This document shows positions 1 to 54,894 of a DNA stretch of 54,894 nt, piece by piece. Numbering within the stretch: the first letter of the stretch is position 1; each line of letters begins with the position of its first letter. The translations under genes and the position numbers were made by a program. The stretch is from Natronomonas sp. CBA1123. Lineage in GTDB: Archaea > Halobacteriota > Halobacteria > Halobacteriales > Haloarculaceae. The notes under the pieces were generated by a model. The model worked only from the letters and a program-made list of their open reading frames with translations, searched no databases and was not told where the DNA came from. The stretch spans positions 1-54,894 of the forward strand of contig NZ_WPCC01000021.1 in NCBI RefSeq assembly GCF_009741925.1, written 5' to 3'.

Positions 1-18
1 AGTATGGGGACGGAGGGA
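1..18. repeat. attL: duplicated 3' end of tRNA-Trp
   Basis: The sequence agtatggggacggaggga recurs at the right end inside the 3' end of the tRNA-Trp gene, where it carries three extra G residues. On the minus strand it reads as the tRNA T-stem/acceptor end followed by A and TACT. The match stops after acggaggga. Position 71 bases from the integrase stop is where an attachment site of a tRNA-targeting integrase is expected. The chromosome flank should lie to the left of position 1. Confidence 0.85.
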
Positions 19-88
19 ATGTAACAATTAACGGAGGTATCTCCCCGTCCAGTGATTCTACTATCACGTCGTGTTGCGTTTGTCATTG

Positions 89-1153
89 TTATAATTTATC
101 CTCTGAATTTGATATATCGAGACGAGCCTCCACGTCTCGACGGCGTTCCTCGAACTCTTCAGTCTGGGTCGCCGCGTCGTAATATCGCCGAATTGTATCC
201 GCGTTCGCGTTCACCCTCGTTGCGACAGTCTCGATATCGAGGCCTCGGTTCAATTGCCACGTAATCGAACCGGTGCGAATCCGGTGCGGTGACCGCGATG
301 ACGGGCACTTCGAGGCGTGGTTGCGCTCGGTGTACTCACACGTCGCCCGTCGTCGGCCGTGCGGACACTCGGTCCAGAGACACGGTTGGGTCGCCTGGTA
401 ACTCCAATACCGGAACGTCGAGAACGACGGCCGCCCCTGCCGCCCGCAGAACAACGGGGCTCGCCCTTTCTCATCGCGTTTGTCAGAGCGCTCGCGTGCG
501 ATATACGTGTCCAGCGCCGCACACACCGCGTCAGTTAACCCGACGAGGCGTTCACCCTCATGTTTGTTCTTCAGCGGCGTGCCTTCCGAGGGCCGGTGTC
601 GGAAGTGGACGAACTGCTCGTCGGCATCGTAATCGCCGAGATCGAGGCCGCGAATCGAACCGATTCGCGCGCCGGTGTGCCAGGCGAGCTCAAGGAAGGC
701 GTGCATCGGAACGCCGAAGTACGCCTTCGAGTCCCGGAAGAACGACAACGAGGCCTGTGCATCCTCAGCTTCGAGGCGTTCGTCGCTGGACTCCTCGGCA
801 GCCTCCAACGTTGGAACATCAATCGAGTCGGGGAGATCGTCCTCAACAAGGTCGGTTCGCGCGCAGTACTTCAGGAACACCCGAATCGTCGTGAGCTTGC
901 TCTTGATGGTAATCGCGGCGAGGTCACGGTCCCGAAGTTCGAGGTCGTACTCGTCGAGAAGCCACGGTGAAAGCTCGTCCATCATGGTGACATCGCGGTC
1001 GGCACACCAGTCGGCGAAGTCAGCGAGCCGACTCGCGTCACTCCGGATGGTGCGGTCGGTCATCTCGGTCTTTCGGCGCTTGATGAAGCGGTCGATGGCC
1101 TGGCGGATACTGCGTCGCGGCGGGCCGTCACCGGCGGTGTCACTCACGCTCAT
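89..1153 (-). CDS. Tyrosine recombinase (integrase)
   Basis: This 354-residue protein probably catalyses integration and excision of the whole element at tRNA-Trp. The N-terminal half (about 15-100) looks like a SAM-like core-binding domain. The catalytic half shows Arg163 (TGARIG), a Lys near 195-197, the HRIR box (His290, Arg293) and a Tyr nucleophile at 324/325 (RRYYD). An insertion with four Cys (about 258, 263, 272, 283) could bind zinc, as in some haloarchaeal integrases. The ATG at 1153 is chosen because GGAGG precedes it closely; it lies within the end of the upstream gene, so translation is probably coupled. It is the last gene of the left operon and sits against attL. Confidence 0.93.
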   Translation of the reverse strand: MSVSDTAGDGPPRRSIRQAIDRFIKRRKTEMTDRTIRSDASRLADFADWCADRDVTMMDELSPWLLDEYDLELRDRDLAAITIKSKLTTIRVFLKYCARTDLVEDDLPDSIDVPTLEAAEESSDERLEAEDAQASLSFFRDSKAYFGVPMHAFLELAWHTGARIGSIRGLDLGDYDADEQFVHFRHRPSEGTPLKNKHEGERLVGLTDAVCAALDTYIARERSDKRDEKGRAPLFCGRQGRPSFSTFRYWSYQATQPCLWTECPHGRRRATCEYTERNHASKCPSSRSPHRIRTGSITWQLNRGLDIETVATRVNANADTIRRYYDAATQTEEFEERRRDVEARLDISNSEDKL

Positions 1154-1265
1154 CACCCTCCACCTCACTCGACACCCCGGTCGGACAGCAGTTGATGGCG
1201 CTCCGTCGGGCTTCGTAGATGAGCGTACACGTCGGACAGCGATACCGAGCGAGTGTCACGCTCAC
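1140..1265 (-). CDS. 41-residue zinc-ribbon-like protein
   Basis: This tiny GTG-started frame overlaps the integrase start by 14 bases and the upstream membrane protein stop by four bases (GTGA). A GGAGGTG ribosome site lies about eight bases before the GTG. The product has a CPTC pair and a further Cys pair near the centre (NCC), suggesting a small metal-binding protein. It has no recognised function. The chain of overlaps with both neighbours is the main evidence that it is real. Confidence 0.65.
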   Translation of the reverse strand: MSVTLARYRCPTCTLIYEARRSAINCCPTGVSSEVEGDERE

Positions 1266-1492
1266 GCAGTCCCACCTCCAGCAGCGGCGGACAGCAGGAT
1301 AACGGCGACGCCACCGACGACGATGACGCCGAACTGCCCGACGGCGAGGACGGCCGTGGGGTCGACGGTCAGTATCGGTGTCGGGGTGTCGGGCGTCACG
1401 AACAGCAGAATCGTGCCCATCGCGGCGGCGACGGTGGTGGTGAGGACGGCGCCGAAGATGGCGACGGTGACGCCAAATCCGAGTCGGGTCAT
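1262..1492 (-). CDS. Small membrane protein, two predicted TM helices
   Basis: The 76-residue product has one hydrophobic stretch near residues 5-30 and another near 48-70, joined by a Pro/Thr-rich loop. It overlaps both neighbours by four bases and so belongs to the overlapping left operon. No family is recognised. It could anchor one of the soluble zinc proteins, but nothing in the sequence shows this. Confidence 0.65.
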   Translation of the reverse strand: MTRLGFGVTVAIFGAVLTTTVAAAMGTILLFVTPDTPTPILTVDPTAVLAVGQFGVIVVGGVAVILLSAAAGGGTA

Positions 1493-1722
1493 CGCTGGTC
1501 ACCCCACGGGAACCAGTTACCTTCGGCCAACCGGACCGTCCCACAGTCGGGACAGACGTCACCCCACTTGAGGCCCGTCCATACCTCGGTACATGTCGGA
1601 CACTGGACGTAGCCGAACTTCGTCGGTTGCCGCGGCTCCCGCCGCGGTTCCCCGCGACGGTTTGGTGACGCCCGAACGTGAGCGGCGCGGCCGCTCGTTC
1701 GTGACGAGAGGTCAGCGCTCAT
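1489..1722 (-). CDS. 77-residue zinc-ribbon protein
   Basis: A basic N-terminal half, rich in Arg, precedes a clear zinc ribbon with CPTC and CPDC knuckles separated by about 13 residues. The fold is typical of small haloarchaeal HVO_2753-like or rubredoxin-like ribbons that mediate nucleic-acid or protein contacts. It overlaps both neighbours by four bases. The specific role is unknown. Confidence 0.7.
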   Translation of the reverse strand: MSADLSSRTSGRAAHVRASPNRRGEPRREPRQPTKFGYVQCPTCTEVWTGLKWGDVCPDCGTVRLAEGNWFPWGDQR

Positions 1723-1937
1723 TGCTCCCCACCGGCCTGTCGACCCTGATACTCACAGTCCGTGTTGTGCCCGCGCTCGATACCGCTCGGCGGCGAGATG
1801 GTAATCTGACGGCCGCACTCGACACAGCGCCCGTGATGGTGGTCGTCGACGCGGTCGTCGACGAGGTGTGACTCGATGCGGTGGCCGGCGTCTGTTCGCT
1901 GGGTGCCGAGGTCGGTGAGGGCGGTCTGGGTGCTCAC
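1719..1937 (-). CDS. Small His/Cys protein, possible zinc binding
   Basis: The 72-residue acidic protein starts at a GTG that overlaps the stop of the upstream gene (GTGA). It has an HHH run followed by a CVEC pair and a later single Cys, compatible with one metal site. It sits in the overlapping operon that leads to the integrase. No family is recognised. Confidence 0.65.
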   Translation of the reverse strand: MSTQTALTDLGTQRTDAGHRIESHLVDDRVDDHHHGRCVECGRQITISPPSGIERGHNTDCEYQGRQAGGEQ

Positions 1938-2200
1938 CGTCGGTCACCTCCGAGGCGCCCGCTGGCGTGCAAGTGATTCGAGAGCTGTCGGTACGTGGCG
2001 GCCGTGGCTTCGTGCAGTCCGCCCTGGGTTACGTCGCCGGTGACGAAGATGGCGACCGCGAAGCCCTCGCCGTCGACGGTGGCAAGACACCCGCCGGTTT
2101 CGTCCTCGATGGCGACCGGCTGCTCGTCGAGGCGCTCGGCGGCGTGGGCGTCGGCGGCGACCGCCGTCTCTGGAACGGAGGGTGCGTGGTCGGTGCTCAT
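1934..2200 (-). CDS. Hypothetical 88-residue acidic protein
   Basis: The start is set at the ATG at 2200, which overlaps the end of the preceding gene by four bases; the open frame runs further upstream without a convincing start. The product is acidic in its first half, with a possible beta-rich segment (CLATVDGEGFAVAIFVTGD) followed by a helix. It is unlike the zinc-ribbon genes around it. Function unknown. Confidence 0.65.
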   Translation of the reverse strand: MSTDHAPSVPETAVAADAHAAERLDEQPVAIEDETGGCLATVDGEGFAVAIFVTGDVTQGGLHEATAATYRQLSNHLHASGRLGGDRR

Positions 2201-2334
2201 TGGTGGGCCCTCCGGACGTTCGCCTTGGTCGCACAGTGCCTGCATTTCTCGACACCGTCCTGCTCGATGAGCTTCTTATCCCGGCCGCAGACCGTACAGC
2301 GGTCGTTGTCCTCGAGGCGCTCGTACGTCGACAT
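2197..2334 (-). CDS. 45-residue zinc-ribbon protein
   Basis: The ATG at 2334 overlaps the stop of the upstream gene by one base (TGATG). The product has a CTVC knuckle and a CRHC knuckle about 15 residues apart, a compact single zinc ribbon. It overlaps the downstream gene by four bases. Such mini-proteins are common in haloarchaea and are often regulators, but no target can be inferred here. Confidence 0.72.
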   Translation of the reverse strand: MSTYERLEDNDRCTVCGRDKKLIEQDGVEKCRHCATKANVRRAHQ

Positions 2335-3170
2335 CAGAACCCACCTCCACATGGCGTGAAGCCACACTGTCGGCACACCGAGCACCCGCCGTCCGGTTGC
2401 ATCTCACCGCCGCACTCCGGGCAGGCGCCCATCCCGTCGGTGACGAGATCGTCCGGGTCGGCTGCCTTCAACGCGTTGTACGTGCCGTGGTCGCCTGTCG
2501 GTTGTTCGGCGACGCCGGCACAGAACTTACAGTGCGTTTTGGTGTCCTTGAGGACGCCACGCTGTTTCTCGTGGATGTTGTTCGACGCCTGCAGCCGCGG
2601 ACAGTCCAAGTCGGTGTGGAAGACGTTGGTGTGTCGGGAGCCGCGCTGGGTGGTCGCAACGTAGACGGTGGTGTCCGGGGGGACATCGGGAACGCCGCCA
2701 TCCGCTATCGGAGTATGTGAATTGTTCACACTCCTTCGTTTCCGATGGAGGTCAACCACCGCCTGAATCGGGGGCTCATCGCGAGCGGCGTCGGCTTGGT
2801 CCGTCGCGAGCACGAACATCCGTTCCTGGTGGCAGTCGTCGCAGTACGTCTGAATCAACCGGACGTTGTGGGCGTCGACGACGCGTTCGCCATCGAGTCG
2901 TTCGACGTTCACGTACACCGTCTGCTCCAGTTGGCAGTTCCGGCACTGGTAGGGGAGGTCCGTAATTTCGATGCCCTCGTGGTGGCCGCCATCGGCCTGG
3001 AGTCGCTGTTCGTAGTCGTGGCGTTCCGGCGGGACGCCGGCGGGCGGTGCCTCGTCGTAGTCGTCGGCGGGTGGGTCTGGGTCGGTATCGAAGTCAGGGT
3101 CACAGCACAGGAGCGCGGCCTGCATCGTGTCGTACTTCGCGCCACAGCGGCCGCAGGCGTGGCGGGTCAT
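2334..3170 (-). CDS. Multi-zinc-ribbon protein
   Basis: This 278-residue protein carries several Cys pairs: an N-terminal CGRC unit, a central CRNC/CDDC pair, a CPR...CKFC pair and a C-terminal ribbon of the form CPECGG...GC..C..CGF..CGG. The last ribbon resembles the one at the C-terminus of B12-dependent ribonucleotide reductases, though the catalytic domain is absent. A middle stretch near residues 165-215 looks like a folded domain of unknown type. It is the largest member of the zinc-rich operon and overlaps its upstream neighbour by four bases. A DNA- or RNA-binding role is a guess. Confidence 0.78.
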   Translation of the reverse strand: MTRHACGRCGAKYDTMQAALLCCDPDFDTDPDPPADDYDEAPPAGVPPERHDYEQRLQADGGHHEGIEITDLPYQCRNCQLEQTVYVNVERLDGERVVDAHNVRLIQTYCDDCHQERMFVLATDQADAARDEPPIQAVVDLHRKRRSVNNSHTPIADGGVPDVPPDTTVYVATTQRGSRHTNVFHTDLDCPRLQASNNIHEKQRGVLKDTKTHCKFCAGVAEQPTGDHGTYNALKAADPDDLVTDGMGACPECGGEMQPDGGCSVCRQCGFTPCGGGF

Positions 3171-3670
3171 GCCGAATCACCGTCCTCGAACTCCCGCAGC
3201 GTCATGTCGCCGCCGTGGTTCTCCAACACACCGTCCCAGTCGATGTCGTACACGCCCTCGCTTTCTGCGGGCGGGTGGCCGTCGCGGACAGCTTCCAGCG
3301 CCGACACGACGGCGTCGACGATGTGAGCGTCGACGGCTTGCATTGCCCACTCGGGCTTACCGTCGATGGTGATGTCCACCGAGATATCGAGGTCCTCGAC
3401 GCTGACCCCCTCGCGACTCACGCGCATCGCGTCGTCGTACAGTTGCTGGGGGTCGGTGTGGAGGGTATCGCCCCACTGCTCGCGAATGTCGTCACCGCTG
3501 AGTTTCAGGGCATTCGGGCCGAGCTCGGAGACGAGCGTCACGCGTTTCTGGTGTGGACCGACGCGGATGTCGTCGACGTGCATCGGGCCGTGTTCGCGGT
3601 GCTCGACGAGGTCGCCCTTCGAGAGTGCGGCGTCGTTCGGCAGGTCGATGGCGAACTTCTCGGCGCTCAT
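3167..3670 (-). CDS. Hypothetical 167-residue acidic protein
   Basis: The ATG at 3670 is preferred over upstream in-frame codons because it overlaps the end of the preceding small gene by four bases. The product begins with a likely soluble beta-rich region (residues 15-60, with a GDLVEHREHG segment that recalls loader-type SH3-like domains) and ends in a strongly acidic tail. There is no signal peptide or membrane segment. Function unknown. Confidence 0.72.
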   Translation of the reverse strand: MSAEKFAIDLPNDAALSKGDLVEHREHGPMHVDDIRVGPHQKRVTLVSELGPNALKLSGDDIREQWGDTLHTDPQQLYDDAMRVSREGVSVEDLDISVDITIDGKPEWAMQAVDAHIVDAVVSALEAVRDGHPPAESEGVYDIDWDGVLENHGGDMTLREFEDGDSA

Positions 3671-3771
3671 GCCGCCACCTCCGCTGGGCTGGCGCTTTCG
3701 GCTGGTTGGGTTGTGGGCTGTGCCTCTTGGTCGTGCCCGGAATGATTTTCCGGGTCGGTCTCGAAATTCAT
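3667..3771 (-). CDS. 34-residue leader ORF of the left operon
   Basis: A short acidic frame starts at ATG 3771, preceded by an AAGGCGA ribosome-site-like stretch, and overlaps the next gene by four bases. It is the first frame of the ten-gene minus-strand chain. It may be a genuine micro-protein or simply serve translational coupling. Confidence 0.45.
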   Translation of the reverse strand: MNFETDPENHSGHDQEAQPTTQPAESASPAEVAA

Positions 3772-3984
3772 CTGTCGCCTTAGCGACCCCACACGAGCGT
3801 CGGACGGGCCCAAACCCCGTTCGGCGCGCTTTCTGTGGGCGCACCGAGTCCGCTCCTGTAGCGTCGCATATCTAAACGGTAGTAAGCCGACACCACTAAT
3901 AACTTTGCACACTACTAAGCAATTATGCAAGTAAACATAGCAAGTTGCTTGGTACTTAGCGAACCTGACAATTTCGGTGCTACT
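3772..3984. promoter_or_regulatory. Divergent control region
   Basis: This AT-rich gap separates the leftward zinc-protein/integrase operon from the rightward regulator gene. It contains tttgcacactactaagc and ttatgcaag near 3903-3931, and related words recur just after the regulator gene. TATA-like stretches on the minus strand (TTATTAG near 3895, TTTAGATATG near 3870) could drive the left operon. The regulator probably acts here. Confidence 0.5.
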
Positions 3985-4287
3985 ATGCACACCTCGGCCG
4001 ATGGAGGCAACGTGGGCCGAGAAGACCGCATCAAGCGTGTGCTCGATGTTCTCGCCGATAGCGGGTGCGCTATGCCTCCTGCGGTCATCTTTCGGAATGC
4101 CAAGCTCCGAGGGGCTGATTTCGAGCGGCGTTCCGTCAACAACTATCTGACTGACCTCCACGAGCGCGGGCTGGTCATCAAAGTCGACCCGTCCGCGCTC
4201 GATGACGGTGACGTTGTGGAAATCGACATCAGCGAGGAAGGGTACTTCATGGCCACCGACGAAGCGCCCGATCTCCTCGAAAATTAG
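3985..4287 (+). CDS. Winged-helix transcriptional regulator
   Basis: The product of about 100 residues has helices and a wing typical of a winged helix-turn-helix: an IKRVLDVLADSG helix, a recognition helix around RSVNNYLTDLHERG, then a beta wing (LVIKVDPS...VVEIDISEEGYF). The upstream ATG at 3925 is possible, but the codons between 3925 and 3985 are AT-rich and look like control sequence, so 3985 is preferred. Matching TTTGCACA/TTATGCAA words on both sides of the gene suggest autoregulation and control of the divergent integrase operon. Confidence 0.72.
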   Translation: MHTSADGGNVGREDRIKRVLDVLADSGCAMPPAVIFRNAKLRGADFERRSVNNYLTDLHERGLVIKVDPSALDDGDVVEIDISEEGYFMATDEAPDLLEN

Positions 4288-4297
4288 GTTTTTGTTA

Positions 4298-4309
4298 TGC
4301 AAATTTGCA
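4298..4309. promoter_or_regulatory. Perfect palindrome TGCAAATTTGCA
   Basis: A 12-base perfect palindrome lies 10 bases after the regulator stop and is extended by TTA before and CAGTAGCACGC after. Half-sites of the same type occur upstream of the gene near 3903-3931. It is a good candidate operator for the winged-helix protein. Confidence 0.6.
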
Positions 4310-4446
4310 CAGTAGCACGCAAGACCTAAGTAGCTCCCGCTATTAGCGTTTAGTACGGACGCAGGGCTCAACGGGCTGGTTTCATCGAGAATCAGACTGG
4401 CCCGACCCGCTGCAACGGGACGAGCCTGAGTCCGACTCGAACAACA

Positions 4447-4731
4447 ATGTCGTGTACCACACCCACCGACAAAAACGATTCGCACAGTATCCGAGACGAC
4501 TACATCCATTTGGGTGTCGACCAATCCGGAGCGTCCCATGTGTACAGGACCTCCGACGAGACGATTTTCGCCATCGAAGCCGACGGCACACGGTCGTACC
4601 GCTTCGACGTGAGCGAGATGGGCCACCGTGCCGCTGACGACTACGTCGCCCACGTCGGCGACGCTCGAGGGTGGGCCGACTGTCGCTACGGGTTTGACGC
4701 GTTTCTCGACCGTCTCACGGAGGCGGTGTGA
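4447..4731 (+). CDS. Hypothetical 94-residue protein
   Basis: A soluble acidic protein with a predicted beta-rich middle (HVYRTSDETIFAIEADG) and a C-terminal helix. It starts the plus-strand mini-operon 4447-5081, and its stop directly abuts the next ATG. A short region of mixed composition (4310-4446) precedes it. No family is recognised. Confidence 0.68.
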   Translation: MSCTTPTDKNDSHSIRDDYIHLGVDQSGASHVYRTSDETIFAIEADGTRSYRFDVSEMGHRAADDYVAHVGDARGWADCRYGFDAFLDRLTEAV

Positions 4732-4911
4732 ATGCCGCTGCGCTGTCTCGCCTGCCAGACGGACTTCGAGTGCTTCGAGGACTACGAACGGCACCGCTGG
4801 AACGAGCATGGCGGCGACTGCGACCTCGGGGACGCCGCCACCAACCCCACCCAACTCACCTCGCTCGTGAGTGATGAGGACTGTCTCGAACCACCCATCT
4901 TGGAAGGATGA
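4732..4911 (+). CDS. C2H2 zinc-finger mini-protein
   Basis: This 59-residue frame begins immediately after the previous stop codon. It encodes a classical C2H2-like finger: CLAC, then a 12-residue spacer, then H-x4-H, with a further Cys. Single C2H2 fingers of this type are common in haloarchaeal plasmids and viruses, where they are often regulators. Its end overlaps the next gene by four bases (ATGA). Confidence 0.75.
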   Translation: MPLRCLACQTDFECFEDYERHRWNEHGGDCDLGDAATNPTQLTSLVSDEDCLEPPILEG

Positions 4912-5081
4912 CCGACCGTCGTGAGGCCATCGTCGTCCGGTACGACGACGAACGGCTGCGGTTCGAACCCCGTTCGGACGGCCGCTGGCGGCGCTTCTCC
5001 CAGACATGGACAGGCTGCCGCTGGCGAACGCGCGGAACGGAACTCGTCGACGCGGTCGCCGTGACTGTCGGCGACGACTGA
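4908..5081 (+). CDS. Hypothetical 57-residue Arg/Trp-rich protein
   Basis: The start ATG overlaps the stop of the zinc-finger gene. The product is rich in Arg and Trp (WRRFSQTWTGCRWR), with beta-strand-like flanks. It converges with the next gene, leaving only two bases between the stops. Function unknown; the evidence is overlap and codon usage. Confidence 0.58.
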   Translation: MTDRREAIVVRYDDERLRFEPRSDGRWRRFSQTWTGCRWRTRGTELVDAVAVTVGDD

Positions 5082-5083
5082 CG

Positions 5084-5344
5084 CTACTCTTCCTCGTCAT
5101 CCTCCTCACCCAGCGGCACGTCGAAGTGCCATTCTCCGTCTGCGCGTTCGTCGATGTAGTCGTGTTTTCCCTGGAGGTGTCGCATCGCCTCCCGCACCTT
5201 CGCCTCCGAGATATCGGCGGCCTCGCTCAACTCCCCAATCGAGAACTCCCGTTGGCCCTCCGGAATCCGCTCATCGATGTAATCTTCCAGCCGGCCGAAC
5301 TCCAGCACCGTGATGTCGGGCTTCGAGCTTGTTTTCGTCGCCAT
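5084..5344 (-). CDS. Small winged-helix DNA-binding protein
   Basis: The 86-residue product contains an HTH: the helix after FSIGELSEAADISEAKVREAMRHL is the typical recognition segment, followed by a wing and a very acidic tail. The ATG at 5344 is chosen because upstream codons fall in the repeat region and encode an unlikely sequence. The gene follows the Orc1-like gene on the same strand, separated by inverted TTCCAAAGC repeats that may be its operator or a replication origin. Confidence 0.75.
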   Translation of the reverse strand: MATKTSSKPDITVLEFGRLEDYIDERIPEGQREFSIGELSEAADISEAKVREAMRHLQGKHDYIDERADGEWHFDVPLGEEDDEEE

Positions 5345-5386
5345 GTCTACACCGAACCGCGACAATCCCGTAAGAGACTCTCCAGT

Positions 5387-5470
5387 GCTTCCAAAGCTTC
5401 CAAAGGCGATTACAAACGCCAAAAATCGCAATACGGCACAGGTTCGAGCTTTGGAAACGGCTTTGGAAAT
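5387..5470. repeat. Paired inverted TTCCAAAGC repeats, candidate origin/operator
   Basis: Two head-to-tail copies of cttccaaag at 5388-5406 face two copies of ctttggaaa at 5448-5469 across about 40 AT-richer bases. The array lies right after the stop of the Orc1/Cdc6-like gene, and the same double word recurs just upstream of that gene (6521-6537). Inverted repeats flanking an AT-rich stretch beside an initiator gene are typical of archaeal origins, and GGAAAC resembles part of haloarchaeal origin-recognition boxes. An operator for the wHTH gene is the alternative. Confidence 0.6.
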
Positions 5471-6475
5471 CTACAGCGGGTCGGCGGTGAAGTATCGGCG
5501 CCGCGAGGTCGCCTCGCCGTTGTCGACGACCAACCCGTAGCTCTGCAGTTTGTTCAGGTAGTCCGTGAACGTGCGTCGCGTGACAGGATTCTCCGAGGCC
5601 GCCTCGTAGCGCTTAAACAACTCCCCGGAGCGCAGCTGCTCGTCGGCGTCCTCCAGCGTGTGATACACGAGCCGCGTCTCGTCGTTGAGCTTCTGCAACG
5701 CCGTCTGGAGCAGCGTCTCGGCCGCATCGTCGGTCGTCCCCTGCACCGTTGCCGGCGTCACCGAATCGTACGCGCCCGCGTCGACGGCCTTGATGGCAGC
5801 CTGTAGCATCGCAATCGCCGACCGTGCATCGCCGTCAGCCGCCGCGACAATCGCATCGATGGCGTCGTCGTGAATCAACGCTCGCGACTGCAGCCCAGCC
5901 GTGATGCGGGCGTCGAGAATCGCTTCCAACTCGGTGTCAGTGTAGCGGTCGAGATGGACGTGTTCACGGCCGGCAAGCCGGGACTGCAGCCCCTCTTCGG
6001 CGTGGGCGAAGATTGCGGTCTCCTCGTTGGCGATGGCGATGACGTGACACCCATTGAGGTCGTAGCAATCTCGTAGGACTTCCGGCTCTTCGCACTGGTC
6101 GAGTTCGTCGAGGACGACCAGCATCCCAGTGTCCCACCTGGCGAGCGTATCGACGAGTTCGGCGCTGCCTTTCGAGGGGTACACGGCGTGGCTCCCGACA
6201 GTATCGCTGACGAGGTCGCGCAACACAGCGGCGCGACTCTTGCGAGCACAGCCAACGTAGGCCGTCGAGATATCGAACAGTTCCGCTTCGGCGCGATTCA
6301 GTGTCTCGCGGGCGACCGTGGTTTTCCCAACGCCGCTGGGGCCGTCGATGACGACGGGGCGTGGGTTCACCTCGTCGGTGCGGACGGCGCTGGCGATGGC
6401 GGTGAGCGCCTGTTCCCGATGGAGGATGGCATCCGGTTGGGCGTCAGGGTCGAACGCCCGGCGGTCCGTAATCAT
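5471..6475 (-). CDS. Orc1/Cdc6-family AAA+ ATPase
   Basis: A 334-residue protein that probably recognises the replication origin of the element. It has Walker A GPSGVGKT (residues 45-52), Walker B LVVLDELDQ (about 119-127), a sensor-type IAIANEE segment, an AAA+ lid (to about 240) and a C-terminal winged helix (about 260-334) that should bind DNA. The length is slightly short for chromosomal Orc1 proteins but usual for plasmid versions. A TATA-like GATATATGG about 35 bases before the ATG suggests a short or absent leader. Flanking TTCCAAAGC repeats support a role at a local origin. A plasmid-type AAA regulator is the alternative. Confidence 0.88.
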   Translation of the reverse strand: MITDRRAFDPDAQPDAILHREQALTAIASAVRTDEVNPRPVVIDGPSGVGKTTVARETLNRAEAELFDISTAYVGCARKSRAAVLRDLVSDTVGSHAVYPSKGSAELVDTLARWDTGMLVVLDELDQCEEPEVLRDCYDLNGCHVIAIANEETAIFAHAEEGLQSRLAGREHVHLDRYTDTELEAILDARITAGLQSRALIHDDAIDAIVAAADGDARSAIAMLQAAIKAVDAGAYDSVTPATVQGTTDDAAETLLQTALQKLNDETRLVYHTLEDADEQLRSGELFKRYEAASENPVTRRTFTDYLNKLQSYGLVVDNGEATSRRRYFTADPL

Positions 6476-6503
6476 ACCCGATGTGTTCTGTCGGGCCGCC
6501 CAT

Positions 6504-6537
6504 ATATCGAACCCTTACAGTTCCAAAGCTTCCAAGG
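6504..6537 (-). promoter_or_regulatory. Promoter and operator of the Orc1-like gene
   Basis: On the minus strand a TATA-like GATATATGG lies near 6506-6514, about 35 bases before the start codon. Immediately upstream of it is ttccaaagcttccaagg (6521-6537), the same double word found downstream of the gene. A protein bound there would overlap the BRE/TATA position and could repress. Confidence 0.55.
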
Positions 6538-6560
6538 CCCGCAGTCGGTCGGTTTTGGGC

Positions 6561-7379
6561 TTAATCGATCTCTGGATACCCAGCCAACTCCGATTTCGCG
6601 GGCTCATAAATCCGGACTGGCCAGGAGTCACCACGCACCGCGTCGGCGTCTTTGACGACACGCCGGAGCTGGCCGAGCAGGTCCTCGCGGAACGCCTCGG
6701 AGCGCGTCGCCGCGATCTGCCTGAACGGTTGGCGAACACCACTGCCGTCCCGCTCGACGCCGCGTTGGGCGACGTACACGCGGCAGAAATCGCGACCGAT
6801 GTCGTCGGGTGCAAAGCGAAGGTACCGCGGGAAGCGGACGGTGCGGTCTTTATCGCCCTGGAGGCCAGTCCATGTCGATAGCACGCGGGCCAAGACCGAG
6901 GCATCGGCGTCGGGCCGGTACTCGTCGGGACGGTCGTCGTCCTCCCGGGTTTGAACGAGTCGGATGCCGGCGGCATCGGCGTAGTGTTCTAGCACCTTCC
7001 GTTCGACCTCGCTGTCAGCAATCCACGTAGCGACCCAGCGCCGGTCAATGCCGCCACTGGCGAGTGTCCAGGCGGCGAGGCAGTTCAACGCTCTCCCGCG
7101 ACGGTCCCACTCCTCGAGAAGCCAATCGTTCGAAAGTGCTGTTTGTAGTCCGCGATAGCAATCGGGGCGTGACCCCTCAAGCCACGGCCGAATACGAGAT
7201 CGTGGGAGTTCAACAACAGAAGACATGGCCGCCGAGCCCTTGTTCGGGTGCTTGGCGGCTTCACGTTGAACACGCTCGAAGTCCTCGACGCAGTCCCACG
7301 GGTCAGCGTACCCCGGAGGGTTGTACGTTCGAACTAGGGCGCGTTTTGCGGCCGCTGTGTCGGTCGTGTTTTCAAGCAA
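6561..7379 (-). CDS. Hypothetical protein of plasmid type
   Basis: About 272 residues, acidic and soluble, with Trp-rich helices near the middle (WLLEEWDRRGRALNC) and no recognised domain. Coding character extends to about 7380. A TTG at 7379 is used as the start, but the ATG at 7226 is the first ATG, so the start is uncertain. The gene lies upstream of the Orc1-like gene on the same strand and downstream of the pilin cluster. A replication-associated or regulatory role is possible from position only. Confidence 0.62.
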   Translation of the reverse strand: MLENTTDTAAAKRALVRTYNPPGYADPWDCVEDFERVQREAAKHPNKGSAAMSSVVELPRSRIRPWLEGSRPDCYRGLQTALSNDWLLEEWDRRGRALNCLAAWTLASGGIDRRWVATWIADSEVERKVLEHYADAAGIRLVQTREDDDRPDEYRPDADASVLARVLSTWTGLQGDKDRTVRFPRYLRFAPDDIGRDFCRVYVAQRGVERDGSGVRQPFRQIAATRSEAFREDLLGQLRRVVKDADAVRGDSWPVRIYEPAKSELAGYPEID

Positions 7380-7402
7380 AATACTGGAAATCGGGTGAGG
7401 CG

Positions 7403-7831
7403 TTAGTTCGCTTCGTACGTCGAGAGCGTGGACGAGGAGCCGCCACCTTCTGCCGTCCAGATAAGGCGGTACGTCCCGCTCGGAGAGGTCCCAGCAACAA
7501 CATCGCAAGTGTTCCCGGCAGTCACATCTGAACCGCCCCATGCGGTCCCAGTGTTACACGAATTTGCGGAGCTGCCGGTGGTTTCCAGGTTCGACGGAGT
7601 CACCGTGTCGCCACCCTCATGGGTTAGTTGGAGTTGCGGACTGGTCGAACTTTCATCCCAGTTCCACTGGGCGTTCGGACTCGTTTGTTGAACTTGGTCG
7701 CCCAGTCCGAGGACGAACGTCCCGATCACAGCGGCGAGGATGACGGTGATTGCCACCATTAGGATGACTCCGATAACGGGGGATACGGCCCGTTCCGAGT
7801 CATCAGCCGCCAATAATTTTTTGAACTCCAT
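7403..7831 (-). CDS. Type IV pilin (third of tandem cluster)
   Basis: The 142-residue protein has the haloarchaeal pilin N-terminus: a short charged leader, AVSPVIGVILMVAITVILAAVIG and a long hydrophobic helix, the signal cut by the PibD prepilin peptidase. The remainder is a small Thr/Ser-rich beta domain ending in AEGGGSSSTLSTYE, shared with the two pilins upstream. Surface pili in haloarchaea serve adhesion, and in this context might promote contact between cells. It is separated from the preceding pilin by two bases. Confidence 0.9.
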   Translation of the reverse strand: MEFKKLLAADDSERAVSPVIGVILMVAITVILAAVIGTFVLGLGDQVQQTSPNAQWNWDESSTSPQLQLTHEGGDTVTPSNLETTGSSANSCNTGTAWGGSDVTAGNTCDVVAGTSPSGTYRLIWTAEGGGSSSTLSTYEAN

Positions 7832-7833
7832 TG

Positions 7834-8304
7834 TTATTCGAACTCGTAGGTTGTCAACGTGGAAGACGAGCCACCGCCTTCAGCCTGCCACACTAATCGG
7901 ACTTCGTTACCGGAACCGTCACTAAGGCTGCTGTCGCCGCTAGTCAATGTGACTGAGTCTCCAGCCCCAATTTCACTTGGGAAGGCGTTCCCGCCCTTGA
8001 AGTTGGTGCCGGCGGTGACATCCGTAATGTCGCTGGTTAACGCGCTACCTGTGAATGATAAGGTGCTCGCTTGAACTGTGTCACCACTCTCGTGAGTAAT
8101 CGTTAGTTCATCTGCGTTCGATGTATTTTGCCAGTCCCATTGAGCGTTCGGACTCGTCTGTTGGACCTGATCGCCAAGCCCCAAGACGAACGTCCCAATG
8201 ACGGCGGCTAGGATAACGGTGATTGCCACCATTAGGATGACTCCAATAACTGGTGAAACGGCGCGATTCTCGTCGTCTGATGTAAATAGTTCTGTGAGTT
8301 TCAT
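7834..8304 (-). CDS. Type IV pilin (second of tandem cluster)
   Basis: A 156-residue paralog of its neighbours. The first ~45 residues are almost identical in all three (TSDDENRAVSPVIGV then the hydrophobic helix and LGLGDQVQQTSPNAQW), while the exposed middle differs. The start is set at ATG 8304, because the longer frame upstream overlaps the previous gene and encodes an unlikely leader. The conserved assembly helix with a divergent face fits a multi-pilin fibre or antigenic variation. Confidence 0.9.
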   Translation of the reverse strand: MKLTELFTSDDENRAVSPVIGVILMVAITVILAAVIGTFVLGLGDQVQQTSPNAQWDWQNTSNADELTITHESGDTVQASTLSFTGSALTSDITDVTAGTNFKGGNAFPSEIGAGDSVTLTSGDSSLSDGSGNEVRLVWQAEGGGSSSTLTTYEFE

Positions 8305-8308
8305 TGTT

Positions 8309-8812
8309 TTAGTTGATCTCGTAGGTGCTGAGCGTTGAGGAGGAGCCGCCACCTTCGGCGGACCAAATTAGTCGTGCAGTGTCACCGCTGACGTCATCAT
8401 CCAACCCGGCAGATGATACGCCGTCCTCACCATCGATCTCGCAGGAGACACCGGCGCTTGCTTCAGCCTCGCCCCACGTGCCATCGGTCCCGCCGCCGTT
8501 GCTATTACAGTGCGGACCGTTGATAATCGCTGAACCGCTCACTTCAAGGAGCGTAACATCGACGGTATCACCGCCTTCGTGAGTGATGGTGAGGGTGTCT
8601 GCAGAATCAGTGTTCGTTGTATCTGCGATAGATTGATCCCAGTTCCACTGGGCGTTCGGGCTCGTCTGCTGGACTTGGTCCCCCAGGCCGAGGACGAATG
8701 TCCCGATGACAGCCGCCAAGATGACGGTGATTGCAACCATAAGTATCACGCCTATGACGGGTGATACGGCACGATTCTCCTCGTCTGCTGTGAACAGTCG
8801 TTTCAGTTCCAT
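8309..8812 (-). CDS. Type IV pilin (first of tandem cluster)
   Basis: This 167-residue protein heads the three-pilin operon. It has the same leader and hydrophobic helix as its paralogs and an insert containing three Cys, so one disulfide is possible. ATG 8812 matches the start position in the paralogs. No pilus assembly ATPase (PilB) or PilC is seen in the window, so host assembly proteins would be needed. Confidence 0.9.
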   Translation of the reverse strand: MELKRLFTADEENRAVSPVIGVILMVAITVILAAVIGTFVLGLGDQVQQTSPNAQWNWDQSIADTTNTDSADTLTITHEGGDTVDVTLLEVSGSAIINGPHCNSNGGGTDGTWGEAEASAGVSCEIDGEDGVSSAGLDDDVSGDTARLIWSAEGGGSSSTLSTYEIN

Positions 8813-9191
8813 CGTTATGTGCAGCGCCACTCCTTGAACGGTAGTGTACGCTTATCGTATCCAATCAGAGCCATCTGTAATAAAGATGCAAGCCGACTCA
8901 GGCCGTGAGTTGGATGGGTAAAACCGCCGGCAGGCGAGCTATCGAGCAGTGCTTCCAAAAGTCACGGTGACGACCTCGGCGGCAGAGGCCGTAGGGCGTG
9001 ACGCTGCACAGCACCCGGTTGTGGGCGCACACCGACTTAGGGCATGGAATCTCCCCGCGGTGCATCCAGTTCTACTGCTGGTACACGCATAAAACACCCG
9101 GCCCGTTATCGCACAGTGACGATACGTCCAAAGCCCCGTCCCTATTTGCCGAGTGCGCGTGTGCGGTGGGCTATGGAGGTGACCAGGACAC
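8813..9191. other. Intergenic region without convincing gene
   Basis: This 379-base stretch separates the leftward pilins from the rightward module. A minus-strand TATA-like TTTATTACAG near 8878 may serve the pilin operon. GGAGGTGA at 9175-9182 is the ribosome site for the small gene at 9192. Open frames here look random in codon use. Confidence 0.45.
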
Positions 9192-9341
9192 GTGTCACGG
9201 AAGAAGCTCGACATCCCCGAGGGCCTACAGCAGTGGGTCGAGGAGACCTTCGGGGATGGCGCTGTCAGCGACGCAGAAGCGTACCGGATGGCGCTCATGT
9301 ACGCCCGGGAACGCTACCGCGCCGAGCATGGCGACGAGTGA
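9192..9341 (+). CDS. 49-residue small protein
   Basis: The GTG start is preceded by a strong GGAGGTGA ribosome site. The product begins with a basic strand-like piece (SRKKLDIPEGLQQWV) and continues as two helices, a pattern reminiscent of ribbon-helix-helix DNA-binding proteins. It stands alone ahead of the large module and could regulate it. The functional guess is weak; the gene itself is well supported. Confidence 0.6.
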   Translation: MSRKKLDIPEGLQQWVEETFGDGAVSDAEAYRMALMYARERYRAEHGDE

Positions 9342-9642
9342 GGCCGACGCCATTCAGTTGGTGGATATGCGAGCGCTTGAAACTGCCGTCGGTATTTAGG
9401 GGTTAGTTTGGGGTAGTTTTGGGGACAGTTGTGCAATACCTTTATACTCTTTCTGGCAGTTATATTGGGTAACGCGCGACGCGGGCGTGGTCCCAGCGGG
9501 GATACGGCAACCGACTGAAAACCGAGAGGCTGGCGGGGACTGCTGGCCGACAGCCGGTTGCTGAACACGCTCCGGTCGTGGTGTCCACACGCAGGCCGTC
9601 GCCGAGGTGTGGACGGAACAGTCCCATCTCTCACACTCATCC
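9342..9642 (+). promoter_or_regulatory. Promoter/leader region of the central module
   Basis: A G-rich, T-rich tract (ttaggggttagtttggggtagttttgggg) at about 9397-9425 is followed by two TATA-like words, tttatact at 9441 and ttatattg at 9460. The likely transcript begins near 9470, giving a leader of about 170 bases before the first ATG at 9643. The G-runs could form a quadruplex or act as a terminator for upstream transcription. Confidence 0.45.
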
Positions 9643-10191
9643 ATGTCCACGAACACCGACACCACAAGCGACAGCGACGCTTCGACGCCGCGACTTGGCA
9701 GCCGCGAGAACTTCTGGGGCGGAAGCGACGATCTCGACGCCGACCGCGGCGGGCATAGCGAGTGTCTCGGCACCGACCCGCCGGAACATATCGCCCAACA
9801 GCTTGTGTTGCACCTCGTTGACCCAGTGTGTAACGAAACAGGCCGCCCGCTATCGGAGCCTGTATTCAACCTCCCGAAACAGCAAGCCGTCAGTACGGCC
9901 GGTCACACTATCGAGTGCCTCCCGCATCGCCACCGACGACGCATCGAGGAGCACTCAGGTCGAATCAACTGGGGCGAGACGACTTCGACGGACATCCCGG
10001 AGTTCGAGTACGAGACTTACCGGCTCTGTGTCCATACGTATCTCGCCGAACGCGACTGTCGGTTGACAAGCGTCGACGAGTATCTCGAGTACGCCGAGCA
10101 GGTATGGCGCGACCCCCAATACGGGAGTAAGGACGCTCTCGTGCAGTTCATTCGGAAGATTCGGGAGTGGGAAGACGGCGCGGACAACTGA
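9643..10191 (+). CDS. Hypothetical soluble protein, first gene of central module
   Basis: About 182 residues with an acidic, low-complexity N-terminus and a helical C-terminal half (ECLPHRHRRRIEEHSG...SVDEYLEYAEQVWRD). No signal peptide or membrane segment. ATG 9643 is preferred to an earlier one because the preceding codons do not look coding. It lies 12 bases before the giant membrane protein gene. Function unknown. Confidence 0.68.
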   Translation: MSTNTDTTSDSDASTPRLGSRENFWGGSDDLDADRGGHSECLGTDPPEHIAQQLVLHLVDPVCNETGRPLSEPVFNLPKQQAVSTAGHTIECLPHRHRRRIEEHSGRINWGETTSTDIPEFEYETYRLCVHTYLAERDCRLTSVDEYLEYAEQVWRDPQYGSKDALVQFIRKIREWEDGADN

Positions 10192-10203
10192 GGTTCTTCA
10201 TTC

Positions 10204-13200
10204 ATGACACAGCAATCCACCGCCGATGAGCCGTGGCACCGCCGTCCGACCACCTACCGCCTGCTGGAAGCCGTCGCCCTCACGGGTAGTCTCGGCGCCG
10301 TCCTGACGACGTACCTCCTGCTCGGCGTCCATGCGACGGAGCTCAACCCGGCGTCGGCACTGCTCATCGAGCGCTTCGGGATCGAGGCCGTTGGGCTGGC
10401 CCGAATCGCCGTGGTTCTCGCAGCGTTCGCGGTGCTCGGCGGGCCGATTCGGCGCTGGCGACCGCTCTTCGCTGTTGCCCTCGCCTCGGGAACGGCGCTG
10501 TTGTATCTCGCCAACGGTGCGAACGACCTCCTCGTTCTCGCCCGGACGGGGTTGCCGGAGTCGTTCATCGTTGTTGACGTTGCAACGTTCGCCGCGGTCG
10601 TGGTCGGTGCGGCTGTCGTCGGTGCTGGCCGTCGCGAGATCGCTACTGGACTACGGGCAGCGCGTGGCCTGACGCCAGCGTGGTCGCCGTCGCCGCAGGC
10701 GACCGCCGCCGTCGCGTTCGCTGTGCTGTTGGTGGTGAGTGGTGTCGGGCCGTTCGCTGGGCTCGCTGGCCTCGCACCAACGGACCACGACGGACTGGCG
10801 AGCGCACAAACGAGTTGGACGAAATCCGCTGAATACACTGGCCATTCGACGGTAGTCAATTCGGTCACCACTGGCCCTGATGGCTACCTGTACTCTGGCG
10901 CAAGTTCGGGCGAGGTCCACAAGATTGACCCGTCGGATATGAGCCAAGTCGCTGTGTATTCGGGCCACGGCGACAGTTCAAACGCAGTTACAGTTGGGCC
11001 TGATGGATACGTGTATTCCGGGTCACAAGCGGGCGAGGTCCACAAGATCGATCCGTCGGATATGAGCCAAGTCGCTGTTTATACAGGACACCCCAAATCA
11101 GTCCAGTCGCTTGCCGTCGGTGCAAACGGATATGTGTATTCTGGCGGTGGTGGCCCGGACACAATCGACGGGGAGGTCCACAAGATTGACCCGTCGGATA
11201 TGAGTCAAGTTGGCATCTTCGCCGGGCACTCCAACACCGTTGAGAGTTTAGCATTCGATTCGAGTAATAACCTGTATTCAGGCGCGTTTGACGACGAGAT
11301 CCACAAAATCGATACGTCTGACATGACTGAAACCGGGACATACACCGGCCACTCGGGGGCAGTCATTTCGTTGACGGTGGGTGAAAACGGGAATCTGTAT
11401 TCTGCATCCAATGACAATGAAGTCCACAAGATTGACCTGTCGGATCTAAGCCAAGTAGACACCTACACTGGCCATTCAAACTCGGTGAAGTCAGTCGCCT
11501 TCAGTGCTGATGGATTTCTCTATTCTGGCGGTAATGATGACGAGGTTCACCGAGTCGACCCGGCGGATATGACGCAAGCAGATACCTACACCGGCCATTC
11601 TAATGACTTGAACACAATCGCGACAGACGACGAGGCATTCGTTTACTCTGGGACACATAACAACGTTATTCACAAGACTGACCCCGGCACCTCCGTCGGA
11701 CAGCCAATCACGGGCACCGTCACCGACAACGGCGGCAACCCTGTCGACGGCGCAACCGTCTCGACCGGCACGGGAGTCTCAACGACCACCGGCGCCGATG
11801 GCAGCTACTCGCTGACTGTCGAGAACACCGGCACGTACGATGTGACCGCCGAGACCGCCATCGACTCTGAAACCCAGACGGTCGACGTACCCGACGGCGG
11901 CATCACGGGCGTGAACTTCTCGCTCCAATCCGGCACCGTCGCCGGTGTCGTCGAGGATCAGAACGGCAACCCCGTCGCCGATGCGACGGTCACGACGTTG
12001 ACGTACAACACCGCGGACCCGAACGTCGACATCAACCTCGAAGAGCTCCGCGACATCGTCGAGAACCCACTACCGCCGCAGTGGGAGGAGTTTCAATCCC
12101 GCGAGGGTGTGACACCGACCGAGTTGACAACCGAGGGCACTGGGACAACCGCGGGTGGCGACCTCGTCTTCGCCGAACAGACCAGTGACACGCGGGTCCT
12201 GCTGCACACGCCCGACCAGTGGGAGCTTGAAGGCCAGCCTTGGCCGATGGACGGTGTCGTCAGCATCCCGACCGCCGAGTTGAATCCGCCGCGAGTCGCT
12301 GTCCCGGCTGATTCACGCCCCGTGTTCTCCTGTTGGAACACCGACCCCGGAACCATCGAGGACACGTTCGAGGACAACTTCGGCGGGCAACTCGACGGCG
12401 TCACCTACGACACGTGCGACTCGATTACGATTGAACGCCTCGGCCCAACCGGTAGCGTCGAGGAGACGACCGAAGTCACGCCGTCGCCCAGTATCCGCAT
12501 CCAGCAGGGCTGGGCGGCGATCTCGAACGGGTTCACCGTCGAGTACGAGACCGCACGACCGGACCTTGGCTCGGGTATCTACCGCGTCTACCCCAGCGAC
12601 GACCCGGACGCCGCGATGGTCTACGCCGTTGCGCCGAACGGCAACCCTGAGAAGATTGCGAACAACATCGTCAACGTCACGAACAACGAAATCGAGGCCA
12701 AGAACGACTACCTCCAAGAAATCAAAGACCAGCACGACGCCGGGAACATCGACATCAAGACCACGACGACGAACGACCGTGGTGAGTTCTCCTTCGAGAT
12801 CGACGAGACCGTCGTCGAGGAGGTCGAACTCCGAGCGGCCAAGAGCGGCACCGGGCTGGAGGCGCAACTCGCCAGCGGCGAACTGAATCGCCAGCAACTC
12901 GCTGCGGACTTCGAGGACACGGTCACCGGCGAGTTCAACACCTTCGACAAGTCGTCGGTGCGGTTCTCGGAGGCCGAAGTCGGAACCCAAGAGTTCGGCG
13001 ATGTGTGTCGCCAGATGGGCAGCGTCGCCGACGACCTCGGCGCCCCGTACACCGGCTCGGCGAGCACGGAAGTCCCGAACCCCGACGTGACCATCCAGGG
13101 CCAACGCGCCCCGATACCGGAGGGTGTCAGCCAGCCCGTTCGGGAGTGCGCCGTCCTCAATTACGCCCAACAGGCCCTGGAGGACCCCGGCAGCCTCCTG

Positions 13201-14676
13201 CCCGGCCTCGCCGGTGACATCGCCGACATGGCCCAAGCGGAACTCGAAGGCCACTACGAAAACATCCTCAACCTGCTGAAGGGCAACGAAGACCTCCAGT
13301 CGGTCGTCGAGGACGAACTCGGACGCGACCTCCCCGACGACCCCTCGGAACTCGACCGCGATGAAATCGAGACGGTCATCCGCGATGGGCTTGATGGCGT
13401 CGACAACCCGAGCGACGACATCAACGTGGGCGAACCCGACGACAGCCCCGTCCCCGACATCCCGGGTGGCGATGACGACAACGACGCCCCGACTGTCGAC
13501 GACCCAACCGAGGAAATCAGCGACCGCGTGAACGAAACGATCACACGCGAATGGCCGATCACCGGCGTCGACGACTGGGAGGAAGCCGGTCTCCTCATCC
13601 GCATCGACTACGCCGACGGCACCAGCGAGACGCTCTCTCGCGACAGCGAGTACGTCACGCTCGACGAGTCGGCGGTCGGGCCGGACACCGTCCGGCTCGA
13701 AGAGTTCCCGTTCGGCGAGGGCGACTCGGCGGTCGCGAACATCCGCCTCGATGTCTCCACGCCGCAGGGCATCGGCGGCGAAGAAACGCCGGTTCGGAAC
13801 CCGACGTTCGACGGCACCGTCCCGTCGCTGGACAGTATCCGGCTGTCCGACTCGGCGCCCGGACCCTCAGATGCCGTCACGGTCGGCGTGACGCCCGCCG
13901 AGTCCAGTCAGTTCGGCACACTGCAGACCGTGAACGTCACGGGGCCGCAGTGCAGCCGCTCCATCCAAGCGTCGGATGGTGACGCGACCTTCACGACCTG
14001 CGGCGCCGGCCCACACCGGGTTGCGGCGACGTTCACCAACGCCGACGGCGTCCAGTTCACCGAGGTCCTGAGCGTCAAGGCGGGCAACGCTGCCCAGGCG
14101 CGTGACCCGCTGATTCGTGGCGCCGCCGGCCCGACCGGCCGCTTCGCAGTGGCGGCGAACGGCCTCGAATCCGGTCGCATCGACGTGACCGCTGGTACGA
14201 GCGAGGTCATCCTCACCGGCATCGTCCCCGCGGACGTCGACATCCCGAACCGCGTGAAGGCCTCGACGACCGGCGTCGACGTGGCCCGCGGCGCCACCAC
14301 GACCGTCCGCATCCGGCAGGGCCCGAACGAGCAGACGATTCGCGACCGCATCGGCGTCGTACTGCACACGAGCGCGGTCGGGAACGAAAGCTTGCTCTGG
14401 CGGAACGGCCGCCCGATTCGGAACCCCGGCGACACCGCCTCCTCGTCAGTGGAACACTTCAACGATTCAACGGCTATAGATACATATTCATCAGACACGG
14501 CGACCGTCCGGGTAGAAGTTGACCGAGATCCATCCATCTTCCAAGAATTCCGACATTCCGTACAACTCAGATTCGCCGGAATCGATATCCCATTCCTCTC
14601 CACTTTCACCACGGTCGGCGCATCATCTTATGCCTCGATTTTGTACACCCATCTACCGAAATTAATCTGGTGGTGA
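10204..14676 (+). CDS. Giant membrane protein with seven-bladed beta-propeller
   Basis: A 1490-residue protein likely exposed on the cell or particle surface. The first ~190 residues hold four to five hydrophobic segments. Residues ~205-495 form seven repeats of the type YTGHS..V.S...GPDGYLYSG...GEVHKIDPSDMSQV, a seven-bladed WD40/YVTN-like propeller. Two carboxypeptidase-regulatory-like beta domains follow (ITGTVTDNGGNPVDGATV; VAGVVEDQNGNPVADATV), then a long helical/acidic region and Ig-like strands. The last ~70 residues are AT-richer, and the gene runs into an inserted HNH gene. A remnant of the probable old C-terminal membrane anchor survives at 15794-15853. I recall beta-propeller proteins on the vesicle-forming haloarchaeal plasmid pR1SE; homology is unverified. 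Confidence 0.85.
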   Translation: MTQQSTADEPWHRRPTTYRLLEAVALTGSLGAVLTTYLLLGVHATELNPASALLIERFGIEAVGLARIAVVLAAFAVLGGPIRRWRPLFAVALASGTALLYLANGANDLLVLARTGLPESFIVVDVATFAAVVVGAAVVGAGRREIATGLRAARGLTPAWSPSPQATAAVAFAVLLVVSGVGPFAGLAGLAPTDHDGLASAQTSWTKSAEYTGHSTVVNSVTTGPDGYLYSGASSGEVHKIDPSDMSQVAVYSGHGDSSNAVTVGPDGYVYSGSQAGEVHKIDPSDMSQVAVYTGHPKSVQSLAVGANGYVYSGGGGPDTIDGEVHKIDPSDMSQVGIFAGHSNTVESLAFDSSNNLYSGAFDDEIHKIDTSDMTETGTYTGHSGAVISLTVGENGNLYSASNDNEVHKIDLSDLSQVDTYTGHSNSVKSVAFSADGFLYSGGNDDEVHRVDPADMTQADTYTGHSNDLNTIATDDEAFVYSGTHNNVIHKTDPGTSVGQPITGTVTDNGGNPVDGATVSTGTGVSTTTGADGSYSLTVENTGTYDVTAETAIDSETQTVDVPDGGITGVNFSLQSGTVAGVVEDQNGNPVADATVTTLTYNTADPNVDINLEELRDIVENPLPPQWEEFQSREGVTPTELTTEGTGTTAGGDLVFAEQTSDTRVLLHTPDQWELEGQPWPMDGVVSIPTAELNPPRVAVPADSRPVFSCWNTDPGTIEDTFEDNFGGQLDGVTYDTCDSITIERLGPTGSVEETTEVTPSPSIRIQQGWAAISNGFTVEYETARPDLGSGIYRVYPSDDPDAAMVYAVAPNGNPEKIANNIVNVTNNEIEAKNDYLQEIKDQHDAGNIDIKTTTTNDRGEFSFEIDETVVEEVELRAAKSGTGLEAQLASGELNRQQLAADFEDTVTGEFNTFDKSSVRFSEAEVGTQEFGDVCRQMGSVADDLGAPYTGSASTEVPNPDVTIQGQRAPIPEGVSQPVRECAVLNYAQQALEDPGSLLPGLAGDIADMAQAELEGHYENILNLLKGNEDLQSVVEDELGRDLPDDPSELDRDEIETVIRDGLDGVDNPSDDINVGEPDDSPVPDIPGGDDDNDAPTVDDPTEEISDRVNETITREWPITGVDDWEEAGLLIRIDYADGTSETLSRDSEYVTLDESAVGPDTVRLEEFPFGEGDSAVANIRLDVSTPQGIGGEETPVRNPTFDGTVPSLDSIRLSDSAPGPSDAVTVGVTPAESSQFGTLQTVNVTGPQCSRSIQASDGDATFTTCGAGPHRVAATFTNADGVQFTEVLSVKAGNAAQARDPLIRGAAGPTGRFAVAANGLESGRIDVTAGTSEVILTGIVPADVDIPNRVKASTTGVDVARGATTTVRIRQGPNEQTIRDRIGVVLHTSAVGNESLLWRNGRPIRNPGDTASSSVEHFNDSTAIDTYSSDTATVRVEVDRDPSIFQEFRHSVQLRFAGIDIPFLSTFTTVGASSYASILYTHLPKLIWW

Positions 14677-14683
14677 TGTCGAT

Positions 14684-15730
14684 ATGGCTCAAAAAATCCC
14701 GCGAGATACGTTGATTGAAGCTCTCCGAGATCTTGCGGATGAGCTCGGTGAAACGCCCACCTCTGTCGAGATGGCTGACAAGGGAGAATACGCATATTCC
14801 ACCTACGGGAAACGGTTCGGGTCGTGGAGTGAGGCACTCCATGCAGCAGACCTTGACCCAACGACACCCCAACAACTAACGGTTGAGTGCGATACGTGCG
14901 GCACGGAGCTTGACCGCCCTCCATGCCGCGTGGAGAATACTGAACATCAATTTTGCTCGCAAGACTGCCAGTATTCCCATGACGCGATAGGTAATCCGGA
15001 GGCAGGCCGTGAACAGCAGTACTCTGATGAAGAATTACTCTCGGAGTTAGAATCGTTCGCCGAGGAACTCGGACGGACGCCAACAAGGCGAGAATTCAAG
15101 GAATATGCAAGCTACTCCGTTTCAACGCTCTCCCGGAGGTTTGGGACTTGGAATAGTACGCTTCGGAAAGTCGGTCTTGAACCGAACAACAAGGAACTCA
15201 GAACGGTTCAGTGTGCGAACTGCTCGTCCACTATCAGACGCCGCCCGGACATTCTTGAACAGACTGAACACAACTTCTGCGATCAAAAGTGCATGGACCA
15301 GTTCAATTCGTTTGAAACCAATTGTGCAAACTGTGGCCAATCTCTCCGAAGGCCGATGCACAAAGAGGGTTGCTTTGAGAGATACTTCTGCGATAATGAC
15401 TGTAAATCGGAGTGGCAGTCTGAGAACCTAATCGGTGAGTCAAGCCCTCTCTGGAAAGGCGGGCCAGCACAATATGGTAAGGGTTGGAATGAGGCGAAGA
15501 AACGGGAGGTCCGCAGCCGTGACGGTTACGAATGCCAGAGCTGTGGAATGGATCAAACAGAACACATCGATGTGTACGGTCGGAAATTAGACGTACATCA
15601 CATCGTCCCTGCTCGGCAGTTTGACACAGACGATGCTTCGAAAAATGATTCAGATAACCTCGTAACACTCTGCCAACGGTGTCACAGCGAATGGGAGGGC
15701 GTCCCCCTCCGCCCACAACTCGCTGATTAA
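14684..15730 (+). CDS. HNH homing-type endonuclease
   Basis: The 348-residue protein has two copies of a homing-endonuclease-associated helical repeat (about 6-55 and 112-162: ELGETPT...YGKRFGSWSEAL and ELGRTPT...RRFGTWNSTL), each followed by Cys-pair zinc fingers. A C-terminal HNH nuclease (about 280-340) shows CQSCG, LDVHHIVPAR, NLVTLCQRCH. It probably nicks or cuts a specific site and copies itself there. It is AT-richer than its neighbours and sits exactly at the 3' end of the giant gene, splitting it from its old tail: a transferred insertion. Confidence 0.92.
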   Translation: MAQKIPRDTLIEALRDLADELGETPTSVEMADKGEYAYSTYGKRFGSWSEALHAADLDPTTPQQLTVECDTCGTELDRPPCRVENTEHQFCSQDCQYSHDAIGNPEAGREQQYSDEELLSELESFAEELGRTPTRREFKEYASYSVSTLSRRFGTWNSTLRKVGLEPNNKELRTVQCANCSSTIRRRPDILEQTEHNFCDQKCMDQFNSFETNCANCGQSLRRPMHKEGCFERYFCDNDCKSEWQSENLIGESSPLWKGGPAQYGKGWNEAKKREVRSRDGYECQSCGMDQTEHIDVYGRKLDVHHIVPARQFDTDDASKNDSDNLVTLCQRCHSEWEGVPLRPQLAD

Positions 15731-15793
15731 CCTCAAACAATGATTCTCAAAAATTCATCCCACTTGGTGAGCTGCAGGACTAACGAACAATCC

Positions 15794-15853
15794 TACCTCC
15801 CCCTAGCACTGCTTGGCGGTGGCGTTGCGGCTGCACGGAGGGTCGAGCCATGA
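15794..15853 (+). pseudogene. Displaced C-terminal anchor of the giant membrane protein
   Basis: Reading from TAC at 15794, the frame encodes YLPLALLGGGVAAARRVEP and ends in TGA overlapping the next ATG (CCATGA). A hydrophobic helix followed by Arg-Arg is a typical C-terminal membrane anchor, and the overlap matches the tight packing of this module. It has no start of its own. It is best read as the old end of the gene at 10204, cut off by the HNH insertion. Confidence 0.62.
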
Positions 15854-17481
15854 CACGAGACACCGAACCCACGGCGACGCGGCGGAACGTCCTCAAGACG
15901 ACTGCGGCCGCCCTGACGATGGGCGCCCTCGGCACGCCTGCAGCGGCGGCGACCGAAGGCCTGTCGCCACCCGCGGACGCCGCGGCGGGCCTGCTGGGCT
16001 TCGACCCTGACGGCGTCGATGCGGATCTCACCGTCATCGAACGGCACGGCCACCCGTCGTGGATCGTCACGACCACCGACGACGGGCTCGTCGACCTCGC
16101 CGGCGAGTCACCCGATGACGACGCCGGTTGGATCGCTGGCGGCGAGGAGCGCTACGAGATCGCCCGGGACGCCGACGCGAACATGGTCACCGTCGCCGCG
16201 CCGCCGGGCGACATCGGTGTGACCACACTCGACCGGACACTCAACCGCGGGTTGCTTACCGAGAGTTACGTCGAGTCAGTCGCGCTGGACATCGAGATGG
16301 CGTATCCCGAGCCCATCGGCGAGGTCGCAGAGAGTCGCTTCGACCCGACGGCGAACCTCAGCCGCTGGGCGTCGTTCCGCGTCAACGAGGGCGGCCTTAG
16401 TGCCGGCCTCGCCTACGACGACGATATGCCCGCCGCGACGCTGTCGGACGTGCGCGAGGTGACGAACGCCGACGACACCAGCCTCGGTGGTGCGCTCTTC
16501 GACACCTCGAACCTCACCATTGGCGTCCTCGATACGGGCGTCAACGCCGGGTCGGTATTCGACGACTCCACGGGCTCGACGCGCATCGTCTCGGCGTCGA
16601 AGAACTTCATCAGCGGCGAGACCGTCGGCGACGCCGGTGTCACGGCTGTGGCAGATGGGTCATCTCATGGGACATGGGTGACCTCCTGCATCGCCGGCGA
16701 CCCCGCGGATTCGACGTACGAATCGTACGCGCCGGCGGCGGACATCCTCGCGTGTAAGACGCTTTCCGACAGCGGGTCGGGGAGCGCGTCGGATATCGCG
16801 ATGGCCGTCCGGTACGCCGTCGACAACGGCGCCGACGTACTCGTGATGAGCCTCGGGTCGGCCACGTTCAACGAACCGCTCGCAGAGGCCGTTGGGTACG
16901 CCCACGAGGAAGGTGTGCCGTGTGTCGTCGCCGCTGGGAATAGCAGGCACACCGTTCGCTGGATAGCGTCGCCGGCGGACGCCGAGAAGGCCGTGACGGT
17001 CACGGCCTCGACGGCCGAGCCCGCCGACGACGCGAAGAGCGCGGCGTTCTCCCAGGTCGACCCGGACCCCGGGACGACCGACCTCTCCGGGGGCGAAACC
17101 GCTGGGAGTCACGTCGACGTGGTCGCCCCCGGCTGTAAGATCACGGTCCAGACGCCCAGCGCCCTCTCGCAACTCACCGGGACGAGCATGGCGGCGCCCG
17201 TGGTCGCCGGCGGTATCATGCAACTCTACGCCGCCGACAGCGGGCCGAAAGGCGACGTGGAAGCGACAAAGGAACGCCTCGCCTACGCGGCGCCGGCGCC
17301 GAAGATCGGTGAGACCGAAGCCGCCCACGGGATGCTCGACGTGGCCGGCGCTATCGACGAGGTCGAGGCCGACGAAACCCAAACCGAGGCTCGCACCGAC
17401 ACCGCCGCGGCACGGGACGCCGCTCACCGACAACTCTCCGATATGCAGGGCGGCCGTATCGCGAGGTTCCTGTCCCGATAA
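15850..17481 (+). CDS. Tat-exported subtilase (S8 serine protease)
   Basis: A 543-residue secreted protease. A twin-arginine signal (TRRNVLKTTAAALTMGALG) is followed by a propeptide-like region and the subtilisin domain with Asp228 (GVLDTG), His273 (SHGTWV), oxyanion Asn364 (AAGN) and Ser446 (GTSMAAP). All catalytic residues are present, so it should be active outside the cell. Its place between surface-protein genes suggests processing of those proteins or opening of the target cell envelope. The C-terminus is acidic and helical, without the PPC domain often seen in halolysins. Confidence 0.92.
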   Translation: MTRDTEPTATRRNVLKTTAAALTMGALGTPAAAATEGLSPPADAAAGLLGFDPDGVDADLTVIERHGHPSWIVTTTDDGLVDLAGESPDDDAGWIAGGEERYEIARDADANMVTVAAPPGDIGVTTLDRTLNRGLLTESYVESVALDIEMAYPEPIGEVAESRFDPTANLSRWASFRVNEGGLSAGLAYDDDMPAATLSDVREVTNADDTSLGGALFDTSNLTIGVLDTGVNAGSVFDDSTGSTRIVSASKNFISGETVGDAGVTAVADGSSHGTWVTSCIAGDPADSTYESYAPAADILACKTLSDSGSGSASDIAMAVRYAVDNGADVLVMSLGSATFNEPLAEAVGYAHEEGVPCVVAAGNSRHTVRWIASPADAEKAVTVTASTAEPADDAKSAAFSQVDPDPGTTDLSGGETAGSHVDVVAPGCKITVQTPSALSQLTGTSMAAPVVAGGIMQLYAADSGPKGDVEATKERLAYAAPAPKIGETEAAHGMLDVAGAIDEVEADETQTEARTDTAAARDAAHRQLSDMQGGRIARFLSR

Positions 17482-17483
17482 CC

Positions 17484-18290
17484 ATGTCCCGCAACCAGCC
17501 AGCCGCCCGCCCGACGAGACGTACGTTTCTCCGGCGTGGGACGGCCGTCACAGCCGCCGCAGTGGGCGCGACGACGCTCGCCTCGACCGCGGCCGCCGAA
17601 CGCAGCCCACCGCCTCACGTGACGCTCTCCTATGACCAACAGCAGTTAAAGCAGTACCGCCCGCTGTTGGACATCCCCTCGGACGCCGAGTTCTCGTCGC
17701 CGGAGTGGTACGGCTGGGTTGCCGAGTCACCGGAGTACGACACGACGTGCCTTGTGTACTTCGCGTACTATCGCGGCCAACGTGGCTGGACCCGCGCCGA
17801 TTCTCACAGGGGTGACCGCGAGCCGATGTACGTGTTTCTGGACCAGTACGGCACCGTCACCGAGGTCGTGTACTCGGCGTGGCACTGGATGCAAGCGAGT
17901 TCGTCGACGCCGAATCTCTACGAACCCGACAGCGGCGGGAGTCACGTGACGGCCCGTACCTTCGAACCGCATCACCAATACAAATTGAACGGCGCGAACG
18001 CCGGTCGGCTGCTGCCGGTGAACGAGCTCGGGACGAGCGAGGACGCGCCCTTTGTCGCCGACCTTGAGAGCGACGTACAGTTCGAGCAGTGGCTCGCGGA
18101 GGGGTGGAGTGAAGCACTGCATCCGGGCGCCGCCACTGAGCCGTGGATCATGCAGAACCGGGATTCGTGGTGGCGTGACGGCACCGAACGCTACGCGCGG
18201 GCGGTGTGGAACGTCCAACTCCAACTTGCCCAGTTCGGCTTCGAGAGCCTCGCCGGCGAAGCTTCGAACACCGACCTCGCAGACCAATAA
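17484..18290 (+). CDS. Tat-exported protein of unknown function
   Basis: 268 residues beginning with a clear twin-arginine signal (TRRTFLRRGTAVTAAAVGATTLA). The mature part is rich in aromatic residues (Trp/Tyr) with EWYGWV, WWRDGTERYARAVW and an HHQYKLNG segment. It may be a substrate or partner of the adjacent protease, from which it is separated by two bases. No domain is recognised; an S-layer-associated or lytic role is speculation. Confidence 0.78.
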   Translation: MSRNQPAARPTRRTFLRRGTAVTAAAVGATTLASTAAAERSPPPHVTLSYDQQQLKQYRPLLDIPSDAEFSSPEWYGWVAESPEYDTTCLVYFAYYRGQRGWTRADSHRGDREPMYVFLDQYGTVTEVVYSAWHWMQASSSTPNLYEPDSGGSHVTARTFEPHHQYKLNGANAGRLLPVNELGTSEDAPFVADLESDVQFEQWLAEGWSEALHPGAATEPWIMQNRDSWWRDGTERYARAVWNVQLQLAQFGFESLAGEASNTDLADQ

Positions 18291-18292
18291 CC

Positions 18293-18376
18293 ATGCCTCG
18301 ACACCACAACCGCCACGAAAGCGGCCTCCCGCCGCCAAAGGCACGAGACCGCCCACCGGACACGAAACCCGAGTAG
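18293..18376 (+). CDS. Possible 27-residue basic micro-protein
   Basis: An ATG two bases after the previous stop opens a short frame rich in His, Arg and Pro. The position matches the spacing of other genes in this module, but there is no further evidence that it is translated. Confidence 0.25.
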   Translation: MPRHHNRHESGLPPPKARDRPPDTKPE

Positions 18377-18408
18377 TATCGCCCATCAACCAACCCCCTT
18401 CATTTCCA

Positions 18409-19437
18409 ATGACAACTCAAACTCATCGACTGGCGAGTGTCTGCCTCGCGGCGGTGCTCATCATCGGCGGCTTCGGCGCCGTGATGGTCATGCCCGCCGC
18501 GGCGGACGCCCCAGCGAACACGAGCAGTAGCGACATCGCAACCGACGGCACGACCACCATCCAGAGCTTCGAAGCCAACAGCTCGAACATGTCGCAGTTG
18601 GTCGTCGCCAACGCGAACAACTCCGCGTCGACCATCGAGGTCGAAATCACGAAAGACAACGTGACGTACTACTCGGCGGTCGAAGGCGACACCGAGTACA
18701 CGCGCCTGGAGACGAACAACGCCAACAGCAACGACGTGCACCAGTTCAACATCAGCCACGACACCCTCGCGGAGGTGCCGATGGGCATCAACGAGGACGT
18801 GACGGTCAACCTCACGGTGTGGGACCAAAACGACCCGACGAACGACACCACTGAGACCTCGTTCGTCCTCTCGAACACCGACGAGCGCTCGGTGCTCGAC
18901 ACCCGCAGCGAAGCCGTCGACAACCCCGACGTGGGGACGGCACTCACGACGGCGGAGGATGTCGGCCTGTTCTCGTTCTCGCTGCTGTCCGATGAGAACA
19001 ACACCGACTACCGCGTCGACGAACAGCGCTCCGTGAACGGCTCGGAGACCGACATCATTGTCCCGCTGCAGGACAGCGACATGGCGTCGCGGTACGACGA
19101 GCGCGTTGGTGACATGGACGCCGGGACGCCGGTGTTCAACATCATGTCGTCGGCCGACGGCGACCTCATCCCGGTGTACGTCGACGAGCGCGGTGACTTC
19201 TCGGATGCGACCGACACCTACGCCGTCTACGACACCGACACCGACCGCATCACCGTGATGCTCGGCGAGGACAAAGCCGACCGCTCTGCGGTGGACGTGT
19301 ACACGGCGTCGCACTCCATCAGCGGGAGCGAAGCGTTCGGGTACAGTGAGGCCGTCCTCTTCCGCTTCGACGTGGAAGGATTCTCGACGTTCAGTCCGCT
19401 GACGACGAACGCCGGCCACCTGACCGCGGGGGCGTGA
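18409..19437 (+). CDS. Secreted, probably N-glycosylated surface protein
   Basis: 342 residues with a Sec-type signal peptide (cleavage near AAADA) and many Asn-X-Ser/Thr sites, typical of haloarchaeal glycoproteins. The C-terminal part (SEAVLFRFDVEGFSTFSPLTTNAGHLTAGA) resembles the membrane-proximal region that precedes PGF-type anchors, but no anchor follows. The next gene is a membrane protein overlapping by four bases, which may hold it at the envelope. It could be a coat or spike component of the transfer structure. Confidence 0.75.
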   Translation: MTTQTHRLASVCLAAVLIIGGFGAVMVMPAAADAPANTSSSDIATDGTTTIQSFEANSSNMSQLVVANANNSASTIEVEITKDNVTYYSAVEGDTEYTRLETNNANSNDVHQFNISHDTLAEVPMGINEDVTVNLTVWDQNDPTNDTTETSFVLSNTDERSVLDTRSEAVDNPDVGTALTTAEDVGLFSFSLLSDENNTDYRVDEQRSVNGSETDIIVPLQDSDMASRYDERVGDMDAGTPVFNIMSSADGDLIPVYVDERGDFSDATDTYAVYDTDTDRITVMLGEDKADRSAVDVYTASHSISGSEAFGYSEAVLFRFDVEGFSTFSPLTTNAGHLTAGA

Positions 19438-19700
19438 CGATGCTGGGCGAACAGCGCATGGACGCCCTGGAACGGCTCGTCGTTGGTGGGCTGTACCTGC
19501 TGGTGTTCACGCTCATCGTCGCGCCGGTGCTGTTCACCGTCGGGGTCATCCTCGGCGTCGTGGACATCATCTGGCAAGGCCTGCTGAACCGCGAAGGTAT
19601 CGCGCCGATGAACTACTTCAGCAAAGCGTGGGACACACAGTACGACAACGTGCTGTGGGTCTTCACCGGCAACGGCGAGTTCGAACTCGCCATCGCCTGA
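19434..19700 (+). CDS. Small membrane protein
   Basis: A GTG at 19434 overlaps the upstream stop; an ATG six bases later is equally possible. The product of 86-88 residues has a long hydrophobic stretch (about 17-52) that could form one or two helices, then a soluble tail. Coupled translation with the preceding surface protein suggests they act together. Confidence 0.75.
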   Translation: MTMLGEQRMDALERLVVGGLYLLVFTLIVAPVLFTVGVILGVVDIIWQGLLNREGIAPMNYFSKAWDTQYDNVLWVFTGNGEFELAIA

Positions 19701-19891
19701 CGACTGCGACTGGCCGCTCTCGGCGGCCATCCAAGGTACCCCTTTCCCACGTTTCGCGTCGACGGTCCCAGTTGCGGTTCGACTCCGCGAGACGCGCTCG
19801 CCCGGCACACGCCGGGCAACCCCGTCCCACCGGGCACAACCCGCGACGGCGCTTTTCTCGCCGTCGCACACCTCGATTCCCCATTCCATTC
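19701..19891 (+). other. Two hairpins between module genes
   Basis: This is one of the few real gaps in the module. TGGCCGC/GCGGCCA (19711-19729, five-base loop) and GCCCGGC/GCCGGGC (19800-19817, four-base loop) are perfect seven-base stems. Neither is followed by a T-tract, so mRNA processing or stability elements are more likely than termination. Confidence 0.5.
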
Positions 19892-20551
19892 ATGACACGA
19901 CTCAAACCGATAGCCGTCGCCACACTCGCCGTGCTGGCGCTGCTCGCCGGCGCCGCAGTTCCGGCGGCGGCCAACCACGACTCGACGACCCAAGACGAGG
20001 GCCTCGCCGACTCGCTGTTCGGCACGAGCAACAGCGACGACAGCGGCCTCGTCGGGCAAGCCCAACGCGTCGCCGGCGGGTTCTACGGCGCCGCCACCGG
20101 CGGCCTCGACCGCGCGCTGTATGAGTCACCGTTCGGCCCCGAGCCCGACAGTGCCGAACAGAACGCCGAGGACACCATGCAGGCGTTCAACGAGCGGTCG
20201 GAGAGCTTCGTCAGCTACGCCAACGACCGGAACGTCAGCGGCGGCGAAGTCGTCCAGATCACGTTCGGCCAAGCCGACGCCGAGGAGACGATCTATCTCG
20301 TCGCCGAGTACAACCAGACGAGCAACGAGTACGACTCGGCGCAGATGGTGAACACGACGACCCGCTCAGTCGACGAGACCGTCACGGTCAGCGGGATGGC
20401 GGCCGACAACGCCGCCGAGGAGATCGAGGCGTTCCACAGCGAGTTCGTCGCGGACAACGAGGATGTGACGACGAGCTGGTTGGCGTCGAAGTGGGCGGCG
20501 TACAACGAGGACTTGAGCAGTAGCCTCATCGAGGGCGGTGAGATGGCATGA
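19892..20551 (+). CDS. Secreted protein of unknown function
   Basis: 219 residues with a Sec signal peptide (LKPIAVATLAVLALLAGAAVPAAA). The mature part is acidic and helical, with Ser/Asn-rich segments and two or three Asn-X-Ser/Thr sites. ATG 19892 is used because upstream codons are noncoding and contain hairpins. It overlaps the next membrane protein gene by four bases. It may form an external component of the apparatus. Confidence 0.75.
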   Translation: MTRLKPIAVATLAVLALLAGAAVPAAANHDSTTQDEGLADSLFGTSNSDDSGLVGQAQRVAGGFYGAATGGLDRALYESPFGPEPDSAEQNAEDTMQAFNERSESFVSYANDRNVSGGEVVQITFGQADAEETIYLVAEYNQTSNEYDSAQMVNTTTRSVDETVTVSGMAADNAAEEIEAFHSEFVADNEDVTTSWLASKWAAYNEDLSSSLIEGGEMA

Positions 20552-20940
20552 GCGTTGTCTCGACCGCGACGGCGCCGTTCCGCTGGACGTATCGCCAGGT
20601 CGCCGGCGCCGCGAGCAACGCCTGGACGTGGCTCACCGAGGGGTTGAGTCTCAAAGACGTGCTCATCCCCGCCGTCTACGACACGCTCGTGTGGCTGACG
20701 AACCAAGTGCCGCTCGCCCTCGGCGGCGGTGAGCCCGGCGAGATGATTGAGGCGTCGTTCGTGCTCGCCGTCGCCGCCTTCGTCAGCAGCCTCATCAGTT
20801 TCGGCGCGACGTTGTTCCTCGTTGGCGTCTTCGCCTTTACGGGCTTCCTCGGGGCGCTGCGATTCATCCCGGTTGTCGAAAAGTACTGGCCCGTCGGCGA
20901 GTGGCGCATCGGCGACAGCGAGTCGCTGGGGGTGCTGTGA
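20548..20940 (+). CDS. Membrane protein, two to three TM helices
   Basis: 130 residues, with an amphipathic N-terminal region (residues 5-45), then hydrophobic segments near 65-85 and 86-110. It overlaps its upstream neighbour by four bases and shares one base with the next gene (TGATG). It is reminiscent of small inner-membrane parts of secretion systems, without a recognised family. Confidence 0.75.
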   Translation: MSVVSTATAPFRWTYRQVAGAASNAWTWLTEGLSLKDVLIPAVYDTLVWLTNQVPLALGGGEPGEMIEASFVLAVAAFVSSLISFGATLFLVGVFAFTGFLGALRFIPVVEKYWPVGEWRIGDSESLGVL

Positions 20941-21200
20941 TGGCACGGATTCCAACGCCCATCCCGGAGTCGGTCGTCAAAGACACGAAGCGCTTTTTCG
21001 CCGGTGGGTGGGGCGACATCCTCTGGAAGGCCTTCGTCGTCGTGGTCGGTGGGCTGCTGTTGGCGTTCATCCTCGCGTTGAACCCGGGTTTTTTCGTCGC
21101 CGCATTGGTCGGGATGGTGCTCTCGGTCGTGTTTTCGGATAACATCCGCGCGTTCGTATCGGACGTGTGGAACCGGAACTTCTGGGTGTGGCGAACATGA
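20940..21200 (+). CDS. Small membrane protein, two TM helices
   Basis: 86 residues. A charged N-terminus (VVKDTKRFFAGGWGDILWKA) precedes a hydrophobic hairpin near 31-65 and an amphipathic end. The first ATG in the longer frame lies inside the upstream gene, so the ATG at 20940 overlapping that stop is preferred. Its end overlaps the next gene by four bases. Confidence 0.75.
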   Translation: MARIPTPIPESVVKDTKRFFAGGWGDILWKAFVVVVGGLLLAFILALNPGFFVAALVGMVLSVVFSDNIRAFVSDVWNRNFWVWRT

Positions 21201-22090
21201 CACGCACCACGACGATGCTGGTGGCGGCGCTGCTCGTCGTGACGCTCCTCACGCCGGCTGCACTCGCCCAGAGCCGCACCACTATCGACGACGACCACGC
21301 CCTTGATACCGAGGCCCAACAGGCGGCGTTCGTCCAAGAGGGCGTCGCCACCGCCGACCTCACGGCACCCGACATGCAGCTGACCGTCGCCACCGAACAC
21401 GACGACGCTGGCTGTGACATCGATGGCTTCCACAGCGACCTCCGGAACGACTACCTCTGTGTGGAGTACAACGAAGAGGTCGACCGGACGATTCGGCTCT
21501 ACATCCCGGCGGAGTACTGGACGCCGTACGTCCGCGAGACCGTCTCGCCAGTCGCCGGCGACCAATCGGCGTCCTTCGAGCCGATTCGAGATAACGGCTA
21601 CACCAAAGTCACCTTCGAGGTAACCGAGCCCGGCACCTACGCCTGGAAGATCAACGCCGAAGCCTCCATCGCCAGCGGCGCGAAAGAGCGAACGCTGGAG
21701 AACATCGAGAAGGTGACCGGCGTCGGGATGCCGAACGCCTCGACGTGGTCCTACATCAAACCCGAGCAACTCGCCGGCAACAACTCGGCGTACGTCGTTC
21801 GGGCGCCGAACGGCACCGACGCCCTCGTGATGGAGTACCAGACCGCCAGCGGTGAGTGGGCGCAAGTCCCGGACGAAGCCGAGTCCTACGCCCCAGTCTA
21901 TTACGAGACGAAGGACGGCGTCGACGACCGCGTCTACGTCTTCGCGACGAGTACGGAGGCTCCAGAGGTCCGGTATAAGACAGAGGCAGCAGCGACGACG
22001 CAGATCGGGGCGGCCGTCCGACAGATCGGCCAGATCCCGACGCGCGTCGAGGACATCTTCGGGATCGACATCCCGTTCCTTGGAGGCTAA
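21197..22090 (+). CDS. Secreted protein with C-terminal amphipathic segment
   Basis: 297 residues with a Sec signal peptide (TTTMLVAALLVVTLLTPAALA). Two Cys in the mature region could form a disulfide. The C-terminus ends in IFGIDIPFLGG, a short hydrophobic motif that resembles AGIDIPFLSTF near the end of the giant protein at 10204, suggesting a shared docking peptide. The acidic beta-rich middle suggests a surface domain. Function unknown. Confidence 0.75.
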   Translation: MTRTTTMLVAALLVVTLLTPAALAQSRTTIDDDHALDTEAQQAAFVQEGVATADLTAPDMQLTVATEHDDAGCDIDGFHSDLRNDYLCVEYNEEVDRTIRLYIPAEYWTPYVRETVSPVAGDQSASFEPIRDNGYTKVTFEVTEPGTYAWKINAEASIASGAKERTLENIEKVTGVGMPNASTWSYIKPEQLAGNNSAYVVRAPNGTDALVMEYQTASGEWAQVPDEAESYAPVYYETKDGVDDRVYVFATSTEAPEVRYKTEAAATTQIGAAVRQIGQIPTRVEDIFGIDIPFLGG

Positions 22091-22095
22091 CACCC

Positions 22096-22320
22096 ATGCA
22101 AATCGAAACTGACCCCGGCACTGGCCTGCTGTTTTTCGGCACCGTCGCGGCAATCGCTCTCGGCGTCATCACCCTCACCGGGACGTGGGCGCTCGTCATC
22201 TGGGTCGCCATCGTCCTCGTCGGCACCCTCGGCGTGTACGCCATCGGCACTCGCGTCGCCCGCTGGGCCCGCGGTGACCGCCCGCTAATCGACCGCAACC
22301 GCGGTGGTGGTGAGTCGTGA
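22096..22320 (+). CDS. Small membrane protein, two TM helices
   Basis: 74 residues with two hydrophobic helices (about 9-29 and 31-52) and a basic C-terminal tail, which should face the cytoplasm. It belongs to a run of three mini membrane proteins (22096-22768) coupled by overlapping stop/start codons. Such sets occur in virion and conjugation gene clusters, but no family is recognised. Confidence 0.72.
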   Translation: MQIETDPGTGLLFFGTVAAIALGVITLTGTWALVIWVAIVLVGTLGVYAIGTRVARWARGDRPLIDRNRGGGES

Positions 22321-22499
22321 GCCGGAACCCGCCACCCATTTACATGGGGCGCCGCGAGAAGGCGAAACTCGGGTTGTTAAACCTCGGCGTCGGCGTCCTC
22401 GCCTGGCAAGCCAGCCACCTCCTCGGCCGCGTCTTCGTCGCTATCGGCCTCGGGATGCTGTTTTCCGCGGTCGTCCGCGGGGAGGAACGAATCGCCTGA
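22317..22499 (+). CDS. 60-residue membrane protein
   Basis: A GTG start overlaps the upstream stop (GTGA). The product has a basic N-terminus (RRE KAK) and one or two hydrophobic stretches around residues 18-52. Its TGA shares bases with the next ATG. No family is recognised. Confidence 0.68.
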   Translation: MSRNPPPIYMGRREKAKLGLLNLGVGVLAWQASHLLGRVFVAIGLGMLFSAVVRGEERIA

Positions 22500-22768
22500 T
22501 GGCATCGAATAGCTTCATCATCGGCGTCGTCATCGCGACCGCGCTGGTGACGCTCGCCGCCATCATGTGGCGCGAAGACCTCATCCGCTACCACGTCTTC
22601 GAGCCACTCGAACAAGGCCGGACGCTCATCGGCCTCGTCATCACTGGCCTCGGCGCGTGGGTCGCACTGAACAGCGGCGTCGCCTGGCAGATGTTCATCG
22701 CCCTGGGTGGCATCGCGTTCGTCGTTATGTACCTGTATTTCGAGCAACCGCACGAGGACATCCGCTAA
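22499..22768 (+). CDS. Membrane protein, three TM helices
   Basis: 89 residues. Hydrophobic stretches lie near 6-24, 42-59 and 62-82, with an acidic C-terminus. The ATG at 22499 overlaps the previous stop. Position just before the soluble gene and the ATPase suggests it is part of the membrane channel they serve. Confidence 0.72.
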   Translation: MASNSFIIGVVIATALVTLAAIMWREDLIRYHVFEPLEQGRTLIGLVITGLGAWVALNSGVAWQMFIALGGIAFVVMYLYFEQPHEDIR

Positions 22769-22770
22769 CC

Positions 22771-23319
22771 ATGACACAGACAGAGAACGAACTCATCGAG
22801 CGCTATCTCGAAGCGACAGCGTACGTCCAAGAGCCCGCCCTCGAAGACGACGCGCCCGAGATGATCAAGCGCTTCCACGATATCGAGAAGCGCCTGGAGA
22901 CGTTGTGGTCGCGGGACCACGCCGAATGGATCGCCGGCTTCTACCGGAACGCCTACCGCGCCTTCCAGGCCGGCGACCGCGACGACCCGCCGTGTGAATG
23001 CCCGAATCCACGCTGTCCGTTGAAGCAGGGGAGCGTTCCCTACCAGCTGCGGCGCCGGCGGACGAACCTCGACACACCGGAGGCGACGCCGATGGAGACA
23101 CTGCGGTCCTACCTGAAGACGCACCCGGAGGCGACCGTCATCGAGGAAGCCCTTGAGGAGATCGAAAGCCTCCGGGCCGAGGTGATGGAGGACCTCGCAG
23201 ACTACAACCGCGACGCTCGCGACGTGCTCGACGACCACCCCGCTATCGACGATCAGGACATCGTCGCGCAAGCGGTGAAGGACCCGCCGACGCTCGACAT
23301 CCCCAAGGAGGGTGCCTGA
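22771..23319 (+). CDS. Soluble helical protein with Cys cluster
   Basis: 182 acidic residues, mainly helical, with a CECPNPRC cluster around residue 72 that may bind a metal, and a coiled-coil-like C-terminal half (EALEEIESLRAEVMEDLADY). It precedes the DNA-pump ATPase by one base and so may be its partner or adaptor. Confidence 0.72.
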   Translation: MTQTENELIERYLEATAYVQEPALEDDAPEMIKRFHDIEKRLETLWSRDHAEWIAGFYRNAYRAFQAGDRDDPPCECPNPRCPLKQGSVPYQLRRRRTNLDTPEATPMETLRSYLKTHPEATVIEEALEEIESLRAEVMEDLADYNRDARDVLDDHPAIDDQDIVAQAVKDPPTLDIPKEGA

Positions 23320-23320
23320 G

Positions 23321-25363
23321 ATGAGCACCGACCGCGGCATCCACGTCGCCCAGGACCGCTCGCGGAGTCGGACCGACGCCGGCCGCCAGTCTATTCAGCG
23401 GTGGTGTGACATCGGCCACGAAGCACTCGCCGCCCAGGAGTGGGCGACGCTCCACGCAATCTGCGACGCCGAACTCCTCCCGCGAGTGGAGACGGCCCAG
23501 CGCGTCCTCCGGGCCACCGCCCGTCTCGCCGAAGACGCCGACCGGCCGTTCGACGCGCGGGCACTCCGACGGTACATACAGGAGTGCGATGGAACGGCTC
23601 ACGTCGACGTGAACCCCGGGGTTGACACCGACGAAACCACGCTGCAGAACGTCGAAACAACCGTCGAGTCGGCGCCAGTGTCCGAGGCGGTGTTGACCAC
23701 CGCGTTTCGCTCCATCTACACGATGCTCGCTGTCGCCGGCCGCGTCGACACCCAAGCCGAGACCGCCGTCCCAGCTGTGGAGTACGAACACCAGGTCGGC
23801 GAGCGCTACTACCGCGCGCTGTCGCCCGGGAGTCGTCGCGCCGAACTCATCGACCGCGACGGTGATCTCGAGGCGACGCTGTTCACCGGCGGCCAAGGCA
23901 GCGGGAAGTCCACGAGCGTCGAGACCATCGTCGAGGACCGCATCGAACGCGGCCACAAGATCATCGACCTGATGGACTTCACGAAAGCCGAGAACACGAT
24001 GTACGACGTGCCGCCCCGCAACATCGACCTCCAAGAGGTGCGGGCGGAGATGGGCCTCGACGTTGGCTTCCAAGAGTACGACCCGCCGAAGGTGGAGGTT
24101 CGCGTCCCGTTGACGCCAGACATCGAGGACATGCAGTTGCCGTACGATACGGAGCGCGATGAGTGGGTCGTCAAGCCCTTCGCCGTCGCTGCGAGCGATC
24201 TCTCGTATCGCCAACTCGTGATGGTGCTGCCTCACGTCACGAAAACCCAAGAGCAGCACCTCCGTGCGGCATATCAGACGCTCGATCAGAGTCGCGACGA
24301 CTGGACGCTCGCCGACCTCGCCACTGTCGTTCGCGAGGAGACGAACGCCGGCGACAGTATCGCCGACCGCATCGAGCGGTCGCTGGAGACCGCCCAGAAC
24401 AAAGGTTTCGTCCGCGACCAGCAGGTCTCCGACGAGTACCACCTCGACTGGGAGACGATGATGCGAGACACCGACACCGCGACGGCGTTCTCGCTGTTCC
24501 CCATCACCGAGCAATCCGACAAACTCCTGTTGGCATCGTATCTCCTCGACGGGATGTACGAGGCCCGCAACGACTTACTCCGGAGTTTCTCACTCCACGA
24601 CTACCCGACGGTGACGTGCGTGATTCGGGAACTCCACCAGATCGTGCCGTCCTCGAAGTCGCCGCAGGAAGCGGAGGCGACCATCGAGAACTACATGGTC
24701 GACACGATGTCGGAACTCATCGCCCTCGTTCGGCACGCCGACATCGAATTGCTGTGTGACAGCCAGAAGTTCAAACGCCAGCTCTCCGACGACGTCGCGA
24801 AGATGTTCACCCGCATCTTCGCGTTCGGCGGCCAACGGCCCGATATCAAGAAAGTGTTCCAGACACGAATCGGGAGCAGCACCGCCAACGAGCAGGCGCC
24901 GAAAGTCGCCAAGTACCAAAACGGGAAGTGCGCGATGGTCTCCGGCGACGGCTATTCGATGCCGATTCAGATGGCGCCGCCGCGGATGCATCACCTGGAT
25001 GCGAAGACGGACGGCAACGGCCTCCGGTTCCGGACTGAGCACCCGACGCTCGACGAGGAACTACGCGAAGCGCCGTGGGATGCGTCGATTCCGCCGCGGC
25101 TGCGGTTTGACAACGTCGATCCGTCGCCCATTGCCGAGTTCTGGTACGAACACGTCCGCGAGACGCGAGATGCCGATGCCTTCGTCCCGAAAGACGAGCT
25201 CACGGAGGCGTACGCCAAGTGGAGTGACCTCCACGACAAGGCCCCGAAGAGCCACCGAGAGCTCCATACGTACATCTCGCGGAACTTCGATGTCGAGACG
25301 GGGCAACCCACCATCGACGGTGAACGGAAGCGGTCGTACCGCGCGATTAAGCTAACCTTCTGA
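23321..25363 (+). CDS. VirB4/TraC/HerA-like transfer ATPase
   Basis: 680 residues, likely a hexameric motor that powers DNA or protein movement across the membrane. Walker A is TGGQGSGKST (about 189-198) and a Walker B candidate is VTCVIRELHQ (about 431-440). A FAFGG-type sensor and a TRIGSST segment follow. The C-terminal ~65 residues (FVPKDELTEAYAKWSD...SYRAIKL) look like the winged domain found at the end of poxvirus D5-like/phage primases, so the motor may bind DNA directly. It is the only recognisable NTPase of the module. It could act in conjugation, packaging or export; no relaxase or terminase is seen. Confidence 0.8.
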   Translation: MSTDRGIHVAQDRSRSRTDAGRQSIQRWCDIGHEALAAQEWATLHAICDAELLPRVETAQRVLRATARLAEDADRPFDARALRRYIQECDGTAHVDVNPGVDTDETTLQNVETTVESAPVSEAVLTTAFRSIYTMLAVAGRVDTQAETAVPAVEYEHQVGERYYRALSPGSRRAELIDRDGDLEATLFTGGQGSGKSTSVETIVEDRIERGHKIIDLMDFTKAENTMYDVPPRNIDLQEVRAEMGLDVGFQEYDPPKVEVRVPLTPDIEDMQLPYDTERDEWVVKPFAVAASDLSYRQLVMVLPHVTKTQEQHLRAAYQTLDQSRDDWTLADLATVVREETNAGDSIADRIERSLETAQNKGFVRDQQVSDEYHLDWETMMRDTDTATAFSLFPITEQSDKLLLASYLLDGMYEARNDLLRSFSLHDYPTVTCVIRELHQIVPSSKSPQEAEATIENYMVDTMSELIALVRHADIELLCDSQKFKRQLSDDVAKMFTRIFAFGGQRPDIKKVFQTRIGSSTANEQAPKVAKYQNGKCAMVSGDGYSMPIQMAPPRMHHLDAKTDGNGLRFRTEHPTLDEELREAPWDASIPPRLRFDNVDPSPIAEFWYEHVRETRDADAFVPKDELTEAYAKWSDLHDKAPKSHRELHTYISRNFDVETGQPTIDGERKRSYRAIKLTF

Positions 25364-25607
25364 ACGCCATCGACCAGCCACCCATCGACTCATGCACACC
25401 TTCAAACCACCACCCGAGAGCCGGATGAACGCCTCGAACGATAACCCCGAGTCGTGACGACACCCGACTCAAGTACTGAATCCGCGGGCGCGATACGTGC
25501 GCCGCAAACTGAATCTCAAAACAGCAACACACCTCCCGCGTGCACAGCGCGTGGGAGGAATTCCCCCTTTTCGCGTATTCACCGGTTATGATTCATCATC
25601 ACCCATC
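25364..25607 (+). other. Gap with IS200/IS605-like 3'-end hairpin
   Basis: A tiny ATG frame (25392-25457) ending in NPES is followed by a stretch with a strong hairpin at 25532-25558 (CCTCCC...GGGAGG, extended by inner pairs) and AATTCCCCCTTTT. This arrangement resembles the right end of haloarchaeal tnpB-carrying IS200/IS605 elements, whose end doubles as the omega RNA. No tnpB is present, so it would be a remnant; a terminator is the simpler alternative. Confidence 0.4.
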
Positions 25608-25796
25608 ATGACGACGTACCAACTCGACGTTGAAGACTGGCTCTGGGACGGCTTCAAACAGACCGTCAGTCAGTCCGAGACACTGAATGACCCACTCGAA
25701 GCATCGGTCGCCGAGCGTGTCGCCGGCCACGACCTCGTCGACGACGAGCTGCAGGACCGCGCCGAAGCCTACCTCAACGGAGACCACCAGCGATGA
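25608..25796 (+). CDS. 62-residue acidic protein
   Basis: The ATG is chosen at 25608 because the codons before it fall in the hairpin region. The product (DVEDWLWDGFKQTV...) is helical and acidic, and resembles small haloarchaeal DNA-binding or antitoxin-like proteins, but without a clear motif. It overlaps the next gene by four bases, so it belongs to the module's second half. Confidence 0.6.
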   Translation: MTTYQLDVEDWLWDGFKQTVSQSETLNDPLEASVAERVAGHDLVDDELQDRAEAYLNGDHQR

Positions 25797-26728
25797 CGCT
25801 CAACCCCATCACCCACGCCCGGCGGCTCGCCGGCTACATCGCCGAAGACCCCCAGGGCAGCGACGGCCCACCGGAGCGCTGGGACGATACCTCGACGACC
25901 AGCAACGCCATCGGGTTCCTGAAACGGCATCCGTGGCTGTTCGTCGCCGGCCTGTTCTTCGCGCTGGCGACGCTGATGTTCTTCGTGCCCGTCCTGCCGA
26001 CGGCCCACTACAACGGCTGGACGCTCGCCGCCGGCGTCTTCGTCGCCTCGAACGCCGTCACCGCCTACACCTTCCGGAAGAAAGGCATGCAGGCCTGGCA
26101 GGACTACGACCTCAACGTCCTCTTTACTGGTCGCGGTATCGTCCCTCGCGTCGGCAAGTGGGACGGCGACATTGACGACCGCCTGAAGGCGTTCAAAATC
26201 CTGAAGCAAGTTGGCCCCAGCGGCCTCAGAACCGCCTTCGAGCAGTTCCGCGACATCTATTCCCGGCGCGAAATCGAGCGTCACAAGGACAAATACCACC
26301 GCGTCGACACCGACGGCACCGGCGACGTCCGGCATGGTGTCCTGAAGAACACGACGTTCGAAGTCGACACCTGCAAGCACGATGTCGACGTGTTCCGCTC
26401 GATCAGCGTCTCTCATATCGGCCAGCCCGAAGAGCGCCTTGACGCCAAGGACTACGAGACCGCCGGGACCATCGCGCCTGTCATCGACGTGCGGACCAGC
26501 GACAAAATTGACAAGGCGTTCCGTGCCGAAGCCACCGCCCGCCGCCATTCTGACCAAGAGCTCGCTATCGTGAGCCAGCAACTCGATAAACTCGAAGAAC
26601 ACGTCGACCCAGCCGGACAGCCCCTATTCGAACGCACGATGGAGCTTCTCAACGAGGAGAAAGACCGCCGCGAAGCCGCCCAGTCGCGGTCGAACGCCGC
26701 CACGAACGGTACCGGAGGCGAGCACTGA
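25793..26728 (+). CDS. Two-TM membrane protein with large cytoplasmic domain
   Basis: 311 residues. Two hydrophobic helices lie near 49-67 and 76-92, and about 200 mostly charged residues follow, including a coiled-coil-like C-terminus (ELAIVSQQLDKLEEHV...ELLNEEKDRREAAQ). It overlaps both neighbours. The topology fits an inner-membrane platform protein contacting the ATPase. Confidence 0.75.
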   Translation: MTLNPITHARRLAGYIAEDPQGSDGPPERWDDTSTTSNAIGFLKRHPWLFVAGLFFALATLMFFVPVLPTAHYNGWTLAAGVFVASNAVTAYTFRKKGMQAWQDYDLNVLFTGRGIVPRVGKWDGDIDDRLKAFKILKQVGPSGLRTAFEQFRDIYSRREIERHKDKYHRVDTDGTGDVRHGVLKNTTFEVDTCKHDVDVFRSISVSHIGQPEERLDAKDYETAGTIAPVIDVRTSDKIDKAFRAEATARRHSDQELAIVSQQLDKLEEHVDPAGQPLFERTMELLNEEKDRREAAQSRSNAATNGTGGEH

Positions 26729-28395
26729 TGCGCCGGCAACTCCTCACCGCCGCGGCGGTGTGTGTCCTCCTGTTGACGATGCTGCCAGCCGGTATCGCCG
26801 CCCAGGAGGCCACGCCGACGCCGTCCGCGACGCCCGACCCCACGGCGACAGCGACGCCAACCCCCACCGAAACAGGCGGGAACACCACCGACGACGGCCC
26901 TGACGGTCCGGCTATCGGCACCCAACCTATCAGCGTCTATGTCGAACAACCCCGCTGGGTGAGTCAATCCGTCGACGAATCAACGAGCGACGGCCTCCGG
27001 CTCTACAGCGTCCAGGGCAACGTCCACGAACTCGCGCCGGAGGGTATCAACTCCTCGAACGTCGTTCGCTCCGGCGTTCGCGAGGACAACGCCGATTGGC
27101 GCTTCGACTCCGGGATCGGGCGCTGGGTGCTCGACGCCCAGGGCACCGCCGGGACGTACAACGTCTACTGGGTCGTCCGCGAGGACGGCTCGACCACGAC
27201 GTACGGCGCCGTCATCAGCGTCGAGCAAGCCGAATACCAGCACGTCTCGCCCGGCCGCTTCGACGATCTCGAAAACGGCAGTGAGAACTGGCAGTGGGTG
27301 CGGGACCGCTTCGAAGGCGCCGGCCTGCTGGCGAGTGACGCCAGCGTCGACCAGGCGCGTGGCATCATCGGCGACGCCGTCACCTGGTACAAGTTCTACG
27401 TCAACCCGCTGTCGGCGTTGACCGGCCAGTTCTTCACGTTCCTGCTGTTCCTCGTGCGGTGGCCCGCCGGCTGGATCATCCTCGGCTCGATCTTCCTCGC
27501 GTTCTTCCTGTATCACCGGAAGACCGAGCGGGAGAACCGGCGGTTCAAACGCCAGTTCGCCCGTATCGAGGACGTTGACGAAGCCGAACGCCGCGCCGAA
27601 GAACGGGAATTGAAGCGGATGCTCTCGATGCAGACCTTCACCGACCTCGGGCTGTCGGCGTCGGATGCCGAAGCCATCAAACAGCACTGCGATGCCGACA
27701 ACCCCCGGCAGTTCCTCGAACGCCTCCGGGACGGGCTCTCGGAACAGCACATCGTCCGGTTGCTGTTGGGCGCCCACGAGCAACGCGGTGACCACGTCCG
27801 CATCCGACGAGACGCCGACGGCATCGCCGACATGACAGTGCTCAAGGAACCGTACGACGGCGAATCCATCACGAGTGCCGACGGCGGCACCGTCCTCGAC
27901 GACGAGAGCGACGAGGAGGTTCCGGAAATCGGGTACGTCAAGCCGACAGACCTCGATGAGAGCCAACTCCTGCAGTTGGATTGGACGGAACTCAACCCCG
28001 ATATCCTCTGGGACGAGGAGGTCGCGGCGACGGACCTCGGGTTGCCGGTGGCGAACGACGCCCAAGCCGAGGACGACCTCGTCGCCGAGTGGGACATCCC
28101 CATCGGCGAGGACGGCCACGATTACTACATCCTCGAACGCCGCGAGGAGTTCGCCGAGCTGCTGTTGACGTTCATCCAGAACGTCGCCGCCAGCCAGTAC
28201 ACCGACGACGACGGCAAAATCCGGCCGGAGGTCGACCTCATCGAGTTCATGTACACGTTCACCAGCGTCGGCGCCGAGAAGTACCGGTGGTCGTTGCACG
28301 ACACCGTCGACGTGCTGCTGTACAACCGCCAGCGCCTCGACGCCGACGACCGCATGGACGACCTCGCCGACCGGAGCCGACAGGGTGATGCCTGA
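26728..28395 (+). CDS. Large bitopic membrane protein
   Basis: 555 residues. A signal peptide (1-25) and a Thr/Pro-rich linker (about 28-52) lead to an external domain. Strong hydrophobic stretches near 235-262 cross the membrane, followed by a basic/coiled segment (RKTEREN...EEREL) and a cytoplasmic acidic domain of nearly 290 residues. It overlaps both neighbours by one base. It could couple the external structure to the ATPase. Confidence 0.78.
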   Translation: MRRQLLTAAAVCVLLLTMLPAGIAAQEATPTPSATPDPTATATPTPTETGGNTTDDGPDGPAIGTQPISVYVEQPRWVSQSVDESTSDGLRLYSVQGNVHELAPEGINSSNVVRSGVREDNADWRFDSGIGRWVLDAQGTAGTYNVYWVVREDGSTTTYGAVISVEQAEYQHVSPGRFDDLENGSENWQWVRDRFEGAGLLASDASVDQARGIIGDAVTWYKFYVNPLSALTGQFFTFLLFLVRWPAGWIILGSIFLAFFLYHRKTERENRRFKRQFARIEDVDEAERRAEERELKRMLSMQTFTDLGLSASDAEAIKQHCDADNPRQFLERLRDGLSEQHIVRLLLGAHEQRGDHVRIRRDADGIADMTVLKEPYDGESITSADGGTVLDDESDEEVPEIGYVKPTDLDESQLLQLDWTELNPDILWDEEVAATDLGLPVANDAQAEDDLVAEWDIPIGEDGHDYYILERREEFAELLLTFIQNVAASQYTDDDGKIRPEVDLIEFMYTFTSVGAEKYRWSLHDTVDVLLYNRQRLDADDRMDDLADRSRQGDA

Positions 28396-29135
28396 TGTTG
28401 GCCCAGACCGCCGCCGGGTACGCCGAGTCGCTGGCGTTGATTCTCGGCGGGTTGTTCGTCCTCATCCCGGTTCTCTACCTGCTGGCGACGTGGGCGCCGG
28501 GGCGTGAGGGTGACGAACGCCGCCACGAGAAGGCTATCACCAGCGAGTTGCGGTGGTTCGGCGCGACCGAGCAACGCCGCATCCGGGAGGCCGGCCACGC
28601 CGCCCGCATCGAATGCAAGCGACTGGCCGATAGCCAAAGTAAGGCGCGGTACCGGGATCGCCCCGGGAACTGGCTGCGGCGCCGCATCTCGCCCTCGACG
28701 GTCATCGTCCACGGGCGCCGCATCACCGACGGCAACGGCGACGACATCTACGTGTTGTGGATCGACCACTACCAGCTCGCCCACCGCAGTCTGGAGCAGT
28801 TACTCGAGGACGCCGAGACCGTCATCGAGCACCGCCTCGACCGGTCGCGGGTGCCGGCGACGAAGTCCGAGCGCTACTATCAGGACATGTCCGAGGGTTA
28901 CGTCGATATCGAGGAGTTCCAGAAGCGCCTGCAGGGCGACTGCTACACCCGTATCGAGTCGAACATGAAAAAGAACGGCCGCCTCGACGAGGACGACCTC
29001 CGTGAGCGCCTCGTGTACGACGACGGCTTCCGGTATCCGCCGGAGGTGTTCAATCAGAAGCTCCGGCAACGCATCGGGAACGACATCCGCCGCATCCCGG
29101 AGAGCGGTGAGTTAGTCTGGGAACGATTTACCTGA
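28395..29135 (+). CDS. Membrane-anchored cytoplasmic protein
   Basis: 246 residues with one N-terminal hydrophobic helix (about 12-36) and a long basic, helical cytoplasmic part. The segment STVIVHGRRITDGNGDDIYVLWI looks like a beta hairpin domain. It is the last gene of the central module; GC content drops and gene orientation reverses right after its stop. Unknown function. Confidence 0.75.
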   Translation: MLAQTAAGYAESLALILGGLFVLIPVLYLLATWAPGREGDERRHEKAITSELRWFGATEQRRIREAGHAARIECKRLADSQSKARYRDRPGNWLRRRISPSTVIVHGRRITDGNGDDIYVLWIDHYQLAHRSLEQLLEDAETVIEHRLDRSRVPATKSERYYQDMSEGYVDIEEFQKRLQGDCYTRIESNMKKNGRLDEDDLRERLVYDDGFRYPPEVFNQKLRQRIGNDIRRIPESGELVWERFT

Positions 29136-29147
29136 GTTGTATACCGG

Positions 29148-29543
29148 TTACGAGATTCCCTGAAGGAGTACGATTAGGTTGTTAACGACTACGACGAGCC
29201 CCCAGAGAATCATGAGAGAAAACACTGCGAGTGCTAGCCTATAGACTTGCTGTTTTTGAGAGTCGCTGCCGAGCGAAAATAGCCACGTGAGGAGGAGTAA
29301 GCCCGTGATTGTAATAAAAAACAGTGGGACGTGGATTAGAAGTAAATCCACGATACTTCCTTCAAAATACGGCGCCATCAGTGGGTTTAATTCATCTGCC
29401 ACGTCGAAGACTCGAATCGCGAGATAGGAAACGAACGGGTCTAGAATACCATGAATAGCAAGTGCAGCACCCCCTAAAATCCAAACTCGTTGGAGTCGAT
29501 ATTCTTCTTTTATTTCAGAATGAATTTTCAATACCGGTCGCAT
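29148..29543 (-). CDS. Four-TM membrane protein (DUF5658-like), copy A
   Basis: 131 residues with four hydrophobic helices and an NPLM motif after the second. It is a paralog of the protein at 32874 (GxxLxxHGxxDPxxxxxA, ELNPLM/EANPLI, ILWGL motifs shared). Both lie next to a pilin-like surface-protein gene, here the upstream gene at 29598. The DUF5658 assignment comes from memory of the family pattern. Confidence 0.78.
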   Translation of the reverse strand: MRPVLKIHSEIKEEYRLQRVWILGGAALAIHGILDPFVSYLAIRVFDVADELNPLMAPYFEGSIVDLLLIHVPLFFITITGLLLLTWLFSLGSDSQKQQVYRLALAVFSLMILWGLVVVVNNLIVLLQGIS

Positions 29544-29597
29544 TAATCTGGGTATTATTTCGTTCTGTCAACAAAGCCAGCTACCACTAACTTTTCT

Positions 29598-30878
29598 TCA
29601 CCCATCTGAGAAAGTGTCCACCTCGGTTGTCCCGTCACTTCGTTCAAACGAGACAGAGAAGGTATCGAGATTCCCATTTGGATACCTCACATTCGTCACC
29701 TCTATTTCGATCTGTGTTCCAGCTGGAATATCTCCATCAGCAGTATAGATGATTGAAACAGCAGCATACCCCCTATCAAAGCTTGCATCGTTATTTTGGA
29801 GGCTCGCACTACTGTAATCTATATCATCAGATACAAAGGGATTTGCATTTTGAGTATCATCTAAATTGATAGTAACTGTCTCGCCATCCGGAAGAGTCTG
29901 ATTGACTGTGAAGGTAAAGAATTGATTATCCGGTGAATCATTCTTATTAAGATTGCCTGCGTTCACGCTTGTGAACCCTCGAACCCCATCACTTGGTGGC
30001 GTAGTCGAATCGTCATTGCTTCCACTCCCGACGTTTTGTTTCGCGGGGCCCTCATCTGGCTCTGACCGAATCCCGACCGTATTCACTTGCAGTTCGTTCG
30101 AGTCCTGCGTTGTGTCAATCGAGAACTCGAGGCCGTGGATGCCGGTCTCATAATCATCCTCGGTAACCCCGTCGTAGAATGACTGGCCCTGCATTGCGTC
30201 GCCCCAGTACTGATCCGCTGTCAACCGCGTTGGGACTGTAATATCGACGTCGCCGGTCGGAATATCGTCTGCCGTCACCGCTTCAGTTGGATACAACTCC
30301 AATGTAGCTCGACCGGTCCCGGACTGGTCAAACTCGTTCTGTAACGCTGTGATTCGAAGCGTATTCCCGTCGGTCACCAGCTGTTGATCCTCGTAGATCA
30401 CCCGCCCCCCGTCCTGCGTTTCATCAAGGTACAGAATCGAATTCTCGTACCACATTGACCCGACCTCCAAGTTATTGTACCCATTTCGGTATTGGATGAA
30501 TCGCGTCGAGATCGTCTCCGTGTCAGACCCATTCGTGATGACAATATCGTAGCTATCGCTCGTTTGAATTGTTCCTGATGCCGGAGGAGGATTGACCGCG
30601 AAAATCCGGGGCGGGTAATTGGTCCCCATTTGGACGGTGGCAAATTGCGAAACATCCGCTTGCCCCGCCGTCAGGATAGAACTTCGGACGCTGACCATAT
30701 CACTCCGGACCTCTTGGAAGTGCTGGAACTCGATCTCGGAGTTCTCTTGCGGCACGACATAGGCTTGGTTCATCGAAATGAGAATGACGGCAAAGGCGAG
30801 GAGAAACATCGCTCCAATGAGGGCTGAGATTCCCCGAGAATCATCCCAAAACGAACGTTCAGGGCCGGGTGACGACAT
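29598..30878 (-). CDS. Pilin-like secreted protein, copy A
   Basis: 426 residues. The N-terminus (DDSRGISALIGAMFLLAFAVILISMNQAYVVPQEN) is a type IV pilin-like signal and helix. It matches the protein at 33358, including the following VPQE and the EV..D segment and the later NPPPASGTI/TPPPAQGTI stretch. The rest is an acidic Ser/Thr/Asp-rich beta region. It is much longer than the pilins at 7.4-8.8 kb and likely a surface adhesin. It forms an operon with the DUF5658-like gene downstream. Confidence 0.82.
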   Translation of the reverse strand: MSSPGPERSFWDDSRGISALIGAMFLLAFAVILISMNQAYVVPQENSEIEFQHFQEVRSDMVSVRSSILTAGQADVSQFATVQMGTNYPPRIFAVNPPPASGTIQTSDSYDIVITNGSDTETISTRFIQYRNGYNNLEVGSMWYENSILYLDETQDGGRVIYEDQQLVTDGNTLRITALQNEFDQSGTGRATLELYPTEAVTADDIPTGDVDITVPTRLTADQYWGDAMQGQSFYDGVTEDDYETGIHGLEFSIDTTQDSNELQVNTVGIRSEPDEGPAKQNVGSGSNDDSTTPPSDGVRGFTSVNAGNLNKNDSPDNQFFTFTVNQTLPDGETVTINLDDTQNANPFVSDDIDYSSASLQNNDASFDRGYAAVSIIYTADGDIPAGTQIEIEVTNVRYPNGNLDTFSVSFERSDGTTEVDTFSDG

Positions 30879-30993
30879 TTGCTGACTTGGACAAGGAGCC
30901 TCGATTGCTTGAATATTGGGTTGCCAACTATTCCAGTGAATAGAGTGGGTGAGGTTGAACGTCGCTGGCCGAAACTCGACTACCGTAATCCAC

Positions 30994-31152
30994 CTACTCG
31001 CTCAGAACCTCGCCCACCGACTGCGTCTCCGGGTCGATGGTGAACGCCGTCCCGCAGCGACAGCTGTGGCCGATGTACTCGGCGAGCGTCGTGTAGTGGC
31101 GCTTCGTCTCCCCACACCCCGGGCAATCGACCGAGAAGCGTTCGTAGGACAT
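30994..31152 (-). CDS. 52-residue zinc-ribbon protein
   Basis: Starting at ATG 31152, the product has CPGC and CRC knuckles with an intervening Tyr-rich helix (KRHYTTLAEYIGHSCRCG). It is like other haloarchaeal zinc mini-proteins. It lies alone between the pilin-like gene and a membrane protein gene. GC content is higher than in its neighbours. Confidence 0.65.
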   Translation of the reverse strand: MSYERFSVDCPGCGETKRHYTTLAEYIGHSCRCGTAFTIDPETQSVGEVLSE

Positions 31153-31203
31153 ACTCGATAGAGGACCGGCGCTCGCAAAAGCGTTGGCCGGTGACAATTC
31201 TCC

Positions 31204-31899
31204 CTATCGTATCTTCGTTTGATTATCTGATTTCGAATCCTGAATTCTGGGCTTTGGATCATCCTTTGCGATTGATGTAGCGAGACGCCGATTTCGAGCG
31301 TACTCTGCTTCATCAACTCCATCAAGCGACTCTTTCGGGATATGGTGTGGGAGATATCCTGTGATGACATTTCGGACTAAAATGATGGTTAGAGTGAGCC
31401 AGAACGCCCCACCAACGAGGGTTGCACCACTGACTAACGATGAGTTGGTCAAGAGCAACCAAGCAGAAACTGTGTAAACCCAGGTGAACCCAACCGGTAG
31501 GAATCGAAGGAAGACGCCCCAACGTACGTTTCCAGACCGTATTGCAGACAGTACCACCGCCAGCAGTGAGGAGTCATCGGGCAATTCTGTTGGTGGCACA
31601 CCAAACGCGAAATAGCAGAAGTGTTTATTTATAACAGACTGAGTTTTGCTGGATTTCATCCCTGCGTTGTCTCCGAATATCATCAGTGAAGCCTGGTGCA
31701 GCCAAATCGCCGAATAAATCGACAGTGTTGTGAGAGCATACAAGAGCACCTCAGGAATCTCCCACCCGACATAGTACAACTCTATAGGTGTATTGGTAAT
31801 TAACAGGTACACGAACGTTGCTGGTACCACGTACAGTAGGCCGTAGCCGGAGTTCCCCAATCCCTGAATCGAACTACCCAACATAGAAGGAAAATACAT
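31204..31899 (-). CDS. Membrane protein, about five TM helices
   Basis: 231 residues with hydrophobic stretches near 20-35, 45-65, 105-115, 128-147 and 158-175, ending in a charged cytoplasmic tail. AT-rich codon use marks it as cargo. Unknown family. Confidence 0.65.
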   Translation of the reverse strand: MYFPSMLGSSIQGLGNSGYGLLYVVPATFVYLLITNTPIELYYVGWEIPEVLLYALTTLSIYSAIWLHQASLMIFGDNAGMKSSKTQSVINKHFCYFAFGVPPTELPDDSSLLAVVLSAIRSGNVRWGVFLRFLPVGFTWVYTVSAWLLLTNSSLVSGATLVGGAFWLTLTIILVRNVITGYLPHHIPKESLDGVDEAEYARNRRLATSIAKDDPKPRIQDSKSDNQTKIR

Positions 31900-32108
31900 C
31901 GCGAAAGCCGCATAGTTGTTTTCACCCGAAGGGGGCCGGACTCACGCACTGACTGAATTTCAGTGTCCGAGAACCACTGCAGTTGCGGTGGGAGGTGTCC
32001 GGGAACTGCCCGAACCGCGGACGAAAAGCCGCTCAAAGAGAAGCAAAAACCAGCCCTTGGGCGAAAAAACTAGTACGTTTCGTCCGTAATACATACAATA
32101 CAGACACC

Positions 32109-32696
32109 ATGTTTTTCGAGAAACACGACGAGTGGGAGGATTACAAAATCTGGCTGTCGCAAAACGAGATTCAGCGATTCCTCAATACCACCAGCGACAG
32201 TCAACACCGACTGGCATTCGAGTTGGCTGTCCGGTGCGGGCTCCGGAGCGACGAGGTCCTTCGAGTCTGCCCCCGAGACCTCAAGGATACCGAGGCCGGG
32301 AAGATGCTCCGTGTTGACAGTGCCAAGTCCGACGGGAAACGGCAAACGCCAGTCCCGGCGGAGCTCGCGACACGAATTGAAACGATCTCCGATGTCCGGC
32401 CAGAATCAAGCGATGAGCCACTCATCGATGTCACAACCCGAACCCTCCGACGGTGGATACACAGGACTGGCGAAGAGTTGGCACGAGAAGAAGAGGAAGA
32501 AATGTGGGAATACCTCACGATGCACGACCTTCGGCGGACGTGGGCCACATCACTGAAAGGAGCGGATGTGGACGCTATGATCGTCTGTGACTGGGGTGGA
32601 TGGTCGGACTTGGAGACGTTCCTCGACCATTACCGCGGGAAGTTCAGCCCCGAAGCTCAACGGAAACAGCGAAAAAAAGTGGAGTGGCTGAACTGA
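32109..32696 (+). CDS. Short tyrosine recombinase (XerC/D-like)
   Basis: 195 residues, lacking most of the N-terminal core-binding domain, as is common in haloarchaeal chromosomal Xer-like proteins. It shows an Arg in AVRCGLRSDE, the HDLRRTWA box, a Trp in DWGGWSD and the Tyr in FLDHYRGKF. ATG 32109 is preferred, as earlier codons look noncoding. Its 3' end (KVEWLN) is duplicated at 37855-37904, suggesting an old insertion or duplication event through this gene. Confidence 0.85.
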   Translation: MFFEKHDEWEDYKIWLSQNEIQRFLNTTSDSQHRLAFELAVRCGLRSDEVLRVCPRDLKDTEAGKMLRVDSAKSDGKRQTPVPAELATRIETISDVRPESSDEPLIDVTTRTLRRWIHRTGEELAREEEEEMWEYLTMHDLRRTWATSLKGADVDAMIVCDWGGWSDLETFLDHYRGKFSPEAQRKQRKKVEWLN

Positions 32697-32873
32697 AGTC
32701 TGGTATCAGAACTGGGCGGTCGTCGGCATAATCTATAATATCTTGGCAGCTAGTCTCTATCTTGGCCAAGGAGCCCACCCCAAATTGGTTACCTTGGCCA
32801 TTCTACCGTGGTGAGCGATGCATTAGCCGTAGCAACACCTACATGCATCTGCAGCGTTGCCGTCAGATGAACC

Positions 32874-33257
32874 ATGTGGGGTGGGGAAGAACTGGACCGG
32901 ACACAGCGAGTTCGACGCCTGTGGCTACTTTTCGGAGTCGGTGTGTTTCTCCACGGCGTTGTCGACCCAGCCATCACGGTCGTGGCGCTCACGTGGGCTC
33001 CCGGACTCGGCGAGGCAAACCCCCTCATCCGGTATGGCCTCAACAGAGGCTGGCCGACCTTTGTCGGACTCCACGTTATGCTCTTCATCGTCGTCGGCGT
33101 GCCATTCTGGGGGATCACACGACTGGTACGAACCGGCTCGGCGGACGCGAGTGAGCGAATATACTATCTCATTTCGCGTGGACTCGTTCTCGTGATTCTC
33201 TGGGGGCTCGGGCTGGTCATGTGGAACCTCTATGCCATACTGTTTCTCTCGAGTTAG
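32874..33257 (+). CDS. Four-TM membrane protein (DUF5658-like), copy B
   Basis: 127 residues, a paralog of 29148-29543 in length, helix pattern and motifs (RRLWLLFGVGVFLHGVVDP, GEANPLI, VILWGLG). It is placed before, not after, the pilin-like gene of its pair. The 177 bases after the recombinase hold its promoter and no gene. Confidence 0.8.
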   Translation: MWGGEELDRTQRVRRLWLLFGVGVFLHGVVDPAITVVALTWAPGLGEANPLIRYGLNRGWPTFVGLHVMLFIVVGVPFWGITRLVRTGSADASERIYYLISRGLVLVILWGLGLVMWNLYAILFLSS

Positions 33258-33357
33258 CGGGGCAGGGTATCCACGGGCCTAATTTCAGGTTGCTACCAGT
33301 TTGGTTTGCATATAGCTTTTTTACCTTTCAGCGAATACCCCATGTGAGTGGGGACCA

Positions 33358-34659
33358 ATGGGCATCATAAACGGGGACCGGGGACAGTCAGAGGTAGTTG
33401 GCGCGATATTACTGTTCGGGATTTTCATTCTTGCACTGGGACTGTTACAGGCGTACTTCGTCCCACAGGAGATCTCGGCCACAGAGCAGAATCACGTTGA
33501 AGAAGTCTCTAGTGACTTCACCGAGATGTACGCCTCGATTGGGGATGCAGCCGGCAGTAACCGTGAACGAAGCGCCAGTCTCTCCCTGGGGACTCGATAC
33601 GGCGTATCGACGGTGTTTCTCACGCCACCACCAGCCCAAGGCACGATAGAGAGCGAGTCTGTTGGGTCATTATCAAGTGAAAACGGCAACGAATTCTCGG
33701 ACCTGGATGGTCCGCTTGTTGAGGAGCTCTGTGGCTTGGATGATGTCGAGACGAAGGCCATCACCTACGAGGCTCGATACAATGAATACCGGAATGCGGC
33801 GTCACACACGTATGAAGCGGGTGTGCACTACCGGATGGTCGATAGCGCAGGGCTGCGAAACAGCCAGCGATTGGTAGACGAAGGCGAAGACGTCACCACG
33901 ATTCACTTGGTGCCGATCACCCACGGTTCGATTCGTGAATCCGGAATCTCGAGAGAACCAATTACGTTCATTCCCGGTGGGACTGCAGAAACAGCACCGT
34001 TTGCCGGGGATTCCAGTGACCCTGTCACGATTCGTATCCCAATTCAGAACCAAGCAGGGTGGGATGCAACGTTCGATGGGAGCGTGGTCAGTACGACAGC
34101 CAACACGGCGCTATTGGAGCTTGATGATGACAGCGAAACGTATCGGGTTCGATGCACGCCGGTCGGTATTAATACGGCTCCGGATAACTCGCCATCTTCG
34201 GAATTCAGAGGGGATACGGAGAATGATGACGAGGATACAGGTGCCTTCAACCCAATCGGCAATGGCGCTCTGATCTTACAAGAAGGGTCCACCGCTGGAC
34301 AGCTCAACTTTGAGAATACCGCGATTTCGGATAAGACGGTTACTCAGGTACGAATACCGTGGATTCTAAATCCAGGACAAAACACGGACGAGTTCGAACT
34401 TGACTTCATGCTGGATAGCTCAACGATTACCGTCGAAACAGGCAGCACGACGTGGACCGATACTGGTGGATGGACCTGGGAAGATGAGACAGATGTCAGC
34501 GGCTCTGAGAAGAGCATCGGTGTCGATGGTGGTGGTGGCGATCCAAACACTGGCTATGGAATCGTGTTCAAGTTCGAGGACGGAACGACGGAGACGTATC
34601 TCGTTTCTGGCTCGAATGGTGGGAACAACAATAATAATGGTAATGGAAATAACAGCTGA
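33358..34659 (+). CDS. Pilin-like secreted protein, copy B
   Basis: 433 residues. The N-terminus (GQSEVVGAILLFGIFILALGLLQAYFVPQE) is pilin-like and parallels copy A. The external part is Ser/Thr/Asp-rich and has only two clear Cys. The tail GGNNNNNGNGNN is low complexity and could be a flexible end. A TATA-like region (catatagctttttt at about 33308) precedes the gene by ~45 bases. Likely a surface filament subunit or adhesin. Confidence 0.82.
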   Translation: MGIINGDRGQSEVVGAILLFGIFILALGLLQAYFVPQEISATEQNHVEEVSSDFTEMYASIGDAAGSNRERSASLSLGTRYGVSTVFLTPPPAQGTIESESVGSLSSENGNEFSDLDGPLVEELCGLDDVETKAITYEARYNEYRNAASHTYEAGVHYRMVDSAGLRNSQRLVDEGEDVTTIHLVPITHGSIRESGISREPITFIPGGTAETAPFAGDSSDPVTIRIPIQNQAGWDATFDGSVVSTTANTALLELDDDSETYRVRCTPVGINTAPDNSPSSEFRGDTENDDEDTGAFNPIGNGALILQEGSTAGQLNFENTAISDKTVTQVRIPWILNPGQNTDEFELDFMLDSSTITVETGSTTWTDTGGWTWEDETDVSGSEKSIGVDGGGGDPNTGYGIVFKFEDGTTETYLVSGSNGGNNNNNGNGNNS

Positions 34660-34859
34660 ATTGATAGCTCCTAGTCCAACTGCATAATTCTGCCTTTGCC
34701 GCAATTTTAAATCAGTACCAGAGGCGGCTTGTAAGACACAATCGCCCAGTCAGCTGGTTCTAAATTTATTACAGGACGTCATTTTGAAAAGACGTCATAA
34801 TATCTGACCCCTTGTGAGATAGGGGCCGGTTACTGACCGTGAGTTAGTGAACCGGCTGA
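34660..34859. promoter_or_regulatory. Intergenic repeats: GACGTCAT pair and hairpin
   Basis: GACGTCAT occurs at 34775-34782 and again at 34791-34798, start to start 16 bases, like two operator sites on one face of the helix. Nearer the minus-strand gene, CCGGTTACTGAC and GTTAGTGAACCGG (34828-34857) form an imperfect inverted repeat, which could terminate or process that transcript. Confidence 0.4.
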
Positions 34860-35153
34860 TCATTTACCACGGCGAATAACCTCACTCCGCGCGTTCCGGT
34901 CGGCCTGTTCAAATTCTTCGTGATTCCGAGCGAGGTATTCGAAGAACGAGTGCACCGGAAGGTCTGTATCATTGTTCAGTTCATCCACCTCGATGCCGCT
35001 TTCCCCGGCCTGTTCAACCGTCTCGAACAGACTCGCCATCTCCTCGAGGTACTCGACCGTCCAGCCAAGATCTCGTTGGTCCAGATCGATAGCGAACCGC
35101 TGGATGTCTTCATCAATCGGCACCGTCGCGCTGGCTCGTTTTTCAGGCATCAT
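34860..35153 (-). CDS. Hypothetical 97-residue protein
   Basis: Two tandem ATGs are possible starts (35153 or 35150). The product is acidic, helical and soluble; the spacing of helices (ASLFETVEQAGESGIEVDELNND...FFEYLARN) could be a helix-turn-helix. It is separated from the ion-channel gene by 167 bases with no visible gene. Unknown function. Confidence 0.6.
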   Translation of the reverse strand: MMPEKRASATVPIDEDIQRFAIDLDQRDLGWTVEYLEEMASLFETVEQAGESGIEVDELNNDTDLPVHSFFEYLARNHEEFEQADRNARSEVIRRGK

Positions 35154-35320
35154 CCCATCGGATGGCCCGCCGCTTGATTAGCACTGTGCCGGCATCGGCT
35201 GACTCCACGGCACGGATACCTCACCTCGGAAATGAGAAATGGAGTTTCGAACAGGTGGCCACGCATCCCCCTCTTGGCTCAAAATCTGCGGAGGTGGCTC
35301 CCATCGGCGACGACAGAAAG

Positions 35321-36940
35321 CTATCTTGCAGCCCGGCGACCGAGGACGAATACAAAGACTGCAATCAGAATTGCACCGAGAGCAGCCTGACTGGTGACTA
35401 ACAGTCGGGCAATCTGCGAGGTCGGTTCGGGCTGGAAATCACCTAACCCCAGTGTCGTGAATGTGAGTGTGCTGAAGTAGAGTGCGTCAACCGGGTTCGC
35501 TACGAAGCGATTACTGGCGTCCCTAATGAGGTCGAACTGGCTGTAGATAACGGCATACGTCGCAATGATAGCGACCGCACACGTGACAATGCGGCTAAGG
35601 CTTTCACCATATTTGAATACAGCCCGCGACAGTCGGGCGAATCCCCACTCCAGGTACTCACCATTGCGCCAATGTCGTTTCCGCTGCATATCCTGCCGCA
35701 GGACGAACATCTCGCTCTGGAGCGACGGTCGAGCGTTCTCACGAGCTAGTTTCTCGAAGGTCTGGTAGGTGTCTGCTGCTTTCCCTAACTGATTCGTCGC
35801 TTTTTCAGAAGCCGTGTCTATGATTGCTGGATCATAACCGCACCTTTGTGGCGGGAAAATTGGGGACGTCTGCCACCAGTTCGCCTCCGAGATTCGCTGC
35901 TCTTCAGCGCGAAACTCTGTACCGTCGTTAATTTGTACATCAGTGAAGGTCGCTCCGTGTGGCCGACAATTCGTTAGGTTTGCGTCGAAGAGATTCGCTC
36001 GAACCAGAACGGCATGTTCAAGATCTGCATTGGTGAGGTCAGCCGCCGATAGGTTCGTGTCGGTGAGGTCTGTCTTCCTGAGATTCGCGTTAATGAGAGT
36101 GGAATCGGAAAGGTTGGCGTCGGTGAGATTGGCTCGTAAGAGTTCTGCATCGGTGAGGTCTGCCTCCACGAGAGTTGCGGCAGTAAGGTTGCTATCCCAG
36201 AGGTTTGCTTCAGTGAGATTGCTCTTCCAGAGATTGGCCTCTGTGAGATTAGCATGCCTGAGTGATGCGTTGGTGAGGTCGGCATTGGACAAGACCGAAT
36301 TGGTGAGATCTACCTCTCGCAATTCTGTGTTGATGAGCGTGGCATCCTTGACATTCGTATCTCGTAGGTTGGCACCTCTGAGCTTCGCATCCGTAAAATC
36401 GGTTTCTGAGAGAATCGCATTGCTGAGATCGGCGTTCTTAAAATACGTGTTGGTGAGGATACCAGACCAGAGGATTGCGTTACTGAGCGTAGTATCTCGG
36501 AGGTTCGTGTTGGTAAGGTCGGCCTCCCAGAGGGTCGCCTCTGTGAGGTCGGCCCCCACGAGAGTCGCGTCGGAGACATCGGCATTTCTGAGGTTCGCCT
36601 CTGTGAGGTCGGCCTCTTCAAGATTCGTCTCAGAAATGTTACTGTCACGTAACATAACACGTCCAAATGTCACTGCATCCCCCAACTGAAGTCCGGACAG
36701 CTTTGCTCCGTCGAGAAGTTCAGCGACATCCGAGGTCTGCTCCCGGATGTCCGGTGGTGCGCATGCCTGCTGCAGCGCTTCAGGGGATTTCGAGACTTCG
36801 TCCGAATCGGCATGCCAAATGCAATGGTCCGAACCTTCCACCACCTCCCTCCAGCAACAGTTCTGATGATCCGCTGATTGAGGGGTTGAATAGTCTTCGT
36901 CCCACGTGAATCCACAGCGGCCCGCTGGCACCTCAGACAT
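35321..36940 (-). CDS. Pentapeptide-repeat protein fused to an ion-channel domain
   Basis: 539 residues. The N-terminus has Cys/His positions that may bind metal. Residues ~75-335 contain dozens of A(D/N)Lxx pentapeptide repeats, which fold into a right-handed beta-helix. The C-terminal ~100 residues form a two-helix pore domain with TFTTLGLGDFQP, related to the TVGYGD potassium filter. The helix may act as a gate or dock. Pentapeptide-repeat/ion-channel fusions occur in archaea and bacteria; the filter here reads LGLGD, so selectivity is uncertain. Confidence 0.87.
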   Translation of the reverse strand: MSEVPAGRCGFTWDEDYSTPQSADHQNCCWREVVEGSDHCIWHADSDEVSKSPEALQQACAPPDIREQTSDVAELLDGAKLSGLQLGDAVTFGRVMLRDSNISETNLEEADLTEANLRNADVSDATLVGADLTEATLWEADLTNTNLRDTTLSNAILWSGILTNTYFKNADLSNAILSETDFTDAKLRGANLRDTNVKDATLINTELREVDLTNSVLSNADLTNASLRHANLTEANLWKSNLTEANLWDSNLTAATLVEADLTDAELLRANLTDANLSDSTLINANLRKTDLTDTNLSAADLTNADLEHAVLVRANLFDANLTNCRPHGATFTDVQINDGTEFRAEEQRISEANWWQTSPIFPPQRCGYDPAIIDTASEKATNQLGKAADTYQTFEKLARENARPSLQSEMFVLRQDMQRKRHWRNGEYLEWGFARLSRAVFKYGESLSRIVTCAVAIIATYAVIYSQFDLIRDASNRFVANPVDALYFSTLTFTTLGLGDFQPEPTSQIARLLVTSQAALGAILIAVFVFVLGRRAAR

Positions 36941-37058
36941 AGGCGATTAGTTTCACCCTTGCACTACAAAGGTTGTTGAGGGACCCAAACCTTCGTACGT
37001 CAGTGTCGGTCCGACGAGGAGCCACCTGGTGATCTTCCGTTCGTTCCTGTTAGCCGAC

Positions 37059-37787
37059 TCAATCCAAGTACTGGACGTACTGGTCGAACACATGGCGGTC
37101 GGCGACCAGTTGGATGTGCTCCTGGTAGCCAGAGTTCACGTTTCGGCCTGCAGCGTCTTGGAACATATACTCGGGGATGCTGGCGTAGGAACTCGGCACG
37201 ATCAGTTCGTCGATGTGCGACCAGACTGCGGTGTACTCGACGCCGTCGGCCAGTCCGTCGTCGTTGAGTTCATCCATCATCGTGCTCCGCGGAATCATGT
37301 CGCGGCCACCCGCAGTCACGAGACCGACGTAAGAGACGTACGTCCCCTGGTGAGGGGAACCGAGCGTGACGAGATCGTCGACATAGTCGGCGGCGCTCTC
37401 CTTCTCGATGGCCCAGCGGGCGTCGAGACCGCCCATGGAGTGGGTAATCAGGTCGACAGGGCCGCCGGAATCGTCGGCGACGCGTTCAATCTCACGAGCG
37501 ACGACCTCGCCGTACTCCGAGGGCGAATCGACCGTCGTACCGGGGATGTTTCCGAGGCTTACCTGATGAATCTCCGCCTCGTCGTACCCCACGTCGCCGA
37601 GGTATCCGGTGATAACATCCCACCATGGCGTGTCGCCGGTGTCCATATACCCGTGGACGAGGAGGATGTGGTCTCTTCCCGATTCAGCGCTGGCTGTACC
37701 AAGGCTTCCAGCGCCGAGGAGGGCCGCACTGCCGGCAGCTGTCGAACGGAGTACTGACCGTCGTGTGGTAACACTTCTTTCGGACAT
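37059..37787 (-). CDS. Tat-exported lipase/esterase (alpha/beta hydrolase)
   Basis: 242 residues. A Tat signal (TTRRSVLRSTAAGSAALLGAGS) precedes the hydrolase core: LLVHGYMDTGD with the oxyanion residues, nucleophile elbow THSMGG, a likely acid at DELI and a His near the end (EHIQL). It resembles triacylglycerol lipases of the LipA/EstA type. ATG 37787 is chosen for a normal Tat leader. It acts outside the cell on lipids or esters. Confidence 0.88.
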   Translation of the reverse strand: MSERSVTTRRSVLRSTAAGSAALLGAGSLGTASAESGRDHILLVHGYMDTGDTPWWDVITGYLGDVGYDEAEIHQVSLGNIPGTTVDSPSEYGEVVAREIERVADDSGGPVDLITHSMGGLDARWAIEKESAADYVDDLVTLGSPHQGTYVSYVGLVTAGGRDMIPRSTMMDELNDDGLADGVEYTAVWSHIDELIVPSSYASIPEYMFQDAAGRNVNSGYQEHIQLVADRHVFDQYVQYLD

Positions 37788-37854
37788 GACCTCCCAGCCC
37801 TCCGCCACGGAGAAGTTTATTCCCCCGGACAGTACAGGTTTATTAAGAGGCAGT

Positions 37855-37904
37855 GGTGTCCGGATACAGGGACCGAACGTGGGAAGGTCGAGTGGCTGAA
37901 TTGA
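37855..37904 (+). pseudogene. 3' remnant of a Xer-like recombinase gene
   Basis: In one frame the sequence encodes PDTGTERGKVEWLN and stop, close to the end of the recombinase at 32109 (SPEAQRKQRKKVEWLN). The DNA words gtggagtggctgaactga and gtcgagtggctgaattga differ at two of 18 bases. No upstream part of the gene remains. It is either a decayed second recombinase or a displaced gene end made by insertion of the DNA between the two copies. Confidence 0.55.
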
Positions 37905-37951
37905 GAGTTACTATGCCACAGCTAAGGTTGATACTGAATTTGGGAAAATCC

Positions 37952-38652
37952 GGCTCTGTTGAAACCGTATGAATTCAACACTTCTGTCGATGAAGGATTG
38001 TTGGGTGGGCGTGCGATAGTCACGATTTAGCGCGCATCTCGGATAACCAATTAACACCTCTCCCACCGAGATAGCCGACCGCAAACGCGGCTGTCCCGAA
38101 CACGATAGCCGCGAGTGCGGACAACCCGAGTGAGATTGGGTCGAAGAAGAATTCGAGCTTGCCAGCGAGTGTTTGACTCGACAACCCGAGAAACGCCCAT
38201 TCAGCGAAGAAGGCGGCGTAGGCGCCGAACAACGTCACCCACGCGCCGAGAAGACTACCACGCCGATAGCCAATCCCCGCTGCCGCGACGCCGCCAACGA
38301 GCGTTGCATCCGAGGGAAGGAAAACGACGCCACCGTCGACGGTGAAGCCGCCGGTAGCGTACATAACGAATGTGCCGACAGCGATGACGACCGCAATCAG
38401 CACGTCGAGCCGACGCTCGAAGCGATCTGCGAACAGGATTGTGTGGAGGACATCACGCATATTGACAGTCTTGACCACACCTTTACAGGTGTTTCGCCAT
38501 CTGGGGTAGCGGTGTCATCGACCAGTTTTCTCCCCTAATCACCGAGGGAAGGAATCGATTAGGTGAGCGAACCGCGAAGCACTCGATGCAGCCCCTACAC
38601 CTACCGATCTGCCGCACCAATTCTGTTAGCGGATGAGGATTTCAACAGAGCC
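37952..38652. mobile_element. 701-bp transposon-like cassette with 13-bp inverted ends
   Basis: The ends read GGCTCTGTTGAAA inward from both sides. They are flanked by gaaaatcc (left) and gaaagtcc (right), an 8-base near-duplication as expected for IS6-family transposition. No transposase is inside; instead a membrane-protein gene occupies most of it. It is therefore a MITE-like or mobile insertion cassette that would need a transposase from elsewhere. Confidence 0.68.
38020..38460 (-). CDS. Four-TM membrane protein, passenger of the cassette
   Basis: 146 residues starting at ATG 38460, with hydrophobic stretches near 21-38, 48-64, 70-90 and 112-134 and Gly-rich turns. Higher GC than its flanks. 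It lies wholly inside the inverted repeats, so it seems to travel with them. Unknown family. Confidence 0.68.
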   Translation of the reverse strand: MRDVLHTILFADRFERRLDVLIAVVIAVGTFVMYATGGFTVDGGVVFLPSDATLVGGVAAAGIGYRRGSLLGAWVTLFGAYAAFFAEWAFLGLSSQTLAGKLEFFFDPISLGLSALAAIVFGTAAFAVGYLGGRGVNWLSEMRAKS

Positions 38653-38691
38653 GAAAGTCCCGTAAAGGGCTCAACAGCAGCTAAAGCTAGA

Positions 38692-39726
38692 TCATGAGAC
38701 TACGCCTTTCCACTCACGCCATTCTAAGTTGGGGTAAAGCGCTGTGAATTGCTCCTCAGTGGGGTCAGATGTTCCGTCACCATCAGTATCGACGATGGCC
38801 ATATCGGGCTCTCCATCGTTGTCGACATCGACGACCGTCGCAGCAGTTTCTGTACCGTTCACCTCGACGGTTGTGGACCGCATGTCGTATGGAGAGCCGC
38901 CCTCGCTTTGATTGTCTCCACTTGACTCGGACTCGGAGTCATTCATCAGACCCTCAGGTGGCTCAGTCGGTACGTCGGCAGTTCTGACTGGGACGCTATC
39001 GGGCACCGAGCCGTCAGTTGAACCCTGTCCGTCGTTGCTCTCGGGTCGGTCATCATCCGTTTGTTCCGTATCGGATGCGTCCGGGGGGTCAGGGGCCGGG
39101 GCCGAGCCGCCTATATCAGGGATACTTGGTTCTGGTGTCGGGGTGCTGGGCTGTGGGGTTGCCGTTGGCTGTGGAGTTAGCGTCGGCTGTGGGGTTGCCG
39201 TCGGCTGGGGAGTTAGTGTCGGCTGTGGGGTTGCCGTCGGCTGGGGAGTTAGTGTCGGCTGTGGGGTTGCCGTTGGCGTCGGGGTGGCAGGTGCTATGAC
39301 ATCGTAAGTATGTCTGTCCTCTGCAAAGTGATCTCCATCTCGGTCTTCAACAATGACGGAAATGATGAACCCGTTTCCTACTCGCTCACGTGGAATCGTG
39401 GCGTCTACTGATACCGTTGTAATCGCGAATTCGCCGGTCCCTGTTACGTCTTTGCGGACCTCTCTGTCGAGATAGGCTAAATATACACTTACCTCACCAG
39501 ACTCTGCATCCGGCAATTTATAGCGTATCTCGAACTCGAAGTTATATTCTTGCCCACCTATCAGTGCATCATCACCCGCAGGTAACGCGGAATCGCGGGC
39601 CAAATCAACGGCAGCGTTGAAATCCGCAGCCGCAGTCTCACTTGTGAGTATCATGGCCCCAGAGGCTGGTGTCAGAACCAGCAGAACTGATAATGCAACA
39701 CTTACCAATCGAATTCTGGAGATCAT
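38692..39726 (-). CDS. Secreted protein with TPQP repeats and calcium-type motif
   Basis: 344 residues from ATG 39726. A signal peptide (about 1-33) precedes a beta domain with a QEYNFEFEIRYKLPD segment. A Thr/Pro linker follows, of repeated TPQPTLTPQPTA units, then a Ser/Asp-rich stretch. The C-terminal part contains VDVDNDGEPD and VDTDGDGTSD, the DxDxDG calcium-binding loops seen in dockerin/thrombospondin-3-like repeats. Probably a stalked cell-surface protein. No anchor signal is seen at the end. Confidence 0.78.
   Translation of the reverse strand: MISRIRLVSVALSVLLVLTPASGAMILTSETAAADFNAAVDLARDSALPAGDDALIGGQEYNFEFEIRYKLPDAESGEVSVYLAYLDREVRKDVTGTGEFAITTVSVDATIPRERVGNGFIISVIVEDRDGDHFAEDRHTYDVIAPATPTPTATPQPTLTPQPTATPQPTLTPQPTATPQPTLTPQPTATPQPSTPTPEPSIPDIGGSAPAPDPPDASDTEQTDDDRPESNDGQGSTDGSVPDSVPVRTADVPTEPPEGLMNDSESESSGDNQSEGGSPYDMRSTTVEVNGTETAATVVDVDNDGEPDMAIVDTDGDGTSDPTEEQFTALYPNLEWREWKGVVS
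39156..39286 (-). repeat. 36-bp tandem repeat coding for TPQP linker
   Basis: Roughly three and a half copies of a 36-base unit (ggctgtggggttgccgtc then ggctggggagttagtgtc) code for alternating TATPQP/TLTPQP. The copies are nearly identical in DNA, so the number is likely to vary between strains. It lies inside the gene at 38692 and is not a CRISPR, as there are no spacers. Confidence 0.75.
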
Positions 39727-40228
39727 ACTGATCCCCCCTGTTAGATTGGTAGCTCTACAACGACGCTGTAATTCTGAATTACATCCCCCCATTCGCATGA
39801 GCATCAACACAACAAGACTGATCATATAATATGCAGATGGTTTATCCCGGTAGAATAGGGCAGAGCCAACTGAATCGAAGACTGAAGTATAACTAATCGT
39901 TCATCATAATGAATCCGTCAATCAACGTGGGATAAGAGAGATTGTCCGGTAAACGGTTTATTCTGCTTGGTAACGATTGGTCGAAAATCCAGTCAGCGGG
40001 AAATCGTAGATGAGCTTCTGGAATTAACATATTAATGATGGATTAGTGGCCGTTTTGGTTGTAATAGGCTACGGTTCGACATAGCTCTGAATCTCTTTAG
40101 CGTTTCCTTGGTTTCTCAACGCCGGTCGGAGATGTAGGATGTCGACGCGCTGCTTATCGGGGGTTCAAAATCATCTCGCAAATGATTATTTCGTAAAACT
40201 AAATCCGAATCCTCTGGTGGCAACCTAT
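39727..40228. other. 502-base AT-rich intergenic region
   Basis: Divergent promoters of the genes at 39726 and 40229 lie here. Near the right edge, AATCAT (40169-40174) and ATGATT (40182-40187) form an inverted pair about 40 bases before the regulator start and could be its own operator. An ATG at 40139 in frame is judged too early. No other gene is convincing. Confidence 0.4.
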
Positions 40229-41035
40229 ATGAGCCAGGTCCCAGCGCAAACGCCCCATCAGGAATCCCTCGACGAGTTCTTCCAGCGCGTCTCGACGGAT
40301 CTCATGGCCGTCGCGACGAATTATCGCGCCGTCGCCGCGGTGACCGAGGCCGCCGCCGGCCTCGAGACCCCACCCACAATCCAACTGGCTGCTCCCGAGG
40401 CGGCACTCAAACCACTGGACACCCACTTCACCGTCGGCTGGCTGGCCGCCGATCTCATCGACATGGGCGCGCTTGAGCTGGTTACGACCGACACCGTCCC
40501 CGATGGCACGCGACTGACGGACGGCCAGGAGGCGTGGACGCTCACGATGGTGGACAAAACTCCGCGTGTCGTCGCTCTTGGAGACACAATCGTCGCCGAG
40601 GCCGTCGAAGGGACCGTCACCAATCGAGACGACGCCGATGGGTTCCGCCTTCGAACTGTCGGGCGTACACAGGTCCTCGAAACGCTGGCCGAGACCTTCG
40701 AGCCGGCTGTCGCCGATGACTTCGAAGCCGGGGTTGCGGCCGCCGCACCGATTGCTGAATCGGCGCTGACACCGTATCACATCGCGCTGTTAGTCGGCGC
40801 ACGCCACGAATACCTGCAGTACGAGTTCGGGCACTGGGCCGAGGACATCCGCTTTACCAGCCAGGCGACGCTGTCACGTAAGAAACGGGCGCTCAAAGAG
40901 GCCGGGCTGGTTGAGACGACGAGCGTGAAACACGATGTCGGGCGCCCACGGCATCGACTCCATCTTAGTGGGCCGCTGGCTGGGTGTGACGATATCGAGG
41001 CGGTTGTCGATCGGGCCGAGGCGGAGTTGGAATAG
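40229..41035 (+). CDS. Transcriptional regulator with C-terminal HTH (TbsP-like)
   Basis: 268 residues. The N-terminal ~170 residues form an acidic alpha/beta sensor-like domain. The C-terminal part (PYHIALLVGARHEYLQYEFGHWAEDIRF...RKKRALKEAGLVETT...GRPRHRLHL) is a winged helix that resembles the haloarchaeal TbsP/DUF5821 family; this family call is tentative. GC-rich compared with flanks. It may control the nearby cargo genes. Confidence 0.62.
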   Translation: MSQVPAQTPHQESLDEFFQRVSTDLMAVATNYRAVAAVTEAAAGLETPPTIQLAAPEAALKPLDTHFTVGWLAADLIDMGALELVTTDTVPDGTRLTDGQEAWTLTMVDKTPRVVALGDTIVAEAVEGTVTNRDDADGFRLRTVGRTQVLETLAETFEPAVADDFEAGVAAAAPIAESALTPYHIALLVGARHEYLQYEFGHWAEDIRFTSQATLSRKKRALKEAGLVETTSVKHDVGRPRHRLHLSGPLAGCDDIEAVVDRAEAELE

Positions 41036-41293
41036 CGATTGCAATGAGCCTGAGAGACCAAAGACGGATCCAGTAACCGGTCGACAAACTGTGGTAATCG
41101 TTCGCGGTCCGGGCGGATCGTCAAGCGAATGTGCTTCAAACCGGTGCGTTGCCCGTGCAATTCTATTAACCTCTGTCACGGCGTCCTGAACCGTCGGTGG
41201 AGCATGGATGCGTTGATGCGGTGCCCGGATGTCTGCACAGGAGCAGCTATTGGACGGGAACGACGGACTGGCCGAGTTGTCGTCTTACCCTAC

Positions 41294-41950
41294 TCACAGG
41301 ACTATCGATTCGAAAACGCACTCCTCGATTTTCCGGAGATGATCGCCGACGGTAGACGGTGCCAGACCGACCACCTGGGCAACATCTTCGTGTGTTGCCT
41401 CGCGCGGTGCTCGGTAGTATCCGACATCTACGGCTGCCCTTAGCACTTCTTCCTGGCGGCTCGTCAGCGGCCGTGTGAAGCTCTGAGCATCCGGGTCGTA
41501 CTCACCAGTCTCCATGATCTCGACATCAAGGGTGTCCATATTCTCCGCCTCTTCGAAGATCGCCCTAAACGCCGATTCATCGCCTAAAATGGTGATTTTC
41601 TGGGTTCCTCCGACTCCAAATAGGATTGGCGTCTCGACGACGATGTCGGCCTGCTGTTGCCACTTTAGAAGTCGTCTGACTTCGTCAGTTGGGTCAAACT
41701 GACTTACTGCCATCCACCGTTCATCGCCCGAAAGCATGTACGCGTCGACGGCGGGTGATGACGACATGATCTCTTCGTATCGTACCCGGTTACCGATCCC
41801 TTCAGCGAGTGTGAGAACTGTCTCGTTATCGAGAAATTCTACGTGGTGGATCGCCTCTCGCTGTATTGATGGCTCCTCAGTGAGCTGCTTTCCGAGTGGG
41901 TGAAACCCATTTCCCTTGGTAGGGGACAGACGCATCGTCACATACCGCAT
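41294..41950 (-). CDS. HTH-10 (Bat-type) transcriptional regulator
   Basis: 218 residues. The C-terminal ~55 residues (LTSRQEEVLRAAVDVGYYRAPREATHEDVAQVVGLAPSTVGDHLRKIE) are the classical HTH-10 domain of haloarchaeal bacterio-opsin-activator-like proteins. The N-terminal ~150 residues are the usual ligand-sensing part of this group. It is divergent from the FAD monooxygenase gene, 83 bases apart, a common regulator/target layout. The 258 bases on the other side hold no gene I can support. Confidence 0.9.
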   Translation of the reverse strand: MRYVTMRLSPTKGNGFHPLGKQLTEEPSIQREAIHHVEFLDNETVLTLAEGIGNRVRYEEIMSSSPAVDAYMLSGDERWMAVSQFDPTDEVRRLLKWQQQADIVVETPILFGVGGTQKITILGDESAFRAIFEEAENMDTLDVEIMETGEYDPDAQSFTRPLTSRQEEVLRAAVDVGYYRAPREATHEDVAQVVGLAPSTVGDHLRKIEECVFESIVL

Positions 41951-42033
41951 ACCTCATCCAGTCAGTCACCAAACTTAAAAGAACGCGGATAACCCCCATT
42001 GACTCATTCCGTTCTTCGAGTGTGTATTCAAAT

Positions 42034-43263
42034 ATGACGCAGAAACAATCTCCAAAGACGATACCGTCTAATCAGGTACAATCGAATCGGACTGTCGACG
42101 GCGAATCGGCTCAGAACATCGCTATCGTCGGTGGTGGGATTTGCGGGCTCACCTTGGCGCTCGCGCTCGAACAGCGCGGTCACGCGCCGACGGTATACGA
42201 GGCCGCGTCTGAGTACAGACCAGTCGGTGCGGGGATTCTTCTCCAGACCAACGCGATGCTCGTCTTCGACCGGCTCGGTATTGCCGACGCCATCTGTGAC
42301 GCCGGCAGGCAGCTAGAGGGTGGTGGACTGCGCTCACCGGACGGCCCGTTTATGACGCGGTTCGACCTGAACGACGTCGAACGTTCCGAATTCGGCTACG
42401 GATTCGTCGCTGTTCACCGTGCCGACCTCCAACGGATTCTCCTCGATGAGCTGGACACCAACGTGCAAACTAACATGGCCTGCACAGCGGTTGTCGGGAC
42501 CGACCCGCCAGTCGTACACTTTGACGACGGTACCAAAATCAGTCCTGATATCCTTGTCGGGGCTGATGGTATTCACTCGACAATCCGTGACGCCGTGGCC
42601 CCCAGCGTCGATATCCGTCCCCTCGACGGTGTCGCGTATCGCGCACTCGTCACTCTTGACTTGCCAGAACCGTACCTGACGCAGGGGTTCGATATCTGGG
42701 GTGACGGCACCTATACGGGTGGGTCTCCTATCGACGAGAATCGATTCTACTGGTTCGCAACCGCACCCGAACCGCTCACCGGGGACCACGCTGCACCCGA
42801 GGCGGTCAAGTCGTCTCTCCGTAACCACCTCACTGGCTACCCTGAACCGATCCCGGAAATTTTGGACGGACTCGATCCTGCTGACATTATCATGACCGAC
42901 CTCAAGGACCTGCCCTCGCTCGACACATGGTCACGGAACCGTGTTGTCCTTGCCGGCGATGCCGCCCATGCCATGCTTCCGTTCGCTGGCCAGGGCGCTG
43001 CACAAGCGATCGAAGACGGGTTGATGCTTGCCGACGCGCTCGCCACGCACGAGGATCACGATCGCTCGTTGAATACCTACGAGTCCGAGCGCAAGCCTCG
43101 TGCGGACCGCGTACGCCGCGAATCATATCGCCTCGGGCGCTTCGGAACGATGCAATCTACTCTCGGCTGCCGTCTCCGGAACTTCGCTATCGATACGATT
43201 CCCGATGCGGTATTTCGTCGGGTTCGACGGCGCCAGGCGGCCGGCACCTCACTCCCGGAGTGA
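42034..43263 (+). CDS. FAD-dependent monooxygenase
   Basis: 409 residues of the salicylate hydroxylase/UbiH-type family. The N-terminal dinucleotide fold (IAIVGGGICGLTLALALEQRGH), a central DG motif (VGADGIHSTIRDAV) and the second FAD motif (VVLAGDAAHAMLPFAGQGAAQAIEDG) are intact. It probably hydroxylates an aromatic or related compound with NAD(P)H and O2. ATG 42034 lies 83 bases from the divergent HTH-10 start. It is unusual cargo for a mobile element. Confidence 0.9.
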   Translation: MTQKQSPKTIPSNQVQSNRTVDGESAQNIAIVGGGICGLTLALALEQRGHAPTVYEAASEYRPVGAGILLQTNAMLVFDRLGIADAICDAGRQLEGGGLRSPDGPFMTRFDLNDVERSEFGYGFVAVHRADLQRILLDELDTNVQTNMACTAVVGTDPPVVHFDDGTKISPDILVGADGIHSTIRDAVAPSVDIRPLDGVAYRALVTLDLPEPYLTQGFDIWGDGTYTGGSPIDENRFYWFATAPEPLTGDHAAPEAVKSSLRNHLTGYPEPIPEILDGLDPADIIMTDLKDLPSLDTWSRNRVVLAGDAAHAMLPFAGQGAAQAIEDGLMLADALATHEDHDRSLNTYESERKPRADRVRRESYRLGRFGTMQSTLGCRLRNFAIDTIPDAVFRRVRRRQAAGTSLPE

Positions 43264-43750
43264 ACGTCCACTCAAGAGACAGGACAACCCGATCTAATGT
43301 GTCACCAGAGAGTTCTTAAGACGCGAAGAGGCCGTAGTGAAAGCTCCTGGGACAACTCGTAAAACTCCTTAGCCAAACGCTACAACACAGAGGATATCGG
43401 AAAACTCGGTTCAGTGGATGTTTGTGATATACGGTAGTTTGGTGTGACATCTTCCAGGGCGCGAAAGGTTTTCTAATACGCCTCATATTGCTTCTCGCGG
43501 TCGTTTTCGGGGGTTTTAACCCGGTTTCTGCCTTCCCAATCCGTTCGATAGCAGTCTCGATTGATATAGTCCTCTAGGACTCCCGAGAAGGAAAACCCCG
43601 ACCCTCAAAATGTTTCAATCGATTCGCTGGTTGTCGTAAGAATGGACGGCTGTATAAAGGGGCTGTAAGCCAAGGGTCGTCTGTTTATACTCCTTTTGGT
43701 AAATCGGGACGGCCAAGAAGTAATGGGGACGGGCCTCGGGTAAATGATGT
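43264..43750. other. 487-base stretch without a recognised gene
   Basis: The sequence is of mixed composition with stops in all frames and a few inverted words (gggttttaacccgg near 43511; cgggagtcctagaggac-type pairs near 43570). The word gtttcaatcgattcg at about 43611 resembles a haloarchaeal CRISPR-repeat start but occurs once. The right edge should hold the promoter of the nuclease gene (tttatactcc at about 43685). Confidence 0.35.
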
Positions 43751-45094
43751 ATGGACTTCCGGGTGGAGGACGTACTGAATATAAAGACTATCGCGTTCTA
43801 CGTCCTCGGTCCCGCTTTCGTATTTCTCGGGATATCTGCGATACTTTCGGGCGGCATTTTCGGTGTCCTCAGTGGCCTATCCTTCCTCATAGGGGGCGTG
43901 TTTTTGATGCCGCCGGTGCGAAATGCCCTATTCACCGCTGTCCAGAAGGCTGGTGGACCAGCCTTCGGCAGCCTCGGTACTGCTACGGTGGCGCTCGTTA
44001 TCGTCGGGAGTCTTCTCTTTGGAACGCTCCTGATGCCACAGTCGGGCGGTCTCAGTGGACTCGACGGGCCACCCGATGACGACACTGTCACGTCTGGCGA
44101 ACCGGCCGCTACCTCAACTCCGACACCGTCGCCAACAGCAGAACCCACTGCGACGCCAACTGCGACCAGCCGCCCGACGTCTACTCCTACCGCGGCACCG
44201 ACACCAACAGCAACACCGCGGCCGACAGCGACCGCCACGCCGACGCCGAGTGGTCCACAGACAGCGTGGACCGTCACCGTCGTCTCAGTGACCGATGGAG
44301 ACACGATGGATGTTCGATTCGCCAACGGTAGTGTGGAGACGATTCGGCTCCTTGGGGTCGATACACCGGAGACCTCGGTGACGCAGGTGTCGCCCGACGA
44401 GTGGGAAGACATCCCGTCGACGACCGATGGTCGCGACTGGCTCGCCAACTGGGGGCAGGATGCCAGCCAGTATGCCGAAGACCGCCTCGCCGGTGAGGAA
44501 ATCTATATCGAGACCGACCCAGAAGCCGACCGCCGAGGCTACTACGGCCGACTACTCGTCTACGCCTCTCAATCAGAGTCGTCCTCGACATCGTTCAATC
44601 TGCGATTACTCGAGAACGGATACGCTCGCTACTACAGCAGTAGCTTCTCGAAGCGTGATGTCTATCAAGCGGCCGAATCCGACGCCCAGAATGGCAGGAT
44701 CGGTGTCTGGGACTATACGGCTCCGTCCACGCCCGAACCAAGTTCAGGCGGTGGCTCGGCAGCAGGTATCGAAGTCGCTGATGTTCATGAAGACGCTGAT
44801 GGCAATGACCATGACAACCTAAACGGCGAGTACGTGACTCTGGAGAATACCGGCGGCGAAGCCGTGAACATGGGCGGCTGGACCATGTTCGATGCAGCTA
44901 ACCACACGTACTACTTCCTCTCTGGATTCACGCTTGATGCTGGCGACGAGGTGACGATCTACACTGGCAGTGGCTCAGACTCCAGCTCGGAGTTGTACTG
45001 GGGGAGGGATAGGGCGGTTTGGAATAACGGAGGTGACACAGTCCACGTCGAAACAGACAGTGGTGACACGGTCGTCGAATATCCATACGACTAA
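43751..45094 (+). CDS. Membrane-anchored SNase nuclease with lamin-tail domain
   Basis: 447 residues. Three to four N-terminal hydrophobic helices (about 13-110) and a Thr/Pro-rich linker (about 120-170) carry an external thermonuclease domain: VSVTDGDTMDV, IRLLGVDTPE and DRRGYYGRLLVY supply the acidic and Arg residues of the staphylococcal nuclease site. A C-terminal lamin-tail-like beta domain (YVTLENTGGEAVNMGGW...) follows. It probably degrades DNA outside the cell, for nutrition or as a barrier to incoming DNA. Confidence 0.88.
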   Translation: MDFRVEDVLNIKTIAFYVLGPAFVFLGISAILSGGIFGVLSGLSFLIGGVFLMPPVRNALFTAVQKAGGPAFGSLGTATVALVIVGSLLFGTLLMPQSGGLSGLDGPPDDDTVTSGEPAATSTPTPSPTAEPTATPTATSRPTSTPTAAPTPTATPRPTATATPTPSGPQTAWTVTVVSVTDGDTMDVRFANGSVETIRLLGVDTPETSVTQVSPDEWEDIPSTTDGRDWLANWGQDASQYAEDRLAGEEIYIETDPEADRRGYYGRLLVYASQSESSSTSFNLRLLENGYARYYSSSFSKRDVYQAAESDAQNGRIGVWDYTAPSTPEPSSGGGSAAGIEVADVHEDADGNDHDNLNGEYVTLENTGGEAVNMGGWTMFDAANHTYYFLSGFTLDAGDEVTIYTGSGSDSSSELYWGRDRAVWNNGGDTVHVETDSGDTVVEYPYD

Positions 45095-45401
45095 CCGGTT
45101 AAGTAATAGCCGTATCTGACAGTCTGTCGTATAGGGGTCGGTATGTGGCACTGACTACGACATTTTGCTGGCGCTAAAACTACGGATTTATCCCTATCGT
45201 TTAAATTGCCGCTCGCCTCGCCGTCCCACATCTCATATCCAGAAGCAGTACTTTCACCCCGCTCTATCAATCCTTATCAGTAGTTGAAAACACGCCTATT
45301 CTATTCAGTAGTGCTTCCAAGCTCTGGTCGGTATCAGAAGGGCTCAGAGCAAGAGGAATACCGCCGTCCGTACACACGTAAGAATACAGTCAATTTGGCC
45401 T
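45095..45401. other. Intergenic region without recognised gene
   Basis: A 307-base AT-richer gap between the nuclease gene and a truncated RHH frame. No coding frame has convincing codon usage; a short frame on the plus strand near 45284 looks accidental. Confidence 0.35.
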
Positions 45402-45494
45402 TCAGATCAACTCGCTCGCCGTCGCATACCCGCCGTCTTTGCAGAAGGCTTCGACTCGGCGGGCGAGCGAATCCGGTATCTTTGGTCGCATCCG
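45402..45494 (-). pseudogene. Truncated ribbon-helix-helix protein
   Basis: A 30-residue frame (MRPKIPDSLARRVEAFCKDGGYATASELI) has the strand and first two helices of a CopG/RHH fold but stops where the second helix normally continues. A frameshift or point stop is likely, so it is probably a broken antitoxin or regulator gene. The next 306 bases (45495-45800) hold only the promoter for the following gene. Confidence 0.4.
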
Positions 45495-45800
45495 TAAAGT
45501 TAGTCTACGGGCCGCCAACTCTAAAACGCTATTGTGGCATAAGCCGTCACTTTGTGGCTTCTCGCGCCTGATTCGAGTTGAATAGGGCGGTGGTTTTGTG
45601 CCCCTCCAGCACATACCCTCTTGTGGGGCCAAGGCCCTGCTCGTCGTACCAGAGTGGCTGGCTCACTTCGGAGGCTACGGTGAGCGAGTCAGTCGGACAT
45701 GTTGGTGAACGTGTGCCACCCGCGTTCCCTCCTCCACACTGGCGAGTGCCCGAACCGAGGGTAACAATAAGGGAACGGGTCTGTTTTGTTTACTCAATCG

Positions 45801-46745
45801 ATGGCGGAACACTCTCTTGACCCGGACGAATTAGAGGTGGAAGCAGAGTTCTATTTTATACAGGACGGCGGTAACCGGTCTCCCAGTTCTGCTCAACTAC
45901 AACTCACGGACGTAATGACCAGACGCGGATATGACATACTACATCAAGGTCAACGGGTCTGGGAATATATGCTCCTAAATCCTCAGCCCTCACCGAGATT
46001 GTGGTGGAGGTTGAAGCATAAAGTCGGGTTAGCGAATGAGGCAGACAAGACGGCTGAACAAGCGATTGAGGCGCTGAAAGAGACGCGCCATAACCATCCG
46101 TATCGCATCAAATTCAGATTCATCCCGACCTCGTGGGAAAACGGCGATGAAGGGTATGTCGTGGAGGTTGAATGTATCCCTGCTCTTCGAGATAAATTAG
46201 ACCGACTGAGTGGGGATTTCGGGGACGCAAACCCCAAGAGTGCAGTAAGGACCTGCAAGAGTGAACTACGAGATATTGCTACAGAAGTCGGATTTAGTAT
46301 CCTCCGAGAACCGTTCACTCGTGCTGAAAACCACGAACCGGCGTTAGAACAGCATCTCCGTAAGCAGCTTCAGGAATACAAATATGGCTCTTACGTAACT
46401 CAGTTCGCCGATGACGCAGACGAAGCCCTCCGGTATTCCCTCATTCGGCCAGCGATTTGCGCCTACGTCCACGGTATAGAGTGGGCCATCATCTGCTACA
46501 TTGCAGAGATGGAGAACCGCGATTTGATGGAAGAAGAAGGTTATGGACGGGGAAAAGGGTTCAAAGGGTTGATTGAAGAAATCGAAGAAACGGGGAAAGT
46601 CAAGCAAACCACTTCTGAAGCGTTGCGACAGATGAATACTGAGCGTGTTTGGATGGCTCACCACAAGGAGGGTGAAGTATCTGAGATCGAGGTAAGACGC
46701 GTCAAGCAACGCTTCTCTATTCTGCTCGAAGAACTATTCCTCTGA
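45801..46745 (+). CDS. Hypothetical protein with HEPN-like RxxxxH motif
   Basis: 314 residues from ATG 45801. The N-terminal half is a charged mix of strands and helices. The helical C-terminus (about 215-314) includes NTERVWMAHHKEGE, which fits the R-x4-H motif of HEPN RNases. It has AT-rich codon use and lies upstream of the Avs-like gene, so a role in defence, as an RNase effector or toxin, is inferred from motif and position only. Alternatively it is an unrelated helical protein. Confidence 0.5.
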   Translation: MAEHSLDPDELEVEAEFYFIQDGGNRSPSSAQLQLTDVMTRRGYDILHQGQRVWEYMLLNPQPSPRLWWRLKHKVGLANEADKTAEQAIEALKETRHNHPYRIKFRFIPTSWENGDEGYVVEVECIPALRDKLDRLSGDFGDANPKSAVRTCKSELRDIATEVGFSILREPFTRAENHEPALEQHLRKQLQEYKYGSYVTQFADDADEALRYSLIRPAICAYVHGIEWAIICYIAEMENRDLMEEEGYGRGKGFKGLIEEIEETGKVKQTTSEALRQMNTERVWMAHHKEGEVSEIEVRRVKQRFSILLEELFL

Positions 46746-46833
46746 ATCTAAAGCCACATATCTGGGTGTTCAGTGGCCCCTATCAGTCACACAGGCTGGA
46801 GAAATCTAATCGGGTGTTCTGCTCTTCAGCACC

Positions 46834-46992
46834 CTAATACTCGTCGGCAGGAGTGACTTCCATACCGCACAGTTCGTGTTCGTAAACAGTTCGCTTGTCT
46901 CCTCTGTCTTCACGGACAACTTCAGAGGTCTCGTGAACTTCGCTCGCTTCTACCCATTTGGTACATTCTTCGCACCAGAACTCACCAGACAT
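46834..46992 (-). CDS. 52-residue Cys/Glu-rich mini-protein
   Basis: On the minus strand an ATG at 46992 opens MSGEFWCEECTKWVEASEVH, with a CEEC knuckle and a third Cys later (HELCGM), ending after TPADEY. The codons look native, acidic and coding. It probably binds one metal ion. It sits between the HEPN-like and STAND genes, on the opposite strand, and could be part of the defence locus. Confidence 0.65.
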   Translation of the reverse strand: MSGEFWCEECTKWVEASEVHETSEVVREDRGDKRTVYEHELCGMEVTPADEY

Positions 46993-47184
46993 AGGTGTAT
47001 GATATCACCCAACTGTTTTCAAGCCTTGGTGATTCTGCTTCTCAGTAAGATTCGACTTGTTCACCGCGTCTCATTTCTATTAGTATATCCTGACGATTGA
47101 ACGCCGTTCCGAGCGAGGTCCCTACGTCAGTATACGATTGGCTTCTCTAAGTTCGAATTGGAGCGTTTGAGCCCTGTATCTCAA

Positions 47185-47194
47185 TTTTATATAT
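47185..47194 (+). promoter_or_regulatory. TATA box of the STAND NTPase gene
   Basis: TTTTATATAT lies 21-30 bases before the ATG at 47215. With the usual archaeal TATA-to-start distance of about 26, transcription would begin close to that ATG, giving a leaderless mRNA. This supports ATG 47215 over the TTG at 47158. Confidence 0.65.
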
Positions 47195-47214
47195 CCGGGA
47201 TATTTAGAAGAAGT

Positions 47215-50200
47215 ATGGGACGAGAAGAGGATATTCTCGGGGCTATCGACGAACTAGACGGGTTCGATTTTCAGAAGCTTGCCCGCCGTCTTCTCAAGCG
47301 AGAGTTATTTCCGAACTTAAATCCACTTCCGGATCAGGACGACCTCGGTCAAGACGCCCAAACAGAAGAGCTGCCGGTCACAGACCTTCCGTCTGTGGAT
47401 GGGGAAGATATCACGTTCGCCATCTCAAAGACAAATACGAGGTCGAAACTGACGGGAGATTGTGACCGGTGTCGTGAGGTGGGTCACGACATCGAGACAT
47501 TCATTTTCGTCACGTTTGGGGAAGTCACGAACGCCCGCCAGCAGGAATGGAAGCAGCACGTTCAAGACGAGTACGGGTGGGAACTCGTCATCTACGAGCG
47601 AACATGGTTTGCGGACGTGGTAACGCAACCTGAGCACGAGAAACTGAGTGAGGAAGTACTAGGGATTCCCCCGCTGAACGGTGATTACTATGCGGATATT
47701 GTCGAGGCGTTCAAGCGTGAAACCGAGAAAACCTTGAAGGGGGTATCGACGACAATCCCTCTTCTTGACCAACATCTATCTCGATCGGAAGTTTCAGAGA
47801 TTCATACCAAGCTTACTGCGGGCGATGGAGTGTTGGTGACCGGAGAGGGTGGCGTCGGGAAATCAGGTGTGCTTGCTCAGCTCGTAGAGCAGTGGACTGA
47901 CAACCCGGTATTGTTCATCGATGCTCGACGCTTTTCGGAATGCTCGACGGCTACCGAGCTCAGGCACGCGTTTGATTTCAACGGACCTCTCTCGGATGCT
48001 GTCGCCCGTGTTGGCCGGCACAATAACTGTTTGGTGATTGTAGATCAGCTCGACAACATAGGGGGGACCCCTGCGGCCAACATCTTCACTGATTTCCTCA
48101 CAGCGGTAAGTGATGTTGATGGTGTCTATCCTGCCGCTGCCTGCCGCAGTTGGGATCTGGAAAACCAGCGAGTCTTTGATTCGCTTACCGACGAAGACAG
48201 GTTCACGACGGTCACGGTCTCCGAACTGTCACGGCCGCAGGTCCGTGACACTCTTTCAGACCTCGGTATCACCGACTACAGCGATGAAATCCTAACGCTT
48301 GGTCAGAATCTGTTGAATCTCTCAATCATCGCTGAACTAAAAACACGAACTGAGCCATCACAGATCGACTTCACCGCCATAAGGGCACAAGTGGAGCTGT
48401 GGGACCAGTATCAGGAAACCCTGGTCGAACGAGAAACGCAAGGCGGTGAATGGGATGAACGGTCCGGAGACGAGGTCCGGGCACGGGCAATCGAACTTGC
48501 ACAGACGGGTCTTCGAGACGGGTCTCGCGTATTTCCGATCAGCCTCCGGCGGGAACGACCGGATAAGCGTCTTATCAGCCGAGATGTTATTGTCAGAGAA
48601 GTTGGGGAACGATACCGATTCCGACACGAGGAACTTCAGGACTACTTCTACGCCTGGAACGCAGTGAACCGGCTAGGGTGGACTACCCCCCAGGAGGTGT
48701 TAGGGGAAATTGACGAACGTGTCGCAGCAGGGGTTTTCCGTTGGGTGATACGAATTCTGCTCAAACGAGATGGCGTATCGGCGAAGGAATTTCTTGATGC
48801 GGCGTTGTCCGATGACAACCTCGGCTATTATGCGGCCACTCGAATCATCGATGAAATCACGACATGGGAGCCGGCGGACGTTGAGGACGATGTTGTAGAC
48901 GTTGCACTCTCGCAGATTGATTCAAACGAACAGTATTGCGAATATTTCTATACGAATCTCGAATCAGCAGCTTGGGTGGAGACCCTCTATGAGCGAGGAC
49001 GGTTTGATGACCCCTGCGGACCGGTGATGGCGTATCTAAAACAAGTCGCGACCGAAGTCCCGGACTTGACCGTTGATATCATCCAGAGTACAGGCACGGA
49101 TCAAGATCGCTTCCAAGCGGCCTTTGTAAAAGCAGCGGAGGAACTTCCGACGGAGCAGGCAACACAGTGTGTGGAGGTCTTCACCGACTGGCTTCCGGCG
49201 GCTGACGCTGAGGTAGGTCCTTATACCGTTCATTACCACAATTTCATCGAAAAACTGGTTGCAGAGAATGCCATAGACAGCGCCCTTTCAATGCTGTCTG
49301 GATTTACCGACCCGCAGCCACCTGACCCGGAAATCATCCAGAGGGAGCTCGCTAATGGGGAGACCTGGAACCATCGAATGCAGACCGAAGCGACTGCGGT
49401 CGCGCGTGTTCATACTATTGAAAAGGCGATTGAAACGGTTGTGGCCGATCTCCCAGAAGAATACACGGAGGACGTCATTCACCTCTTAGAGTCCAATCTT
49501 CGCAAGGCTATCCGACTGGAAGCGCAGGAAATGGATGCGGACCCGGGTGAACTGCCGTGGCCACGGTACGCAGGTGGATCTGACCTGCACAATTCAAAAC
49601 TCAAGGAAGTTCTTCTCGACGAACTTCGGAGCTTCCTTGAAGAATGGATTGCTACAGAGCCGTCCGCCGCAGATCGTCGCGCCCTGTTGGATCGATATCT
49701 GAACGATTTTAGACTCTTCCGGCGGCTCGGCCTCTACCTTCTGAGTCAGAATGCCGCTGCGTTCCCTGATATGGTCCGAGAAGAACTCCTCGCAGAGGAG
49801 AATTATGACGACTATTCGATTAAACAGGAATTCTTCCAGTTGCTCCAAGACGGGTACCAGGTTTTATCCACTGTGGAGCAAGACCGGGTCCTCGACATCA
49901 TCGATGAGGGCCCAGACCGAGCAGAATTGGTTGAAAAAGCAGAAGCACGGGAAGAGCGATTCCCTGAGCGCGACATTGACGATGTCGTAGATGAGGAAAT
50001 TGACCTATGGCAGTTACGCCGATTATGGATGATACGTGACCATCTTTCGGGCGATCAAGTTGACCGTGTTGAACAGCTCGTTGAAACATATGGTGAACCA
50101 GACCATCTCGAGGGTAATCGCTCTGCGAGGATGAGCGCAGTCTCGTTCGAAGGCCCGATGGATTCTGAAGAACTCCGTGATCTGGACGCTGATGAGATAT

Positions 50201-51690
50201 TCGAACTATGCGTTAACTGGGACCCGGATGAGGCCGATGGGGACACGGATTTCCTCACCGAGATTTCACCACGCGGCCTCGCAGAAGATATCAAGGAATT
50301 GATTGCAGAATCGCCTAGCAAATTCACACCCTACCTGAATATCCTTTTCGACGCAGATTCCATCTACATCGCCTACGGACTTGATGGCTTCCGCGACGCG
50401 CTTGACGCCGACCGTGAATTCGAATGGGGGCCGGTTCTCGACCTGTGTCAGGAGACAACGACGCGCGACGATGCTCAGGCCTCATCAAGTCGTAAACATG
50501 CGTGCCGGTTACTGTCAGAGGGGCTATCCCAGGAAAAGACTACCCTGTTAGAGCATCAGAATGGGATTCGTGACTGTCTACTAACTCTTGCTAACGATTC
50601 TGACCCAGAACTCGAAGACGAGGACCGCGGGTATCTTGGCCACGACCGTCCACTACAGGTTGCAATAAATGCGGTCCGGCCTATCGCCGTTGACACCCTC
50701 ATCACATATGCAGTGGAACGCGCAAAAGCTGCGGGATTTGACGGGTACGACAAAGAACAAGAATCCGGCATTGAATCCGGCGTCCGAACATGTCTCATCA
50801 GAAAAATGGACGATCCGAGTACAGCGGTCCATTGCGTCTTCGGGAAGCGGCTTCGGAATCTGTTATGGGTTGATCGGGAACTGGTTGAGAATAATCTTGA
50901 GACCCTCTTTCCGATGGAAGATGATTCGGAGGCCCGTGACCGCTTCAGTGCTGCTTGGGCGGCATATCTTAGTGTCTCTCCTTGGGTGGACGAACTTTAT
51001 CACGACCTGAAGGATCAGTATTTCCATTCGATTGAGTTACACGGCACAGAGGATCGGTTCACCGGGAACACCGAAGGGAACAGGTTCGTCGGCCACGCCC
51101 TCTGCTCGTATATTCACACAGACGAATCGTTGACGTCGTCTGACAGTTTGTTGCCCTACTTCTACGAGAACACAAGCCCCGATACGGCTGGGAGTGCAGC
51201 GTGGCAGTTGTGGCGGTGGGCAGACCAAGAACCGGAGTTCCGTGAACGGTGGCCAGATATCCGGGCACTGTGGGAATGGCGCTTAGACGAATCGAGTGAT
51301 AACTATGAGGCTCATTCGAAGGAATTTGGGTGGTTCGTAGAATGGCTTGATCTGATCCCCGAGGAGGTTGAACCGACGACGATTAAATCGATGTTACAGC
51401 GCACGACTCCGATTCTTGTATACAATCGACGTGGGTGGAAGACGTTGGAGACCTATTTGGCGAGATGGGCGGACAACAACCCTCATTGCTGTATCGAAAT
51501 TTACGGTAAACTTCTCCGTCAGCCCCAGATTCCTGATTACATGGAGTTTGAGGATGAGGCAATGACCATATTGGAAACTGCGCTTCAAGCCGGAGGGGAT
51601 ACCCGCGACCTCGCGCTTGAAGTAACTGAAATGGTGGCAGAGCATGATCAAACATTCCTTAGCCTACTACGGGAATATAGTGTTGACTGA
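47215..51690 (+). CDS. Avs-like STAND NTPase with Mrr-like N-terminus
   Basis: About 1491 residues. Residues 1-140 resemble an Mrr-type restriction endonuclease (FDFQKLARRLLKR, then GQDAQ and FAISKT), with an altered catalytic triplet (Ser-Lys in place of Glu-X-Lys). The STAND/NACHT-like ATPase follows, with Walker A VTGEGGVGKS (208-217), Walker B LVIVDQLD (273-280) and a winged-helix-like part near 400-480. The remaining ~900 residues are helical repeats, suited to sense a phage protein. This plan matches antiviral Avs proteins, which detect viral terminase or portal and then degrade DNA. It is AT-richer than the module and probably recent cargo. Confidence 0.82.
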   Translation: MGREEDILGAIDELDGFDFQKLARRLLKRELFPNLNPLPDQDDLGQDAQTEELPVTDLPSVDGEDITFAISKTNTRSKLTGDCDRCREVGHDIETFIFVTFGEVTNARQQEWKQHVQDEYGWELVIYERTWFADVVTQPEHEKLSEEVLGIPPLNGDYYADIVEAFKRETEKTLKGVSTTIPLLDQHLSRSEVSEIHTKLTAGDGVLVTGEGGVGKSGVLAQLVEQWTDNPVLFIDARRFSECSTATELRHAFDFNGPLSDAVARVGRHNNCLVIVDQLDNIGGTPAANIFTDFLTAVSDVDGVYPAAACRSWDLENQRVFDSLTDEDRFTTVTVSELSRPQVRDTLSDLGITDYSDEILTLGQNLLNLSIIAELKTRTEPSQIDFTAIRAQVELWDQYQETLVERETQGGEWDERSGDEVRARAIELAQTGLRDGSRVFPISLRRERPDKRLISRDVIVREVGERYRFRHEELQDYFYAWNAVNRLGWTTPQEVLGEIDERVAAGVFRWVIRILLKRDGVSAKEFLDAALSDDNLGYYAATRIIDEITTWEPADVEDDVVDVALSQIDSNEQYCEYFYTNLESAAWVETLYERGRFDDPCGPVMAYLKQVATEVPDLTVDIIQSTGTDQDRFQAAFVKAAEELPTEQATQCVEVFTDWLPAADAEVGPYTVHYHNFIEKLVAENAIDSALSMLSGFTDPQPPDPEIIQRELANGETWNHRMQTEATAVARVHTIEKAIETVVADLPEEYTEDVIHLLESNLRKAIRLEAQEMDADPGELPWPRYAGGSDLHNSKLKEVLLDELRSFLEEWIATEPSAADRRALLDRYLNDFRLFRRLGLYLLSQNAAAFPDMVREELLAEENYDDYSIKQEFFQLLQDGYQVLSTVEQDRVLDIIDEGPDRAELVEKAEAREERFPERDIDDVVDEEIDLWQLRRLWMIRDHLSGDQVDRVEQLVETYGEPDHLEGNRSARMSAVSFEGPMDSEELRDLDADEIFELCVNWDPDEADGDTDFLTEISPRGLAEDIKELIAESPSKFTPYLNILFDADSIYIAYGLDGFRDALDADREFEWGPVLDLCQETTTRDDAQASSSRKHACRLLSEGLSQEKTTLLEHQNGIRDCLLTLANDSDPELEDEDRGYLGHDRPLQVAINAVRPIAVDTLITYAVERAKAAGFDGYDKEQESGIESGVRTCLIRKMDDPSTAVHCVFGKRLRNLLWVDRELVENNLETLFPMEDDSEARDRFSAAWAAYLSVSPWVDELYHDLKDQYFHSIELHGTEDRFTGNTEGNRFVGHALCSYIHTDESLTSSDSLLPYFYENTSPDTAGSAAWQLWRWADQEPEFRERWPDIRALWEWRLDESSDNYEAHSKEFGWFVEWLDLIPEEVEPTTIKSMLQRTTPILVYNRRGWKTLETYLARWADNNPHCCIEIYGKLLRQPQIPDYMEFEDEAMTILETALQAGGDTRDLALEVTEMVAEHDQTFLSLLREYSVD

Positions 51691-51723
51691 ATATCACTAT
51701 TGGAGTTTCCTGTGCAGTGATAA

Positions 51724-52203
51724 TCAATCGGCGTCTGACGAAGCCCAGTCAGCATCGAGTATATCTCCAAATACCTGCTTAGTTGCTGGTGGTTCGGTCG
51801 GAATCCGAAAGTCGCGCGGGTCGTCCTCGATGGCAACCACGCGCGACCGATAGATGTCACATTTCTCCGGTGGGTCGCCTTTCCAGTAGATGTCGGCGAG
51901 GTTGTGCCGAACGACGCCTGCGTGCTTTCGTTGATGGTCCCAGCCACCAGTGGGGTACGTCGACCACATGTGATACGGGCCTTCCAGCGCGTCGAACACC
52001 CGTGGCGTCGGGTCGTACGCCAGCCACCACTCGTGGTCGGCGACGAGCTCGAAGTAGATGGCGACCCCGCCCGCCGTCCGCTGGAGGGCATCGAGCCACG
52101 CCGACGGGTCGATAGCTTCGTGGGTGTCGCGGCCGTCGAGCACGTCGACGACGGGCGTGCCGTCGACAACACGTCGGGGCCACGAGAGGCGGGTGTCGGT
52201 CAT
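51724..52203 (-). CDS. Hypothetical 159-residue protein
   Basis: Soluble protein with an aromatic-rich core (YFELVADHEWWLAYDPTPRVFDALEGPYHMWSTYPTGGW). It overlaps the RHH-protein gene by four bases, so it is a likely second gene of a two-gene unit. A toxin role, paired with the RHH protein as antitoxin, is possible but not shown. Confidence 0.7.
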   Translation of the reverse strand: MTDTRLSWPRRVVDGTPVVDVLDGRDTHEAIDPSAWLDALQRTAGGVAIYFELVADHEWWLAYDPTPRVFDALEGPYHMWSTYPTGGWDHQRKHAGVVRHNLADIYWKGDPPEKCDIYRSRVVAIEDDPRDFRIPTEPPATKQVFGDILDADWASSDAD

Positions 52204-52331
52204 GCCTCGCCCTCCAGGCCGAGTTCGTCGTCGAGGAGGTCACGAACGAACTGCGAACGGTTGTCCGTCTCGTCGTCGATAGCGTTGATTTGATCAGGTC
52301 GTAACTGGAACTCGGTGGGTATCTTCCGCAT
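52200..52331 (-). CDS. Ribbon-helix-helix DNA-binding protein
   Basis: 43 residues from ATG 52331: a strand (KIPTEFQL), then two helices (RPDQINAIDDET and RSQFVRDLLDDEL), the RHH (CopG/Arc) pattern. It starts two bases from a perfect palindrome, which it probably binds to control its own operon. Candidate roles are partition, copy-number control or antitoxin. Confidence 0.72.
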   Translation of the reverse strand: MRKIPTEFQLRPDQINAIDDETDNRSQFVRDLLDDELGLEGEA

Positions 52332-52332
52332 A

Positions 52333-52352
52333 CCTGCATGCACGCATGCAGG
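52333..52352. promoter_or_regulatory. Perfect palindrome operator at the RHH gene start
   Basis: CCTGCATGC and GCATGCAGG are separated by AC, giving a 20-base inverted repeat that begins one base upstream of the start codon. RHH proteins bind such paired half-sites. It is a strong candidate autoregulatory operator. Confidence 0.7.
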
Positions 52353-52373
52353 CACCCTAGAACTTCGCAGACG

Positions 52374-52637
52374 CTTACAGCGCTGTAAGAGATACCGCGG
52401 TGAGTCAATACCTCTTACAGCGTCGTAAGAGGTTTCACACAACCGACCGTCATCCCGTTGGTCGGTTGTGTGAAACAAGAGGGCCGGGCGCATAGCTAAT
52501 TGTGTAAGAGAACATAATTGCAACGCATACAGCACAACATCAGCTATTACTAGGAGGCGGCTTCGACCGCGTCACGACACCGCTCCCGCCGATATCTCTT
52601 ACGGCCAGTCGCCCGATACCGCTTACGACGCTGTAAG
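52374..52637. repeat. CTTAC...GTAAG iterons, candidate origin or centromere
   Basis: Three 16-base palindromes with shared arms CTTAC/GTAAG and centre RRCGYY occur at 52374-52389, 52414-52429 and 52622-52637, with half-sites at 52502-52508 and 52596-52602. The spacing is 40 and 208 bases. No gene lies in this region. Iterons of this sort mark replication origins, partition sites or multi-site operators. Confidence 0.6.
52433..52475. repeat. Long perfect inverted repeat, 16-base arms
   Basis: TTTCACACAACCGACC and its exact complement in reverse order flank an 11-base spacer. The arms directly follow the second CTTAC iteron. A cruciform or initiator-recognition site is plausible; a terminator is less likely, as no gene ends here on either strand. 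Confidence 0.65.
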
Positions 52638-52649
52638 AGGTTTGCCGAC

Positions 52650-53345
52650 TCATCGCGAGACCTCCTTCAACAACCGCCGAGTCTCGTCCGTTGCCGTCGA
52701 CCGAACCGACTCCATGTGGTACTCGAAGTCGCCGCCCTCGATGTGGGTGTAGTTCTCGTCGTTGGTTCGTTCCTCGCCACCCGAGAGCTTCGCCATCGCC
52801 TTCATCAGCCGATAGACTTCGTTCCAGGCGAGGTCTTCGCCGAAGTGCTGTTCGAGGCGGTACTTGATCTGGGAGGGCTGGTTCTTCGCGTTCACGCGGG
52901 CTTTCGTCTCCATCATCGTCGTGCCGTTGACGTCCCACGCCAGCTCGTCCCAGTGGAGGTACACCTCGACCGCTCGGCGCTTGGAGGTAGACAGCAGGTC
53001 CTCGCGCTCCTGCTGCGTCATGTTGGTGTATTTCTCCAGCGTAGTTGTGCCGTCGAGACTGCCGTCACTCTCGACAGCGCGCTGGAGTTCATTCACCATC
53101 TGGACGAGGTCCTGCTTCTGCTGGCGTTCCTCGGCGAGTTCGCGACGTGTTTCGTCGAGGTCGTTACGAAGCGACGCAACGGCGTCCTCCAAGGCGTCGA
53201 TGCGGTCTTCGGTGTCGTCGCAGTCTTCGACAGGCTCCTCGCTGTCGCGGTCGTCTGCGACCGCGTCGCCGTCGCCGTTTTCCTGTTCTGGCGTGTAGCT
53301 CAGGACTGCGGCTTCGTGATCGGAGAGATCTTCGTTGGCGCTCAT
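52650..53345 (-). CDS. Acidic coiled-coil protein, possible DNA maintenance
   Basis: 231 residues. The very acidic N-terminus leads to a coiled coil (about 45-92: DRIDALEDAVASLRNDLDETRRELAEERQQKQDLVQMV) and a helical C-terminal domain that may bind DNA (ARVNAKNQPSQIKYRLEQHFGEDLAWNEVYRLMKAM). It is the last gene of the right operon and lies beside the iterons. A partition or replication role is inferred only from position. Confidence 0.72.
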   Translation of the reverse strand: MSANEDLSDHEAAVLSYTPEQENGDGDAVADDRDSEEPVEDCDDTEDRIDALEDAVASLRNDLDETRRELAEERQQKQDLVQMVNELQRAVESDGSLDGTTTLEKYTNMTQQEREDLLSTSKRRAVEVYLHWDELAWDVNGTTMMETKARVNAKNQPSQIKYRLEQHFGEDLAWNEVYRLMKAMAKLSGGEERTNDENYTHIEGGDFEYHMESVRSTATDETRRLLKEVSR

Positions 53346-53893
53346 CGGCCGTCACCTCGCCGGAATTTCGAGTTGCGTTTGGGGTCGGCCTTCCCGGGGA
53401 TGTTCTGAGGGATATCGACGAGCTTCCCGGTTTCGAGGGCGTACTCGACACACCGCAGCGCGGCGTTCTCGCTGTTGAACGCCGTGTGGTCCGACACCTG
53501 TAGCGCGCCCAGGAGCTTCGTCCGCCCGACGGGCTTGTACCAGTCGTACTCGTCCCACAGCACGTCGAAGTCGACGTCTTCGGGCCCCCAGCCGTCACGG
53601 GCGCCCTCGTCGTGCTCGTGACGCTCTCGCACCGTCTCGTCGGGTGTTTCGTCGAGTTCCTCTCGAACGGACTCTCTGAAAGCCTCGTTTTCGCCCTCGG
53701 CCAGCTGCTGGCCGTCCTCGAGGCGACCGTCGAGGGCGACTTGGGCGAGATCGAGCGCGCCCTCACGAACCATGTTCTTGGCTTCGGTCCGGAGGCGCTG
53801 GAGTTCGGGCTCGTCGAAGAGTTCCTCTCGCGGCTGGCCGTCGTCGTTGTCGGCACCGGTGCCGCCCATCGAGTCGCTGGCGTCGGTGCTCAT
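53342..53893 (-). CDS. Hypothetical acidic protein
   Basis: 183 residues, highly acidic in the first 100, then a compact part with WYKPVGRTKLLGALQVSDHTAFNSENAALRCVEYALETG that could be a winged-helix-like DNA-binding domain, and a basic tail. It overlaps its neighbours by four bases. Unknown function. Confidence 0.72.
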   Translation of the reverse strand: MSTDASDSMGGTGADNDDGQPREELFDEPELQRLRTEAKNMVREGALDLAQVALDGRLEDGQQLAEGENEAFRESVREELDETPDETVRERHEHDEGARDGWGPEDVDFDVLWDEYDWYKPVGRTKLLGALQVSDHTAFNSENAALRCVEYALETGKLVDIPQNIPGKADPKRNSKFRRGDGR

Positions 53894-54237
53894 GCGGCCT
53901 CACCTCCTTGAAGTAGCGCGTTACACTGGCCGACGAGCGTGGTTCGTTTGATGTCGGCCTTGGATTCGTTCTCGATGAGCGCTTTGAGGTGCTCGTCCGT
54001 TGCTGGTGCGAGCAGGCCGTGCCAGGAGACGATTTTCCCGGCGTCGTCGAGTGCAGCGACGGCGGCTTCTATCTCGTCTGTGTCGTATCGGACGGAGAAC
54101 TTCCGGCCGTCGTCGCGAAGGCGCTCTTTCGAAGTCCAGACGTTCGACTGGACGTTTTGCTTGCCGTCTGGTTCGGGAGCGACCCGATGGGCGACCTCGG
54201 CAACCACCCACTCCGTGACGCTGTCGGGCTCGGTCAC
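53890..54237 (-). CDS. Hypothetical helical protein
   Basis: 115 residues with a possible wHTH arrangement (SVTEWVVAEVAHRV...IEAAVAALDDAGKIVSWHGLLAP). It overlaps both neighbours by four bases in the right operon. No family is recognised. Confidence 0.7.
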   Translation of the reverse strand: MTEPDSVTEWVVAEVAHRVAPEPDGKQNVQSNVWTSKERLRDDGRKFSVRYDTDEIEAAVAALDDAGKIVSWHGLLAPATDEHLKALIENESKADIKRTTLVGQCNALLQGGEAA

Positions 54238-54524
54238 CGTCGCTCACCTCCGTCGGTCGCGACCGCTGCCTTAGCGTCGGCCTGGGCGGCCTCCAGTTCG
54301 CGCTGGCGGCGATTCAGTGTGGCGACGACCTCGCCTCTCGGTTCGTTGCGGTCGGTCTCTACATCGAGATACGCCCGCACGAGGGCAACGGATTCGAGGC
54401 CGCGAATTCGGGCCTCGGGGTCGTTGATGTGATACAGGATGCGGGCGGGGTCCTCGCCGAATCGGTCCGCGTACTCAGGGTACGTCGGGTGGTCGCAGTC
54501 GGAGGCAGCGGGCTTCCCTGTCAT
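54234..54524 (-). CDS. Hypothetical helical protein
   Basis: 96 residues from ATG 54524, with an in-frame GTG nine bases upstream as an alternative. The C-terminal half is a long helix (EVVATLNRRQRELEAAQADAKAAV). The ATG overlaps the stop of the mini-gene at 54521. Unknown function. Confidence 0.7.
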   Translation of the reverse strand: MTGKPAASDCDHPTYPEYADRFGEDPARILYHINDPEARIRGLESVALVRAYLDVETDRNEPRGEVVATLNRRQRELEAAQADAKAAVATDGGERR

Positions 54525-54646
54525 GGCCGACACACCCCCTCATCGAGGGCCGGGCACTGCTGGTCGTCGAGTAAGTCCTCGATAGGTTGGCCGCACCACT
54601 CACAACAGTATGTCGGCGTTATGGTAGGTCGGCTCTCAGCGGCCAT
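54521..54646 (-). CDS. 41-residue zinc mini-protein, first gene of right operon
   Basis: ATG 54646 opens MAAESRPTITPTYCCEWCGQ, with a CCEWC knuckle and two further Cys (QQCP, GVCRP), ending in TGA that overlaps the next ATG. A minus-strand TATA-like TTATACGG near 54685 precedes it. It is the same type of mini-protein as those at the left end of the element. Confidence 0.68.
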   Translation of the reverse strand: MAAESRPTITPTYCCEWCGQPIEDLLDDQQCPALDEGVCRP

Positions 54647-54708
54647 GTGAGCCACCCCCATAACCTCGGGTAACTGGCCGTATAACTCCCTGAGTAACCT
54701 TTTTAGTC

Positions 54709-54729
54709 AGTATGGGGGGGACGGAGGGA
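54709..54729. repeat. attR within the tRNA-Trp 3' end
   Basis: agtatgggggggacggaggga matches attL (1-18) except for three additional G. It covers the last part of the T-arm/acceptor stem of the tRNA and the bases after it. The integrase presumably recombines within this block, leaving the tRNA gene complete. Confidence 0.85.
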
Positions 54730-54894
54730 TTTGAACCCCGATCTACTGATATCTCCGGTGTAGCGCCTCGGTCCTCCAGAGGGTCGTCAACGCGGAGCGA
54801 TGATCAGTCGTCCGCTCGGTATATCAGTCTGGAGTCTCGTCACCGGGCGCGTGGCCTCTGGAGTCAGCCGCCATGCCTGGCTTGGCCACGTCCC
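54717..54894 (-). tRNA. trnW: tRNA-Trp (CCA anticodon), intron-containing, 5' base cut by window end
   Basis: Reading the minus strand from the window edge gives the 5' half GGGACGTGGCCAAGCCAGG... (first G lies outside), anticodon arm GCTGA-CTCCAG and CCA anticodon. A ~100-base intron follows position 37. The second exon is ATCAGT then GATCGGGG, TTCAAAT loop and CGTCCCC. Anticodon stem (GCUGA/UCAGU) and acceptor (GGGGACG/CGUCCCC) pair. Haloarchaeal pre-tRNA-Trp introns are known to carry a box C/D guide RNA; GTGACGA and CTGA words are visible in this intron. The 3' end continues CCCCA rather than A, so the discriminator reads C and CCA appears encoded at 54713-54715. Confidence 0.9.

Follow-up and report, generated by a model that had tools for sequence, protein, structure and literature searches.

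The plasmid pR1SE reportedly goes back to work by Erdmann in 2017. It spreads without cell contact in vesicles (PMC10818511), which are infectious and in which the products of all pR1SE core genes except ORF25 are found (PMC10818511, PMC10384203). The life cycle resembles a chronic infection (PMC10384203). A 2023 survey of archaeal plasmids potentially transferred in plasmid vesicles (apHPVs) used a threshold of three hits and names H. turkmenica and H. xanaduensis as having counterparts of each of the six pR1SE proteins searched for (Luecking 2023, PMC10818511). The apHPVs are recognized by a conserved ORF6-ORF7-ORF8-ORF9 order with an S8 protease as ORF7 (cluster 1), by the order ORF17-ORF21-ORF23-ORF24-ORF25 (cluster 2), in which ORF25 is a VirB4/HerA/packaging-like ATPase, by the lack of capsid and conjugation genes, and by spread in vesicles with plasmid-encoded proteins, as demonstrated for pR1SE (PMC10818511).

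The window examined here is one whole contig of 54,894 nucleotides from Natronomonas sp. CBA1123; a terminal overlap was looked for and none was found. Codon-based gene calling placed 20 genes on the forward strand between positions 9643 and 29135, namely a co-directional module of 19 genes and one HNH gene. Many neighbouring module genes overlap by 1–4 bases or are separated by a few bases. The products comprise a 1490-residue WD40 propeller protein, an S8 subtilase, surface proteins with Tat or Sec signals, small proteins with one to three transmembrane segments (TMs), and a single ATPase. The same genes in the same order recur in 15 other elements from several haloarchaeal families, at about 20–45% protein identity, and the module is therefore far beyond chance. 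The flanks are plasmid-like, with large variable cargo and a Cdc6-like replication gene; integrases, archaeal pilin genes and defence cargo complete a setting shared with pR1SE and the apHPVs, likewise without relaxase or capsid. Pfam and PHROGs detected neither a relaxase or coupling protein nor a capsid or terminase in the module, and none of the four turned up in the scanned flanking proteins.

An initial annotation had proposed an envelope or DNA-transfer module of at least 17 coupled genes with one pump-type ATPase, none of these four hallmarks, and a possible kinship with pR1SE that profile searches should reveal. All of these points hold. The searches returned apHPV homology and no virus or conjugation hallmarks, and hhalign gave one-to-one profile matches between the window genes and those of Haloterrigena pHTUR05, a relative of pR1SE, mostly at 99.9–100% for cluster 1. 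Homology to pR1SE itself (KX687704) was traced through pHTUR05 and pHALXA03. The module had also been called undescribed. This does not apply to its kind, because pR1SE-like elements were surveyed in 2023 (PMC10818511) and cluster 1 is plainly theirs; it would apply to cluster 2, which is divergent and rearranged, and which is termed type B below, as opposed to type A of the known elements. The region 9643–29135 is probably the transfer module of a pR1SE-like haloarchaeal plasmid, akin to the apHPVs, with a "shell" half (cluster 1), a type-B "motor" half (cluster 2), and cassettes exchanged between elements.

Cluster 1 is preceded by a gene for 182 residues in the ORF5 slot (9643–10191), upstream of ORF6 and common to both types (hhalign 99.9% to pHTUR05 4941–5537). 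The ORF6 homolog (1490 residues, 10204–14676; 100% over 801 columns to pHTUR05 5547–8963) consists, according to Pfam and TM prediction, of four N-terminal TMs, a WD40 propeller, a CarboxypepD_reg domain and a conserved C-terminal region. The ORF7 homolog (15850–17481; Pfam E = 5e-27; 100% to pHTUR05 8968–10521) is an S8 subtilase with a Tat signal and intact D/H/S motifs (DTG 228, SHG 272, GTSMA 444). It is followed by the ORF8 homolog (268 residues with a Tat signal, 17484–18290; 100% to pHTUR05 10525–11331), which matches 14 haloarchaeal plasmids, all typed non-mobilizable. The secreted protein in the ORF9 slot (18409–19437; 99.9% to pHTUR05 14734–15852) is assigned to pR1SE ORF9 by position. 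Four small genes follow: the TM protein s (19440–19700), with a family in 10 elements; the secreted protein t (19892–20551; 100% to pHTUR05 16751–17440) and the two-TM protein u (20548–20940; 97% to pHTUR05 17640–18086), both common to the two types; and the two-TM protein v (20940–21200), with 10 type-B members. The ORF6-ORF7-ORF8-ORF9 order of pR1SE and the apHPVs is thus conserved, its sole interruption being a homing-endonuclease-like gene between ORF6 and ORF7 (14684–15730; Pfam HNH_repeat E = 7e-46, HNH E = 1e-7). The other elements compared have no such gene at this position, and both of its neighbours here are intact; insertion is the best account of its presence.

Cluster 2 opens with a secreted protein in the ORF17 slot (21197–22090; hhalign 97.8% between the type-B and type-A families over 268 columns). 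The two-TM protein w (22096–22320) and the three-TM protein x (22499–22768) occur in type B only, as judged by family and gene-order comparisons, and are additions relative to pR1SE and the apHPVs; for the small TM protein encoded between them (22344–22499) the family comparison found no relative. Directly upstream of the ATPase gene lies a gene for a 182-residue Cys-motif protein (22771–23319; 13 members), which has no detectable homology to its positional counterpart in the type-A cluster, 193A (hhalign 0.8%). The ATPase, homologous to ORF25 and with a D5-like winged-helix region at its C-terminus, is encoded at 23321–25363 (99.0% between types over 532 columns). A small gene (25608–25796) takes the place where five other elements of type B have moxR and VWA genes. 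The membrane protein in the ORF21/22 slot (311 residues, 25793–26728; 98.0%) precedes the ORF23 homolog (555 residues, 26728–28395; 96.2%), which has a signal peptide, a beta-rich exterior, one TM and a cytoplasmic domain. The last gene is an internally deleted ORF24 homolog (28395–29135; 97.1%).

ORF24 has 246 residues in the window against 492–721 in its relatives. It retains TM1 and the C-terminal domain and covers only HMM positions 435–608 plus a 10-residue stretch, the 8–11-TM core of the relatives being gone; the first four type-A elements have 3–5 TMs. An AlphaFold model of the intact Halovenus aranensis ORF24, built from 3 sequences, was too poor for use (pLDDT 40.8). Because ORF24 is without its membrane core, the window copy of the module may be impaired. 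A stronger reading is that the HNH insertion and the ORF24 deletion mark a decaying remnant, by now functionless in this strain, and it would fit with neither the core nor a second copy being found elsewhere in the 97%-complete genome and with the HNH gene sitting between ORF6 and ORF7. Yet the deletion is in frame, ORF6 and ORF7 are unharmed, the 18 module genes apart from ORF24 have open frames, and the ATPase and protease motifs are intact, so that complete loss of function appears unlikely.

The ATPase has an intact P-loop (GGQGSGKST). On its own it exceeds the cut-off of no family profile, the weak HerA match to DUF87 (E = 0.0037) lying below that of Pfam. Across 11 family members, DUF87 was matched in four and FtsK in three, with a best E of 7e-4, and Pox_D5 was also matched. 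The conserved motifs are the P-loop GxxGxGKS/T, D-x-Q and an invariant R-E; the Walker A and sensor motifs of the HerA/FtsK superfamily core are therefore present, although the window protein alone scores below the profile cut-off. The P-loop, the invariant R-E and D-x-Q motifs and the weak, recurrent DUF87 and FtsK matches are shared with the pumping ATPases of this superfamily (HerA, VirB4/TrwB, viral packaging ATPases). ORF25 differs from them by a distinct N-terminal helical region and by a swappable C-terminal end, either a D5-like winged helix, which matches the phage primase family phrog_1156, or a different sequence. A profile scan of genome contigs with a narrow alignment returned three named loci. 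Weak matches (E 1e-9 to 6e-4) from another 25 or so genomes were left out of the counts because most cover the C-terminal winged helix only and belong to different, larger proteins or to primase-helicases. The profile matched no sequence of a solved structure, and an AlphaFold model from four sequences was too poor for use (pLDDT 34.6).

In conjugative type IV secretion systems, too, a single VirB4-like ATPase is accompanied by several membrane proteins. The module could be read as a contact-dependent apparatus, with the ATPase as a homolog of VirB4/TraC and with ORF21, ORF23 and ORF24 as the membrane channel; the relatives' polytopic ORF24 resembles a channel subunit, and ORF25 is structurally similar to VirB4/TrwB (PMC10818511). 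Against this, neither a relaxase nor a coupling protein was found in the module or the scanned flanks, there are no recognizable VirB components, the relatives are typed non-mobilizable, and shell genes are found instead. Type IV secretion systems are not known to include shell genes such as those for the subtilase, the propeller protein and ORF8. The homologous gene set of pR1SE, moreover, is the one that moves without cell contact (PMC10818511). A canonical conjugation module was rejected, and contact-dependent transfer in general is improbable.

A virus or provirus with an unrecognized capsid would have ORF6 and ORF9 as virion proteins and the ATPase as genome packaging enzyme. Secreted, structural-looking proteins, a packaging-like ATPase and the chronic-infection-like life cycle of pR1SE (PMC10384203) are compatible with it. 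It is nevertheless very improbable: PHROGs gave no capsid, terminase or spike match, no relative of the ATPase was found among 50,697 phage records or in the IMG/VR scan, and the large variable cargo and the Cdc6-like gene are those of plasmids. A tailed or pleomorphic virus was rejected, as was a host chromosomal secretion system, given the patchy distribution and the mostly plasmid-sized contigs.

Within the preferred reading as a vesicle-plasmid module, there are two versions of the motor half. Type A, with 13 distinct elements, has the ATPase gene at the end of cluster 2, behind ORF24, as in pR1SE and the apHPVs. In type B (the window and 15 others) this gene precedes ORF21, ORF23 and ORF24, the following block being inverted in two, so that the published cluster 2 order is found in none of these 16. 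Examples of type B are pNPA70 of Natrinema pallidum, plasmid unnamed5 of Salinigranum rubrum and unnamed5 of Halomontanus rarus; N. pallidum BOL6-1 and S. rubrum GX10 are strains with this type, and N. daqingense has both types. The two gene orders do not mix across 30 elements. Cluster 2 proteins are 12–16% identical between types, against 22–49% within types. With all members included, profile-profile comparison over partial lengths gave 96–99% matches between types, each type-B family matching best its own type-A family and no other clearly. Profiles of the 13 type-A elements, which approximate those of the published survey, matched ORF17, ORF21, ORF23 and ORF24 in 0 of 16 type-B elements; in the window they scored 458 bits for ORF6 and 188 bits for ORF8. 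Judged from these sequence profiles, the published criteria would therefore miss type B. Its members plausibly account for much of what the 2023 survey listed as incomplete elements with cluster 1 only, and many would have been dropped altogether by the three-hit threshold. Type B looks new, as a second, previously unrecognized version of the pR1SE-like motor half.

The two halves have discordant histories. The ATPase tree separates the types with 100/100 support. In cluster 1, identity is equal within and between types, and a single type-A group is rejected in the ORF7, ORF8, ORF9-slot and t trees (AU p 3e-6 to 1e-60). Changes of type label along the trees are about as numerous as in shuffles (ORF7, 8 against 8.6; ORF8, 9 against 9.6; t, 9 against 9.3), whereas the ORF9 slot, with 7 against 9.3, shows less scrambling. 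In element G213, residues 556–784 of a type-A ATPase, its C-terminal third, overlap the end of the type-B ORF24, directly behind a type-B cluster. From the scrambling of cluster 1, the split in cluster 2 and this type-A tail, shell and motor cassettes appear to have been exchanged between elements. That the types are two old lineages diverged as wholes, with cluster 1 merely slower, would agree with the clean division of cluster 2 but is extremely improbable given the rejected trees, the G213 tail, and within-type identities in cluster 1 (35% for ORF7, 30–33% for ORF8, 23–26% for the ORF9 slot) that resemble those of cluster 2 and yet equal the between-type values. Under cassette exchange, we lean towards vesicle plasmids in which a common shell is combined with either of two DNA-loading motors that diverged anciently and differ in gene order, the pairs being re-formed repeatedly and type B being invisible to surveys. 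Such re-pairing would mean that any shell must work with either motor.

For type B, vesicle formation, vesicle transfer, DNA loading and the role of each protein are proposed on the model of pR1SE, as the most likely mechanism. Plasmid vesicles would arise from the cell membrane through remodelling by the shell cassette, with the ORF6 propeller protein, the ORF7 subtilase, ORF8, ORF9 and the small secreted and TM proteins; surface proteins would be matured by the subtilase. ORF17, the small TM proteins, ORF21, ORF23 and a polytopic ORF24 would form the membrane complex of the motor cassette. On this complex the HerA/FtsK-like ATPase, gripping DNA through its C-terminal winged helix, would load the plasmid into the vesicle. 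Plasmids producing infectious vesicles of their own blur the line between plasmids and viruses, and two diverged packaging halves behind one shell would mean that the proposed functions have been separated by evolution. With type B, structure prediction gains another set of sequences to work from, and the number of elements of this sort rises: among 392 sampled haloarchaeal genomes, type B is present in 13 and type A in 24.

The window is a whole contig from a haloarchaeal genome and carries 20 genes at positions 9643–29135 on a single strand, the majority of which overlap or nearly touch (calls and gene starts from a simple codon model). The first encodes a 182-aa protein and is followed by genes for a 1490-aa protein that combines four N-terminal membrane helices with a WD40 propeller and a carboxypeptidase-regulatory-like domain, an HNH protein, an S8 subtilase with a Tat signal and intact catalytic motifs, and a Tat protein of 268 aa. 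Next come secreted proteins and small membrane proteins, then the ATPase and three membrane proteins of 311, 555 and 246 aa. Searches with Pfam and PHROGs detected no relaxase, capsid or terminase. Gene calls, Pfam and PHROGs thus confirm the initial annotation of a coupled-gene module with one ATPase and none of these functions. One point is corrected: the HNH gene has most likely been inserted, since among 30 elements annotated with profiles only the window has it between ORF6 and ORF7.

These ORF numbers are those of pR1SE, a plasmid of Halorubrum transmitted in membrane vesicles that carry its own proteins (PMC10818511). Forty relatives, the apHPVs, have been described with two gene clusters, ORF6–9 and ORF17–25, in which ORF7 encodes a subtilase and the ORF25 product is a VirB4/HerA/packaging-like ATPase (PMC10818511). 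Haloterrigena turkmenica and Halopiger xanaduensis are named as having homologs of all six search proteins (PMC10818511), and pR1SE was represented in the comparisons by pHTUR05 and pHALXA03. Kinship with pR1SE, suspected at first inspection, was borne out by a one-to-one map between profiles of the window families and of pHTUR05-type families. Profile–profile values were 100% for ORF6 (801 columns), ORF7, ORF8 and the secreted protein t, 99.9% for the ORF5 and ORF9 slots, and 97% for the two-TM protein u. For the second cluster, compared with all members included (13 to 16 sequences per side), they were 99.0% for ORF25 (532 columns), 98.0% for the ORF21/22 slot, 97.8% for ORF17, 97.1% for ORF24 and 96.2% for ORF23, and the counterpart was by far the best match of each family. 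The ORF21/22 slot is a 340-aa gene; pR1SE ORF21 could be that gene or the adjoining 193-aa gene. Pilin genes flank the module in many relatives, and likewise lie upstream of it in the window, where tandem diverged archaeal type IV pilin genes (7403–8830; Pilin_N, E=4e-24) contain 191-nt repeats that are 76–77% identical.

The 30 elements fall into two gene orders, and mixing was never seen. Type A (14 elements, including pHTUR05, pHALXA03 and a near-duplicate on a Halorussus vallis plasmid) reads ORF17, small genes, 193-aa gene, ORF21/22, ORF23, ORF24, ORF25. Type B (16 elements, the window among them) reads ORF17, w, x, 182-aa gene, ORF25, ORF21/22, ORF23, ORF24, the last three genes being inverted as a block in two elements. 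In five (L003, L004, L005, G144 and G269), genes for a MoxR-type AAA ATPase and a VWA protein lie between ORF25 and ORF21/22. Type-B carriers include Natronorubrum daqingense, Natrinema pallidum, Salinigranum rubrum, Halomontanus rarus, Halobiforma nitratireducens, Natrinema ejinorense and Halovenus aranensis. Among 392 sampled genomes of the order, 13 had a strong type-B ATPase match (E ~1e-44 or better), 24 a type-A match, and two both. Several type-B copies are on contigs of 3–4 Mb and are therefore integrated in chromosomes. A second ORF8 paralog adjoins ORF8 in several type-A elements (pHTUR05 of H. turkmenica, 11341–12393) and in genome G321.

Profiles from 13 type-A elements were run on the 16 type-B elements, a match being 50 bits or more. 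ORF6 was matched in 13, ORF7 and ORF8 in 15 each, and the ORF9 slot in all 16; ORF17, ORF21/22, ORF23 and ORF24 were matched in none of the 16, and the sole match of the ORF25 profile was an ATPase remnant in genome G213. Detection of the second cluster failed in the same way with profiles from four type-A elements. An element is called complete if it has at least five of ORF6, 8, 17, 21, 23 and 24, a count that type B would not reach with such profiles, and the published mean pairwise identities are 41% for ORF25, 34% for ORF17 and 31.5% for ORF23 (PMC10818511). The corresponding means were 49, 37 and 36% within type A in our smaller sample, and 16, 16 and 13% between types. The identities given in that article agree with type A alone and would not be expected from an A–B mixture, from which we take the published set to be type A. 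The window is outside the published apHPV definition, two of the defining features being absent on testing, but judged by its sequence it would work like an apHPV.

The two clusters appear to have different histories. Between-type mean identities of ORF7 (35.5%), ORF8 (32.0%) and the ORF9 slot (23.2%) equal those within types; from ORF17 to ORF25 they drop to 12–16%, and the between-type and within-type ranges hardly meet. The ATPase tree splits into A and B with support of 100/100. With types assigned by gene order and ATPase, independently of the first-cluster trees, type changes numbered 8 on the ORF7 tree (8.6 in shuffles), 9 for ORF8 (9.6), 7 for the ORF9 slot (9.3) and 9 for t (9.3). A single type-A group was rejected for ORF7, also treed in a version with four type-A rows, ORF8, the ORF9 slot and t (AU p 1.6e-9, 3.3e-6, 1.4e-60 and 2.6e-6, respectively; model-dependent values on trees made by a quick method). 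On contig C24 of G213 (L053/L054), the stop of the type-B ORF24 overlaps an open frame matching residues 556–784, the C-terminal third, of a type-A ATPase, with Halorussus vallis as the best match (40%, E=1e-51); by its ORF7, too, G213 is placed with the H. vallis plasmid (support 98/97). This looks like an exchange scar, in which a type-B cassette took the place of a type-A one whose tail stayed behind. A division into shell and DNA-loading functions was proposed from proteomics and synteny (PMC10818511), and the discordant histories lend independent support to two functional units.

The window ATPase alone was below the Pfam cut-off. Placement in the HerA/FtsK superfamily is still reasonable: its P-loop is intact, the R-E and D-x-Q motifs are conserved, and type-B ATPases recurrently give weak matches to HerA (in 4 of 11) and FtsK (in 3 of 11). 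The C-terminus of the window protein aligns with the end of one phage primase family (PHROGs, E=7e-4) and with the same region in haloarchaeal primase-helicases and larger ATPases, and the corresponding end in N. ejinorense is above the cut-off for Pox_D5 (winged-helix region). Six other type-B members have a different conserved sequence there, which by eye resembles a helix-turn-helix; moxR and VWA adjoin the ATPase in five of these six and in no member with the D5-like end. A swappable DNA-binding tail would fit a protein that recruits particular DNA.

By analogy with pR1SE, ORF6–9 would form the vesicle, the subtilase would mature the shell proteins, and the ATPase with ORF17, 21/22, 23 and 24 would load the plasmid; such a vesicle system is the best-supported account of type B. 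Transfer by conjugation is disfavoured because Pfam and PHROGs showed no relaxase here and the plasmids that have an ORF8 relative, 14 in all, were each typed as non-mobilizable. A virus is disfavoured because PHROGs revealed no capsid genes and neither the phage collection nor IMG/VR contained relatives.

ORF24 has 492–721 aa and 8–11 predicted membrane helices in other type-B elements. That of the window has 246 aa and one predicted helix: helix 1 and the C-terminal domain remain, the core is missing, and no second copy was found elsewhere in the genome. If the polytopic core is the channel, this element may have lost the ability to export its DNA, or another protein may substitute; the loss could also be an assembly error.

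Behind the module (29148–34659), two gene pairs, each for a DUF5658-like membrane protein and a large pilin-like/DUF7289 surface protein, form an inverted duplicate that flanks a tyrosine recombinase (31995–32696) and sits exactly where GC drops from ~0.64 to 0.50. A staphylococcal-nuclease-like protein with a lamin-tail domain (43751–45094) has the architecture of the PADLOC model SNc+LTD (E=2e-24). A 1491-aa P-loop protein (47215–51690) is probably defence cargo of the element: its C-terminal half gives a match to Dsr1, a family of anti-phage defence proteins (E=2e-36), and it also shows weak similarity to STAND/Avs-type NTPases.

What the first reader, a model, noticed from the sequence alone, without database searches (positions are those of the whole stretch)
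47215..51690. Archaeal Avs-like STAND defence protein with an altered Mrr-type nuclease
The domain order nuclease-STAND-long helical sensor and the ~1490-residue length match Avs antiviral proteins. The catalytic triplet near residue 70 reads IleSerLys instead of an acidic-X-Lys, and the sensor half has no obvious match by eye, so the target may be new.
Basis: partly seen in the sequence, partly recalled or inferred. Interest (0 to 1): 0.75.

Follow-up and report, generated by a model that had tools for sequence, protein, structure and literature searches.

The report
Archaeal nuclease-STAND protein with DSR1 sensor
A salt-loving archaeon carries a three-part protein that looks like an antiviral alarm: a DNA-cutting domain and an Avs4-like ATP switch, joined to the virus-sensing half of a different bacterial defence protein, DSR1, which suggests that this sensor is swapped between unrelated defence machines.

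Summary
The ORF at 47215-51690 is real (1,491 aa). Its order is nuclease, STAND ATPase, long helical sensor, so "Avs-like" is right as a description of layout. It is not a member of Avs1-4.

The sensor half does have a match. It belongs to the family of the C-terminal region of DSR1 (defence-associated sirtuin 1). A profile built only from relatives outside the haloarchaea hits it with E = 1.8e-75. Profile against profile gives probability 100 over 860 columns. The same test against the sensors of Avs4 and DSR2 gives nothing.

The N-terminal domain is an Mrr-type nuclease. Its best solved structural match is the Avs4 nuclease (Z 10.5), and its ATPase is nearest Avs4 as well. The protein therefore joins an Avs4-like front end to a DSR1-type sensor.

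"IleSerLys" is not a broken acidic-X-Lys triplet. None of 16 homologues compared has acidic-X-Lys there. The family's invariant residues D43, D47 and K78 are kept, but E20, H68 and S70 are replaced, so activity is uncertain.

About 20 haloarchaeal relatives carry the same sensor behind membrane, helical or plain AAA front ends. DSR1 relatives carry it behind SIR2. I call it a new variant of a known kind. Function, trigger and nuclease activity are inferred.

The parts
47215..51690 (+). Whole gene, 1,491 aa: Mrr-type nuclease - STAND ATPase - DSR1-type sensor
   Evidence: ORF and translation; start supported by alignment of relatives
47215..47679 (+). N-terminal Mrr-type (PD-(D/E)XK-like) nuclease domain, residues 1-155
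   Evidence: 16 haloarchaeal homologues, several over the Pfam Mrr_cat cut-off; AlphaFold model best matches Avs4 nuclease 8dgf Z 10.5, then AspBHI/MspJI Z 8.6/8.4; PADLOC Argonaute-associated REase 9e-5
47341..47355 (+). D43-LGQ-D47: the two Asp invariant in the nuclease family (family consensus DGGxD)
47422..47430 (+).
47446..47448 (+). K78, invariant Lys of the nuclease family (KLxxD), candidate catalytic Lys
47692..48759 (+). STAND ATPase and winged-helix region, residues about 160-515
   Evidence: hhalign with archaeal Avs4 E 8e-7 over 361 columns, with an Agrobacterium ATP-binding protein E 1e-13; PADLOC PDC-M54A 3e-11
47842..47865 (+). Walker A, GEGGVGKS (residues 210-217)
   Evidence: invariant positions
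48886..51660 (+). DSR1-type C-terminal sensor, residues about 558-1482, HEAT-like alpha-solenoid
   Evidence: DSR1-side HMM E 1.8e-75, 254 bits; profile-profile Prob 100, E 3e-65; PADLOC Dsr1 1.8e-36; model pLDDT 84, all helical

Best explanation
It is a single-protein antiviral sensor-effector of the STAND type. SHOWN by sequence or model: an Mrr-type nuclease domain, an Avs4-like STAND ATPase with intact Walker motifs and winged helix, and a C-terminal alpha-solenoid that is homologous along its whole length to the sensor half of DSR1. SHOWN in relatives: the same sensor occurs directly behind or beside a SIR2 NADase (the DSR1 layout), and behind membrane, helical or plain AAA/STAND front ends. 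INFERRED: the sensor binds a conserved viral protein made late in infection. By analogy with DSR2 (tail tube) and Avs (terminase, portal), the likeliest candidate is a virion-assembly protein of a haloarchaeal tailed virus. Binding lets the ATPase bind ATP and the protein oligomerise. This brings the nuclease domains together to cut DNA and stop the infection, probably at the cost of the cell.
For: Sensor = DSR1: PADLOC Dsr1 E 1.8e-36, and 11 of 12 relatives match. A non-haloarchaeal DSR1-side HMM gives 1.8e-75 over residues 558-1482, with no hit to reversed copies. hhalign gives Prob 100, E 3e-65 over 860 columns, against noise for the reversed control, the Avs4 sensor and the DSR2 C-terminal region. 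One member of the DSR1 side is a full-length SIR2 DSR1 (1392 bits, Pfam SIR2_2 2e-21). Plain tblastn links an intermediate (L045) both to haloarchaeal members (2e-39) and to the Vibrio pair (1e-14). ATPase and nuclease nearest Avs4. Effector swapping and patchy spread. Some relatives sit beside defence genes: a type IIG restriction-methylation gene and GajB- or type IV-like genes.
Against: No functional data. No close homologue of the whole protein exists in what was searched (best about 35% identity), so selection on the nuclease cannot be measured. Three conserved polar positions of the nuclease are replaced (Q20, F68, I70). The window's own flanks hold no recognised defence gene. The PADLOC model that I think represents the phage-tested DSR1 (PDLC02183) is reached only weakly by two relatives and not by the window protein itself.
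Confidence: 0.7

Rival explanations
1. It has the same architecture and sensor, but the nuclease is catalytically weak or dead, and the protein acts by another route (for example as a decoy, by oligomer formation, or by recruiting a second enzyme).
For: E20 to Q, H68 to F and S/T70 to I at positions conserved in nearly all 16 homologues. The isolated domain falls below Pfam's reporting limit. The active-site hairpin is modelled with low confidence, residues 40-63 pLDDT under 50.
Against: The invariant D43, D47, G63, K78, D82, T100 and W122 are all kept, which is not the pattern of a decaying domain. The ORF is intact.
Confidence: 0.25
2. It is a divergent Avs4 that senses the phage portal protein.
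For: The ATPase is nearest Avs4 and the nuclease model is nearest Avs4. The sensor model aligns with the Avs4 sensor in the same order, Z 11.8 over 486 residues.
Against: NCBIfam Avs4 26.9 bits against a cut-off of 1500. The sensor has no profile similarity to a true archaeal Avs4 (Prob 0.6). Z 11.8 lies within the background for alpha-solenoids (CAND1 14.8, importins 12-14).
Confidence: 0.05
3. It is a STAND protein with a non-defence role, for example signalling or control of a resident mobile element.
For: The window's flanks carry no recognised defence genes, and STAND proteins also act as regulators (general knowledge).
Against: It has a nuclease effector and no DNA-binding regulator domain. 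The sensor is shared with DSR1. Distribution is patchy, with no copy in the other 19 same-genus genomes, and several relatives are on plasmids.
Confidence: 0.1

Closest known systems
DSR1 (defence-associated sirtuin 1; PADLOC Dsr1, PDLC04166)
   Same: Whole-length homology of the C-terminal sensor (about 925 residues)
   Different: DSR1 has a SIR2 NADase and no ATPase. Here a STAND ATPase and an Mrr-type nuclease replace SIR2.
Avs4 (AVAST type 4)
   Same: Layout; ATPase similarity; nuclease model best matches the Avs4 nuclease
   Different: The sensor is not homologous by profile; family score is far below cut-off; the Avs4 nuclease carries Q-A-K where this one has A-I-S.
Haloarchaeal STAND/AAA proteins with the same sensor (e.g. 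Haloferax mediterranei WP_004060448, Natronorubrum bangense WP_240756956)
   Same: STAND plus sensor at 29-34% identity
   Different: N-terminus is a multi-pass membrane segment, a helical domain, or absent with another AAA ATPase.
Haloarchaeal Mrr-type restriction endonucleases of about 400 aa (Pfam PF04471 relatives)
   Same: Nuclease domain with D-x-G-x-D and KLxxD
   Different: They are stand-alone enzymes without STAND or sensor. The window copy has Q20, F68 and I70.
DSR2
   Same: A helical C-terminal sensor that controls an effector (literature, PMC10973363)
   Different: No profile similarity between the DSR2 C-terminal region and this sensor, so the tail-tube trigger cannot be carried over by homology.

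Membership tests
STAND NTPase superfamily | P-loop with Walker A, Walker B and winged-helix His, between effector and sensor | tested here: met
   G210-EGGVGKS, D277, H471 invariant in relatives; profile match to the Avs4 ATPase over 361 columns. Individual Pfam STAND models are below their cut-offs.
Avs4 (NCBIfam NF041815) | Full-length family score of at least 1500 bits | tested here: not met
   26.9 bits, residues 159-298 only; a true archaeal Avs4 scores 2113
Avs4 | Homologous sensor domain | tested here: not met
   hhalign Prob 0.6 against L095/L096 sensors. The structural match of Z 11.8 is within alpha-solenoid background, so a very remote link is not excluded.
Avs1, Avs2, Avs3 | Family profile match beyond the P-loop | tested here: not met
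   Only Avs2, E 0.04 over 36 residues, in the PADLOC scan
DSR1 | C-terminal DSR1 sensor | tested here: met
DSR1 | N-terminal SIR2 NADase | tested here: not met
   Replaced by an Mrr-type nuclease and STAND ATPase; no SIR2 in Pfam or PADLOC scans
Mrr-type nuclease (Pfam PF04471) | Restriction-endonuclease fold and conserved acidic/Lys residues | tested here: met
   Fold match Z 8-10.5 to Avs4, AspBHI, MspJI; D43, D47, K78 kept. Direct Pfam hit absent.
Anti-virus defence system | Protection against virus that depends on the gene | not testable with these tools
   Needs virus challenge

The most novel reading that the evidence does not exclude
The DSR1 sensor is an exchangeable virus-recognition module. 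Evolution has fitted it both to ATP-independent SIR2 NADases and to ATP-driven STAND switches with nuclease, membrane or other effectors. In bacteria and archaea it reads one conserved viral feature, so triggers found for DSR1 should predict those of this protein.
Probability: 0.45. Interest if true: 0.78.

Novelty: new variant of a known kind. Interest (0 to 1): 0.62.

Why it matters
DSR1 and Avs proteins are treated as separate defence families. Here the sensor of one sits on the ATP switch and nuclease of the other, and a set of haloarchaeal relatives shows the same sensor behind several further effectors. If the shared sensor recognises a shared viral feature, triggers found in either setting could be tested in the other. 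It also offers a natural experiment: does the same sensor work with and without an ATP-driven switch?

Tried and rejected
Pattern scans of genome contigs with P0001 and with a DSR1 alignment found no relatives. Viral contigs gave none for P0001 and one SIR2-only match for the DSR1 alignment. The phage collection gave no match for the window protein, the archaeal DSR1 or the Vibrio sensor.

Avs4 membership was rejected. Homology of the sensor to DSR2 was looked for and not found.

Sequence search of the PDB with the sensor found nothing. Fold search gave only generic HEAT/ARM solenoids (CAND1, importins, PP2A scaffold), so no function was read from it. DSR2 was not among the listed matches, which proves nothing.

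I tried to reach members of PADLOC's other Dsr1 model (PDLC02183) in archaea. One hit covers only SIR2 and the other is a protein already held as L048.

A combined alignment of nuclease and STAND rows misaligned and was dropped. As a result the STAND domain itself was not modelled.

The conserved-neighbour search showed no shared partner gene; shared neighbours came only from near-identical loci or mobile-element genes. The printed table was cut and contains no window row in the part shown.

I first read the finding's 'IleSerLys' as possible evidence of loss of catalysis. The family alignment removed that argument and replaced it with Q20, F68 and I70.
Full report
WHAT IS THERE. The reading frame at 47215-51690 on the + strand is real and uninterrupted. 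It can be extended to a TTG at 47158 (1,510 aa), but the ATG at 47215 (1,491 aa) is favoured because homologous nuclease domains start at the same point. The gene is present once in its genome and absent from the other 19 same-genus genomes searched. Its G+C is 0.53, close to its immediate neighbourhood and below the 0.62-0.68 found over much of the window's first 28 kb and its last 3 kb.

SENSOR. A scan of PADLOC-DB gave Dsr1 (PDLC04166), E 1.8e-36, for residues 831-1482, and 11 of 12 relatives match the same model. I collected relatives by whole-genome search and aligned 12 haloarchaeal sensors (A2). A2 found more distant proteins in the same phylum. One, L050:5461-9135, is a full-length DSR1 by PADLOC (1392 bits over 5-1223) with a Pfam SIR2_2 domain (2e-21). 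Others are a split SIR2 gene plus a separate sensor gene (L048, L049) or a sensor with another N-terminus (L046, L047). A Vibrio coralliilyticus plasmid carries the split pair too, annotated 'SIR2 family protein' and 'hypothetical protein'.

TESTS OF THAT HOMOLOGY. An HMM built only from six non-haloarchaeal DSR1-side proteins hits the window protein with 254 bits, E 1.8e-75 (database size set to 10,000), residues about 558-1482. No reversed haloarchaeal sequence was hit, and in the converse search with the haloarchaeal profile no shuffled or reversed DSR1-side sequence was hit; that converse profile found five of the six DSR1-side proteins, not the Vibrio sensor, which hhalign does link (Prob 98.3, E 1e-14). 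Profile against profile gives Prob 100, E 3e-65 over 860 columns, while the reversed profile gives Prob 0.2. Plain tblastn from an intermediate (L045) reaches Haloferax mediterranei (2e-39), a Streptomyces plasmid protein (2e-46) and the Vibrio protein (1e-14). A true archaeal Avs4 (L095, 2113 bits against a cut-off of 1500) has a sensor with no profile similarity to ours (Prob 0.6), and neither has the DSR2 C-terminal region (Prob 0.5). The DSR1 assignment is therefore specific and not a general property of helical repeats. One caveat: PADLOC has three Dsr1 models. From its accession, next to Dsr2 and Avs, I believe PDLC02183 is the one closest to the phage-tested protein. It is reached only weakly, by two relatives and by L048, and not by the window protein.

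SENSOR STRUCTURE. AlphaFold2 with an 18-row alignment gives mean pLDDT 84 for residues 515-1491, almost all helical. Fold searches return generic HEAT/ARM solenoids (CAND1 Z 14.8, importins, PP2A scaffold). The Avs4 sensor appears at Z 11.8, which is within that background. The fold alone names no function.

ATPASE. Walker A (G210-EGGVGKS), Walker B Asp (D277) and winged-helix His (H471) are invariant in the family. The region is closest to Avs4 (NCBIfam 6.8e-7; hhalign 8e-7 over 361 columns), to PADLOC candidate PDC-M54A (3e-11) and to an Agrobacterium plasmid protein next to a Shedu nuclease (1e-13).

NUCLEASE. Residues 1-155 match a family of haloarchaeal enzymes of about 400 aa, several of which pass the Pfam Mrr_cat cut-off. 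The model of residues 1-183 (pLDDT 72, low at 40-63) has Avs4's N-terminal nuclease as best solved match (Z 10.5), followed by AspBHI and MspJI (Z 8.6 and 8.4). In an alignment of 17 sequences the invariant residues are L27, D43, D47, G63, K78, D82, T100 and W122. The Ile-Ser-Lys at 70-72 lies where relatives have S/T-x-x; no relative has acidic-X-Lys there. The window copy does depart from the family at E20 (Q), H68 (F) and S/T70 (I), so whether it cuts DNA is open. For comparison, the archaeal Avs4 carries a Q-A-K motif in its nuclease.

MODULE EXCHANGE. Among 391 genomes of the class, 20 have a match, the window's own genome included. Five relatives share the ATPase and sensor but carry a multi-pass membrane N-terminus, three carry a helical N-terminus without membrane segments, and ten have only a different AAA-type ATPase in front of the sensor; a further one is a fragment. 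In a maximum-likelihood tree the haloarchaeal STAND/AAA sensors form one side of a well-supported branch from the SIR2 and related forms (SH-aLRT 99). The membrane and AAA types are each one clade, and the window protein is a long, separate branch. One recruitment of the sensor onto ATP-driven switches followed by effector changes is consistent with this, but long branches and deviating amino-acid make-up make deep joins uncertain.

MECHANISM. Shown: the three domains, their integrity and their relatives. Established for relatives (literature): the DSR2 C-terminal domain binds a phage tail tube protein and releases SIR2 (PMC10973363), and Avs5, a STAND protein with a SIR2 effector, defends against jumbo phages (PMC12931631). 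That Avs4 is bound by a phage portal is the title of PDB entry 8dgf. DSR1 is reported to inhibit phage replication without cell death (PMC10952713 citing Garb et al. 2022). Inferred: the sensor binds a viral protein, the STAND switch oligomerises with ATP, and the nuclease cuts DNA. The viral trigger is unknown; because the sensor is not homologous to those of DSR2 or Avs4, neither tail tube nor portal can be assumed.

CONTEXT. Neighbouring genes of the window copy show no recognised defence family. Some relatives do sit beside restriction genes: L055 is preceded by a type IIG-like enzyme, L051 has a type IV-like gene and L061 a GajB-like helicase. Nine haloarchaeal plasmids in the plasmid collection carry relatives over 60% or more of the protein.

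VERDICT. A real, intact, Avs-like STAND protein. It is not an Avs1-4 and not a DSR1; it combines an Avs4-like front with a DSR1 sensor. In a limited literature search I found no description of this combination; most subscription papers are not held, so priority is not established.

Noticed in passing
window 43751-45091 (+): Protein with a staphylococcal nuclease domain followed by a lamin-tail domain and an N-terminal hydrophobic stretch, about 2 kb upstream of the gene.
   Followed up: no
window 10204-14673 (+): A 1,490-aa protein with WD40-type beta-propeller repeats and a carboxypeptidase-regulatory-like domain, at the head of a long same-strand gene run.
   Followed up: no
window 35324-36940 (-): Pentapeptide-repeat protein ending in an ion-channel (Ion_trans_2) domain.
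   Followed up: no
L088 3977-7718 (Vibrio coralliilyticus plasmid pOCN014); L048; L049: DSR1 exists as a two-gene form, SIR2 gene immediately before a separate sensor gene, in a bacterium and in archaea; the sensor gene is annotated hypothetical in the bacterium.
   Followed up: partly
L046, L047, L118 5395-8667 (Streptomyces plasmid), L045 5919-9507: DSR1-type sensors whose N-terminal domain, or upstream gene for L045, is not recognised as SIR2 or STAND; one has a weak Sipho_Gp157 match.
   Followed up: partly
L003, L013, L015, L016, L017, L094, L089: A clade with two to five membrane-spanning stretches in front of the same STAND-sensor unit, possibly pore-forming effectors.
   Followed up: partly
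L062 and L064: A near-identical four-gene block (about 357, 1274, 294 and 508 aa) next to the plain-AAA sensor protein in two genomes; one member weakly matches mads_8.
   Followed up: no
L093 3743-10122 (Agrobacterium plasmid): A Shedu nuclease gene directly before a 1,620-aa ATP-binding protein whose ATPase resembles this one but whose C-terminus does not.
   Followed up: no
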